Assembly: GCA_020002185.1 (NCBI GenBank)
Contig: CM034533.1
Coordinates: 67,864,119-67,928,118, forward strand
Length of the DNA: 64,000 nucleotides
Origin: Paraescarpia echinospica
Lineage: Eukaryota; Annelida; Polychaeta; Sabellida; Siboglinidae
Direction of reading: 5' to 3'
Positions 1 through 64,000 of this stretch are shown here, in pieces; the stretch's first letter is position 1, and every line of letters begins with the position of its first letter. The notes under the pieces were generated by a model. It saw only the letters and a program-made list of their open reading frames with translations, made no database searches and had not been told where the DNA came from. Made by a program: the position numbers and the translations under genes.

Positions 1-470
1 CCCAGCAAAAATAGTTAGTTTCGCACAAACATTGCTTATATTACTTCTGTGACATATGGCAATCTTTTTAGTACAAGGTGTTATAAATAAATTAATTGTA
101 ATAATTATGGCTGTTTACTTACAATTTTGTTTATAAAATAATAATAAATGGCTAAAAACGACTCTGTGGAAATACGAAACTTTCACCAAATATAGTTGCC
201 CACACTCAACTGGGATCTGTCACCATTGGTCACTGGGGATAGCGGATTCAGGGGCTTTAATCCCACGCGGATATATAAATGGCTGTAAACTCTTTGAGTG
301 TAATGTAGTCGAGGACGAACGAGGGAACAAACGGCAACTGGCAGGGCAGGGTAAAAACTTATTCTAATCGCATTCGAAGCCACTGAATATTTGTATTCGA
401 TTCGTATTCAAAATTTCTGAAGATATTCGATTCGATATTTGATTCGAGTGAAACTCCAAATTTGTCCTAA
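1..470. other. AT-rich flank, no gene seen
   Basis: No coding potential recognised. Around 365-450 there are repeated attcgattcg-type words, as in degraded transposon ends, but no paired terminus was found. Confidence 0.4.
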
Positions 471-3400
471 CCTTAACGGCTGTGTTTGGTTTGTTACTGC
501 AAGAATGGAGACCGACTTACACCCATACTTACTGTAATAAGATGAAAAGTATGTAATGGTGATAACGACTGTGTTTGGTTTGTTACTCCAAGAATGCAGA
601 CTGACTTACACCCATACTTACTGTAATAAGATGAAAAGTATGTAATGGTGATAACGACTGTGTTTGGTTTGTTACTCCAAGAATGCAGACTGACTTACAT
701 CCATACTTACTGTAGTAAGATGAAAAGTATGTAATGGTGATAACGGCTGTGTTTGGTTTGTTACTCCAAGAATGAAGACTGACTTACAAACTTACTGTAG
801 TAAGATGAAAAGTATGTAATGGTGATAACGGCTGTGTTTGGTTTGTTTCTCCAAGAATGCAGACTGACTTACACCCATACTTACTGTAGTAAGATTAAAA
901 GTATGTAATGGTGATAACGGCTGTGTTTGGTTTGTTTCTCCAAGAATGCAGACTGACTTACACCCATACTTACTGTAGTAAGATAAAAAGTATGTAATGG
1001 TGATAATGGCTGTGTTTGGTTTGTTACTCCAAGAATGGAGACTGACTTACACCCATACTTACTGTAGTAAGATTAAAAGTATGTAATGGTAATAACGGCT
1101 GTGTTTGGTTTGTTACTCCAAGAATGCAGACTGACTTACACCCATACTTACTGTAGTAAGATTAAAAGTATGTAATGGTGATAATGGCTGTGTTTGGTTT
1201 GTTACTCCAAGAATGGAGACTGACTTACACCCATACTTACTGTAGTAAGATTAAAAGTATGTAATGGTGATAACGGCTGTGTTTGGTTTGTTACTCCAAG
1301 AATGCAGACTGACTTACACCCATACTTACTGTAGTAAGATTAAAAGTATGTAATGGTGATAACGACTGTGTTTGGTTTGTTACTCCAAGAATGCAGACTG
1401 ACTTACACCCATACTTACTGTAGTAAGATTAAAAGTATGTAATGGTGATAACGACTGTGTTTGGTTTGTTACTCCAAGAATGCAGACTGACTTACACCCA
1501 TACTTACTGTAGTAAGATTAAAAGTATGTAATGGTGATAATGGCTGTGTTTGGTTTGTTACTCCAAGAATGCAGACTGACTTACAGCCATACTTACTGTA
1601 GTAAGATTAAAAGTATGTAATGGTGATAATGGCTGTGTTTGGTTTGTTACTCCAAGAATGCAGATTGACTTACACCCATACTTACTATAGTAAGATTAAA
1701 AGTATGTAATGGTGATAACGGCTGTGTTTGGTTTGTTTCTCCAAGAATGCAGACTGACTTACACCCATACTTACTGTAGTAAGATGAAAAGTATGTAATG
1801 GTGATAACGGCTGTGTTTGGTTTGTTACTCCAAGAATGCAGACTGACTTACACCCATACTTACTGTAGTAAGATAAAAAGTATGTAATGGTGATAACGGC
1901 TGTGTTTGGTTTGTTTCTCCAAGAATGCAGACTGACTTACACCCATACTTACTGTAGTAAGATGAAAAGTATGCAATGGTGATAACGGCTGTGTTTGGTT
2001 TGTTACTCCAAGAATGCAGACTGACTTACACCCATACTTACTGTAGTAAGATTAAAAGTATGTAATGGTGATAACGACTGTGTTTGGTTTGTTACTCCAA
2101 GAATGCAGACTGACTTACACCCATACTTACTGTAGTAAGATTAAAAGTATGTAATGGTGATAATGGCTGTGTTTGGTTTGTTACTCCAAGAATGCAGACT
2201 GACTTACACCCATACTTACTGTAGTAAGATAAAAAGTATGTAATGGTGATAACGGCTGTGTTTGGTTTGTTTCTCCAAGAATGCAGACTGACTTACACCC
2301 ATACTTACTGTAGTAAGATGAAAAGTAGTATGTAATGGTGACTAATGTGTGTTTGGTTTGTTACTCCAAGAATGCAGACTGACTTACACCCATACTTACT
2401 GTAGTAAGATTAAAAGTATGTAATGGTGATAATGGCTGTGTTTGGTTTGTTACTCCAAGAATGCAGACTGACTTACAGCCATACTTACTGTAGTAAGATT
2501 AAAAGTATGTAATGGTGATAATGGCTGTGTTTGGTTTGTTACTCCAAGAATGCAGATTGACTTACACCCATACTTACTATAGTAAGATTAAAAGTATGTA
2601 ATGGTGATAACAGCTGTGTTTGGTTTGTTTCTCCAAGAATGCAGACTGACTTACACCCATACTTACTGTAGTAAGATAAAAAGTATGTAATGGTGATAAT
2701 GGCTGTGTTTGGTTTGTTACTCCAAGAATGGAGACTGACTTACACCCATACTTACTATAGTAAGATTAAAAGTATGTAATGGTGATAACGGCTATGTTTG
2801 GTTTGTTACTCCAAGAATGCAGACTGACTTACACCCATACTTACTGTAGTAAGATAAAAAGTATGTAATGGTGATAACGGCTGTGTTTGGTTTGTTTCTC
2901 CAAGAATGCAGACTGACTTACAGCCATACTTACTGTAGTAAGATGAAAAGTATGCAATGGTGATAACGGCTGTGTTTGGTTTGTTTCTCCAAGAATGAAG
3001 ACTGACTTACACACATACTTACTGTAGTAAGATGAAAAGTATGCAATGGTGATAACGGCTGTGTTTGGTTTGTTTCTCCAAGAATGAAGACTGACTTACA
3101 CACATACTTACTGTAGTAAGATGAAAAGTATGCAATGGTGATAACGGCTGTGTTTGGTTTGTTTCTCCAAGAATGAAGACTGACTTACACACATACTTAC
3201 TGTAGTAAGATGAAAAGTATGCAATGGTGATAACGGCTGTGTTTGGTTTGTTTCTCCAAGAATGAAGACTGACTTACACACATACTTACTGTAGTAAGAT
3301 GAAAAGTATGCAATGGTGATAACGGCTGTGTTTGGTTTGTTTCTCCAAGAATGAAGACTGACTTACACACATACTTACTGTAGTAAGATGAAAAGTATGC

Positions 3401-4110
3401 AATGGTGATAACGGCTGTGTTTGGTTTGTTACTCCAAGAATGAAGACTGACTTACACCCATACTTACTGTAGTAAGATTAAAAGTATGTAATGGTGATAA
3501 CGGCTGTGTTTGGTTTGTTACTCCAAGAATGAAGACTGACTTACACCCATACTTACTGTAGTAAGATGAAAAGTATGCAGTGGTGATAACGGCTGTGTTT
3601 GGTTTGTTACTCCAAGAATGAAGACTGACTTACACCCATACTTACTGTAGTAAGATGAAAAGTATGTAATGGTGATAACGGCTGTGTTTGGTTTGTTACT
3701 CCAAGAATGAAGACTGACTTACACACATACTTACTGTAGTAAGATGAAAAGTATGTAATGGTGATAACGGCTGTGTTTGGTTTGTTTCTCCAAGAATGCA
3801 GACTGACTTACACCCATACTTACTGTAGTAAGATAAAAAGTATGTAATGGTGATAACGGCTGTGTTTGGTTTGTTACTCCAAGAATGCAGACTGACTTAC
3901 ACCCATACTTACTGTAGTAAGATAAAAAGTATGTAATGGTGATAACGGCTGTGTTTGGTTTGTTACTCCAAGAATGAAGACTGACTTACACACATACTTA
4001 CTGTAGTAAGATAAAAAGTATGTAATGGTGATAACGGCTGTGTTTGGTTTGTTACTCCAAGAATGCAGACTGACTTACACCCATACTTACTGTAGTAAGC
4101 AGTATGAGCC
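470..4110. repeat. 89-bp satellite array, about 41 copies
   Basis: Consecutive units repeat every 89 bases (for example 1271 to 1360), each with ctgtgtttggtttgtt, ctccaagaatg and acttactgtagtaag. Units vary by single substitutions shared among neighbours, as in a locally homogenised array. Each unit contains the short palindrome CTTACT-gt-AGTAAG inside the outer pair CATACTT/AAGTATG, so single strands could fold. No open frame crosses it. Confidence 0.95.
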
Positions 4111-4437
4111 CATGGGTATAAGTGAGTCTTGTTAAGCATTGTTAGATGTGCCTTGTAGACTGACTAGACCAGTGCAGACAGCCCCATGTGGGTTGGTAAA
4201 CAGCTGACGTACATAGTACAGATGTGGTAGAGCTCGGGCTCACTGGATTCTGAACGGGCGTCGGCCCAAACTGTTAAAAAACACAATTGATTTATGGAAA
4301 TAGCCGAGTCGTGGATCTGTTTGAGCACTACAGAGGCAAATGGAATATCTCAGTCGGTTGTGTTGTAGTTGATCTGTCAAATGTACTGATTGGGGCAATA
4401 TAGACTGGTAGTAGTAGTATGGGATTGTTGTTGACCC
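4111..4437. other. Unique sequence, nothing recognised
   Basis: Single-copy sequence between the 89-bp satellite and the purine tract; no exon, RNA gene or transposon end seen. Confidence 0.4.
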
Positions 4438-4870
4438 AGAATGTGGGAAGAAAAGAGGGTGAGAGGAAGGGAAAGTTTAGGGGGTATGTGGGATACTGAC
4501 CCAGAATGTGGAAGAGAGGGGGGAGGGAGTGAGGAGGAGGGAGGGAGGTAGAGAGGGAGGGAGTGAGGAAGAGGGAGGGAGGGAGTGAGGACGAGGGAGG
4601 TGAGGTAGAGAGGGAGGGAGGGAGGGAGGATGTGGGAGGGAGGTAGAGAGGGGGGAGTGAGGAGGAGGGAGGGAAGTAGAGAGGGAGTGAGGAGGAGGGA
4701 GGGAGGTAGAGAGGGAGGGAGGTGGTAGGGAGTGTAGGAGGGTGTGAGGGAGTATGGGAGGGTGTAAGGGAGTGTGGGAGGGTGTGAGGGAGTGTGGGAG
4801 GGAGTTTGGGAGAGTGTGAGGGAGGGTGTGTGGGGGTGTGAGGGAGTATGGGAGTGTGGGAGGGAGAAAC
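4438..4870. repeat. G-rich purine tract (gagggaggga type)
   Basis: About 430 bases of degenerate gaggga/gtgaggga repeats on the + strand, with many runs of three or more G. Such DNA can form G-quadruplexes or triplexes. The proline/serine-rich frame on the other strand is a composition artefact. Confidence 0.8.
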
Positions 4871-6840
4871 TGTAGGTGTGATATGGTTTGCTGACCCAGC
4901 TCGTGGGTGGTCTGTCATGCTCCCTCTCTTGTGGTCATGGCCCAGTGTCCTGTCAGTAGTCGTAAGTCTCTGTGTCTACTTCCTGGGAATGACATGACAC
5001 CTTCCAGGAACCTGTCTCTTGTCATCGGAAGAGTCGTGTCTTGCTGCCAGCCACTGTGCCATGGCTGCAGATGATCTTCTTTCCCCTCCTACAGACAGTC
5101 CACTGGTCAGTGCCCAGGATAAGTATTTATCCAGCACTGATTTCAGCAATTTTAGTTATTTTAAATCATTGTTAATTTTATTTTGTAATGAAGTATATGG
5201 TTATCAGCAAGGGTTATACATCGTTATTTTATGAGTGAGATACAGTGTTGTACAGTGTATGTATGTATTTATGTACAATGCCGTATGTGCAATATGTGAA
5301 TGTGTCTCACTGTGTGTGTTTGGGCATGCATGTGTGCGTGTGTGCTGATGATGTAATGTAAAAATAAGTTTATATATATTAGCCTGTTAACTTTGCGGTA
5401 TCGTAAATACATTTCCTTTGAAGTGCTGAGGTCCAACGTCGTTTTCTGTTCACTTCCGTCCATGAACTATTGGCCTCTGATCTAACTGTAGGTGATGCAT
5501 TGATGTAATAGTTGTTTAGAATGATTTACTTACATGTTTTTTTGATATGCTCTGCTTTTTTAGAAGACCTTTCTCCTATGTGTAAGAATTGTGTGGTGAT
5601 CTCCAGACGGTGCCACCTTAATAGTGATAATTGGTGCCCTTTGTTTGTTGGTCCATTGGTGGGTGTAAGCTAGTTTACATTAATTACTATTACTAAACAA
5701 TTCAATATTTTCCTTAATTATTACGATAAGTAAATCTCACTAGAAAGTACAAGACTGCTTTGCTGGCTTTGTAGAATGGTGGAACACAGTGATATATTCA
5801 AGAGGTGATCAAGTGCAACCTGTGTTGCAGATGGTAATCTAATGCTGAAAATTCGGCCAACATACAGTCAAGACATGCTTCCCCCTGCCCTTACTTCAAG
5901 CGTGTTAGTTGCAATGCTGCCTGACACGTAGATATCCTGCCTCCATCTGATACCTTTCAGGTTGCTTTGGTGACGTGCGTGATCGTGCGTGCATGTTCTC
6001 GTGTGTCCTGTGGCTAAGTAGAGTGCAGCTGAAAATGAAGGAGTTGTTTATATCGACAAACAGGATGACGTGTGGCAAAATTGCGCTAGTTGTGGTTCAT
6101 GGTGCTTTAAAGTTGTCTCCTAAATTCATTTAGCCGTCGCTAATCAGGTTTGTTCAGATAACGTATCTATTTTTGTATTTTAAATATGTTTTATTTGTAT
6201 TTTTATCTATCAGTTTTTTGTACAGTGCTGCAAACATTGATGGATTTGACACTATATAAAATAAATATTATTACTATTATGTTCAGATATGTAGTGTGTT
6301 TAAGCATTTCATAAAATAAAATGTTAAAGGTCGGTGGAACAATTATTCAAAAATGTTAAGACAACAAATTCACAATGAAACATAATAATGTTTTTGAGCT
6401 TGGTATACACTTCAAAGTCCCTCTTTAGGGTAAAACACCTCCACAGATTCTTAAAATAAATAAATATCTAAGTTAGTTTCACTGTCATAAGTTTGATCAA
6501 ACATTAAAAGACACGGTTCCATTCACTTTAAAAATCGTCAAAATAATTGAGGTTGTTCTTTAGATCTAGTAATTTGTAAACATCTGAAGGGCGAAATGTT
6601 ATTGTGTAGGTTTTGTCGTTTCTGCTGAATTTTGTTTGGGTGAACCAAAACCCATTCAAAATATTAACATGACAATAGTGTTTAAGAAAAAGGTAGCATC
6701 TTACTAGATAGGTTCTTCTTTGCTAAATGTAACAAGTAGTGAATTGCAGAGACTGCTTTAGTTAGGATGGCTAATCTATTGGGGATGTTTTACATTACAT
6801 AACTTTTGTTAATGCAAAAACCTTCAAATGTACGTCGCAA
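4871..6840. other. Non-coding stretch, no gene seen
   Basis: AT-rich sequence with a TG-rich patch near 5300-5350. Short open frames occur but show no motif, splice context or similarity I recognise. Confidence 0.35.
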
Positions 6841-6849
6841 TAAACATCA

Positions 6850-9398
6850 TTTAGGAACTGCGGGAAACTGCCTCTGTCTGTCTGTCTGTACATAGCACTG
6901 CGGGAAACTGCATTCTGCCTCTGTCTGTCTGTACATAGCACTACGGGAAACAACCTCTGTCTGTACATAGCACTGCGGGAAACAACCTCTGTCTGTACAT
7001 AGCACTGCGGGAAACAACCTCTGTCTGTACATAGCACTGCTGGAAACAACCTCTGTCTGTACATAGCACTACGGGAAACAACCTCTGTCTGTACATAGCA
7101 CTGCGGGAAACAACCTCTGTCTGTACATAGCACTGCTGGAAACAACCTCTGTCTGTACATAACACTACGGGAAACAACCTCTGCCTGTACATAGCACTGC
7201 TGGAAACTGCCTCTGTCTGTCTGTCTGTACATAGCACTGCGGGAAACTGCATTCTGCCTCTGTCTGTATGTACATAGCACTGCGGGAAACTGCATTCTGC
7301 CTGTCTGTATGTATGTAGCACTGCGGGAAACAGCATTCTGCCTCTGTCTGTCTGTACATAGCACTACGGGAAACTGCATTCTGCCTCTTTCTTTCTGTAC
7401 ATAGCACTACGGGAAACTGCATTCTGCCTCTGTCTGTCTGTACATAGCACTACGGGAAACTGCATTCTGCCTCTGTCTGTCTGTACATAGCACTACGGAA
7501 AACTGCATTCTGCTTCTGTCTGTATGTATGTAGCACCAACTGCATTCTGCCTGTCTGTATGTACGTAGCACCAACTGGATTCTGCCTCTGTCTGTATGTA
7601 GGTACCACCAACTGCATTCTGCCCCTGTCTGTATGTACGTAGCACCAACGGCATTCTGCCCCTGTGTATGTACGTAGCACCAACTGCATTCTGCCCCTGT
7701 CTGTATGTAGGTACCACCAACTGCATTCTGCCCCTGTCTGTATGTACGTAGCACCAACTGCATTCTGCCTCTGTTTGTCTGTACATAGCACTACGGAAAA
7801 CTGCATTTTGCCTCTGTCTGTCTGTACGTAGCACCAACTACATTCTGCCCCTGTCTGTATGTACGTAGCACCAACTGCATTCTGCCCCTGTCTGTATGTA
7901 CGTAGCACCAACTGCATTCTGCCTCTGTTTGTCTGTACATAGCACTACGGAAAACTGCATTCTGCCTCTGTCTGTCTGTACGTAGCACCAACTACATTCT
8001 GCCCCTGTCTGTATGTACGTAGCACCAACTGCATTCTGCCCCTGTCTGTATGTACGTAGCACCAACTACATTCTGCCTCTGTCTGTATGTACGTAGCACC
8101 AACTGCATTCTGCCCCTGTCTGTATGTACGTAGCACCAACTGCATTCTGCCTCTGTCTGTCTGTACGTAGCACCAACTGCATTCTGCCTCTGTCTGTATG
8201 TACGTAGCACCAACTGCATTCTGCCCCTGTCTGTATGTACGTAGCACCAACTGCATTCTGCCTCTGTCTGTCTGTACGTAGCACCAACTGCATTCTGCCT
8301 CTGTCTGTCTGTACGTAGCACCAAATACATTCTGCCTCTGTCTGTATGTACATAGCACCAACTGCATTCTGCCTCTGTCTGTCTGTACGTAGCACCAACT
8401 GCATTCTGCCCCTGTCTGTATGTACGTAGCACCAACTGCATTCTGCCCCTGTCTGTATGTACGTAGCACCACCTACATTCTGCTTCTGTCTGTATGTACG
8501 TAGCACCAACTGCATTCTGCCCCTGTCTGTATGTACGTAGCACCAACTGCATTCTGCCTCTGTCTGTCTGTACGTAGCACCAACTGCATTCTGCCCCTGT
8601 CTGTATGTACGTAGCACCAACTGCATTCTGCCCCTGTCTGTATGTACGTAGCACCACCTACATTCTGCCTCTGTCTGTATGTACGTAGCACCAACTGCAT
8701 TCTGCCCCTGTCTGTATGTACGTAGCACCAACTGCATTCTGCCTCTGTCTGTCTGTACGTAGCACCAACTGCATTCTGCCCCTGTCTGAACGTACGTAGC
8801 ACCAACTGCATTCTGCCCCTGTCTGTATGTACATAGCACCAACTGCATTCTGCCTCTGTCTGTCTGTACGTAGCACCAACTGCATTCTGCCTCTGTCTGT
8901 CTGTACGTAGCACCAACTGCATTCTGCCCCTGTCTGTACGTACGTAGCACCAACTGCATTCTGCCCCTGTCTGTATGTACATAGCACCAACTGCATTCTG
9001 CCTCTGTCTGTCTGTACGTAGCACCAACTGCATTCTGCCTCTGTCTGTATGTACGTAGCACCAACTGCATTCTGCCCCTGTCTGTATGTACGTAGCACCA
9101 ACTGCATTCTGCCCCTGTCTGTATGTACGTAGCACCAACTGCATTCTGCCTCTGTCTGTGTACGTAGCACCAACTGCATTCTGCCTCTGTCTGTATGTAC
9201 GTAGCACCAACTGCATTCTGCCCCTGTCTGTATGTACGTAGCACCAACTGCATTCTGCCTCTGTCTGTCTGTACGTAGCACCAACTGCATTCTGCCTCTG
9301 TCTGTCTGTACATAGCACCAACTGCATTCTGCCCCTGTCTGTATGTACGTAGCACCAACTGCATTCTGCCTCTGTCTGTATGTACATAGCACCAACTG
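6850..9398. repeat. Minisatellite, TCTG-rich units of about 37-45 bp
   Basis: Two subfamilies lie side by side. Units at about 6850-7500 contain gcactgcgggaaac plus ctctgtctgtctgtacata. Units from about 7500 to 9398 contain gtagcaccaactgcattctg plus cccctgtctgtatgtac (37 bp). Long open frames on the minus strand exist only because repeat units lack stops; they are not genes. Confidence 0.95.
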
Positions 9399-10735
9399 GA
9401 GTTTGGGCATTTTCTGCTAGTACTTTTAATGGTGAATTTGGTCAAACATTGTCGCGTGTACAGTTGACAATTTGTGAGCAAAGGTTACATTGACCTCATC
9501 TGCCATTTCAAAGAATTGCTTTCACAGAATGACACCTGTAATTGTTGTTCTTTTCGTTTGTTAAAAGATCTATAATTGTCCGAAATGCTTTTCCTGCTGT
9601 TTGGAGAGAAGAAGAGTGACTTTGATGAGTACTTTGAAGTGGGCTAAGGCCTAGACCAGAGTACAGTGGTTGATTGTGTGACAGTGAATAGAGACAAGTT
9701 AGAGTCACACTCGGATGTCAAAGGAATGAGGCTAACTAAGACTGACATAATATTGATTGTTACAGGATAAATGCACTGGGCCCAGGTGTCTTGTTGCCTA
9801 GTGTTGTCACTTCACGCACCAGTTTGCTCTAGTACACTTGTAGTCTAAACTGTAACAGGTCCAGGTGTGTTTATTGTTGATACCAGTACAGGGTAAACAT
9901 CAAATACAGGGTAAACATCAAATACAGGGTAAACATCAAATACAAGGTAAATTATGATTGTGATGCTGGTATAAAGTGTGTGCCGTTGGCAGATGGAGCC
10001 TTGGCTAGTCAGGTGGTGTGGATAGAGGGGATGGGGGCTTTTGTGGGGTCATACCCAAGGTTGATATCTAGGTCACACATATTTGATGATACATACCTAA
10101 TTATATCAATAAATATTTATAAATAACAGTTACATTTGTCATCAGGTTTCCGGTGATTCCAGCTTTTTTTAAACTTGATTTTAACTGAATTCTTGTAATT
10201 GTTCATTCGAGTGATTTATGACGGTTTATTTTTCTTGATGCATAGTTGAGTCCTGGTTGGACATTTATTTACTTTTACAGTTTGACTGTTCAATAGACCA
10301 TGTCTAAACATTGGCTCTGAATATTAGAGGAACAGGTTGGGATGTTCAATAGACCACGGCTGAACATTGGCCTAGAATATTAGAGGGGACAGTTCAGTAA
10401 GCAATTACTAAACATTGGCCAAATAAAGCAAGGAAATCACTTTAATCTCAGCACAACTGTTAGTTTGAAGCCAGTTCTTGAGCCAGTTACAGTCTGCTTT
10501 ATGTATCTGAGTATCTGCGTAGAAGAGTTAGTGTTGTAAAAGCCCGTACAGCTTGCTGTGAGAGTAATGACACATTCTTTGGCATGAGATTTTGATGTTC
10601 ATTAGTCTCTGCTTCATTTTTCATTTAAATGAAAAGGTTGATTAAAGGAAGCTTCTCTGTTTCATTACCTGTAATCAACCAGGGGTTAATAGCTTTTAAT
10701 AATTTGTAGGAATCTCACTGAATCAGTTGTACTTT
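9399..10735. other. Non-coding, with small local duplications
   Basis: At 9887-9953 an 18-base word (tacagggtaaacatcaaa) occurs three to four times. At about 10290-10420 a roughly 57-base segment with caatagacca...aacattggc...gaatattagagg is duplicated. No gene is recognised. Confidence 0.5.
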
Positions 10736-10739
10736 GCCC

Positions 10740-11770
10740 CACTTGTGGTTGGGTGAGTGGGAACCATGCAACTTCAAAGGTCTCTTCAAAGGTCTCTCCG
10801 CCTCTTCCGCGACCTTCCTCGTTTTTGCTGTCCTTTGAGTCTTCCTTGAAAGTTATTTTTATGAGGTTTTCGTTTGGCATATGGCAGACATGTCCAAACC
10901 ACCGGAGTCTTCTATGTCTGATGACATCTGAGATGGATTCAGGGATGACTGTCTCATCTCTGATCTGACTATTTCGTAATCTGTCTGCCCTAGTAACACC
11001 TGATTGCCCGCAGGCAACTCATCTTAAAAATGTCAAGAGACTGTGTCTCTGTGATCGTAGTGTCTAAGTGTCTACACCCTAGCTTCATATAGCCAGCCGC
11101 ATATACGCTGGCTTTCATTCTTTTTGAGATGCCTCTCTTTGAAAATATGTTATTTCTGAGACTACCAAAGGCTGCTGATGCTAAGGCTATTCGTCTGTCG
11201 ACGTCTCTCTCTGTAGAAGGTACAATGCTGCCTAGGAAGCAGAACTCTCTCACAGTCTCGAGTTCTTCATTTTCCAGGATAATATGCTTGTCTGATGAGG
11301 TGATTACTTTGCATTTGGAGAGGTTTATTTTCATAAATCATTTGGTGCTTGAAGCTCTTCAGTTGCAAGTTGTTGTTTCTCGAATATGGTAGATATTAGT
11401 TTTGTGTCGTCAGCATACCTGATGTCAAAACTGAGGTCTGTATCTAGTTTGAACTCCTTAGGTAGGCTCTTCAGGTCAGCCATGACAAACTCGAGGAACA
11501 AGTTGAACAGGATAGGTGCCTCATGCCTATTTCAACTTTGAACCAGTCTGTCAACTGACCATTGATGGTAACAGCACATTGGACATTCTCGTACATGGCC
11601 TCAATCAGTGATGTCATTTTGGAGTCCACCCAAATAGATCTCAGCATCTTCCTTAATGCATCACTCCAAATGGTATCAAATGTGGCCTTGATCAAATTTA
11701 TGTTCTTGACCAGTTTGTAGATGTTTCTAGAAGTAGATTTCCCAACGTTTTAAGACCTCAGTTGGAGCCG
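10740..11770 (-). pseudogene. Decayed LINE reverse transcriptase fragment
   Basis: Read on the minus strand from 11700 downward, conceptual pieces resemble the C-terminal part of a non-LTR retrotransposon polymerase: a block with MYENVQCAVTINGQLTDWF and FKVEIGMR near 11500-11600, then FCFLGSIV and RRIALASAAFGSLRNN near 11150-11270, and RRLRWFGHVCHMPNENL near 10870-10910. The pieces are in different frames with stops between them. The element is 5'-truncated and dead. The exact clade cannot be given from memory. Confidence 0.85.
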
Positions 11771-12678
11771 TTTTCAGGTTTCTGTCACTATCCTTTGCAG
11801 CCATTAGTTGTTTACGAGACTTGTCACTAAGTTCTCGCATCTGAACAGGCTATGTGCATTGTTTGTCTTGAAGTCCTGTTCCATATGTTCCATTTTTTCC
11901 CCAAGCTATGTAAAGAAGGAAGGTAGATTGAGTTGTATAAATACAATGTTTTACAACACAAGATTACATGTGTGGTTAGTGTTGGGAATTGGTTTGTTTT
12001 TTATAATCGATCATCGATCAGTCATACAGTAAATGATCGATTGTATAATCAGTTTGTGGGTAGCCATTGTAACAAACATTTGATCGCTACGTGGCAGTAC
12101 TTTTACGACGTATTGGTGGAGGTGGACATAGGTATACCACATATTTGATGAAAACATATGCTCTTGTTCATAATAATAATCACCACAGAAAACTTGTTGA
12201 GTGGCCCCGTGATGGTTCAATATATTTGAATGTTTCGTCTTCCCGTAACATGAGGGTTTCGAACATGCCGTAAGCATAGCAGTTTTGCAGTGGCATCTTT
12301 TTATGAAACCGAAACTGGTTTTGTTGGACATGACATTGGTGCTGTTGATGATTTTTTGCGATGACATTAAACGTTTTGTAGGAAAACACAGGCATATATG
12401 AGTGTTGTTGAAGATTTTATTTTCATTGTTCAAAAATTAAGAAATTTGATTATGCAATCATGCAAATTTTACTCAGAAGTGGTGCTCACCAAAACATCTT
12501 CAAAACCCATAAAACACAACCTCCCCAGTTTCAACGACAATGCATATATGTAGGAGTGTCTGTAATTGGAACACAGTAAAGTACTAATTGGATTTCAAGT
12601 GGCCAGTAGGATTGTTGGTAGTGACACCTAGCGGACAGTTTTAAACTAAATGTTCAGACTAGGTAACATACTAGAAAC
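11771..12678. other. Non-coding stretch with a short palindrome
   Basis: Near 12003-12045, tcgatca words form an inverted pair around cagtcatacagtaaa. Short open frames on both strands overlap and show no domain. No gene is recognised. Confidence 0.35.
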
Positions 12679-12707
12679 CAGGGCCCATATGCATGAAAAC
12701 TGGATAA
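12679..12707 (+). mobile_element. Possible terminal inverted repeat, left
   Basis: The 29 bases CAGGGCCCATATGCATGAAA... pair as an inverted repeat with 16662-16690 (25 of 29 match by my alignment). Both ends have nearby tatccgc words, as in subterminal repeats of DNA transposons. The two ends could bound one 4-kb element or belong to two fragments. No convincing target duplication was seen. Confidence 0.5.
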
Positions 12708-13404
12708 AGTTAAACGCGTATTGCCGCTATCCGCAGATAGCTATTCGCATTTAACTTCTGTACCAATTTTGTATGCACAAGTCATTAATACGGCCGTGGA
12801 TAGCTATCCGGTCATGTTTAGCCATATAAGGAAGTTTTGGCAATGTCAAGGACGTGAGTAATACGTACAAAAGCTTAGATACGTTAACAGTGCGATTGAT
12901 GTATTGTTGAAAAACAGGATATTTTATGCAAATATGGCCATATCTGACCAACGATGGATAATGTTTTTAAAACTAACATTAAAGCATGTTTTTCGAACAC
13001 AGTGTACGTTGCATCGAGCAAAGACAGTTGGAATGGCAGCTAAATATTAACTTATGATTTTATTTGATAACATTTTATGATCTGTACCGTGGACATACAG
13101 CGTCAGTGGCCATGTGTTGGTGATACCAAGGTTTGTTGGGTGTTCTTTTCATCTGGCAGAGCTCTTTTACCTGTTTGTCAACAACATCATAATTGTAAAC
13201 TGTTCCAGTGACTACACTGACACTTAGACCAGTCGACATTATATTCCTTCCTTTTGTCGTTGACAAATTCATGCTCATTCACTGATGAAGTTTGAAAGTT
13301 GTATTTAAATTTGTGTTCCATCAACATGTTGGACGCAGATGTGCACTCGACTGCAGATGTGCACTCGACTGCAGATGTGCACTCGACTGCAGATGCACTA
13401 GATT
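12708..13404. other. Non-coding, small 18-bp tandem repeat
   Basis: At 13338-13396 the word gcagatgtgcactcgact is repeated three times and started a fourth time. The rest is AT-rich with no gene seen. Confidence 0.5.
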
Positions 13405-13512
13405 ATAATAATAATAAGATAACTTCTATTGTGCCTAAATCCTTGGAAACCAAGCTCAGAAGCGCATCAAAACAAAAGGATTGGTCAATCTCAAAACCCA
13501 TAAGTAGTATTC

Positions 13513-15238
13513 CAGTGTTTCCCCTGGGTGAAATGATGGGCGAGGTGGTAGGGGAGCGCCGCTGGCGCGAAGCGTTGTTAGGGGGGTCCGGGGGCATGCT
13601 CGCCTGGATATTTTTTTTAACTAGCTTTAAAATGGTGCATTCTGAGGTATGTTTTAACCTTTACTCTTGAATATAGATGGGAAGATATAAAACAACAAGA
13701 CACTACTTGTAAATGTAGTAATCATGATTGATAAAAGTCAGTAATCATGATTGTTTCATCGTGTTGAGGTGTGGTTTCCATTTTACCACTGCTACTCAGT
13801 AGAGGTGTGGTTTCCACTTGACCACTGGTACTTGGTTATGGTTATGTTTTATTGCACTAACCCTAGGCCTTGTTACCTCACTGACAGAGTCAATAAAAAA
13901 GTAAACGGTGAGTTCTTATATAGCGCAGGACTGCTCAAAGCGCTTTACACTTTACTCCCTGGCAGACCTGTTCAGTCGAACACCATCTCGACTTCTCTGG
14001 GAAGCATCCAGTGATATCATCTGAAGACTCTTTCATCATCACCTTTAAATTATTTTAATATCATAATATTATGGTAAATTGGTGGTTTATGTTCAAAAGA
14101 TTATATTTTATTTGTTTGCTAGAATGCTATACAATTAATTAAACAGTCATTTATGGAATGCCACAAAAGTATGTTTCTATTAATCGCAAGAATGTTTCTC
14201 AAATTGTGTCCTTTTTATAAAACAGTATAAGTTGTTTAGTACATCCAATTGCTGTGCAAACATATCATTGTCTAACCCAAGTTATTGATAACCCGTTAGT
14301 ATACACGGTTTTGGGTAGTAGGCATTTTTTTATGAGATGTGAACTTCGTTGGTTTATATTTGTAAGTATTTCACTCAAATCAACTTTCCCAAAAGCATAG
14401 AATATTAGTTGAATAGACTTGTGGGCATTTGCGTCGAACCCGGACCTACTTTGTCATTGATTTTGCCGCTTGAGTTTTGCTTATCTTTGATACCTCAGTG
14501 AGATACAATGTAGTTCCATCTTTCAACATTATCCTAGGCATATTTACCTTTAAGAATATTGTGTCTTACGTCCATTTGAGGCGTAAATAGCGCCCCGGTT
14601 TGTATCAACATACGCTGCTATATATATATATATCTTTTTACGCTCGCTCTGCGGTAACACACGGCCGCAGCGGCACAGACTAGCGCAAATCGGGTCGGTA
14701 TTTGAACTTCAACAGGGTCCGGATTCGATACAAATGCCGACTAGTGAATAGGATTAGGATGCACGGTTTTTATTTGGGCTTCGAAAGAGTCCGGATTTGA
14801 CACAAGTGACATAGTGCCATCAGCCTGCACGGTTTTCACTCCCACCACCGTCATAAACCAAAACGCAAGTTACCGTTTGGGCGCCATTTTACATGAATGT
14901 CTAGATTTCTAGTATGTCGAAACTCCGCAAGGTGTCACCATTGGAGACACCGGGGATCCCGCAGGAATATTCAGTGATTGGAAAACTGACAAGTGATATC
15001 TTTCACGTTGTCCAATGACGGCTAAACGATGTTGCTACAAATCTGCGATTTTGCAGGAATATAAGTGACTTTGTGGTGTCATTACGCGCCGCTCGCCGAC
15101 GTTGAATATACCGTGAAAGAACGAAAAAAAATGGATGAAATAGATACAAGGCGGCAATTTCGGCACATTTTGGGCGAGGTGGCATAGAAAAACGGCGAGG
15201 CGGCCCGCCTCGCTTGTTATATACCAGGGGAAACACTG
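13513..15238. mobile_element. Non-autonomous hAT-type element
   Basis: Terminal inverted repeats CAGTGTTTCCCCTGG at the left and CCAGGGGAAACACTG at the right are of the hAT class. The host octamer gtattcca lies at 13507-13514 and 15239-15246; it overlaps the first two bases of the left terminus, so two bases may have been lost. Subterminal GC-rich sequence (gcgaggtgg, gggggtccgggggc) lies just inside. No transposase frame is seen over 1.7 kb. A SINE piece sits inside near 13905-14035. Confidence 0.85.
13905..14035 (-). mobile_element. SINE fragment, reverse orientation
   Basis: The segment with atatagcgcaggactgctcaaag and gaacaccatctcgacttctc is the reverse of part of the SINE at 17600-17945 (cagagaagtcgagatggtgtt) and resembles 38330-38430. 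Confidence 0.6.
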
Positions 15239-15570
15239 GTATTCCAGTTGTCAACAGATGGGTCAAGGCGCTAGAGAGCTATGGTGGATAAGCACGGTTG
15301 TAAAGATAAGTTTTTAAATGACGACAGAATTTTGTAATATTTTCAACTGATCTAACACTAAGAAGAAGCATATTCCAAAGAGTTGGTGAAGCAACAGAAC
15401 AAGCCCTAGTTCCAATGTCATTTTGACACTAGGAACAAAAAGTAGGTCAGAATTAGATGATCGAAGTTGAATAGGTTATGCTGTGCAAACCTCAGATCTA
15501 ACAATAACATAATTGTGTTTAGATTCACAGTTGGCACAAATTCACCAGTTACATCTTTTAAAACTATAGA

Positions 15571-16170
15571 GGAGTAACCAGGCAGTGCCCTGGGTGTATT
15601 GGAGTAACCAGGCAGTGCCCTGGGTGTATTGGAGTAACCAGGCAGTGCCCTGGGTGTATTAGAGTAACCAGGCAGTGCCATGGGTGTATTGGAGTAACCA
15701 GGCAGTGCCCTGGGTGTATTGGAATAACCAGGCAGTGCCCTGGGTGTATTGGAGTAACCAGGCAGTGCCCTGGGTGTATTGGAGTAACCAGGCAGTGCCC
15801 TGGGTGTATTGGAGTAACCAGGCAGTGCCCTGGGTGTATTGGAGTAACCGGGCAGTGCCCTGGGTGTATTGGAGTAACCGGGCAGTGCCCTGGGTGTATT
15901 GGAGTAACCGGGCAGTGCCCTGGGTGTATTGGAGTAACCGGGCAGTGCCCTGGGTGTATTGGAGTAACCGGGCAGTGCCCTGGGTGTATTGGAGTAACCG
16001 GGCAGTGCCCTGGGTGTATTGGAGTAACCGGGCAGTGCCATGGGTGTATTGGAGTAACCGGGCAGTGCCCTGGGTGTATTGGAGTAACCGGGCAGTGCCC
16101 TGGGTGTATTGGAGTAACCGGGCAGTGCCCTGGGTGTATTGGAGTAACCAGGCAGTGCCCTGGGTGTATT
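15571..16170. repeat. 30-bp minisatellite, 20 copies
   Basis: Exactly 30-base units of ggagtaacc-a/g-ggcagtgccctgggtgtatt run for 600 bases with very few substitutions. The unit contains the near-palindrome GGGCA-g-TGCCC. A block of ten consecutive units near the middle (about 15841-16140) carries accggg, whereas flanking units carry accagg, showing local spread of a variant. Being 30 bp and stop-free, it reads open in several frames, which is not evidence for a gene. Confidence 0.97.
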
Positions 16171-17599
16171 GGTGCAGACAGCGCAACGCAGTCAACAGAT
16201 TATTAATTGTTGACAAATAATAATGCCATTAACAATTAACTTGGTAAAATGTTGCCTTAGTCCTGTCTGCTTAGGGCTGATTTGGTAGTCCAATATGTGT
16301 GGTAGACTGTAAATCCCAATCAGTTGTCCTGAAAACTGCCGAAATAACATGTCGCAGTGTTATGAGCACTTATGGCATCAATGATCCAAACCTCAATCTC
16401 TTGGTGTGTCATGTGTATTAGTTATGCCTATGACGTCTTGTCGTTTACAGCGAAACTTTGTAACTAGTTGTTCATCTTCAAACGCTTCAGAATTATGGCT
16501 TTGATCTAGATTTCTTCGTGGCATTCGCCTTTTGTCAGAAGCTTTGCAGAACAAGAGCAGCCATTTTTATCCGGCGGATAGGCCACTATACGCAGGAAAA
16601 TGCTTTGTTCATATATATCAATTTAGTAGTTTATCCGCTGGATAGCGGACTAAACAGGGAGTTATCCACTCTTCATGCATACGGGCCCAGGTGAGCAGAC
16701 AACAATCTATTCAACTAGGTCACTCACACTTTGCCTCTTGTCGAGCTACGTGTGTTACTGTGCTGGTGAGAAGTGGCACCAGTTAATCGATATCACTTTT
16801 GTTGGAACAAAAGATGATACATTCTCTTAATAAGTAGATCTAACCCATTTGGTCACCAAAAAAGCATTCCGTTTTGTGACATTGGTCTTGTGAACCTGAT
16901 CCATTATTGGACGACTGTTTCAAATGTGGATTCGAATTAAATTGAGAATTTTTTTTTTTTTTTTTTTTCCATTTTGTATTAAACCTCCGATTCGAATGAC
17001 AAAAGTACCGATGTGATTACGACTGGTTACTACTGAAATATTGCATCAGCAGCTGTTTAATGTTGTGAATCACATAGGGGATATAAATATATCTGACATA
17101 CGCCTTGGCTGATCAAGTCAATGTCCTGATATATAATTCTATTTTTGGTCACTGAAAGAAGTTCTATGAAAAACATTTTGCAAGGTCAGGGGCTGGCTTG
17201 TAGGCAGTTTCATTCAGTGCGTGACATCTTGGTGTTCCGACACGTATGGATCTTTGTGTCTGTCAGTCAAACTGCCTGCATGCCGAAATGCTGGTCTAGA
17301 CCAATTCGACACTATTTTCACAGGCACATACCGCGTTATAAATGGAACTGTGGCACTTTGATGACTCTAATGCCAGACACTATGAGCGTTTGGTTCGTCA
17401 AATGTTTTCTAAGGCAAGGAGTTGAGAAAATAAGTTTATTACCGGTACCTGTCTGCTGTAGAACTGTGTCTAGTCTGCGTGAAATATATTTTTGTTTCGT
17501 TTCTTTTTGAGACGCACTGCGTGTGATACGTTTTTAGTATGTCTGTTCTGCAGTCAGGCTTTATAACAGTGTCATGATGTGAAGAAACTGTTCTAAATG
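16171..17599. other. Non-coding stretch, no gene seen
   Basis: Contains the right inverted terminus described separately, a run of about 20 T at 16950-16969 and attcgaatt-type words on either side. An open frame at 17145-17510 shows no domain. Confidence 0.35.
16662..16690 (-). mobile_element. Possible terminal inverted repeat, right
   Basis: Reverse complement starts CTGGGCCCGTATGCATGAAG and pairs with 12679-12707. Between the two ends lie a LINE 3' end, a hAT element and a 30-bp array, so if this is one element it has received several later insertions. Confidence 0.5.
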
Positions 17600-17945
17600 A
17601 AACGTGAGAGTTATGTTACGATAATGACAGTGGCTAGAACTTTGCACTCTCGACTGATGGAACCAGGGGTTTGAATCCTGTGCTGCTGTGTCGAATCTTG
17701 GGCAAGTTCGTGCACTCTACATTGCTCCAGTTCACTCGGCTGTATGAATGAGTACCTGGTTATAGACCGTGGTGGATATTTGTGTACGAATAGTCTTTGC
17801 ACATTCATTGCTGTGTTGCTGAATACTTCCCAGAGAAGTCGAGATGGTGTTCAATTAAACATATATGCCAGAGGTGAAGTGTAAATCACTCTGAGCAGTC
17901 CTGAGGACTGGATACTGCGCTATGTAAGAACGCACCTTTACTTTA
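17600..17945 (+). mobile_element. tRNA-headed SINE, copy A
   Basis: The head has a pol III A-box-like agtggctagaac and a B-box-like ggtttgaatcc. The body has cattgctccagttcactcgg and gaatgagtacctggttatagac; the tail has gcgctatgtaagaacgc. The same order recurs at 50030-50322. The copy ends about 25 bases before the acceptor of exon 1. Confidence 0.8.
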
Positions 17946-17973
17946 CTTTTATTGACCTTGTGTTTTTCTTCAG

Positions 17974-18140
17974 ACTTGGGTGCACCCAAGTGGTGAGTGG
18001 ACTGCACACAAGATGGCACTGTGGACGCAGGTGCAGCAGTTGACAGGGGATGCGATGCGACAGATGCAGTCGGTGTACGGCGTCCACTTCCCCATTGAAG
18101 TACGACACTTCTTCGCACAGTGGATCGAGGGCCAGAGATG
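17974..18140 (+). CDS. STAT5: STAT5-like exon 1 (start codon at 18013)
   Basis: The exon opens after a pyrimidine-rich acceptor (tgtttttcttcag) and carries 39 bases of 5' untranslated sequence before the ATG at 18013. An upstream non-coding first exon, and hence the promoter, must lie further 5' and was not identified. The coding part gives residues 1-43, starting [19 protein letters not shown], followed by [14 protein letters not shown], the expected start of the STAT N-terminal domain. Translation starts at the position where vertebrate STAT5 starts. The donor is tg|gtaggt, phase 2, splitting the Trp codon. Confidence 0.93.
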
Positions 18141-18344
18141 GTAGGTAGCAGACACCTCTCTTGAGTGGATCACTGAGCGGGTCACTGATAGGGTCACTGA
18201 GAGGGTCACTGAGCAGATCACTGAGTGATTTACTGAGAGGGTCATTGATAGCAGGTCGTAATTGGTTCTATGTCTGTGTCAACATTCTTTTTTGTCATCA
18301 GTATATACAATGTATTATGCACACACATATGTAAGCACTATACA

Positions 18345-18427
<83 letters not shown>

Positions 18428-21400
18428 CACGCATGCATATTCATTTACACACACCCTCCCTAAGACACACAGACACCCTCCCTAACATTTACACATGCAC
18501 GCACACACGCATGCACGCATACACACACACGCGCTGTACTAAGACACAGGTTGTACTAAAACAATATTTATTGTCATATGTACCAGGTTGCCTTGAAGAA
18601 ACAACATCTAATTTGTAATTAATTCATTCGGTGTAACAAGGACGTGATTATGAATTAAAGTCCTACCAATGAGATACCTGTTTGTTTGGCACTTCTCAAG
18701 CTTGCAACATTATAGAATTGCTTTTTAACACATAGTTCTATTAAAGTTAACTCAGTTCAGCGTTTATCCATTCACTGATTGCCATTTCAAGACTGAATAA
18801 AACAATATTAAAGTGAGGTAATTGGTATTTTGAATAATCCCTGTCTGGATTATAACAACTATTCTCTGTTTACCAGATTGTCAAAAATAAATTATAATTC
18901 ATTCATTCATTTATTCATTCATTAATTCATTCAAATAAACCCTATCCTCCCCATATTCAGACATCATATGCATGGGTAGCATTTGTAACTCGCAAGGAAA
19001 CACTGCCAAGAATAATAAACACTATTACTTTGTGATTACTCGTTGTTTGCTACCTTTGTCATTGTGTTGTCGTTGTATCACACAAGTGTGTTGTATTTCA
19101 GTAGTTGTGCACCTGGGAAGTGATGTGAGTGAGTTGAATGTCTTCTTGGTGTCACACTTGTTCATTCACTAATTACATAATCTCAGTTAATTTCCTTTTA
19201 TTCCTCTCTAACGATTATGTTTGTGTTCCCTTTTAATTAATTTAGTTAGTGTCAAATTATAATGTTGTAATTCATTATTCTCTTTTGTTTGTTATCTTTG
19301 TTTATCAAAGTTAAGAATTGTATTTATTTTTGAATGTGTCTGTCAGAACTGCTGCGATTACAATTCTGGAATTGGAACTGAAGGCTGATTCCGGAATCAG
19401 TCAGTGTGAAAATAGAGGAATTGGTTTTGGTGGAATCAGAATTGGAATTGTTTACTGGACATTATATTGCCGTGACCTTTGCCCCCAGGTCGGAGATCGA
19501 TGAGGATAACCCAGAGCATGAGAAGTTTGCGCTGCAGCTGCGGGACCAACTGCTGCAGATGATGGAGGACCGCGCCCAGGAGCTCAGCTCTGATGACATG
19601 TTCCTTACTAAACTTAAATTACAGGAGACGGTGCAACAGTTCAAGGTAAGGACAGAGAGAGAGGGAAGTAGGGAGGGAGAGAGGGGGGAGGGAGAGAGGG
19701 AGAGAGAGGGAGGGAGGGAGAAAGAGAGAGAGCGAGAGAGAACGAGGGAGAGAGAGAGAGAGAGAGAGAGTGAGTGAGAGCGAGAGAGAGAGAGTGAGAG
19801 AGAGTGAGAGAGAGTGAGAAAGTGAGTGAGAGTGCGAGAGAGTGAGAGTGAGAGAGAGATAGAGAGTGAGAGAAAGAGAGTGAGAGAGAGTGCGAGAGAG
19901 TGAGAGAGAGAGAGCGAGAGCGTGAGAGTGAGAGTGAGAGAGAGTGAGAGAGTGAGAGCGAGAGAACGAGGGAAAGAGAGAGAGAGTGAGTGAGAGCGAG
20001 AGAGAGAGAGTGAGAGAGAGTGAGAAAGAGATAGAGAGAGCGAGAGAGGGAGAGGGCGAGGGCGAGCGAGGGCGCGAGAGAGAGAGAGAGCGAGAGAGAG
20101 AGAGAGCGAGAGAGAGAGAGAGCGAGAGAGTGAGAGCGAGAGAGAGAGAGAGAGAGTGAGAGCAAGAGAGAGTGAGAGAGACCAGGTGCAACAGTTGAAG
20201 GTAAGGATGTGAACGATCAAGATAAATTTGTATATTTATTTAGTAATGGTAGTACAATCGGTAAAACAGCAACCATCCTACACAAAACATTACACATTAG
20301 ATTACACAATACAACCAAATAATAGCATGTATTTATTAAATAAATTATCACTGTTTTTATTTGTACATTTATGTTTTTATAACTCTGAGTGGTGCTTGTA
20401 TACAATTGTACGTAATGTATTTATTTGTTTTGTATTTTAATGCCTGTATACAGCTGTACATGAAGTGAGACTAATAAAATACTACTATTACTACAATATG
20501 TACTCTCGTCACACTCACCTAGAAATTCCATGAAATTTATTTTTGGTTCTTTATTCCTGGTATTAAAAGTTTACATTAATATTTCTGTTCATTGCTGCTT
20601 TCCATATGTCTTTACAGCCGGTTTTATTCATCTTCATTTCTTCAGCTGTTGATCTCCTCCAGTTGTTTTTGGGTCCACCTGGGTTTTTTTTCTTTGGGTT
20701 GCAGTGTATAGTTTATGTAGCAACACTTGAGCTTTCCTTTCACCAACTTAACCCAAATGTAGATGTCACAAACATTTCGCAGTCAAAATTTTGAATTGTT
20801 GGATTAATTAAATGCAGTTTGGTGGGCAGTATACCAAAAACATTTATTCTAGTGTTAAGAAAATTATATCAAAATGAGAACCAGACAGCCTTGGTTTAAA
20901 GGGAAGCCGTCTGTTCCTGTACCCTGAATTAGCCCGTGTAGTAATTTGTAACAGGAAGTCTGCTGTGTTGAACACGGGAAAATGGGAAATTGTTGAACAT
21001 CAAAGGGTATTGTGGTTAACTCTGCCCGCCTCAGTATTATTGCTAATAAAGCTTGTTTTGAAACTCTATATTTTGTTTACTATTTGAACATGCTGCAGGG
21101 CATATCATCCAAATTGTAAACGTTGTTAAACAATTTGGTGGACAGTATACCCTTTGAGAAGACAGGGGAAGGACTCGGTGCTGTTAGGTCTGTAGCTGAA
21201 GGAGGGAGAAGACAGGGGAAGGACTCGGTGCTGTTAGGTCTGTAGCTGAGGGAGAGAGAAGACGGGGGAAGGACTCGGTGCTGTTAGGTCTGTAGCTGAG
21301 GGAGAGAGAAGACGGGGGAAGGACTCGGTGCTGTCAGGTCTGTAGCTGAGGGAGAGAGCAGACAGGGGAAGGACTCGGTGCTGTCAGGTCTGTAGCTGAA

Positions 21401-24400
21401 GGAGAGAGCAGACAGGGGAAGGACTCGGTGCTTTCAGGTCTGTAGCTGAGGGAGAGAGAAGACGGGGGAAGGACTCGGTGCTGTCAGGTCTGTAGCTGAA
21501 GGAGAGAGCAGACAGGGGAAGGACTCGGTGCTGTCAGGTCTGTAGCTGAGGGATAGAGAAGACGGGGGAAGGACTCGGTGCTGTTAGGTCTGTAGCTGAG
21601 GGAGAGAAAAGACGGGGGAAGGACTCGGTGCTGTCAGGTCTGTAGCTGAAGGAGAGAACGGACAGGGGAAGGACTCGGTGCTGTCAGGTCTGTAGCTGAA
21701 GGAGAGAGCAGACAGGGGAAGGACTCGGTGCTTTCGGGTCTGTAGCTGAGGGAGAGAGAAGACGGGGGAAGGACTCGGTGCTGCTAGATCTGTATATATG
21801 GGAGAGAGAAGACGGGGGAAGGACTCAGTGGTGTCAGGTCTGTATCTATGGGAGAGAGAAGACGGGGGAAGGACTCGGTGCTGTTAGGTCTGTATCTATG
21901 GGAGAGAGAAGACGGGGGAAGGACTCAGTGCTGTTAGGTCTGTATCTATGGGAGAGAGAAGACGGGGGAAGGACTCGATGCTGTTAGGTCTGTATCTATG
22001 GGAGAGAGAAGACGGAGGAAGGACTCGGTGCTGTTAGGTCTGTATCTATGGAAGAGAGAAGACGGGGGAAGGACTCAGTGGTGTCAGGTCTGTAGCTGAG
22101 GGAGAGAGAAGACGGGGGAAGGACTCAGTGCTGTAGGTCTGTATCTATGGGAGATAGAAGATGGGGGAAGGACTCGGTGCTGTTAGGTCTGTATCTATCG
22201 GAGAGAGAAGACGGGGGAAGGACTCAGTGCTGTTAGGTCTGCAGTGATTCCAGGAAGTCTCCACACTTCTCGCCAGAGTCAGCATTTCCTGTGTAACATC
22301 GGTTGCTAGGTGATTAGTGTCAGCTATTTCACATAACTGTTGTTATGCAAAGGTGTCCCATTGACATGGAGAATCCACTCTAACTTATTCCCAGTCTTAT
22401 TTCCATATCTGGCCAGTTTGAGCCATTTTGAATGTTCTGGCAGATAGAGTTTGTAAGCTGTATCTTCTGTGTGGTGATGTCAAAACTATTATTTAAAATC
22501 TGACCCTCTTTTCGTATAGACTTAATACATTAAAATTTTGTTAAGATAGGACAAGTAGTTTTTAAGATACGACAGTTATTTAAAACATGACACGCACCTT
22601 GTGAAGGTATGGAGCCAAGTAAGGATATTGAAAATACATGTTTTAATTCTAAAAATATATATTTCACAAGGAGTGCCTCCTTAATCACTCAGTGTCACCA
22701 GTATGCAGAAGGCATTGTTGTGATTAGAGGAAGTGTATTTCATTACTTTCACAGAATGACCAATCAGTGTTCGGTAGCATGTTTCTCTGCTGGTGTCCCC
22801 CAGGTGGTCGGGTTGGGGCAAAGCGATTCATCAGTCTCTCAACAGGTTTGTGTTTGTTGTCCGCAACTCGTCGACTCACCTGTTGCCAGGTAAACAACTT
22901 TCATTTGTCTGTCTTTTCAGCTGATTCACGGCTTCCAAAGATGGGGCCCCTTTGAGGCTGTAGATCCAGTGGATCCACAGAAAACTGTTTTAGAATGGCA
23001 GTGCAGGGGGTTTGGTTAGCTGTTGATTCCTTCTTGTGACTGTCTATATCAGTATTATGACAGCCAAACGATTAATGTCCTATGAACACATCACATCAGT
23101 CTGTGCTAGTGCAAGTAAGACATCCCTCATGGGGTCAGTATGGCACAGAGTGATGGTTTCTATCTGCAGTGGTCGGAGCTGGTTCCCTGTTGGGCGGGAG
23201 ATGTGTGAGAGAGGCACTGAGCAGGCTGGCGATGGGATGCTGTGGGGCGTAGTGGTTGACGTGGTTAGCATGCTAGACTGTCGTTTGGGGAAACCGGGGT
23301 TCGAATCCTGGTGCTGGCCGGATGGTCGTTCGTTACTGGTTCACTTTCCATGTCAAAACTTGGGTAGTTTCATTCACCTTACTTCGCCCGTGTCTTTCAG
23401 AAGAGACTCTAAGATGTTGGTTCCTTCTATCTGGTGACTATGTCAGGGGAAAAACCTGTCATGGACTCAATGAGCAGAGGTCTCATTCTCAGAAAAAGAG
23501 AATCATCAACAAAATGCTGCTGGTCATGTCATGGGAAGAAGAAGTAAGACTACAGTGTTGTCTTTGACTCCGAACATGGGTCTATAGCAGTGTATAGACA
23601 GTGGTAGCACAGTTTGGGAACCTGTGATGTCAGCAGAGAGTACTGTGCTTGCTACTCAAGCACACAGATGCCTGTAAACCTTGTAGAACTCTGTGCAACC
23701 CTGTACAACAATATACAACCCTCCATGACCAGTGATACACATCATACAACCCTACTACAATTGTGTACAATAATATACAATAGTGTATGGTTTCCAAGCA
23801 AATCTTTCAAGTCAACAATATTTTATCCAGTTGCATGTTTCAGCGCAGATGTTTTATTGTGTCTGTCTGATGACACTTCGTGCAGTTGCAGCAAATTTCC
23901 GGAAAACAATTTTTTTTTACACGTCACTGACGATGATACGAATAACTTCGTGGATTCTATGAACAAAACCTGCCTGTGCATATGAATAACATTTGCATGA
24001 AAATAAGCATGTTTGCATTAATATTTTTTTTAATGGAAAATAAGTGAGATTTATATGTTGATGCATGAGATTGATGCTAAATGCATAAGTCTCACTCAAA
24101 ATGCTTGGTAGCTATGCAACTAGACTGCAACATCCCTGCAAACTGTCACGTCAGCTGGGCACTTCCTTTAGGAACACGTCACCAGCGTTAAACTGTGATG
24201 TTGCCGTGACAAATTTGTAAGTGAGTGTGAAGGAAATGAAGAGTGCGTATCACGTGTAGCCACTCACAGTGTGGACAGCTTCCTCTTCTTACGGTCTCTT
24301 TATCTCAGTTCTAAGTTTCACCTCTCATGAACAACACATCAGATGGGGTTTGTATGCGATCGACGTTATTATTACACAGCTTGATGATGATGGTTTTGAT

Positions 24401-27400
24401 CAGTTTATTATTTACTACAAAGATTTTCTACAAAGATTTTCAACACATCCCTTGATAATGACTAGTGTTTGTTGTGGTGACCGTCTGTGCAATTGTCCAT
24501 CAGTTTGAGCATCCGACTGTCAATCAAGAGCATTGGGGTTTAAGACTGTTGTTGCCATTTTCGAAGCTTGGGCAGTTTCGTTCATCCAACATTGCTCCAG
24601 TTGACTCTACCTTTCCAGCTTCGATCGTCTAGTTCTGATTTACTTTTTCTTCCTAGAGTCAATTCTAATATTGGAACTACCGGGTAGTGCATTTTGTTGC
24701 TGCGTCAACTCTCAGGAATATGCTCCCTCTTAGTGTTAGATCAGTTGAAAATATTACACAATTTCGTCGGCTTTTAAAAACTTACCTCTATAACTTTGCG
24801 TATCCACTTTAGCTCCCTGGCGTATCAATCCATCTGTTGACAACTTTAATATGGCTTATCAATTCTGATATTGACTAATGCTTTTGTATTGATGCACCTC
24901 TGAGCTTGGTTTCCAAGGATTTAGGCACAACAGAAGTTACCTTATTATTATTATTATTCACTAATTGGCTGTTCATGTTGGTAGAATCATATGTAAGACT
25001 AGTCCGTGTCCAGCATCTGCTGCGTAGTTCAAGTTGGCTGGTGTTACAAGGAACAGGTCTATCAGGCATGGAGTGAGAGGCACTTTGAACAGTCTTTGAT
25101 GAGATAGGCAGTATAAGTGACATTACCTTGTCTTCCAGGAGATGTAAGCAGTCTTTGATGACATAGTGCACAGTATAAGTGACTTTACCTTGTCTTCCAG
25201 GAGATGTAAACAGTTTTTGATAAGATAGTGCACAGTATAAGTGACTTTACCTTGTCTTCCAGGAGATGTAAGCAGGCTTTGATGAGGTAGTGTGCAGTAT
25301 AAGTGAATTTACCCTGTCTTTCTGGAGATGTAAGCAGTCTTTGCCCTGTCTTTCTAGTGATGTAAGCAGTCATTGATGAGATAGTGCGCACTATAAGTGA
25401 CTTTACCCTGTCTTTCTGGAGATGTAAGCAGTCCTTGATGAGATAGTGCGCAGTATAAGTGACTTTACCCTGTCTTTCTGGAGATGTAAGCAGTCATTGA
25501 TGAGATAGCGTGCACTATAAGTGACTTTACCCTGTCTTTCTGGAGATGTAAGCAGTCATTGATGACATAATGCGCAGTACAACTGACTTTACCCTGTCTT
25601 CCAAGAGATGTAAGCAGTCCTTGATGAGATAGTGCGCAGTATAAGTGACTTTACCCAGTCTTTCTGGAGATGTAAGCAGTCATTGATGAGATAATGCGCA
25701 GTATAAGTGACTTTACCCAGTCTTTCTGGAGATGTAAGCAGTCCTTGATGAGATAGTGCGCAGTATAAGTGACTTTACCCAGTCTTTCTGGAGATGTAAG
25801 CAGTCATTGATGAGATAGTGCGCAGTATAAGTGACTTTACCCAGTCTTTCTGGAGATGTAAGCAGTCCTTGATGAGATAATGCGCAGTATAAGTGACTTT
25901 ACCCAGTCTTTCTGGAGATGTAAGCAGTCCTTGATGAGATAGTGTGCAGTATAAGTGACTTTACCCAGTCTTTCTGGAGATGTAAGCAGTCCTTGATGAG
26001 ATAGTGCGCAGTATAAGTGACTTTACCCAGTCTTTCTGGAGATGTAAGCAGTCCTTGATGAGATAGTGCGCAGTATAAGTGACTTTACCCAGTCTTTCTT
26101 GAGATGTAAGCAGTCATTGATGAGATAATGCGCAGTACAACTGACTTTACCCTGTCTTCCAAGAGATGTAATCAGTCCTTGATGAGATAGTGCGCAGTAT
26201 AAGTGACTTTACCCAGTCTTTCTGGAGATGTAAGCAGTCATTGATGAGATAATGCGCAGTATAAGTGACTTTACCCTGTCTTCCAAGAGATGTAAGCAGT
26301 CCTTGATGAGATAGTGCGCAGTATAAGTGACTTTACCCAGTCTTTCTGGAGATGTAAGCAGTCATTGATGAGATAATGCGCAGTACAACTGACTTTACCC
26401 TGTCTTCCAAGAGATGTAAGCAGTCATTGATGAGATAATGCGCAGTACAACTGACTTTACCCTGTCTTCCAAGAGATGTAAGCAGTCCTTGATGAGATAG
26501 TGCGCAGTATAAGTGACTTTACCCAGTCTTTCTGGAGATGTAAGCAGTCCTTGATGAGATAGTGCGCAGTATAAGTGACTTTACCCAGTCTTTCTGGAGA
26601 TGTAAGCAGTCCTTGATGAGATAGTGCGCAGTATAAGTGACTTTACCCAGTCTTTCTGGAGATGTAAGCAGTAAGCAGTCATTGATGAGATATTGATGCG
26701 CAGTACAACTGACTTTACCCTGTCTTCCAAGAGATGTAAGCAGTCCTTGATGAGATAGTGCGCAGTATAAGTGACTTTACCCAGTCTTTCTGGAGATGTA
26801 AGCAGTCATTGATGAGATAATGCGCAGTACAACTGACTTTACCCTGTCTTCCAAGAGATGTAAGCAGTCCTTGATGAGATAGTGCGCAGTATAAGTGACT
26901 TTACCCAGTCTTTCTGGAGATGTAAGCAGTCATTGATGAGATAATGCGCAGTATAAGTGACTTTACCCTGTCTTCCAAGAGATGTAAGCAGTCCTTGATG
27001 AGATAGTGCGCAGTATAAGTGACTTTACCCAGTCTTTCTGGAGATGTAAGCAGTCCTTGATGAGATAGTGCGCAGTATAAGTGACTTTACCCAGTCTTTC
27101 TGGAGATGTAAGCAGTCATTGATGATATAATGCGCAGTACAACTGATTTTACCCTGTCTTCCAAGAGATGTAAGCAGTCCTTGATGAGATAGTGCGCAGT
27201 ATAAGTGACTTTACCCTGTCTTTCTGGAGACGTAAGCAGTCATTGATGAGATAATGCGCAGTACAACTGACTTTACCCTGTCTTCCAAGAGATGTAAGCA
27301 GTCCTTGATGAGATAGTGCGCATTATAAGTGACTTTACCCAGTCTTTCTGGAGATGTAAGCAGTCATTGATGAGATAATGCGCAGTACAACTGACTTTAC

Positions 27401-30400
27401 CCTGTCTTCCAAGAGATGTAAGCAGTCCTTGATGAGATAGTGCGCAGTATAAGTGACTTTACCCAGTCTTTCTGGAGATGTAAGCAGTCATTGATGATGA
27501 GATAATGCGCAGTATAAGTGACTTTACCCTGTCTTCCAAGAGATGTAAGCAGTCCTTGATGAGATAGTGCGCAGTATAAGTGACTTTACCCAGTCTTTCT
27601 GGAGATGTAAGCAGTCCTTGATGAGAGTATGTAGCGCAGTATAAGTGACTTTACCCAGTCTTTCTGGAGATGTAAGCAGTCATTGATGATATAATGCGCA
27701 GTACAACTGATTTACCCTGTCTTCCAAGAGATGTAAGCAGTCCTTGATGAGATAGTGCGCAGTATAAGTGACTTTACCCTGTCTTTCTGGAGATAAGCAG
27801 TCATTGATGAGATAATGCGCAGTACAACTGACTTTACCCTGTCTTCCAAGAGATGTAAGCAGTCCTTGATGAGATAGTGCGCAGTATAAGTGACTTTACC
27901 CAGTCTTTCTGGAGATGTAAGCAGTCCTTGATGAGATAGTGCGCAGTATAAGTGACTTTACCCAGTCTTTCTGGAGATGTAAGCAGTCCTTGATGAGATA
28001 GTGCGCAGTATAAGTGACTTTACCCAGTCTTTCTGGAGATGTAAGCAGTCCTTGATGAGATAGTGCGCAGTATAAGTGACTTTACCCAGTCTTTCTGGAG
28101 ATGTAAGCAGTCATTGATGAGATAATGCGCAGTACAACTGACTTTACCCTGTCTTCCAAGAGATGTAAGCAGTCCTTGATGAGATAGTGCGCAGTATAAG
28201 TGACTTTACCCAGTCTTTCTGGAGATGTAAGCAGTCATTGATGAGATAATGCGCAGTACAACTGACTTTACCCTGTCTTCCAAGAGATGTAAGCAGTCCT
28301 TGATGAGATAGTGCGCAGTATAAGTGACTTTACCCAGTCTTTCTGGAGATGTAAGCAGTCATTGATGAGATAATGCGCAGTACAACTGACTTTACCCTGT
28401 CTTCCAAGAGATGTAAGCAGTCATTGATGAGATAATGCGCAGTACAACTGACTTTACCCTGTCTTCCAAGAGATGTAAGCAGTCCTTGATGAGATAGTGC
28501 GCAGTATAAGTGACTTTACCCAATCTTTCTGGAGATGTAAGCAGTCCTTGATGAGATAGTGCGCAGTATAAGTGACTTTACCCAGTCTTTCTGGAGATGT
28601 AAGCAGTCCTTGATGAGATAGTGCGCAGTATAAGTGACTTTACCCAGTCTTTCTGGAGATGTAAGCAGTCCTTGATGAGATAGTGCGCAGTGTAAGTGAC
28701 TTTACCCAGTCTTTCTGGAGATGTAAGCAGTCATTGATGAGATAATGCGCAGTACAACTGACTTTACCCTGTCTTCCAAGAGATGTAAGCAGTCCTTGAT
28801 GAGATAGTGCGCAGTATAAGTGACTTTACCCAGTCTTTCTGGAGATGTAAGCAGTCATTGATGAGATAATGCGCAGTACAACTGACTTTACCCTGTCTTC
28901 CAAGAGATGTAAGCAGTCCTTGATGAGATAGTACGCAGTATAAGTGACTTTACCCAGTCTTTCTGGAGATGTAAGCAGTCATTGATGAGATAATGCGCAG
29001 TATAAGTGACTTTACCCTGTCTTCCAAGAGATGTAAGCAGTCCTTGATGAGATAGTGCGCAGTATAAGTGACTTTACCCAGTCTTTCTGGAGATGTAAGC
29101 AGTCCTTGATGAGATAGTGCGCAGTATAAGTGACTTTACCCAGTCTTTCTGGAGATGTAAGCAGTCATTGATGATATAATGCGCAGTACAACTGATTTTA
29201 CCCTGTCTTCCAAGAGATGTAAGCAGTCCTTGATGAGATAGTGCGCAGTATAAGTGACTTTACCCTGTCTTTCTGGAGATGTAAGCAGTCATTGATGAGA
29301 TAATGCGCAGTACAACTGACTTTACCCCGTCTTCAAGAGATGTAAGCAGTCCTGATGAGATAGTAGCGCAGTATAAGTGACTTTACCCAGTCTTTCTGGA
29401 GATGTAAGCAGTCATTGATGAGATAATGCTGACTTTACCCATCTTTCGCAGTATAAATGACTTTACCCAGTCTTTCTGGAGATGTAAGCAGTCATTGATG
29501 AGATAATGCGCAGTATAAGTGACTTTACCCAGTCTTTCTGGAGATGTAAGCAGTCCTTGATGAGATAGTTCGCAGTATAAGTGACTTTACCCAGTCTTTC
29601 TGGAGATGTAAGCAGTCATTGATGATATAATGCGCAGTACAACTGATTTTACCCTGTCTTCCAAGAGATGTAAGCAGTCCTTGATGAGATAGTGCGCAGT
29701 ATAAGTGACTTTACCCTGTCTTTCTGGAGATGTAAGCAGTCATTGATGAGATAATGCGCAGTACAACTGACTTTACCCAGTCTTTCTGGAGATGTAAGCA
29801 GTCCTTGATGAGATAGTGCGCAGTATAAGTGACTTTACCCAGTCTTTCTGGAGATGTAAGCAGTCCTTGATGAGATAGTGCGCAGTATAAGTGACTTTAC
29901 CCAGTCTTTCTGGAGATGTAAGCAGTCATTGATGAGATAATGCGCAGTACAACTGACTTTACCCTGTCTTCCAAGAGATGTAAGCAGTCCTTGATGAGAT
30001 AGTGCGCAGTATAAGTGACTTTACCCAGTCTTTCTGGAGATGTAAGCAGTCCTTGATGAGATAGTGCGCAGTATAAGTGACTTTACCCAGTCTTTCTGGA
30101 GATGTAAGCAGTCCTTGATGAGATAGTGCGCAGTATAAGTGACTTTACCCAGTCTTTCTGGAGATGTAAGCAGTCATTGATGATATAATGCGCAGTACAA
30201 CTGATTTTACCCTGTCTTCCAAGAGATGTAAGCAGTCCTTGATGAGATAGTGCGCAGTATAAGTGACTTTACCCTGTCTTTCTGGAGACGTAAGCAGTCA
30301 TTGATGAGATAATGCGCAGTACAACTGACTTTACCCTGTCTTCCAAGAGATGTAAGCAGTCCTTGATGAGATAGTGCGCAGTATAAGTGACTTTACCCAG

Positions 30401-33400
30401 TCTTTCTGGAGATGTAAGCAGTCATTGATGAGATAATGCGCAGTACAACTTACTTTACCCTGTCTTCCAAGAGATGTAAGCAGTCCTTGATGAGATAGTG
30501 CGCAGTATAAGTGACTTTACCCAGTCTTTCTGGAGATGTAAGCAGTCATTGATGAGATAATGCGCAGTATAAGTGACTTTACCCAGTCTTTCTGGAGATG
30601 TAAGCAGTCCTTGATGAGATAGTGTGCAGTATAAGTGACTTTACCCAGTCTTTCTGGAGATGTAAGCAGTCCTTGATGAGATAGTGCGCAGTATAAGTGA
30701 CTTTACCCAGTCTTTCTGGAGATGTAAGCAGTCCTTGATGAGATAGTGCGCAGTATAAGTGACTTTACCCAGTCTTTCTGGAGATGTAAGCAGTCATTAG
30801 TTAGATGTAAGCAGTCCTTGATGAGATAGTGCAGTATAAGTGACTTTACCCAGTCTTTCTGGAGATGTAAGCAGTCCTTGATGAGATAGTGCGCAGTATA
30901 AGTGACTTTACCCAGTCTTTCTGGAGATGTAAGCAGTCCTTGATGAGATAGTGCGCAGTATAAGTGACTTTAAGTCTTTCTGGAGATGTAAGCAGTCATT
31001 GATGAGATAATGCGCAGTACAACTGACTTTACCCTGTCTTCCAAGAGATGTAAGCAGTCCTTGATGAGATAGTGCGCAGTATAAGTGACTTTACCCTGTC
31101 TTTCTGGAGATGTAAGCAGTCATTGATGAGATAATGCGCAGTACAACTGACTTTACCCTGTCTTCCAAGAGATGTAAGCAGTCCGCAGTACAACTGACTT
31201 TACCCTGTCTTCCAAGAGATGTAAGCAGTCCTTGATGAGATAGTGCGCAGTATAAGTGACTTTACCCAGTCTTTCTGGAGATGTAAGCAGTCATTGATGA
31301 GATAATGCGCAGTACAACTGACTTTACCCTGTCTTCCAAGAGATGTAAGCAGTCCTTGATGAGATAGTGCGCAGTATAAGTGACTTTACCCTGTCTTTCT
31401 GGAGATGTAAGCAGTCATTGATGAGATAATGCGCAGTACAACTGACTTTACCCTGTCTTCCAAGAGATGTAAGCAGTCCTTGATGAGATAGTGCGCAGTA
31501 TAAGTGACTTTACCCAGTCTTTCTGGAGATGTAAGCAGTCATTGATGAGATAATGCGCAGTACAACTGACTTTACCCTGTCTTCCAAGAGATGTAAGCAG
31601 TCCTTGATGAGATAGTGCGCAGTATAAGTGACTTTACCCAGTCTTTCTGGAGATGTAAGCAGTCATTGATGAGATAATGCGCAGTATAAGTGACTTTACC
31701 CAGTCTTTCTGGAGATGTAAGCAGTCCTTGATGAGATAGTGCGCAGTATAAGTGACTTTACCCAGTCTTTCTGGAGATGTAAGCAGTCATTGATGATATA
31801 ATGCGCAGTACAACTGACTTTACCCTGTCTTCCAAGAGATGTAAGCAGTCCTTGATGAGATAGTGCGCAGTATAAGTGACTTTACCCTGTCTTTCTGGAG
31901 ATGTAAGCAGTCTTTGCCCTATATTTCTAGTGATGTAAGCAGTCATTGATGAGATAATGCACAGTATAAGTGACTTTACCCTGTCTTCCAAGAGATGTAA
32001 GCAGTCCTTGATGAGATAGTGCGCAGTATAAGTGACTTTACCCAGTCTTTCTGGAGATGTAAGCAGTCATTGATGATATAATGCGCAGTACAACTGACTT
32101 TACCCTGTCTTCCAGGAGATGTAAGCAGTCATTGATGAGATAGTGTGCAGTATAAGTGACTTTACCCTGTCTTTCTGGAGATGTAAGCAGTCTTTGCCCT
32201 ATATTTCTAGTGATGTAAGCAGTCATTGATGAGATAATGCACAGTATAAGTGACTTTACCCTGACTTTCTGGAGATGTAAGCAGTCATTGATGAGATAAT
32301 GCACAGTATAAGTGACTTTACCCTGACTTTCTGGAGATGTAAGCAGTCATTGATGAGTTAATGTGCAGTACAACTGACTTTACCTTGTCTTCCAGGAGAT
32401 GTACGGCAACCACCCAATGAATCTTGTGAGAGTCGTCAAAAACTGTCTGGCCACAGAAGCACACTTGGTACAGCAGGGCGAGACCGTAAGTTACCCCTTC
32501 ACCCTCCTCAATCACCCTCCCTCGCACGCTTGCATAGTTGCACAACAATCTCACACACTTTCCAGACTCATTCCCACCAGATGTTTTAAATAAAAAAATG
32601 TGTCTATTTCTTAATAATGATTACTAATATATTAATCGTGATTACTAATATTCTTAATATTCTTAATTCTAGTTAAGCCTGTAGAACATATGGCAAATAC
32701 TGGAGTACAAGAAAATAAATTTGAAATTCAGATTTAATAATGAGCCTATCTAATGTAAGAAAAGTGTCAGTTATGTAGGAACAAGACAATAGTGAAACAG
32801 CTACATGAAGTTAACAACAATCTGGTAGGATATTGGTGTGTAACGTCCCTTTAAAGCCAAGTTGCCATGACGCCACAGTTTGTTGAATAGTATGCTGAAT
32901 GATGAAAACATCACAGGCGTCGACATCAACTCCCAGAGAGCACTCGTCCTGTAGAACAAGTACTAATTCTTATTTACGTGTCCAAACAGAAACCTACTAG
33001 TCCCACCAAAAACTTGCATTAAGCAATATTGTTAATATTATTGCCGCAAGTGCGTTAATACACATAGGTCGTAATGTACTAATAACGGTGTTTAGCATGA
33101 TTGCAATCTTTGTTTTATACAATGGACGAATTCTGTTTCAGTTTTTCATGTGTATCAAAGTAGCATGAACTGTTCACATTAAAAAATGGGCACATGTCAG
33201 AGATGTGCAAGTGAAGGGTTTCTCTTAATGAAGAGTGACAAAAACACATCTAACCTCATAAGTTTTTAACCTGACATGATTGCGCCGCCTAGTGACTAAG
33301 TGGTTAAAATGTACTACTGACACCATCTGGTGAATGTTTCTATCTTTTTACCATAATAGACAGTATATATTGCAACTCGGTCAACTTGTCCTGTCGACCA

Positions 33401-36400
33401 AGTGTCCTGTACTTGTCTGACACGGGTAACTACTTGTTCGACACTAGTGGACAAGTGTTAATGTTGAGCCTTGCATCAAAAGAACACTTTGCAACATGCT
33501 GTTGACTAGACTTTCCCATCTGAATATGAAGATGTGTAGGGACATTGATTTTCCATTTCAAAATAAGACAAATTCCATTTCAATCCAGTTTTTTTTTTTT
33601 TTTTTTAAACATGCAAATTCCATTTCAAAGGACATATTTTCCATTAAAAAAATTGTAAATTCTGTTTCAAACGTCACGTTTTCCATTTCAAATGACGGGT
33701 TTTTTAAAACTGACCTAATTATTATTGGCACAAAACAACAACGAAACAAGGTTGTTAACTACTTTCCAGTTAAATTGCTTGGTAATGATACATCACCATC
33801 AGATACTGTTCGTAATCTAGGTGTTATCTTTGACAGTGATTTCAGCTTTAAGCAGAACATTTCTCAAGTATGTAAATCCTGTTTCTATCATATACATGAT
33901 TTTTGCCGAATTCGGCGTCATTTGCCTTTATCTACTGCTAAAACAATATCAGTATCTCTAATTAGCAGTTGCCTTGACTACTGCAGCTCAGTCCTAAACG
34001 ATATTGCTAAAAAGGACTTAGCTAAACTCCAACGTGTACAGAATTGTTTAGCCCGCGTAGTACTAAAAGCACCTCGTTTCTCACCATCTCTGCCCCTACT
34101 TAGACAGTTACATTGGCTTCCAGTTACATATTGAATACCATTCAAATTAGCCACTATCACATATTGTACCCTTTCTACGCAGCACCCATCCTTTTTGTTT
34201 AGTCTCCTTCGTTTTCCCCAGGAATCTCAGATCATCTCTTTCACAACGACTTTTTGTTCCGAAAACCAAGCTTAATATCGGCAAATGTGCTTTTTCTGTA
34301 GCTGCACCCAAAATCTGGAATCAACTCCCTATCGGTTTAAAATCATCTGAGACTATAAATACCTTCCGTAAAAAAATAAGGACTTGTGTTATATATATTG
34401 AAATTGCATTCCCACCCTAACCTTCGGCGGTCCCTTGCTCTAATGACGACTCTTGCTTGTCCCTGTTAACGATTTTACCCAATGATTTTTGTATGTTGCG
34501 CCTCTGAGCTCAGATTCCTGGGGATTTAGGCGCTATAGAAGTTTGTCATTATTATTATTATTAAATGACGAGTTTGCCTTTTCCACTACTTATCTATAGT
34601 GGTAATCTGGCTGTAAAGGACATTTTGCACAGCCCCAATGATGTGCACTATGAAGGGGTTTCACTGTGCACTAAAGGTGTGTTGATGCCATAGAAAGCAA
34701 CTGGCTTCACAATAACAGTGAATCATATCAAACAGGCTTTTCTGGCAGAATTTAACAATGTTTTATGTGTTGTGGCCCCCCTTTGTATGGGTCTTATGTG
34801 GCAATTTTGTTTAATCATATTCACCAACCAGGTTAGCATTTGCACAACCAGATCAATGGTTTCATTCATTCGTCATACTCTGAGAGAATGACTACTTTCT
34901 AACATCTCCTCTATGCAGTTCTTTTACTAATGATACATTGTGCCTTTTGTTAGAAAACCTACATCTATAATACTGTTTGGCAAAACCAGCCACTTTACTG
35001 ATGAACATAACATCTTTCGCATCGTGACGTAATTCCGCATACTTAAATTAAATACCACAGAAACCTAACATTTCACGGAGCTGATGTTTCATGATTGATT
35101 ATTTTTGAGTAGACTGTGCATGCATCAGAAATACTGCCATGGTTACTGATTATGTTCACACTGTGCCTGAAAATGAACTAATTAGTGTGAGATAACTTGT
35201 TAATTAGAGCAAAATGCCTGATAGATTAGTGGTGAGGCATTGAATTACAGCAACCAGCAACAGGTGAACTGTGTCTGCAAAAAAACCCTGGTCTTCCATC
35301 GTGTAGTCATTCCAAGTGGAATGCGCTCGTTGAGTGTCGTCTAAAGCTTTTATTAGGGTTGTAATTTCATCACAATTAAAAATGCTTTGACATGTGTGTG
35401 CGTGCATGTATGGGCTAGTGTGTGTTTGTGTGCGTGCATGTATGGGCTAGTGTGTGTTTGTGTGTGTGCATGAGTGCGTGTGCATGTCTACGTATACTGT
35501 TTACCACTACAGGCGATGCGGGAAGACCTCCACGGGAATTGTCACCGGCGCATCATGCAGCAGTTTGAGTATCTACAACGCTGTACACAGGTATGAGGGA
35601 CGGGGTGGGGTGAGAGAGGGGGCATAAGAGGGAAGGAGTTGAATGAGAGGAGGCATAAGGAGGAAGGGGTGGGTTGAGAGGGGGCATAAGAGGGAAGGGG
35701 TTGGATGAGAGGGGGCATAAGGAGGAAGGGTGGGATGAGAGGGGGCATAAGAGGGAAGGGGTTGGATGAGAGGGGGCATAAGGAGGAAGGGGTGGGGTGA
35801 GAGAGGGCATAAGAGGGAAGTGGTTGGATGAGAGGGGGCATAAGGAGGAAGGGGTGGGGTGAGAGGGGGCATAAGAGGGAAGGAAGGGCATAAGGGGGAA
35901 GGGGTGAGGTGAGAGGGCATAAGAGGGAAGGTGTGGGTGAGAGGGGGCGTAAGGAAGAACGGGTGGGGTGAGAAGGGGCATAAGAGGGACGGGGTGGGTG
36001 AGACGGGGCGTAACGAGGAAGGGGTGGGGTAAGAAGGGGCATAAGAGGTAAGGGGTGGGATGAGAGGGACCATAAGAGGGAAGGGTTGGGATGAGAGGGA
36101 ACATAAGAGGTGGGGTGGGAACGGAGGGGCGTAAGAGGGAATGGGTGGGGTGAGAGAGGTCATAAGAGGGAAGGGGTGGGATATGAGGGGACATAAGAGG
36201 TGGGGTGGGAACGGAGGGGCGTAAGAGGGAAGGGGTGGGATATGAGGGGACATAAGAGGGAAGTGGTGGGGTTTAGGAGGGGCGTATGAGGGAAGTGGTC
36301 GGGTGAGAGGGGGTGTAAGAGGGAAGGGGTGGGGTGAGAGGGGGCATGAGGAGGAAGGGGTGGGGTGAGAGGGGGCATGAGGAGGAAGGGATGGGGTGAG

Positions 36401-39400
36401 AGGGGGCATAAGGAGGAAGGGGTGGGGTGAGAGGGGGCATAAGAAGGAAGGGGTGATTGAAAGGGGAATGAAGAGGGAAGGGGTGGGGTGAGATGGGGCG
36501 TGTGAGGGAAGGGGTGGGTGAGAGGGGGCATAAGTGAGAAGGGGTGGGATGAGAGGGACGGGGTGGGATAAGAGGGAACATAAGAGGGAAGGGGTGGGAT
36601 GGGAAGGGGCTTAAGAGGGAATGGGTGGGGTGAGAGGGGACATAAGAGGAAAGGGGTGGGTTGAGAGAGAGCATAAGAGAGAAGGGGTGAGAGGGGGCAT
36701 AAGAGGGAAGAGGTGGGGTGAGAGGGGGCACAAGGAAGAAGGGATGGGTGAGAGGGGACATACGAGGGAAGGGGTATAAGGAGGAAGAGGTGGGGTAACT
36801 GAAGGTGTCGTTGGTTGTCAATGAGGGAGTTGTCGGTTGTTGTCTGCAGGAGACAGAGAGTAAGTTGCGACACATGCAGCAGAGGCAGGAGTCGTTCATC
36901 ATCCAATACCAGGAAAATCTCAAGATCAACGGTACGTGTATTACTTTCTCCACTGTTCAGTGTGTCATTCATACTTTGTGTAGTTTTTATAGACATTTTG
37001 ACCCCAGTTGTACTTTTTTGAAAATTTTATATTTTGTACTTACATAATACTGGACAACAGAATGAACATAGACAGTGTCCCTTCCCTATATCGTGCCTGA
37101 TTTCAACACAATGGCCAACAATATTTTTAATTTGAATCAACATAATTTATTCTAGTAGATCTTTCAAAATAAATTATTGTCTTTTTGACATTTAATAATT
37201 ATACATCTACACATTCTGAAAGTTTGTATTTTCAAACCAGTACGATTGCCAAGTTTGTTTTTTCAAACCCGTCTAAGTTGCCAAGTTTATGTTTTCAAAT
37301 CCTAATACAGTAGTCTTATTTGCATTTTCAAATTCATATACATTCACCAAGTTCATGTGTTCAAGTTTGTATTCACTTGCCATGTTCTTGTTTTTAAATC
37401 CATATACAACAGCCAAGTTTGTATTTTCAGCTCAGTTGCAGCAGCTAGGGAACCAGCCAAATGGACAGACACGAATGGACACGGAACGCCGACTGCAGAA
37501 ACAGAAACAAACGGTCGAAGCACAACTGAGTCAGAAGGCACAGGAACTACTGCAGCAACGCCTGGTGGGTAATGTTACAACTAGCTCGGTTTTATTGGAC
37601 CAAAGAAATTATTCAGCTTCCGGTAAAGAATGGAACAATAAACATAGTTAGATTGGACGGGTATTAAAATGTGTTTGTTTTAATTAAGTTTACCTATGTT
37701 GTTAATACAGATCTGTATAATGTATATTTATAATTTTTGGTTTTGCAAACCTCCTGATAATTGGCCACTATTTTGTTGTTTCTTGAGCTTTTCTGTTAAC
37801 TTATCTAGTTCCAATTATTGCTCATTTTATGAAACCATCTACATTTGTAAACAAGATGTGTTGGTAAATGTTAAACCGGATTTAATGGCGATATTGTTGC
37901 TAATAATAATAATAAAACTTTATTTTGACACCGTCATATCCAGGACGGCTGCCCCGTTCATGGGTGTGTACAAGCATATTTAATTATAAATAGCTTAAAA
38001 TTATAATTAGTCCAGGTAAAGTGATAAAGTCATGATGATAAAAAAATAACGATACGCTGTAAAACATGTTAAAACTGTACAGAACGTTCCCCTGTATAAA
38101 TTATTTTAAGTAGATATTTACAGATTAAACTGCGTTCGTTAAAGGTATTATTAATTATGTGAAATGTAAAAACATTAATACTGTCAATACTACAATGATA
38201 ATGAATAAGATAATATGACAATAAGATAATATGTAATATGTGTGTTAAAAGTCCAATGTCAGTTATGTAAAACCCATTAAGCTAAATGAGGCAATGTCTT
38301 CGTCATTAGGACTGAGCAATGTTCTTAAATAGCATGTTATCCAGTCCCTGGGAACACTCACAGCACTTTACATATAATTCCCTGGCAGGTCTTCTCAATT
38401 AAACACTGTGTCGACTTTGCAACAAAAGATCTAGACCTTTTAAAATATGTCATAGGTTGTCACTTCAAATTACATTGCTGCGATACACAGTGGCAACAAA
38501 ATGTTGACACAGGATGTTGCAATCAGATCACATGACACGGCTTTGGCTCATCTCATGCGACTATACGATGTCACCTCATGTGTGTCCTGGTTTAGACAAC
38601 TGTAATCAGATGTTTTTGCCTCATCTTAATAATGATATTGCTGTTGTTTTCTGTTGCCTAGCAACTGGCGGACAAACACAAGGAGACGTTCAACCTACTG
38701 AGCGTGCTCCAGAACCACATCCTCGACGAGCAGCTGATTCGGTGGAAGCGACAACAGCAGCTCGCCGGCAACAGCACGCAATTCGAGGGCAGTCTCGAGA
38801 CTCTACAACAGTGGTAGGTTTATTGTCTGTCTGTCTGGCCATCCATGTGTTTGGTAGACTGTCCGTCTATCTGGCTATCCATTCGTCTGACTGTCCGTCC
38901 ATCTGGCCATTCATCAGTCCATATAGTTGACTACATCCGCATCTTTCTACTGTTTCTGTTGATCGTTTTACCAAGATAATGAACTTTGAAGAGCAAAATT
39001 ATGAGCTGATAAGAATGTTAGTGCAACGGTACTCTGATGTGTGTACAATAAATAGTGCATGCATTAAAGATACTCTGATGTGTGTACAATAGTGCATGCA
39101 TTAAAGATACTCTGATGTGTGTACAATAGTGCATGCATCAAAGGTACTCTGGTGTGTGTACAATAGTGCATGCATTAAAGGTACTCTGATGTGTACAATA
39201 GTGCATGCATTAAAGGTACTCTGATGTGTACAATAGTGCATGCATTAAAGGAACTCTGATGTGTCTAAAATAGTGGAAGCATTAAAGGTACTCTGATGTG
39301 TGTACAATAGTGCATGCATCAAAGGTACTCTGGTGTGTGTACAATAGTGCATGCATTAAAGGTACTCTGATGTGTACAATAGTGCATGCATTAAAGGTAC

Positions 39401-42400
39401 TCTGATGTGTACAATAGTGCATGCATTAAAGGAACTCTGATGTGTCTAAAATAGTGGAAGCATTAAAGGTACTCTGATGTGTGTACAATAGTGCATGCAT
39501 CAAAGGTACTCTGGTGTGTGTACAATAGTGCATGCATTAAAGGTACTCTGATGTGTACAATAGTGCATGCATTAAAGGTACTCTGATGTGTACAATAGTG
39601 CATGCATTAAAGGAACTCTGATGTGTCTAAAATAGTGGAAGCATTAAAGGTACTCTGATGTGTATACAATAGTGCATGCATTAAAGGTACTCTGATGTCT
39701 ATACAATAGTGCATGCATTAAAGGAACTCTGATGTGTCTAAAATAGTGGAAGCATTAAAGGTACTCTGATGTGTACAATAGTGCATGCATTAAAGGAACT
39801 CTGATGTGTCTAAAATAGTGGAAGCATTAAAGGTACTCTGATGTGTATACAATAGTGCATGCATTAAAGGTACTCTGATGTGTATACAATAGTGCATGCA
39901 TTAAAGGTACTCTGATGTCTATACAATAGTGCATGCATTAAAGGAACTCTGATGTGTCTAAAATAGTGGAAGCATTAAAGGTACTCTGATGTTTGTACAA
40001 TAGTGGAAGCATTAAAGGGACGTAGTCTGTTCGTCTACCCAGAATTAGAGGGCATAGTCATTTCTAACTGGAAGTCTGCTGTGTTGACCACGGGAAAGTG
40101 AGCATCGTTGAAAATGAAGGGGTGCAGCAGTTAACTCAGCCCGACCCGGCCGTATTGCCAATAAAATGTTTTGAAACTGGATGTTATGTTTACTATTTGA
40201 ACATGCTCTGGGATTGTACCTTCCAAATTGCGAACGTTGTTATGGACTTACTAAACACGATTTGGCGGACAGTATGCCTTCAACATAGTATAGTCTTAAA
40301 GACATTATTATTAATTAATACATAAAAAAACTAAGGACAGACTGCTTACTTTTAAACCAGTATTTTACTCTGTTTGCATGTATTTTGTCTATTTGTCAGG
40401 TGTGAGCCACTTTCATTAGCTTACTCTGTGTGTGTGTCAGGTGTGAGCCACTGTCATTAACCTACTGTCTGTTTGTTATGTGTGAGCCACTGTCATTAAC
40501 CTACTGTCTGTTTGTCAGGTGTGAGTCACTGTCATTAACCTACTGTCTGTTTGTCAGGTGTGTGTCACTGTCATTAACCTACTGTCTGTTTGTCAGGTGT
40601 GAGCCACTGTCATTAACCTACTCTGTATGTGTGTTAGGTGTGAGTCACTGTCATTAACCTACTGTCTGTTTGTCAGGTGTGAGTCACTGTCATTAACCTA
40701 CTGTCTGTTTGTCAGGTGTGAGCCACTGTCATTAACCTACTCTGTATGTGTGTTAGGTGTGAGTCACTGTCATTAACCTACTGTCTGTTTGTCAGGTGTG
40801 AGTCACTGTCATTAACCTACTGTCTGTTTGTCAGGTGTGAGCCACTGTCATTAACCTACTCTGTATGTGTGTTAGGTGTGAGTCACTGTCATTAACCTAC
40901 TGTCTGTTTGTCAGGTGTGAGTCACTGTCATTAACCTACTGTCTGTTTGTCAGGTTTGAGTCACTGTCATTAACCTACTGTCTGTTTGTCAGGTGTGAGT
41001 CACTGTCATTAACCTACTCTGTGTTTGTCAGGTGTGAGTCACTGTCATTAACCTACTCTGTGTTTGTCAGGTGTGAATCACTGTCATTAACCTACTCTGT
41101 ATGTGTGTTAGGTGTGAGTCACTGTCATTAACCTACTGTCTGTTTGTCAGGTGTCAGTCACTGTCATTAACTTACTCTGTATGTGTGTTAGGTGTCAGTC
41201 GCTGTCATTAACCTACTCTCTGTTTGTCAGGTGTCAGTCACTGTCATTAATCTACTCTGTATGTGTGTTAGGTGTCAGTCGCTGTCATTAACCTACTGTC
41301 TGTCAGGTGTGAGTCGCTGTCATTAACCTACTCTCTGTTTGTCAGGTGTCAGTCGCTGTCATTAACCTACTCTGTGTGTGTGTGTGTCAGGTGTGAGTCG
41401 CTGTCAGTAACCTACTGTCTGTTTGTCAGGTGTGAGTCACTGTCATTAACCTACTCTGTATGTGTGTTAGGTGTCAGTCGCTGTCATTAACCTACTCTCT
41501 GTTTGTCAGGTGTCAGTCGATGTCATTAACCTACTCTGTATGTGTGTTAGGTGTCAGTCGCTGTCATTAACCTACTGTCTGTTTGTCAGGTGTCAGTCAC
41601 TGTCATTAACCTACTCTGTATGTGTGTTAGGTGTCAGTCACTGTCATTAACCTACTGTCTGTTTGTCGGGTGTGAGTCGCTGTCATTAACCTACTCTCTG
41701 TTTGTCAGGTGTCAGTCACTGTCATTAACCTACTCTGTGTGTGTGTCAGGTGTGAGTCGCTGTCAGTAACCTACTGTCTGTTTGTCAGGTGTGAGTCGCT
41801 GTCACTAATCTACTCTATGTGTGTGTCAGGAGTGAGTCGCTGTCATTAACCTACTGTCTGTTTGTCAGGTGTGAGTTACTGTCATTAACCTACTGTCTGT
41901 TTGTCAGGTGTGAGTCGCTGTCATTAACCTACTCTGAGTGTGTGTCAGGTGTGAGTCGCTATCATCAACCTACTGTCTGTTTGTCAGGTGTGAGTTGCTG
42001 TCATTAACCTACTGTCTGTGTGTGTCAGGTGTGAGTCATTGTCATTAGCCTACTGTCCGTTTGTCAGGTGTGAGTCACTGTCATTAACCTACTGTCAGTT
42101 TGTCAGGTGTGAGTCGCTGTCATTAACCTACTATCTGTGTGAGTCACTGTCATTAACATACTGTCTGTTTGTCAGGTGTGAGTTGCTGTCATTAACCTAC
42201 TGTCTGTGTGTATCAGGTGTGAGTCGCTATCATTAACCTGCTGTCTGTGTGTGTCAGGTGTGAGTCGCTATCATTAACCTGCTCTTTGTGTGTGTCAGGT
42301 GTGAGTCGTTCTCATTAACCTACTTTCTGTGTGAGTCACTGTCATTAACCTACTGTCTGTGTGTGTCAGGTGTGAGTCGCTCTCATTAACCTACTGTCTG

Positions 42401-45400
42401 TGTGTGTCAGGTGTGAGTCGCTCTCATTAACCTAATGTCTGTGTGTGTCAGGTGTGAGTCACTGTCATTAACCTACTGTCTGTGTGTGTCAGGTGTGAGT
42501 TGCTGTCATTAACCTACTGTCTGTGTGTGTCAGGTGTGAGTCACTGTCATTAACCTACTGTCTGTGTGTGTCAGGTGTGAGTCGCTATCATTAACCTGCT
42601 GTTTGTGTGTGTCAGGTGTGAGTCACTGTCATTAACCTACTGTCTGTGTGTGTCAGGTGTGAGTCACCGTCATTAACCTACTGTCTGTGTGTGTCAGGTG
42701 TGAGTCGCTATCATTAACCTACTGTCTGTGTGTGTCAGGTGTGAGTCGCTCTCATTAACCTACTGTCTGTGTGTGTCAGGTGTGAGTCACTGTCATTAAC
42801 CTACTGTCTGTGTGTGTCAGGTTTGAGTCACTGTCATTAACCTACTGTCTGTGTGTGTCAGGTGTGAGTCGCTATCATTAACCTACTGTCTGTGTGTGTC
42901 AGGTGTGAGTCGCTCTCATTAACCTACTGTCTGTGTGTGTCAGGTGTGAGTCACTGTCATTAACCTACTGTCTGTGTGTGTCAGGTGTGAGTCGCTCTCA
43001 TTAACCTAATGTCTGTGTGTGTCAGGTGTGAGTCACTGTCATTAACCTACTGTCTGTGTGTGTCAGGTGTGAGTTGCTGTCATTAACCTACTGTCTGTGT
43101 GTGTCAGGTGTGAGTCACTGTCATTAACCTTGTGTGTGTCAGGTGTGAGTCGCTATCATTAACCTGCTGTCTGTGTGTGTCAGGTGTGAGTCACTGTCAT
43201 TAACCTACTGTCTGTGTGTGTCAGGTGTGAGTCACCGTCATTAACCTACTGTCTGTGTGTCAGGTGTGAGTCGCTATCATTAACCTACTGTCTGTGTGTG
43301 TCAGGTGTGAGTCACTGTCATTAACTCATGTGAGTCGCTATCATTAACCTACTGTCTGTGTGTGTCAGGTGTGAGTCGCTCTCATTAACCTACTGTCTGT
43401 GTGTGTCAGGTGTGAGTCACTGTCATTAACCTACTGTCTGTGTGTGTCAGGTTTGAGTCACTGTCATTAACCTACTGTCTGTGTGTGTCAGGTGTGAGTC
43501 GCTATCATTAACCTACTGTCTGTGTTTTTAGGTGTGAGTCGCTCTCATTAACCTACTGTCTGTGTGTGTCAGGTGTGAGTCACTGTCATTAACCTACTGT
43601 CTGTGTGTGTCAGGTGTGAGTCGCTATCATTAACCTACTGTCTGTGTGTGTCAGGTGTGAGTCGCTCTCATTAACCTACTGTCTGTGTGTGTCAGGTGTG
43701 AGTCGCTATCATTAACCTACTGTCTGTGTGTGTCAGGTGTGAGTCGCTCTCATTAACCTACTGTCTGTGTGTGTCAGGTTTGAGTCACTGTCATTAACCT
43801 ACTGTCTGTGTGTGTCAGGTGTGAGTCGCTATCATTAACCTTCTGTCTGTGTGTGTCAGGTGTGAGTCACTGTCATTAACATACTGTCTGTGTGAGTCAC
43901 TGTCATTAACCTACTGTCTGTGTGTGTAAGGTGTGAGTTGCTGTCATTAACCTACTGTCTGTGTGTGTCAGGTGTGAGTCTCTGTCGTTAACCTACTGTC
44001 TGTGTGTGTCAGGTGTGAGTTGCTGTCATTAACCTACTGTCTGTGTGTGTCAGGTGTGAGTCACTGTCATTAACATACTGTCTGTGTGAGTCACTGTCAT
44101 TAACCTACTGTCTGTGTGTGTCAGGTGTGAGTTGCTGTCATTAACCTACTGTCTGTGTGTGTCAGGTGTGAGTCACTGTCATTAACCTACTGTCTGTGTG
44201 TGTCAGGTGTGAGTCACTATCATTAACCTACTGTCTGTGTGTGTCAGGTTTGAGTCACTGTCATTAACCTACTGTCTGTGTGTGTCAGGTGTGAGTCGCT
44301 CTCATTAACCTACTGTCTGTGTGTGTCAGGTTTGAGTCGCTCTCATTAACCTACTGTCTGTGTGTGTCAGGTTTGAGTCACTGTCATTAACCTACTGTCT
44401 GTGTGTGTCAGGTGTGAGTCGCTCTCATTAACCTACTGTCTGTGTGTGTCAGGTGTGAGTCACTGTATCTCGTTAACCTGCAATGCTGTATTATTGTGTC
44501 GAGACAGTGCATTTATCATTTAACCTACTGTCTGTTATTGTATCGAGGGTGTGAGGTTGCTGAAATGTCATTGTTAACCTGCACTGTCTGTGTGTATTGT
44601 CCAGATTGTGAGTCACTGTGTATTAACCTACTACTGTCTGTGTGTGTCAGATTGTGAGTCACTGTCATTAACCTGTCTGTGTGTGTGTCGGGTGTGAGGT
44701 GGCTGTCGTTAACCCTGTCTGTGTGTCGGGGTGTGGTGGCTATCATTAACCTACTGTCTGTGTGTGTCAGGTGTGAGTCGCTCTCATTAACCTACTGTCT
44801 GTGTGTGTCAGGTGTGAGTCACTGTCATTAACCTACTGTCTGTGTGTGTCAGGTGTGAGTCGCTCTCATTAACCTACTGTCTGTGTGTGTCAGGTGTGAG
44901 TCGCTGTCATTAACCTACTGTCTGTGTGTGTCAGGTGTGAGTCGCTATCATTAACCTACTGTCTGTGTGTGTCAGGTGTGAGTCACTGTCATTAACCTAC
45001 TGTCTGTGTGTGTCAGGTGTGAGTCACTGTCATTAACCTACTGTCTGTGTGTGTCAGGTGTGAGTCGCTGTCATTAACCTACTGTCTGTGTGTGTCAGGT
45101 GTGAGTCGCTCTCATTAACCTACTGTCTGTGTGTGTCAGGTGTGAGTCACTGTCATTAACCTACTGTCTGTGTGTGTCAGGTTTGAGTCACTGTCATTAA
45201 CCTACTGTCTGTGTGTGTCAGGTGTGAGTCGCTATCATTAACCTACTGTCTGTGTTTTTAGGTGTGAGTCGCTCTCATTAACCTACTGTCTGTGTGTGTC
45301 AGGTGTGAGTCACTGTCATTAACCTACTGTCTGTGTGTGTCAGGTGTGAGTCGCTATCATTAACCTACTGTCTGTGTGTGTCAGGTGTGAGTCGCTGTCA

Positions 45401-48400
45401 TTAACCTACTGTCTGTGTGTGTCAGGTGTGAGTCGCTCTCATTAACCTACTGTCTGTGTGTGTCAGGTGTGAGTCACTGTCATTAACCTACTGTCTGTGT
45501 GTGTCAGGTGTGAGTCGTTGGCGGAGCTCATCTGGAACAACCGCCAACAGATCAAGAAGGTGGAGCTGCTGTGTGCCCAGCTGCCCATCGACCTACCCCC
45601 CGGCCGCCAGGACCTCCTGCCCATGCTCAACACAACCATCACTGGCCTCCTCTCCTCACTCGTCACAAGGTACAGGGCACTATACATGAACACATGTAAC
45701 AGTATCTCCTCCAAGGCACCGAGGTCCACTCGCCTCTTTACTCTCAATTTGAGAGGAGCATAGTCTAGAAGACCCGTCTGCCCGTCTTCAAGACAGGCAT
45801 GCTGACTGTAAGACAGGTAGTTACAACTGATAAGATGGTAGAATTTACTAATTAAAACTAAACTAACTAATAGTTCCACGTCTAAGGTCTCATGTAATGA
45901 CTTATTGAAATGGTAGTGAAACAAATAGAATGGATCAATAAATTTTATAAATAGTTCAAATGACACTGGTTTGTGGCGAGTAATGGCTGTGATTGACGTG
46001 AATGGCTTCCACGCTGTTCGCACGTTAAACGCACAATTTTTATTAAATAAAGACTGACAACAAGTTAATCATGGCTAAGGACCAGCTTAGGAGGGGCTCT
46101 CAACTGCATGTACGTTTAAGACAGGGAAAGCGTGTTTAGTAAGCCGTTGTTTTGCTGCAGTACATTCATCATAGAGAAGCAGCCTCCGCAGGTGCTAAAG
46201 AAGGATGCTCGCTTCACCTCAACTGTGAGACTGCTGGTCGGGGGTCGTCTCAATGTACACATGAATCCTCCCACTGTCAAGGCTTCTATCATCAGGTAGG
46301 GGGTCGTCTCAACGTACACATGAATCCTCCCACTGTCACGGCTTCTATCATCAGGTAGGGGGGGTTGTCTCAACCTACACATGAATCCTCCCACTGTCAA
46401 GGCTTCTATCATCAGGTAGGGGGTCGTCTCAACGTACACATGAATCCTCCCACTGTCAAGGCTTCTATCACTAGGTAGGGGGGTCGTCTCAATGTACACA
46501 TGAATCCTCCCACTGTCAAGTCTTCTATGATCAGGTAGGGGGGGTCATCTCAACATACACATGAATCTTCCCACTGTCAAGGCTTCTATCATCAGGTAGG
46601 GGGGGTCGTCTCAACGTACACATGAATCCTCCCACTGTCAAGGCTTCTATCATCAGGTAGGGGGTCGTCTCAATGTACACATGAATCCTCCCACTGTCAC
46701 GGCTTCTATCATCAGGTAGGGGGGGTTGTGTCAACCTACACATGAATCCTCCCACTGTCAAGGCTTCTATCATCAGGTAGGGGGTCGTCTCAACGTACAT
46801 ATGAATCCTCCCACTGTCAAGGCTTCTATCACTAGGTAGGGGGGTCATCTCAATGTACACATGAATCCTCCCACTGTCAAGGCTTCTATGATCAGGTAGG
46901 GGGGTCATCTCAACATACACATGAATCCTCCCACTGTCAAAGCTTCTATCATCAGGTAGGGGGTCGTCTCAATGTACAACATGAATCCTCCGACAGTCAA
47001 GGCTTCTATCATCAGATAGGGGGGGTCGTCTCAACGTACACATGAATCCTCCCACTGTCATGGCTTCTATCATCAGGTAGGGGGTCGTCTCAACGTACAC
47101 ATGAATCCTCCCACTGTCAAGGCTTCTATCATCAGGTAGGGGGTCGTCTCAATGTACACTTGAATCCTCCCACTGTCAAGGCTTCTATCATCACGTAGGG
47201 GGTCGTCTCAACGTACACATGAATCCTCCCACTGTCAAGGCTTCTATCATCAGGTAGGGGGTCGTCTCAATGTACACTTGAATCCTCCCACTGTCAAGGC
47301 TTCTATCATCAGGTAAGGGGGTCGTCTCAACGTACACATGAATCCTCCCACTGTCACGGCTTCTATCATCAGGTAGGGGGGTCGTCTCATCATACACAAG
47401 AATCCTCCCCCGTCAAGGCTTCTGTCATCAGTTAGGGGGTCATCTCATCATACACAAGAATCCTCCCACTGTCAAGGCTTCTATCATCAGGTAGGGGGGT
47501 CGTCTCATCATACACAAGAATCCTCCCCCGTCAAGGCTTCTGTCATCAGTTAGGGGGTCATCTCATCATACACAAGAATCCTCCCACTGTCAAGGCTTCT
47601 ATCATCAGGTAGGGGGTCGTGTCAACGTACACATGAATCTTTGTCAAGGTTTCTATCATCAGGTAAGGGGCATCTCAACTTAGAAGTCACTAATGATACT
47701 GTTTGTTGTTGAAAATAAACTAGTTGATTGATAAATTAATTTGTTTATTTAAATATGATATAAAACAAGAATAACTGCCACAACCAAATTTACTCACTAT
47801 ATAAATGAGCACTTGTCTGTAGAAATGATGAAGAACTGTACATGTTTTTCTTTTGTGCAATAATTGTAGCAGCACTGAATGTTTCCAACAGAAGTAGAAT
47901 TATATTTTGAACTAGATAAATGTGTTTGTTTTTTATATTTATATCATCCGACAACGAATGCTTTGTGGTCAGCACAGTTTTGAGACGGTCCACATTGTTT
48001 CAGTGAGGAGCAGGCAAGAGGTCTACTCAAGAATGAGAAGAGCGCGAGAAATGAAACATGTGGCGATATCCTGAACAACACAGGCACAATGGAATATCAC
48101 CAGGCCAATGGACAGCTGTCAGTCACCTTTAGGAACATGGTATGTGTTACTAGGCCAGGACAGCTGTCAGTCACCTTTAGGAACATGGTATGTGTCACCA
48201 GGCCAAGACAGCTGTCAGTCACTTTTATGAACATGGTATGTGTCACCAGGCCAAGACAGCTGTCAGTCACTTTCAGGAACATGGTATGTGTCACCAGGCC
48301 AAGACAGCTGTCAGTCACTTTTATGAACATGGTATGTGTCACCAGGCTAACTGACAACTGTCAGTCACTTTCAGGAACATGGTATGTGTCACCAGGCCAA

Positions 48401-51400
48401 GACAGCTGTCAGTCACTTTTATGAACATGGTATGTGTCACCAGGCTAACTGACAGCTGTCAGTCACTTTCAGGAACATGGTATGTGTCACCAGGCCAAGA
48501 CAGCTGTCAGTCACTTTTATGAACATGGTATGTGTCACCAGGCTAACTGACAACTGTCAGTCACTTTCAGGAACATGGTATGTGTCACCAGGCCAAGACA
48601 GCTGTCAGCCACTTTTATGAACATGGTATGTGTCACCAGGCTAACTGACAGCTGTCGGTCACTTCAGGAACATGGTATGTGTCACCAGGCTAAAATAGCT
48701 GTCAATCACTTTTAGGAACATGGTATATGTCACCAGGCTAAGACAAATTGTGAAAATAACAGGTGATAAATGTGTGTTTTGTTAACTAATGTGCCTGCCA
48801 GTATTTGTTAGTGTACAACTGCACATGTATTGGTCGTCAGTTTGGGTGCCTTCTCTGCAGGCTCTCAAGAGGATTCGGCGGGCAGAAAAGAAAGGAAACG
48901 AGGTGAGTAGATCACCACATGAAACAACACCCAAGTCCTGGAGGGATATCAATGTAGTCATTATAAACTTACCACAACAGATAAATATCAACAAATGAAT
49001 AGAAAATAATTATATTAAAAAGCAATGTTTTAAAGTAGTCTATGACTTGATAGTATTAACATAAACGTGTATATGTTTGACAACATCAGATGTTGCCAAA
49101 ACAGTAAAATGACATATGAGAGAGTTGAGCAGTTTGACCAGTGTGTGATGAGGTTGTGTGTTGTTAACAGACGGTGACAGAGGAGAAGTTCTCGGTGCTC
49201 TTCCAGAGTCAGTTCACAGTTGGAGGGGGAGAGCTGGTCTTCCAAGTGTGGGTGAGTGGGTCAGGGGGAGAGCTGGTCTTCCAAGTGTGGGTGAGTTGGT
49301 CAGGGGGAGAGTTGGTCTTCCAAGAGTGGGTGAGTGGGTCAGGGGGAGAGCTGGTCTTCCAAGTGTGGGTGAGTGGGTCAAGGGGAGAGTTGGTCTTCCA
49401 AGAGTGGGTGAGTGGGTCAAGGGGAGAGCTGGTCTTCCAAGTGTGGGTGAGTGGGTCAGGGGGAGAGTTGGTCTTCCAAGAGTGGGTGAGTGGGTCATGG
49501 GGAGAGCTGGTCTTCCAAGTGTGGGTGAGTGGGTCAAGGGGAGAGCTGGTCTTCCAAGTGTGGGGGAATGGGCCACAAACAAAGTGTTTAGTAGTTGGCA
49601 GGTTCATTTATCTGTCTGAATCATCAGCGGCTCGAAGGGAGCTTTCGGCACCTCACAGTGCCTTCATCAGCATTATACCAAATCACTCTCAGTCGTCATT
49701 TGCCATTGTTGGTGATCACCATTTTACAGCAGTTCCAAGAATATTGTGGGATGATTGTAGCCAGTGCTGGTCGCCTCTCTTCGATCTCAATGGATTTGCT
49801 GGTCTATCTTTGCCAGAAGTTGTTCTCTCTGGTGAGCACTGTGGCATATCTGGCCATGATGTTATGGCCTTTGTTCATTCAGTGTTCCCCTGAGTTCAAT
49901 ATAATGCTGATGAAGACAATGTGAGAGTACTGAAAGCTCCATTCGAGCCACTGAGGATTCATACAGGTAAATTATGAATCTGACTGAATGCTGTTTAGTA
50001 GCTGTTTAAATATACACAATCATTGTGTTGTGGGGCATGGTAATGTAGTGTTTAGAACATCAAACTTTGAATCGAGAGAACCGGGGTACAAATCCTGTTG
50101 CTGCCATTTTGCTCACTCCTCGTGGCTCTAGTTCACTCAGCTGTATAAATGAGTACCTGGTTATAGACAGTGGCAGATATAAAAGAATAAACGGTCTTCA
50201 TGCAGTAATTGCAGAGTAGTTGAACTGGAATTAGTGTTTGTATGGACAGGTTCGCCAGAGGGTGAAGTGTGAATCACTGAGTGTCTTATAGACTTGATAC
50301 CATGCTATAAGAACGTACCTATGTCTTTTTTGTATGTCTTGTAGACTTTGTCGCTACCGGTGGTTGTCACAGTGCATGGCAACCAGGAGTGCAATGCCAT
50401 GGCAACAGTGCTGTGGGACAATGCCTTCGCTGAGCCCGTATGTACCTCACTCTTATGGCATAGCTCTATCTAGAGACCCGTCCACCTGTCTTTTGGATGG
50501 GCTCGTTCATTATGAACAGGTGGAAATTTGAGCTGAGGGGCTAAAAATATTTGATTATATATTATTGACTCTCACTGTTATTTATGTCCATTATGCTTTA
50601 AAAATCTGCATCACATTTGTGTAGGCATGTATTATTGTTTACATATGTATTTATGTATATTCATGCGTGTTTGGACTGAATTGTGTATGCGTGCAGACAT
50701 GTGTGTCTACCAGGACATTTTTGGACAGATCAAAATTTGACACTGCATTAAGGCCCCTGATACTTGGAGTGGGTTAAATGACCTTTGTTTTGTAACAAAC
50801 ATTTTGATGACAGTCAATTGTTTATAGAGCCTGCAGGAATGTGTATCCTAGCCTCGTTCTTCAAAGAAAAAAAGCTTGTTTATGCTTGTAATCCATTCAG
50901 ATGGTTTCAACCCATGAAAGCGAAGTTGAAGAAAGAAGAACAAACACTACAAGAGCATGACACAGTATATTATCTTTCAAAAGAGTTTCTTCTGCATGGT
51001 TTACATGCGAAGATAAGTAAAATGTCACACACAGGGAGATGGGGGAAAACCGTTGTGGACCCACACAGCCTATCATCTGTGTGTGTAAAAAAGACAGATT
51101 AGCAGCTAAAAAACCTTGCTTTGATAATGGAATAAGTGTGATGGGCATTTTGTCTAGGCGGCCACTGGAGCTACGACACTTGTTATTATAGTCGCACAAT
51201 AAGCTGCGTAGGTAACTAGTAGCTAACACAAATCACTAATGTTGAACAGGTGTGTGATAAACATACTTAAAGACATCATTACTAATGCTTGTTTCAGGGT
51301 CGTATTCCTTTCCATGTTCCCGACAAAGTGACATGGCCGCATCTGGCTCAGGCTCTCAACACAAAATTTGCTGCAAACGCTGGATATGGCCTGTCTCCAG

Positions 51401-54400
51401 ACAACATCAACTACCTGGCCTACAAACTCTTCGGTGAGTTACAAGTAGATCTCTCAAAAGCTAAATTTCATTTTATTTCTTGTGTATGAACTAAGAAACT
51501 GTTGGTAGGTGTCATTTGCCACAATCTTGCAAAATACATCAGGATTGGTGTAACTATCAGTACGTTGAAATTATTAAAAATGTATCAGATGCTTTGATGT
51601 ATAGCGCAAATATAAGGCTTCATTTGTAAACTTTATAGGATGCATTGAGAGTTAATCTTTATTTTTATAATAAACGTACCGTATGTGTTCTGGTCTTCAA
51701 TCTGCAGCTCAGGCATGTAACGCACCTGAGCTAACTGCTTCACCACCATGTCTCTCTAATATCAAATATTACATCGATGTGTACACAGCAAAGTAAGTAA
51801 ACTTGTCAAATGTCCACACTATCCCAAGTTGTCCATTTGCAATGGGTGATGGGAAATTTAACCGTATCAGAGAAACAGCATTCACCCCTGAATCCATCTC
51901 AATAATTACTATTATTTTAATTGTCTACCAGTATGCTATTATATTTTTTTATAATTTATTTATTAATATTCTGTATATTTATTTATTCAATTTAATTATA
52001 TATGCACTCTTCAGTACCATAATACTTTTATAGTCTTAGGTTTGCTTAGTACAGATTTGTTTAATGAAGTTTTAGCAAAGTTATATTTTATAACTCACAT
52101 TTATAATAGCTGTGTGAATCTTTATGTAAGTCCCAGCATTTTATTGTCATCACCCTTGAACAGAGTTTCTCTGGATATGAGTTTTAAGATAAAGTATATT
52201 ATTATCATGTGTTTGAAATAGAAGACTGGTGATTTCTTAATACTGGGAGAAAACCTCATTAACCATAATTTTAAAACAAAAAGAGGAAGACAATGGAAGA
52301 AGTTGAATGGCCTATTCCAACGTCACAATGGTCTTCACTGTTAACAGGAGAGCAGTGTGCTGTCAATATGACAAGATGGAGGGGTGTAACATCCTGGACA
52401 GCGACGGGTCAGCTTGGAAAACATCTAGAATAACTGGGGAAGAGTGAATGAACTTGTTCATGAGCAGTGTGTAAATTGTTGTATGATGACTGATTGTCTC
52501 CCGTGTGTTTGTAGGACAGAGTGACGACTACGCTGTACAGATGGTCACGTGGGCTCAGTTCAACAGGGTAGGTCACTTATACGTGGCCGAGAACATTCTA
52601 GATTTATTTTCTTGACACAATTGTCATATTTGTGTATAAGTCAGTTTTTACATTGCTGTTTTGTGTTGAATTTCAGTTACTTGACAATGCAGATTTCTGC
52701 AATAGGATATTTTATGCAGGTTGAACATAATATTAACAATCAATTATTTTTATACTGCATTTTCTTGCTAGTTCAAAGCATGTTTCCTAAAAAGGATAGA
52801 ATAAAAAATAGGTGAATTCGTATGGTTGTGTCGATTTTTAAAACATCCCACTGTTTTATATGGGAAAGATAACTGCTTTTGATGTGGCAGTGAAGGAAAA
52901 TAGAGGTTTGTTGAGGCATTAAAATTGTGTGTATCTGATCAAATGAAGATCCGACAGCTGAGAAATGCTCTTTCAATTTGGGATAAGTTTTAGCTTTGTT
53001 TTCTGCCACCAGGAGCCACTGCCAGGCCGCAACTTCACATTCTGGGAATGGTTCTACGCAATTCTCAAACTGACCAAAGACTGGCTGCACGGGCCATGGA
53101 AGGAGAGGTAGGGGGCCTCTTTCCGGGGGGTGGGGCACTTTCAAGGGGGCCTCTTCCAGGGTACCTCTTTTAGAGGGATAAGGTAGTTTGACTCCACAGG
53201 CCATGGAAGGAGAGGTAGGGGCCTCTCATGGGGTCCTTTCAATCTTAACCATACTTTTATGATTTTGTTTTATTGTGTAATTGTACTCTAGGTGGTCCTC
53301 GACAATAGCCTCTAGGTGTTTCCTGAGGATCTCCTGAATTGCATGTGTTGTCTACTGATTGTGTCATGTAAGATGTTGTATACTATATGTGTGACCAAAT
53401 AAATGTTGTTCTAAGGTTGTCTGACTCCACAGGCCATGGAAGGGAGGAAGGGGGCCTCTCATGGGGCAAGGTTATCTCGTACAACCTAATATGACTAGGA
53501 TTCTGGGAAATTTAGTTGACTTAGTTTGTTGTAAATTTATTATTTTATTTGCAGCTGTATACTAATTGTATAAAACTTTAATAGTAAAACTCGAGACCAA
53601 TTAATTTACTCATTGTAAGCAAGAATTTGTTGTAAACGAATTCATTATATCCAAGATTTACAGTATTCCTATGGAATTTTTTTGATTTCTGTTTCTACGA
53701 CGCTGTTGTTTTGGTTCAGACTCATCCATGGTTTTGTGAGCAAGCAGCAGGCTCAGGAGTGGCTGATGGGGCGACCAAGCGGAACCTTCCTGCTACGCTT
53801 CAGTGACTCCGAGATAGGGGGTATCACCATCGCCTGGGTGGCCGAGGACCCAAACAAGCCAGGTAAGGTCATGGTCGATTCATCCCGTGAACTTTGACTT
53901 GGATAACATTTTCCTGCTAAGTTGTGAGATATAAATTGTAAGTTTGCCGGTGACAAAAAGTTAGTGTTATGGTTGAAATAGTTACTTTATTGGTCAGTGA
54001 AGAAGTTTTTTGAATGAAAGTTTCTGACGTATTTGGAGTTGTGTTCTGAGATGAAAACACATGGGTAATCTAAACATACAATAGTCAAAGGCAACTGCAG
54101 CAGAAAATATCTGTTCTAACAATGCTCTTGTAGACATGGCACCCATTATCTGTTTTATTATATACTGGTTCTCTGCATTGCCACCAGGGGAGCTGCAGGT
54201 GTGGAATCTGGCGCCGTTTACAGACAAAGACTTCCGTATCCGCGGCATCGGGGACCGTATCAAAGACCTGCAGAACCTTGTGTACTTGTACCCTGACATA
54301 CCCAAGGCGCATGCCTTCAGCAAGTTCTGGACTCAGACCTCCGACATGGGCAGTATCAGCGGCGGGGGTTATGTCAAACCGGACCTCACTACTGTCATAC

Positions 54401-54404
54401 CAGG
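18013..54404 (+). CDS. STAT5: STAT5-like transcription factor gene, 18 coding exons, 3' end missing
   Basis: Signal transducer and activator of transcription: a latent cytoplasmic factor phosphorylated by JAK-type kinases, which dimerises through SH2-phosphotyrosine contacts and binds DNA in the nucleus. Seen: 18 exons with GT-AG junctions and matching phases join to 2,114 coding bases (704 codons plus 2). Domains by exon: N-terminal interaction domain about residues 1-125 (exons 1-3), coiled coil about 130-327 (exons 4-8), DNA-binding domain about 328-490 (exons 9-13), linker about 491-584 (exons 14-16), SH2 about 585-690 (exons 17-18, with FLLRFSDSE and Arg611) and the tyrosine site GYVKP with Tyr694. 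Diagnostic STAT5 blocks include [37 protein letters not shown] and [10 protein letters not shown]. Vertebrate STAT5 is about 790 residues, so the transactivation tail and stop are missing; no matching exon was found up to base 64,000. Assignment to STAT5 rather than another STAT is confident; orthology is inferred from memory of the family. Confidence 0.95.
18141..19488. other. Intron 1
   Basis: Starts with degenerate gggtcactgag repeats (18165-18250), followed by the CA run and unique AT-rich sequence. No additional exon is recognised; the STAT reading continues directly from exon 1 to exon 2 within a Trp codon. Confidence 0.8.
18345..18427. repeat. (CA)n microsatellite
   Basis: About 40 uninterrupted CA dinucleotides inside intron 1, followed by looser CA-rich sequence to about 18530. 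Confidence 0.98.
19489..19645 (+). CDS. STAT5: STAT5-like exon 2 (N-terminal domain)
   Basis: Acceptor gcccccag|g completes the Trp codon and is followed by [20 protein letters not shown] and then [18 protein letters not shown], residues 43-95. It matches the second half of the STAT N-terminal helical domain. The exon ends in phase 0 at aag|gtaagg, and a purine-only GA tract starts a few bases into the intron. An inexact copy of the exon end plus its donor recurs at 20186-20208. Confidence 0.93.
19646..20208. repeat. GA-rich purine array bounded by a copy of the exon 2 donor
   Basis: The intron begins gtaaggacagagagag and continues as pure purine (ga/gagt words) for about 530 bases. At its far end, ggtgcaacagttgaag|gtaagga (20186-20208) repeats the exon 2 end ggtgcaacagttcaag|gtaagga (19630-19652) with one mismatch. 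The structure fits a tandem duplication of the junction whose GA-containing spacer later expanded. Confidence 0.9.
20209..21140. other. Intron 2, unique part plus dispersed repeat
   Basis: AT-rich sequence without exons. From about 20905 to 21160 it is similar to 40020-40285: shared words include ggaagtctgctgtgttga, ttgttttgaaact, tttactatttgaacatgct and ggacagtat. This is an interspersed element of about 250 bases; class unknown. Confidence 0.65.
21150..22245. repeat. 50-bp minisatellite, about 22 copies
   Basis: Units of 50 bases contain ggagagagaagacgggggaa, ggactcggtgctgttaggtc and tgtagctgag or tgtatctatg. Two variants form consecutive blocks: tgtagctgag in the first half, mostly tgtatctatg after about 21785. 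I see no relation to exon 2 or exon 3. Confidence 0.95.
22246..23240. other. Intron 2, unique sequence
   Basis: No exon is needed here because exon 2 and exon 3 join in phase. Pieces such as tttgtctgtcttttcag at 22904-22920 resemble an acceptor but lead into sequence with no STAT similarity. Confidence 0.5.
23243..23500 (+). mobile_element. tRNA-headed SINE, second family
   Basis: The head has an A-box-like tagtggttgacgtgg and a canonical B box ggttcgaatcc followed by a non-tRNA body. The anticodon arm is not properly closed, so I read it as a SINE head and not a functional tRNA gene. Confidence 0.65.
23501..24528. other. Intron 2, unique sequence
   Basis: Local tacaa-rich words near 23690-23790; no exon, RNA gene or paired transposon ends recognised. 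Confidence 0.4.
24529..24962 (+). mobile_element. SINE fragment followed by LINE 3' end
   Basis: 24529-24612 resembles the SINE body (gggcagtttcgttcatccaac, cattgctccagttgactc). From 24618 the sequence matches the 3' end of the LINE also seen at 13405-15570 and, more distantly, 34200-34562, ending in ttaggcacaacagaagttacc and (TTA)n. Confidence 0.75.
25092..32395. repeat. 62-bp minisatellite, about 118 copies, ending in the exon 3 acceptor
   Basis: Units repeat every 62 bases: gatgtaagcagtccttgatg, agatagtgcgcagtataagt, gactttacccagtctttctg, ga. A second variant has aatgcgcagtacaactgac and ccctgtcttccaa; the two alternate in higher-order blocks. The last unit runs directly into the real acceptor (ctttaccttgtcttccag) and the first eight bases of exon 3 (gagatgta), so the unit was founded on this splice junction. 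Only about four other units keep the intact cttccagga (near 25135, 25197, 25259 and 32115 in my reading); most carry ccaagag or tctggag. Confidence 0.96.
32396..32485 (+). CDS. STAT5: STAT5-like exon 3
   Basis: Thirty codons, residues 96-125: [18 protein letters not shown], then [12 protein letters not shown]. It aligns with the vertebrate STAT5 segment that has a Pro-Met-x-Leu-Val-Arg core. The acceptor cttgtcttccag is the last unit of the 7.3-kb minisatellite upstream; the exon's first eight bases (gagatgta) are also part of the repeat unit. The donor is acc|gtaagt, phase 0. Confidence 0.9.
32486..33700. other. Intron 3, unique part
   Basis: AT-rich, no exon seen. At about 33545-33700 a loose repeat of ttttccatttcaaa words precedes the LINE remnant. 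Confidence 0.45.
33700..34565 (+). pseudogene. Decayed CR1-like LINE reverse transcriptase C-terminus
   Basis: Conceptual translation gives [63 protein letters not shown] and LRQLHWLPV, the standard C-terminal blocks of a CR1/Jockey-group polymerase. A frame break follows near 34132. Bases 34255-34400 then give [13 protein letters not shown] in another frame. The element ends with ggatttaggcgctatagaag and (TTA)n, typical of the family. 5'-truncated, inside STAT intron 3. Confidence 0.9.
34566..35512. other. Intron 3, distal part
   Basis: Unique sequence with a TG-rich imperfect duplication just before exon 4 (tgcatgtatgggctagtgtg twice near 35403-35455). No exon seen. Confidence 0.5.
35513..35590 (+). 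CDS. STAT5: STAT5-like exon 4 (start of coiled coil)
   Basis: Twenty-six codons, residues 126-151: [18 protein letters not shown], then EYLQRCTQ. This corresponds to the short variable linker and first helix of the STAT coiled coil. The acceptor is ttaccactacag and the donor cag|gtatga, phase 0. A purine-only repeat array starts at the donor itself. The shortness and low similarity make it the least certain exon, but phases and position fit exactly. Confidence 0.85.
35591..36790. repeat. Purine-rich array of about 30-bp units starting at the exon 4 donor
   Basis: The intron starts gtatgagggacggggtgggg, and units of the form gcataagagggaaggggtgg-ggtgagaggg follow for 1.2 kb; some internal units begin gtatgaggg or gtaagaggg like the donor itself (near 36290 and 36316). 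The + strand is almost all purine apart from the ca/ta of each unit and carries many G runs. Proline-rich frames on the other strand are artefacts. Confidence 0.9.
36850..36931 (+). CDS. STAT5: STAT5-like exon 5 (coiled coil)
   Basis: Residues 152-178: [18 protein letters not shown], then QYQENLKIN, plus one base. The FIIQYQE block is strongly conserved in STAT5. The acceptor is ttgtctgcag and the donor aacg|gtacgt (phase 1). Confidence 0.93.
36932..37430. other. Intron 5
   Basis: AT-rich with loosely repeated caagtttgt-attttcaaa words (about 37215-37430), the last of which supplies the pyrimidine-rich acceptor tgtattttcag of exon 6. No other exon is needed. Confidence 0.6.
37431..37564 (+). 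CDS. STAT5: STAT5-like exon 6 (coiled coil)
   Basis: Residues 179-223, beginning [20 protein letters not shown] and ending with [11 protein letters not shown]: a glutamine-rich amphipathic helix of the coiled coil. The acceptor is tgtattttcag. The donor gtgggt at 37565 is required because the next exon must start in phase 0; a nearby gtaatg at 37569 would break the frame. Confidence 0.9.
37565..38661. other. Intron 6, with a SINE fragment
   Basis: AT-rich; 38330-38430 (cactcacagcactttacata, ttccctggcaggtcttctc) resembles the reversed SINE body at 13905-14035. Near 37905-37960 aataataataataaaacttt starts a further interspersed repeat piece. Confidence 0.5.
38662..38813 (+). CDS. STAT5: STAT5-like exon 7 (coiled coil)
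   Basis: Residues 224-274: [20 protein letters not shown], then [19 protein letters not shown] and [10 protein letters not shown]. It matches the STAT5 LDDELIQWKRRQQLAGN-type segment. The acceptor is tctgttgcctag and the donor tg|gtaggt (phase 2, splitting a Trp codon). The intron that follows (38814-45507) consists mostly of two tandem arrays. Confidence 0.94.
39020..40010. repeat. 37-bp minisatellite with higher-order pattern, about 28 copies
   Basis: Units of the type gtgcatgcattaaaggtact plus ctgatgtgtgtacaata, interspersed with a variant aaggaactctgatgtgtct plus aaaatagtggaagc every third to fourth unit. No similarity to exons 7 or 8. Confidence 0.94.
40020..40330. repeat. Dispersed repeat, second copy
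   Basis: Similar over about 250 bases to 20905-21160, including ggaagtctgctgtgttga and tttactatttgaacatgctc. Both copies sit next to a tandem array (before one, after the other). Confidence 0.7.
40388..45507. repeat. 39-41-bp minisatellite, over 100 copies, ending in the exon 8 acceptor
   Basis: Units such as gtgtgagtcactgtcattaa plus cctactgtctgtgtgtgtcag run 5.1 kb into the real acceptor and exon 8 start (gtgtgtcag|gtgtgagtcg). Upstream units are mostly 39 bp with tctgtttgtcag, while units from about 42200 onward are mostly 41 bp with tctgtgtgtgtcag. A degraded patch lies at 44455-44740. Nearly every unit keeps CAG immediately followed by GTGTGAG, so each holds an acceptor-like and a donor-like site back to back. 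Confidence 0.97.
45508..45669 (+). CDS. STAT5: STAT5-like exon 8 (end of coiled coil)
   Basis: Completes Trp274, then [20 protein letters not shown] and [18 protein letters not shown], ending [10 protein letters not shown], residues 274-327. The exon starts gtgtgagtcg, and this start together with the preceding gtgtgtcag acceptor is the core of the 5.1-kb upstream array, so the real acceptor is the last of more than a hundred near-identical ones. The donor is ag|gtacag, phase 2. Confidence 0.93.
45670..46160. other. Intron 8
   Basis: Unique AT-rich sequence between exon 8 and exon 9; nothing recognised. The phases of the flanking exons join exactly (ag plus t). Confidence 0.7.
46161..46295 (+). 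CDS. STAT5: STAT5-like exon 9 (DNA-binding domain)
   Basis: Residues 328-372: [19 protein letters not shown], then [19 protein letters not shown] and TVKASII. This is the most STAT5-like block of the gene. The acceptor is ttttgctgcag and the donor ag|gtaggg, phase 2. The last 52 bases plus the donor are repeated about 23 times in the intron. Confidence 0.96.
46296..47670. repeat. About 58-bp minisatellite made of the exon 9 end plus donor, about 23 copies
   Basis: Each unit is gtaggg plus ggtcgtctcaacgtacacat, gaatcctcccactgtcaagg and cttctatcatcag: the last 52 bases of exon 9 and its donor. The exon contains ggtcgggggtcg at the unit start and the intron begins ggtagggggtcg, so a short homology at the two ends could explain the first duplication. 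The donor (catcag|gtaggg) is intact in most units; a few have ctaggtag, cagttag or cacgtag. Confidence 0.97.
47671..48003. other. Intron 9, distal part
   Basis: Unique AT-rich sequence up to the exon 10 acceptor; nothing else seen. Confidence 0.6.
48004..48139 (+). CDS. STAT5: STAT5-like exon 10 (DNA-binding domain)
   Basis: Residues 373-418: [20 protein letters not shown], then [18 protein letters not shown] and LSVTFRNM. It matches STAT5 from the SEQQAKSLL-type helix to the FRNM strand. The acceptor is cattgtttcag and the donor atg|gtatgt, phase 0. About the last 43 bases plus seven intron bases form the unit of the array that follows. Confidence 0.95.
48140..48745. repeat. 48/50-bp minisatellite made of the exon 10 end plus donor, 13 donors
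   Basis: Units are gtatgtgtcaccaggccaag plus acagctgtcagtcactttta and tgaacatg (48 bp), or a 50-bp form with ggctaactgaca. They are copies of about the last 43 bases of exon 10 plus its first seven intron bases. The gtatgtg donor recurs at 48140, 48188, 48236 and so on to about 48723 (there gtatatg). The first four repeats are in frame with exon 10 and stop-free. Confidence 0.96.
48861..48902 (+). CDS. STAT5: STAT5-like exon 11 (DNA-binding domain, 14 codons)
   Basis: [14 protein letters not shown], residues 419-432: the conserved basic SLKRIKRADRR-type segment of STAT5. The acceptor is ttctctgcag and the donor gag|gtgagt, phase 0. Confidence 0.92.
48903..49170. other. Intron 11
   Basis: Short unique intron, no features noticed. 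Confidence 0.6.
49171..49251 (+). CDS. STAT5: STAT5-like exon 12 (DNA-binding domain)
   Basis: [20 protein letters not shown], then ELVFQVW, residues 433-459. The acceptor is ttgttaacag and the donor tgg|gtgagt, phase 0. The final 24-27 bases plus donor are repeated in tandem with a 39-bp period in the intron; the array stays in frame and lacks stops. Confidence 0.94.
49252..49575. repeat. 39-bp in-frame minisatellite made of the exon 12 end plus donor, 8 repeats
   Basis: Unit: gtgagtgggtcaggg plus ggagagctggtcttccaagt and gtgg, variant caagagtgg. The gtgagt donor lies at 49252, 49291, 49330, 49369, 49408, 49447, 49486 and 49525; the last copy has lost it (gtgggggaat). The period is 13 codons, and the frame of exon 12 stays open through the whole array, reading [13 protein letters not shown] repeats. 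Confidence 0.97.
49576..50029. other. Intron 12, unique part
   Basis: The open frame from exon 12 and the array continues to 49893 through this stretch, without recognised similarity. No other feature seen. Confidence 0.5.
50030..50322 (+). mobile_element. tRNA-headed SINE, copy B
   Basis: Same family as 17600-17945: A-box-like aatgtagtgtttagaac, B-box-like ggtacaaatcc, body gtataaatgagtacctggtt-atagac, tail gctataagaacgtacc. It ends 22 bases before the exon 13 acceptor at 50344. Confidence 0.8.
50345..50437 (+). CDS. STAT5: STAT5-like exon 13 (DNA-binding domain)
   Basis: [20 protein letters not shown], then [11 protein letters not shown], residues 460-490. It matches the STAT5 [12 protein letters not shown] and [12 protein letters not shown] strands. 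The acceptor is tcttgtag (TAG type) and lies shortly after the 3' end of a SINE; the donor is ccc|gtatgt, phase 0. Confidence 0.95.
50438..51297. other. Intron 13
   Basis: An open frame at 50785-51102 has no recognised domain. TG-rich patch near 50640-50710. No additional exon required by phase. Confidence 0.5.
51298..51433 (+). CDS. STAT5: STAT5-like exon 14 (linker domain)
   Basis: [20 protein letters not shown], then [20 protein letters not shown] and AYKLF plus one base, residues 491-535. It matches the STAT linker, including VPDKVxWPxLxxALNxKF. The acceptor is cttgtttcag and the donor ttcg|gtgagt, phase 1. Confidence 0.95.
51434..52514. other. Intron 14
   Basis: AT-rich unique sequence; nothing recognised. 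Confidence 0.5.
52515..52567 (+). CDS. STAT5: STAT5-like exon 15 (linker domain)
   Basis: [18 protein letters not shown], residues 536-553, ending with the conserved VSWxQFNR-type motif. The acceptor is tgtttgtag and the donor agg|gtaggt, phase 0. Confidence 0.93.
52568..53012. other. Intron 15
   Basis: AT-rich unique sequence with a pyrimidine-rich end before the exon 16 acceptor; nothing else seen. Confidence 0.5.
53013..53107 (+). CDS. STAT5: STAT5-like exon 16 (linker domain)
   Basis: [20 protein letters not shown], then [11 protein letters not shown], residues 554-584. It matches ENLPGxNxTFWQWFDG of vertebrate STAT5. The acceptor is tctgccaccag and the donor ag|gtaggg, phase 2. Inexact copies of the exon end recur at about 53190 and 53422. 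Confidence 0.93.
53108..53475. repeat. Partial duplications of the exon 16 end plus donor
   Basis: The exon 16 end ggccatggaaggagag|gtagggg recurs at 53199-53221 (preceded by gactccaca) and, with changes, at 53431-53453 (ggccatggaagggaggaagg). Around them ggggcctctc-type words repeat. This looks like an early or decayed junction duplication, not a full array. Confidence 0.85.
53720..53862 (+). CDS. STAT5: STAT5-like exon 17 (SH2 domain)
   Basis: [20 protein letters not shown], then [20 protein letters not shown], residues 585-632. It holds the SH2 core; Arg611 of FLLRFSDSE is the residue expected to contact phosphotyrosine. The acceptor is ttttggttcag and the donor ccag|gtaagg, phase 1. No defect is visible in the binding pocket. 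Confidence 0.97.
53863..54187. other. Intron 17
   Basis: Unique intron, no repeat seen. Confidence 0.6.
54188..54404 (+). CDS. STAT5: STAT5-like exon 18 (end of SH2, activating tyrosine)
   Basis: [40 protein letters not shown], then [14 protein letters not shown], residues 633-704 plus two bases. By my count the Tyr of GYVKP is residue 694, the number of the activating tyrosine in human STAT5A. The acceptor is attgccaccag and the donor gg|gtgagt, phase 2. The last 38 bases plus donor are repeated about 24 times in the intron. Confidence 0.96.
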
Positions 54405-55985
54405 GTGAGTGTCATTTTATGTCAATGTCAGTGGTTATGTCACATCTGACCTCACTACTGTCATACCAGGGTGAGTGTCATTGTTATGTCAATGTCAGTG
54501 GTTATGTCACATCTTACCTCACTACTGTCATACCAGGGTGAGTGTCATTGTTATGTCAGTGGTTATGTCACATCTGACCTCACTACTGTCATACCAGGGT
54601 GAGTGTCATTGTTATGTCAGTGGTTATGTCACATCTGACCTCACTACTGTCATACCAGGGTGAGTGTCATTGTTATGTCAATGTCAGTGGTTATGTCACA
54701 TCTGACCTCACTATTGTCATACCAGGGTGAGTGTCATTGTTATGTCAGTGGTTATGTCACATCTGACCTCACTACTGTCATACCAGGGTGAGTGTCATTG
54801 TTATGTCAATGTCAGAGGTTATGTCACATCTGACCTCACTACTGTCATACCAGGGTGAGTGTCATTGTTATGTCAATGTCAGTGGTTATGTCACATCTGA
54901 CCTCACTACTGTCATACCAGGGTGAGTGTCAGCCCAGGCCAATGCCAGTGGTTATATGGCCAAGACTCCAACCATCACTACTGTCATATACCCAGGCGGA
55001 GTGTCATTGTTATGTCAGTGGTTATGTTCACATCTGACCTCACTACCGTCATACCAGGGTGAGTGTCATTGTTATGTCAGTGGTTATGTCACATCTGACC
55101 TCACTACTGTCATACCAGGGTGAGTGTCATTGTTATGTCAATGTCAGTGGTTATGTCACATCTGACCTCACTACTGTCATACCAGGGTGAGTGTCATTGT
55201 TATGTCAATGTCAGTGGTTATGTCACATCTGACCTCACTACTGTCATACCAGGGTGAGTGTCATTGTTATGTCAATGTCAGTGGTTATGTCACATCTGAC
55301 CTCACTACTGTCATACCAGGGTGAGTGTCGTTGTTATGTCAATGTCAGTGGTTATGTCACATCTGACCTCACTACTGTCATACCAGGGTGAGTGTCATTG
55401 TTATGTCAATGTCAGTGGTTATGTCACATCTGACCTCACTACTGTCATACCAGGGTGAGTGCCACAGCAATAATGTCAGTGGGTTATGTCGGGCATCTGG
55501 ACTTCACTACTGTCACTGGTACCAGGGTGGAGTGCCACAGCAGCCAGTGGTTATGTCACATCTGCCCTCACTACTGTCATACCAGGGTGAGTGTCATTGT
55601 TATGTCAATGTCAGTGGTTATGTCACATCTGACCTCACTACTGTCATACCAGGGTGAGTGTCATTGTTATGTCAATGTCAGTGGTTATGTCACATCTGAC
55701 CTCACTACTGTCATACCAGGGTGAGTGTCATTGTTATGTCAGTGGTTATGTCACATCTGACCTCACTACTGTCATACCAGGGTGAGTGTCATTGTTATGT
55801 CAGTGGTTATGTCACATCTGACCTCACTACTGTCATACCAGGGTGAGTGTCATTGTTATGTCAATGTCAGTGGTTATGTCACATCTGACCTCACTACTGT
55901 CATACCAGGGTGAGTGTCATTGTTATGTCAATGTCAGTGGTTATGTCACATCTGACCTCACTACTGTCATACCAGGGTGAGTGTG
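54405..55985. repeat. 61-67-bp minisatellite made of the exon 18 end plus donor, about 24 copies
   Basis: Units: gtgagtgtcattgttatgtc plus (aatgtc)agtggttatgtcac, atctgacctcactactgtca and taccagg. The second half copies the last 38 bases of exon 18, including the codon for Tyr694, with the KP codons changed to TS codons. The donor ccagg|gtgagt is intact in nearly every unit (altered near 54998 and 55527). Two odd units near 54930-54990 and 55456-55550 are more diverged. Confidence 0.97.
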
Positions 55986-56350
55986 ACGGTACATGACAGG
56001 AAGTGCGAGTAGAGATAGACTGCTTCAATTATTCGAGCAATACCAAACAGACAATGATCACGCTAGTCAGACGACATCATTTGACAATGCAGGAAATCCT
56101 AATAATATGTATAATTATATAGTGCCCTTTTCAGCCTAAACTGCTCAAAGGTGCTTCACAAATTCATTAAAGCAATTCATACATACTAAAAAACCTCAAA
56201 ACATAAAAAAATTGTATATTTCTATATAAAAAACTATGGAAAATTAAAATTAGAGGTCTAAGATATATAAATTACAAAGTATCTCTAAAAATAAACACAT
56301 ACAAAACTATCTTTGAATGCAATACAGGTGTTTTATATAAATGTTATAAA
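55986..56350. other. Intron 18 continued, no exon found
   Basis: Contains an interspersed-repeat-like segment (tatatagtgcccttttcagc, ctgctcaaaggtgcttcaca) at about 56115-56165. The next STAT exon must begin with one base completing a Gly codon; none is recognised here or to the end of the window. Confidence 0.5.
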
Positions 56351-56787
56351 ATTAAAACTGTTCTAAAATGCCTTGCGAAACAAGTACATCTTTAACTGTC
56401 TTTTGAATACATCCGTCGATGGAGCCTGACGAATGGATAGGGGTATCTTGTTCCACAGTGTGGGTGCAGCCACAGAGAGGGCCCTGTTCCCCAGTTGCGT
56501 CTTTGACATGGATACAGCCAGCAGCAACCTGCTCTCAGACCGAAGTGATCTTCTCGGATTGTGCTGCACCAGCATCTCTTTGATGTAGGGTGGGCCTTCG
56601 TCATGGACTGCCTTGTAGGTCAGTGTGAGCAATTTGAATTGCACACGATACCTCACAGGCAGCCAATGCAATGAGCGAAGAACTGGCGTAATGTGAGACC
56701 GTCTAGAGAAACGGGAAACAATGCACGCGGCTGTGTTCTGCACTCGTTGTAACTTGGCCAGCTGCCATGCGGGGAGGCCATGCAGCA

Positions 56788-57262
56788 ATCCATTCAAGTA
56801 GTCCAGTGTTGACGTGACGAGGGTGTGGGTGGCTATCTGGGCCAAGGCCATGCAGTAATCCATTCAAGTAGTCCAGTGTTGACGTGACGAGGGTGTGGGT
56901 GGCTATCTGGGCCAAGGCCATGCAGTAATCCATTCAAGTAGTCCAGTGTTGACGTGACGAGGGTGTGGGTGGCTATCTGGGCCAAGGCCATGCAGCAATC
57001 CATTCAAGTAGTCCAGTGTTGACGTGACGAGGGTGTGGGTGGCTATCTGGGCCAAGGCCATGCAGCAATCCATTCAAGTAGTCCAGTGTTGACGTGACGA
57101 GGGTGTGGGTGGCTATCTGGGCCAAGGCCATGCAGCAATCCATTCAAGTAGTCCAGTGTTGACGTGACGAGGGTGTGGGTGGCTATCTGGGCCAAGGCCA
57201 TGCAGTAATCCATTCAAGTAGTCCAGTGTTGACGTGACGAGGGCGTGGGTGGCTATCTGGGC
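56788..57262. repeat. 70-bp minisatellite inside the LINE, about 7 copies
   Basis: gggtgtgggtggctatctgg plus gccaaggccatgcagtaatc, cattcaagtagtccagtgtt and gacgtgacga repeats every 70 bases. It is LINE polymerase sequence (LVTSTLDYLNGLLHGL on the minus strand). Because 70 is not a multiple of three, the frame shifts with each copy. Confidence 0.96.
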
Positions 57263-57532
57263 CATACTCACAGCTAGATATTTTCGGATCTTCCCGATTT
57301 TCCAGAGATGGTAGTAAGTTGACCCACACACCATGTTGACATGTGCCTGCAGTCCATAGTTGAAATTAATAATTGCATCAATATTCCTTCAGTATTGCCG
57401 GGATGATGCTCTCCTCAATGGAGATGTCTGTTAGTTCCAACCACAAGAAACTCCGTTTTGTTGTCATTCAGTTTTAGGAAGTCCCAAGTCATCCAGATCT
57501 TGACCTTGGCGACGCACTTCTCCATAGCATCC

Positions 57533-58218
57533 AGTGCTCACTGGGAAGATGCACCTCTCCATAGCGTCAAGCGCTCACTGGGAAGATGCACCTCTCCATA
57601 GCGTCAAGCGCTTAGTGGGAAGATGCACCTCTCCATAGCGTCAAGCTCTGAGTGGGAAGATGCACCTCTCCATAGCGTCAAGCGCTCACTGGGAAGATGC
57701 ACCTCTCCATAGCGTCAAGCGCTGAGTGTGAAGATGCACCTCTCCATAGCGTCAAGCGCTGAGTGGAAAGATGCACCTCTCCATAGCGTCAAGTGCTGAG
57801 TGGGAAGATGCACCTCTCCATAGCGTCAAGCGCTGAGTGGGAAGATGCACCTCTCCATAGTGTCAAGCGCTCACTGGGAAGATGCACCTCTCCATACCGT
57901 CAAGCGCTCACTGGGAAGATGCACCTCCCCATAGCGTCAAGTGCTGAGTGGGAAGATGCACCTCTCCGTAGCGTCAAGCGCTCACTGGGAAGATGCACCT
58001 CTCCATAGCGTCGAGTGCTCACTGGGAAGATGCACCTCTCCATAGCGTCAAGCGCTCAATGGGAAGATGCACCTCTCCATAGCGCGAGCGCTCACTGGGA
58101 AGATGCACCTCTCCGTAGCGTCAAGCGCTCACTGGGAAGATGCACCTCTCCATAGCGTCAAGCGCTCACTGGGAAGGTGCACCTCTCCATAGCGTCAAGC
58201 GCTCACTGGGAAGATGCG
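57533..58218. repeat. 37-bp minisatellite inside the LINE, about 18 copies
   Basis: Unit gcgctcactgggaagatgca plus cctctccatagcgtcaa. Its founding sequence lies at the array edge within the LINE (cttctccatagcatccagtg near 57519). Confidence 0.95.
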
Positions 58219-58554
58219 GGGTTAAAGGTGAGCAGCAGTTGGCTGTCATCTGCGTACAGGTGAAACTCAATGTTGTGTCAGCGCATGATATCCCCCAGCG
58301 GTAGGGTGAAGACACAAAACAGTATAGAGCCCTGGGATACTCCAAAGTCCAGATGCTGACAGTTGGATGATGCCTCATGGATGAGAACTGACTGCTTTCT
58401 GTTGGTTAGTTACGACCTGAACCATGAGAGGGCTGTCCCACAGATGCCCAGTCTAGTATGCAATCTGGCGAGGAGCACTGAATGGTCCACTGTATCGAAC
58501 GCTGCGGACATGTCGAGTAGCACTAGGAGAACACATTTCTTGCTGTCCATGGCG

Positions 58555-58735
58555 CGGAGCACATCGTCACTGATCCAGAGGAGCACATCGTCACTGATCC
58601 AAAGGAGCACATCGTCACTGATCCAGAGGAGCACATCGTCACTGATCCAGAGGAGCACATCGTAACTGATCCAAAGGAGCACATCGTCACTGATGCAGAG
58701 GAGCACATCGTCACTGATCCAGAGGAGCACTGTTT
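58555..58735. repeat. 24-bp minisatellite inside the LINE, about 7 copies
   Basis: Unit gagcacatcgtcactgatcc plus agag. On the minus strand it repeats eight codons (WISDDVLL) within the polymerase, so the frame is preserved. Confidence 0.95.
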
Positions 58736-58917
58736 CAGTACTGTGGTGTTTCTTGTAGGCTGACTGGAGAACCTTGTGCCAGCCGTGTTCAGACAAGTAG
58801 GTGTTGAGTTGACATGCCACTGCACGTTCTATCAGCTTGGAGATGAATGATAGATTCAACTCTGATCTGAAATTCTTCAGTAGCTCGGGATCAAAATTAT
58901 TCTTTTTCAGCACAAGG

Positions 58918-59120
58918 GTCACCAAGGCCTCCTACGATGAGTCAGGGGTCACCAAGGCCTCCTACAATGAGTCAGGGGTCACCAAGGCCTCCTACAATGA
59001 GTCAGGGGTCACCAAGGCCTCCTACAATGAGTCAGGGGTCACCAAGGCCTACAATGAGTCAGGGGTCACCAAGGCCTCCTACAATGAGTCGGGGGTCACC
59101 AAGGTCTCCTACAATGAGTC
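58918..59120. repeat. 30-bp minisatellite inside the LINE, about 7 copies
   Basis: Unit gtcaggggtcaccaaggcct plus cctacaatga, derived from the LINE segment just before the LVLKKNNFDPE polymerase motif. One copy lacks three bases. Confidence 0.95.
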
Positions 59121-60289
59121 AGATACAATTCCCAATGACATGGAACAGTTTACAATTTGAATCATCACCTGCAACAATTCATCGAGATTGTCTTTCTAAA
59201 GCCACGTTGGAAGTGGATTTAAGCCACATGACTGATGTCAGTTTCTGAGGCAGGGGTGAATTCTAACAAACTGCAGGTGATATCCTCATCAGGTGAAGCC
59301 TGTTCGTGTAAGTCCAGCTGGTGATCTCGCACCTGTGACAAGTCGTTGCGTATCTTAGTGAGCTTGTGTGTGAAGAAGTCTGCTAAACTGTTCGCCATCT
59401 CGACAGGAGTATCGTGTCATGACTGGGGAGGATGCTCGGAGTGTTGTGATGCATCAGCCGATCAATAACCTTGAAGACACACATTTGGGATCAGACTGTG
59501 CTTCAATCAAGCATTCAGTGAAGCACTGTATCTTGGCGTTGTGAATCAGCCTGGCCAATTCACACCGTTTATCCCTGTATATCTGCAGATGCACCACAAG
59601 TCCAGTTTCCTGATACTTTCTCTCTGTTTTCCTGCGAACCCTCTTGGCCTCCAGGATGTCTGCAGTATACCAAGCTGTTTGGGGTTGTATAATCACACTA
59701 CATTGTTTGACTGGAGCGTATTCGTCCAGGAGTGTTGCTAGGACACTGTTGTACTGCTCAACAACTTCACCTAGCAGTAGGTCACATACAGATGTCAAAT
59801 GTAGCATTGACCTTGTGTGTCTTTCTTGAATGTGCAGGTGTCAATATGTCTGTATTTCCTGTACGTGATCACCCTCTTCTTCAGCTTAGGTTTATTCATT
59901 GGTAGGCAGAAGTGAACAGGAAAATGATCACGTATATCAGATAGGGCACTGTCTTGCAGGAAAATGTCAGTCACATTGTCCCCAGATGACCTGTAATGAT
60001 TAGGTCAAGTGTGTGGCCACGTCGGTGTGTGACTGGTGTCACATGCTGAGTTAAATTATAGGAATTTATTAGATCCAAGAAATATTAAGCCTCTTTATTG
60101 GTAGGATTGTCTACATGAAAGTTGAAATCACCCACAATAAGTAATCAGTCACCAGTATGCACAGGTGTGTCTAGTCCATCACCAAACTCTTGAAAAAGTG
60201 ATGCCGTTGATATAAGGTTTGGTGGAGGATGATAGATGACAATTATCCTGTACAGTGTATTTTCTGTGGAAGACAACATGACCTCCATG

Positions 60290-61219
60290 CAGAGCTGGGA
60301 CGTAACAAAGTACAAGTACTTCGTTACTGTACTTGAGTAGAAAAGTTTACTTTTCATGAGTAACGAAGTACAATTTTTTAGGAGTACTTTTACTTGTAAC
60401 GAAGTACAAATGTGTGTACTTTTCATAAATGTAACGAAGTATCCATAATTTATGCATTAAAAATGTGGAGCTCCAAAATTGTTAGTAACGAATGCTGAAG
60501 CCCGCAACTGGTTTCCGCCAGCAATATCTAGAAATATATATCAGCCGGAGCAACAACTGGTACTTTTCTGATTGGCTTATCATTGCCATTACCAGGCATG
60601 ATCACCAGGTGGCGTGAACACTGCCAAGATTATATGATGTCATTCGCGTTCAAAGATTTATCATGGAAGGATCAGCCAAAAACGATCATTTGCAGCATCC
60701 ATGGCCATACTTATCCAGTATGTTTGAGATTACTGCCTCGTGTGTCGAGCTGTCGTCCCTTGCCACGTGGCCAAGCTTGAGAGACATTTTCATTAAGTTG
60801 AACACTCTTCTGCCTGCGAGTGCAGCCTGTGAGAGGTTGTTTAATGCTGCAGGGCTTATTTTTAAGCCCCTGCGAACCTGCACAGGCGATGTAGAATTTG
60901 AGAACCAGCTGATGCTCAAAGCTCAACAAGGCGTTTGTTTGAGGAGCCAGCGTGTCACTGTATCGTGCTGAGGATCCTGTCCTGTTCAATAAAGTGTTTG
61001 TTTTGCACACTACTGAATTTACTTGTTTGTTCGCAGTGGGTGACCATGTCAAAAGTTTTTTTTAGAAAAGTACTTTTGCATTTACTTCAAGTACATTTGT
61101 TTACTTTTTACTTGTATTTCAAGTACAGTTTTCAAAAAGTACTTTTACTTGAGAAGCTTTTTCCACAGTTACTTGTACTTTTACTCAAGTACAAAATAAA
61201 TGTACTTGTTACAGCTCTG
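60290..61219 (+). mobile_element. Complete non-autonomous hAT element with transposase C-terminal remnant
   Basis: Starts CAGAGCTG and ends CAGCTCTG, and is flanked by a perfect 8-base target duplication cctccatg at 60282-60289 and 61220-61227. Both ends carry many copies of the words tacttt/aagtac. Bases 60663-60971 encode ATWPSLRDIFIKLNTLLPAS, then AACERLFNAAGLIFKPLRT: the hAT dimerisation domain, only about 70 residues of it. The rest of the transposase is deleted, so movement would have needed an enzyme from elsewhere. Inserted into the LINE. Confidence 0.93.
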
Positions 61220-61290
61220 CCTCCATGCACTCGAACGAGGTTGGTCCGTCACCGTCACTCATCATAGGTCGTAGTCAATGAAATGCCGAT

Positions 61291-62785
61291 TTAGCACAAA
61301 TCCTATGTGCTGAATAGGCACTCAAATAATTAAAAACACGTACTTTGCCAATGTCTGAGCAACAATATAACAGGGCAACCAATGCCCACGTAGTTTGACT
61401 GCTGCACCAAGGGAACGATTCCCGAAGACATTAAGTCTGACATCCAAGCGCTCTTCATTCTTCTGATCCATCCTCCTGGCTACATACGATTACGTGATTA
61501 TGAATATCACGTCATTGTGACCATTTCTCTGCGTTGTTAGAAGGTCCGACTTCGAGAATAAAACGAAACTCACAGAAACGTAATGTGAGGGTATATCATA
61601 TTTGCCATTATTTAAGAGCACGCTCACACTTGAAAATATGTGTGCACGTCTACAGGGAACAATACGGGAATAGTGTATATTGATCATGGCGATTCACTGG
61701 AAATTTGTACGTAAAAGATGGACAATTTCAGAATGCAACTTTAAACAGTCTGGATTAATTTAGCAATAATATCCAGACATTACATTAGTCAGAAATTTAG
61801 AATCCTGAGTTTGTACATGTGTGTCTGTGTGAAATGAATATGTACACTTGCTGTGTCATACAAGTCTCCCGGATTTTGCCGGGAGTCTCTCGGAAATTTA
61901 CCATTTCTCAAGATCTCCCGGACAGGAAAAGCAATCTCCAGGAGTGAATCAATCTCCCGGATTTCTATGCCAATGAAACAAAGGAAATTCTTTGTAGCCT
62001 GATAAAGCCATCGAGTTAATTGCAATCTGTCTGAACCCCAGCTAACTCTCATGAACAGGGACACTGTACCAAGGCAACTCAGACAGCAAATGGGGTTGTT
62101 TAAATCGTGCCTTTCATTGACTAGACAACAACAACTGTTTAACTATAATCTTGGGTCTTGCCTGTAGGTGATATTGCATATAAGCTTTAGACGAGCACCA
62201 TAAACCATGTTTGCGGTCCGCGGGTTCCCTATTATTACCGACCGTAAACTTGCAGAACGAAGCATAATCCATTTCAATCTATACTCAAATAATGTCAATC
62301 AATTCATCTACACCAGGCCCATTTTGAGCTAGGAGCACAGCACTCCTAAAGTAAAATAGTTAGGAGCAAAATGTGTTTTTTAGGAGCACACATGCTTTGA
62401 CTAAATAAAGTGCAAAACTAAATGTGTTGTGGTATTTTATTAAACACAATTGTATATCAACAGTACACGTTCAGCGTTCTCAATTATCATCTCAAAATTG
62501 TTTTGTAATAAATTCCAGATGCAGTTATCTAATTTTACCTAGACATGCATACTACCTGGTAATTTTGTTGATTTTATAACCATAACAATTATTTAAATGA
62601 TAGAATGCTTTTATGAAATTATACACATTATTTTGTTTTGGATGTATGTACGTCAATATAGTATTCACACATTATCCCCATTTTATTCTGACACGTTATA
62701 TATGTTGAATTTTGAATACATATATATTATTTTACTGTTTAAACTTTAAACAAACAAAAAACCAGTTAGCTAGTTAGTAGCCCCT
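61291..62785. other. Non-coding; transposon-like fragments
   Basis: A perfect hairpin CTCCCGG-attttg-CCGGGAG lies at 61865-61884 within a ctcccgg-rich stretch to about 61960. At 62325-62392 ttaggagca words repeat (aggagcacagcactcct, ttaggagcacaca). Both look like pieces of dispersed repeats. No gene or STAT exon recognised. Confidence 0.5.
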
Positions 62786-62789
62786 TTTG

Positions 62790-63532
62790 TAACTGATTGC
62801 CCTAGTCACTATGTGATATAAGGGTGGACAGTACAGGGGTTGCCCAAGTCACCAAGTGATATAAGGGTGGACAGTACAGGGGTTGCCCTAGTCACTATGT
62901 GATATAAGGGTGGACCGTACAGGGGTTGCCCTAGTCACTATGTGATATAAGGGTGGACAGTACAGGGGTTGCCCTAGTCACTATGTGATATAAGGGTGGA
63001 CAGTACAGGGATTGCCCTAGTCACTATGTGATATAAGGGTGGACAGTACAGGGGTTGCCCAAGTCACCAAGTGATATAAGGGTGGACAGTAAAGGGGTTG
63101 CCCAAGTCACCAAGTGATATAAGGGTGGACAGTACAGGGGTTGCCCTAGTCACTATGTGATATAAGGGTGGACAGTACAGGGGTTGCCCTAGTCACTATG
63201 TGATATAAGGGTGGACAGTACAGGGGTTGCCCTAGTCACTATGTGATATAAGGGTGGACAATACAGGGGTTGCCCTAGTCACTATGTGATATAAGGGTGG
63301 ACAGTACAGGGGTTGCCCTAGTCACTATGTGATATAAGGGTGGACAGTTCAGGGGTTGCCCTAGTCACTATGTGATATAAGGGTGGACAGTACAGGGGTT
63401 GCCCTAGTCACTATGTGATATAAGGGTGGACAGTACAGGGGTTGCCCTAGTCACTATGTGATATAAGGGTGGACAGTACAGGGGTTGCCCTAGTCACTAT
63501 GTGATATAAGGGTGGACAGTTCAGGGGTGCCT
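62790..63532. repeat. 43-bp minisatellite, about 17 copies
   Basis: Unit gccctagtcactatgtgata plus taagggtggacagtacaggg and gtt. A variant with cccaagtcaccaagtg occurs near the beginning and twice together near 63057-63115. Confidence 0.96.
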
Positions 63533-63716
63533 GCATAGGACTTTGTACCTACAGCCTTAGGCATAAACATCATCATTCATTTGCTACAGTTTATCAATAT
63601 TTTGCTGCCTGTATGGGGGTAAGCAGGGACAGAGTACAGGGATAAAATTATGTCATCATGCTCATTTACTTGATGGCCCATGTGGTCAGTTGCCTGGCAG
63701 GACAGTAATTAATGGA

Positions 63717-63816
63717 CAGAGTTCCAAGTCGCACATTTGACTAAAGCAATTTACCTAGTCACAGGCGTAACATTATACTCGCAAAGGCAACTAGGTAGTC
63801 GCAACTTGGAGCCCTG
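63717..63816. mobile_element. Possible short MITE with hAT-like ends
   Basis: A 100-base segment with imperfect inverted ends CAGAGTTCCAAGTCGC and, in reverse complement, CAGGGCTCCAAGTTGC. I see no clear target duplication. Confidence 0.4.
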
Positions 63817-64000
63817 TACACTATATACGTTTTATTTAATCCGTGTATATCTATGAATGTTACAACTGGAACACATCATAAGTGAAAAGATGTACTGTGA
63901 AACCTGTCTTAGCGACCACCTGTCCATAACCATAACCTGGATATAACGGTCACTTTTGAAAGTCCCGAATGACTTATAACGGTCAGTTAATTTGGACTGA
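63817..64000. other. Window end, nothing recognised
   Basis: AT-rich sequence with repeated ataacggtca words at 63940-63986; no exon seen. Confidence 0.3.

Follow-up and report, generated by a model that had tools for sequence, protein, structure and literature searches.

The introns of a STAT gene of the tubeworm Paraescarpia echinospica carry long minisatellites, several of which run across the edge of an exon, and this raises the questions of what these repeats are made of, whether splice junctions are preferred places for them and how the gene remains intact. We find that, at six STAT junctions, the intron arrays consist of multiplied copies of exon edges and splice sites belonging to the gene itself. 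With a probability of about 0.8, these arrays are in our judgement mirages, as such repeats are called in amphioxus, that is, ordinary tandem expansions tolerated as the exon-proximal splice site stays in use.

The STAT gene and its arrays

The window, i.e. the whole stretch of 64,000 nucleotides that was analysed, spans positions 67864119-67928118 of CM034533.1, in an assembly of 1.084 Gb. It contains 18 coding exons that form a single open frame, all the introns between them being GT-AG, and 2.7-3.6 kb past its end follow exons 19 and 20, which the preliminary description of this DNA had missed. The CDS is intact across the 20 exons, with canonical junctions, and its product, 794 aa long, is a vestimentiferan tubeworm STAT of the STAT5 type. 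A STAT (P0001) from the vent tubeworm Ridgeia piscesae is the closest relative of the draft protein, with 93% identity; it has the length of the predicted 20-exon product (794 aa) and carries five STAT Pfam domains. In the collections genome_contigs and viral_contigs, which are not collections of eukaryotes, P0001 had no confirmed match. In a phmmer search against solved structures the top match of the draft protein is the STAT5A chain 1y1u (E=1.2e-184). The STAT5-type assignment rests on domains in order, a full-length protein and a complete CDS. The exons discussed here are the following; exons 1, 3, 4, 8, 9, 10, 12 and 18 were placed by tblastn with P0001 and have GT-AG junctions.

18013..18140, + strand: exon 1, coding, ATG at 18013, open CDS
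32396..32485, + strand: exon 3
35513..35590, + strand: exon 4
45508..45669, + strand: exon 8
46161..46295, + strand: exon 9
48004..48139, + strand: exon 10
49171..49251, + strand: exon 12
53013..53107, + strand: exon 16; by eye, exon end and donor recur at ~53192-53228 and ~53425-53460
54188..54404, + strand: exon 18
66725-66850 (extended coordinates, past the window), + strand: exon 19
67428-67571 (extended coordinates; CDS end 67571), + strand: exon 20

If a large minisatellite is defined as a TRF locus with a period of at least 20 bp and at least 5 copies, a GA tract being left out, nine are present from exon 1 to position 55985, and together they fill 52% of this span. Six of the nine extend across a junction and include 8-60 bases of the exon, on the acceptor side of exons 3 and 8 and on the donor side of exons 9, 10, 12 and 18.

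25090..32403, + strand: exon 3 acceptor array, 62 bp, ~118 copies, 8 exon bases (TRF)
40394..45516, + strand: exon 8 acceptor array, 41 bp, ~127 copies, 9 exon bases (TRF)
46236..47679, + strand: exon 9 donor array, 59 bp, ~24 copies, 60 exon bases (TRF)
48097..48745, + strand: exon 10 donor array, 48 bp, ~13 copies, 43 exon bases and the donor
49224..49572, + strand: exon 12 donor array, 39 bp, ~9 copies, 28 exon bases and the donor
54367..55984, + strand: exon 18 donor array, 67 bp, ~25 copies, 38 exon bases and the donor

The TRF overlaps bear out the preliminary description in that these six arrays contain exon-edge bases together with the splice site, that acceptor and donor cases both exist and that the units, of 39-67 bp, are unrelated to one another. 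Its claim that the arrays were seeded on the junctions of the gene itself is likewise borne out by the units: that of exon 3 takes in the acceptor region plus 8 bases from the start of the exon, and that of exon 8 takes in TTAAC, the CAG acceptor and 9 bases of exon start. In the exon 9 array the unit is made entirely of the tail of exon 9 and ends at the junction; the start of this unit is at the donor position and reads GTCGGGGG in the exon and mostly GTAGGGGG among the copies. On average the copies diverge by 4-14% from the majority sequence of their array. A clear decay of the repeat with distance from the exon is seen in the exon 8 array only (rho -0.42); it is weak in the exon 10 array (rho -0.60, P=0.04), and the five remaining arrays, that of exon 4 included, gave nothing clear.

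Nine arrays had originally been counted as touching an exon edge, and three of these, at exons 2, 4 and 16, are weaker than the six full cases. At exon 2 there is a GA-rich tract that begins 4 bp past the donor, and exon 16 has no tandem array, only two partial repeats of the exon end and donor that lie apart in intron 16. The exon 4 array begins 4 bp inside the intron; judged by eye, its unit looks like the start of the intron with another dinucleotide in place of the donor GT, and the donor position is GC in 28 of 40 copies and GT in 1/40. Two other large arrays lie away from junctions, and introns 18 and 19 hold seven further arrays (at least 4 copies), none of which (0/7) includes an exon edge; two of them come close to exons 19 and 20 but stop 11 and 23 bp, respectively, short of the junction.

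35595..36775, + strand: exon 4 array, 31 bp, ~38 copies, beginning 4 bp downstream of the donor
21156..22241, + strand: intron 2 array, away from junctions, 50 bp (TRF)
39028..40018, + strand: intron 7 array, away from junctions, 37 bp, 214 bp from exon 7 (TRF)

Chance, array density and the SLC6 sample

To obtain a chance expectation, every array was reduced to a single unit, which then served as a randomly placed seed, an overlap of at least 8 exon bases counting as a match. A single array then meets a junction in 7.5-9.4% of uniform placements, which is near the one in ten roughly estimated beforehand, but in 16-18% of placements when the seed is GC-matched, where that estimate is too low; the GC-matched value exceeds the uniform one because exons are 54% GC and introns 38%. 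For the nine large arrays, six observed cases compare with 0.73 expected under uniform seeding (P of six or more=1.6e-5) and 1.45 under GC matching (P=6e-4). Addition of the GA tract (6/10) gives P=3e-5 and 2e-3, respectively, and the 19 TRF loci with a period of at least 10 give expectations of 1.08 (P=4e-4) and 2.03 (P=7e-3). Extended to the window end, the uniform and GC-matched tests yield P=6e-5 and 3e-3 for 6/14 large arrays, and P=5e-4 and 0.011 for 6/25 TRF loci. For the whole gene (6/16 arrays; the end of exon 19 was set one base too long in this test), P is 1e-4 under uniform seeding and 5e-3 under GC matching, with 1.82 expected, and when arrays are confined to their own intron it is 1e-4 with the first nine arrays and 5e-4 with the full set of 16. 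Depending on the null and on the array list, the nominal P of the STAT excess ranges between 3e-6 and 0.011, for a gene that was picked for its pattern. A comparison of sites by BLAST (minimum length 22) scored 5/31 edges, 93/1813 intron probes and 11/192 exon-interior probes; it was noisy, low-complexity filtering removed 4/35 edges and the cases at exons 8 and 12 failed to register, so no weight is placed on it.

The first explanation to weigh for this excess is chance in an array-dense region, noticed since many windows were read, and we regard it as a serious possibility at somewhat less than even odds. Counting TRF arrays with a period of at least 20 and at least 4 copies per kb of array-free DNA, density is 0.61 arrays/kb in the window, where 46% of bases are within arrays, and 0.48 in 50 kb of flanks, versus 0.11 in six stretches taken at round-number coordinates and 0.13 in 42 merged regions around SLC6 exons, so that the STAT stretch has about five times the array density of the six sampled stretches. 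Within the window, the part from exon 1 to exon 18 (0.49/kb) and the remainder, including intron 18 (0.54/kb), are alike, and a reverse-transcriptase-like ORF also contains an array (58556-58730), both in keeping with ordinary tandem expansion. The location of the gene in an array-dense stretch accounts for the number of its arrays, not for their position. The GC-matched expectations of 1.45-1.82 bring the observation closer to chance, but six is above expectation under every null tried, and a second sample leans the same way.

This second sample is the SLC6 family (PF00209), taken regardless of arrays: of 96 matches, 56 exon loci were read, namely the top 30 and then the next by rank, with the omission of two on a short contig and one within a locus already fetched. 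With a period of at least 20, at least 2.9 copies and overlapping loci merged, they contain 30 arrays, of which three, all at acceptors and in three genes of this one family, are junction arrays.

L052: acceptor, 57 bp x 3
L054: acceptor, 47 bp x 14
L058: acceptor, 65 bp x 10

The junction-array phenomenon thus recurs in other genes of P. echinospica. Three of 30 compare with 0.80 expected under uniform seeding (P 0.044) or 0.84 under GC matching (P 0.050), and among arrays with at least 4 copies the count is 2/19 (P 0.095 and 0.072). The three arrays lie at one homologous acceptor in three paralogs, and they look independent because their intron parts and unit lengths differ; the 18 such acceptors (19 on recount) differ from the 38 other SLC6 exons with P=0.03, post hoc. 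In 50 SLC6 loci, 67 TRF loci (period at least 10) include five that overlap the match, three of them the junction arrays. Other candidates were set aside: at L067 the array begins ~25 bp inside the intron, the HMM match having run past the donor, at L055 the match also overran the donor, and at L049 there is a 2.4-copy, 13-bp repeat within the match. The long open frames beside the L008 and L018 exons, considered as in-frame arrays, are largely simple CA/CT-type repeats; at L006 no long open frame was seen beside the exon.

An array-dense neighbour of STAT provides a further comparison. The gene downstream on the minus strand, which a motif suggests to be a NAB co-repressor, has an array of at least 4 copies on none (0/12) of its splice edges as read; a 2.2-copy, 21-bp duplication overlaps one of its donors. 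Separately, an array overlaps the stop codon of this NAB-like gene.

The second explanation, that junctions are favoured sites of array birth or favoured survivors genome-wide, through a mechanism linked to sequence or transcription, was the alternative offered by the preliminary description, and we find it possible but doubtful. The STAT tests, including those confined to the own intron, the lean of the SLC6 sample, the recurrence at one homologous acceptor with different units, and the duplication over the NAB donor all point towards it. Against it, STAT was chosen for its pattern, P is only 0.007-0.011 when all TRF loci are used with GC matching, the SLC6 arrays with at least 4 copies fall short of nominal significance, the NAB edges lack such arrays, and a single gene family was sampled. 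The part of the claim that stands is a suggestion: the STAT excess shrinks with GC matching, and the SLC6 result is borderline. These data suggest a mild junction excess, partly explained by GC-rich seeds and by the array-dense region; since uniform and GC-matched seeding under-predict (6 versus 0.73-1.45 in STAT, 3 versus 0.80-0.84 in SLC6), hot spots or retention may act too. The boldest form of the idea, in which splice junctions are birth hot spots of minisatellites, with thousands of self-derived exon-edge arrays genome-wide that recur independently at homologous junctions of paralogs, lengthen introns and multiply splice sites, seems to us improbable. Both chance and junction preference concern the excess, and they are compatible with the reading of the STAT arrays as mirages.

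Splice sites and reading frames within the copies

The arrays had also been thought to multiply splice sites. In sequence this holds for five of them: counting the true site, AG is kept in 118/128 copies of the exon 8 array, and GT in 22/25, 13/13, 8/9 and 24/25 copies of the exon 9, 10, 12 and 18 arrays, respectively. It does not hold for the arrays of exon 3, with AG in 5/119 copies, or of exon 4, where the donor GT is nearly always lost. In the five site-keeping arrays, conservation in the splice columns does not clearly exceed that elsewhere in the unit, as 21/41, 14/59, 8/48, 12/39 and 29/67 circular shifts (exons 8, 9, 10, 12 and 18) reach the observed value, and there is therefore no sign of decoys kept on purpose.

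A reading frame continued past the donor of exon 9 or of exon 18 runs straight into a stop, and the proximal site is therefore needed for a full-length protein; past the exon 10 donor the frame stays open for 282 nt, and past that of exon 12 for 639 nt, in frame. Judging from these frames, STAT is probably spliced at the exon-proximal sites, and where such a site is used the additional copies are removed together with the intron. Mirages of this kind would start with the tandem duplication of a 39-67 bp segment straddling or ending at an exon edge, and slippage or unequal exchange, as in the usual turnover of repeats, would then enlarge them; they would be tolerated if the copy nearest the exon keeps the frame and provides the splice site that remains in use. 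Slippage, and selective neutrality of the arrays, are probable elements of this scheme. The dead decoys of the exon 3 and exon 4 arrays, however, could mean selection against such sites, which would speak against the mirage reading.

That the arrays act in splicing or regulation, by offering multiple sites, by retention or by isoforms with 13-aa repeats at exon 12, is very unlikely: the intact decoys of five arrays and the in-frame exon 12 array would permit it, but the splice columns are not clearly set apart, the exon 9 and 18 extensions are closed, the sites at exons 3 and 4 are mostly dead and the Ridgeia STAT P0001 has no insert at exon 12. Least credible of all is an assembly artefact, since in spite of the error-proneness of long tandem arrays in assembly, the copies diverge from one another, different exons have unrelated units and the same structure is present at the SLC6 loci.

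Comparison with known systems

If the main reading is right, a little-known oddity of lancelet genes is carried to a distant animal phylum. The six cases in one gene and the three in the SLC6 sample make a genome-wide test practical, and with the published tubeworm genomes one can test in practice both junction-seeded repeat growth and how splicing selects a single site when dozens of nearly identical sites are present. At array-bearing junctions, gene models may break.

The preliminary description knew of no account of such a gene, but the phenomenon itself is that of the amphioxus mirages. According to the available parts of the two reports, these are minisatellite-like tandem repeats across exon-intron boundaries, found in Adh3, the globins BflGb6 and BflGb9, troponin C and PGBD5, on 5' and 3' sides, with AG/GT in many but not all copies and units of 10-160 bp (PMC3087553, PMC3902484), and they are reported to leave regular splicing undisturbed (PMC3087553). 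Length instability and somatic polymorphism also count among the traits that define mirages. The STAT arrays likewise cross the exon-intron boundary (6/9 large arrays), lie on both sides and keep AG/GT in many, not all, copies. Unlike them, the mirages are cephalochordate and, where the accessible text states it, have few copies (6 and 3 in two BflGb6 haplotypes).

Three other systems share part of this picture, as far as the available portions of the papers go. Segmental duplications in human contain internal tandem repeats at exon-intron boundaries, the variation of which alters gene structure and splicing; they too are minisatellites at these boundaries, but they concern paralogs, have a mean of 30-bp units x 4 and are backed by transcript evidence, whereas the STAT arrays are described from genomic sequence (PMC2812944). 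Introns can be gained by duplication of AG/GT segments, potato RdRp included, and such segments are duplicated here, the wholly exonic exon 9 unit having a GT start and an AG end, but the STAT introns seem to have been present already and to have been lengthened (PMC4974935). No new intron was seen in STAT, and the introns concerned keep unique sequence and a second splice site outside the array, which speaks against such a gain. Earthworm metallothionein genes have minisatellites in intron 1 and resemble STAT in carrying long arrays in annelid gene introns, but their units are not said, in the part available, to contain exon edges (PMC12783039). In a search of open-licence papers, we recognised no annelid junction array. 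In conclusion, the STAT arrays are of a known kind, in a phylum that is new as far as searched and with unusual intensity; new here are the annelid host, the six cases in one gene and the copy number, up to ~127.

Arrays at the splice junctions of the STAT gene

The array at the acceptor of STAT exon 3 (25090-32403) carries decoy acceptors that are nearly all dead, the main variants being TG (74 of 119) and AA (36 of 119), and the five copies that keep AG are located close to its two ends. At exon 12 (stretch 49171-49893), the 39-bp array is in frame, and no stop is encountered for 639 nt beyond the donor; use of later donors would add 13-amino-acid repeats to the protein.

The exon 9/10 junction is also the site of an array. 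When proteins are compared, the STAT protein of Ridgeia piscesae (P0001), the best relative of the protein encoded here, diverges from the others exactly at this junction (residues ~360-375), and the Ridgeia gene model may have been disrupted by an array of this kind.

Repeats in intron 18 and at SLC6 loci

STAT intron 18 contains the following feature, inside which four arrays lie (at 56775, 57514, 58556 and 58916):

56363-59840, minus strand, LINE-like stretch; its ORF 58413-58931 matches RVT_1, though with a score under the Pfam cut-off

Elsewhere in the genome, at two SLC6 loci (L008 and L018), exons are closely flanked by long CA/CT-rich simple repeats.

The NAB-like neighbour of STAT

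The gene adjoining STAT, which we take to be NAB-like from an NCD1 motif, has two repeats at exon edges (window numbering carried on past the window's end):

~75268-92031, minus strand, NAB-like gene (loci L034 and L035)
91018-91064, 21-bp imperfect duplication of 2.2 copies (L035), overlapping the donor of the second coding exon
74960-75284, 39-bp array (L034), overlapping the last coding exon at its 3' end, stop codon included

The edge overlapped by the 39-bp array is a coding edge, with no splice site. Human NAB2 and STAT6 are adjacent genes, and therefore the linkage of a NAB-like gene with STAT may be ancient.
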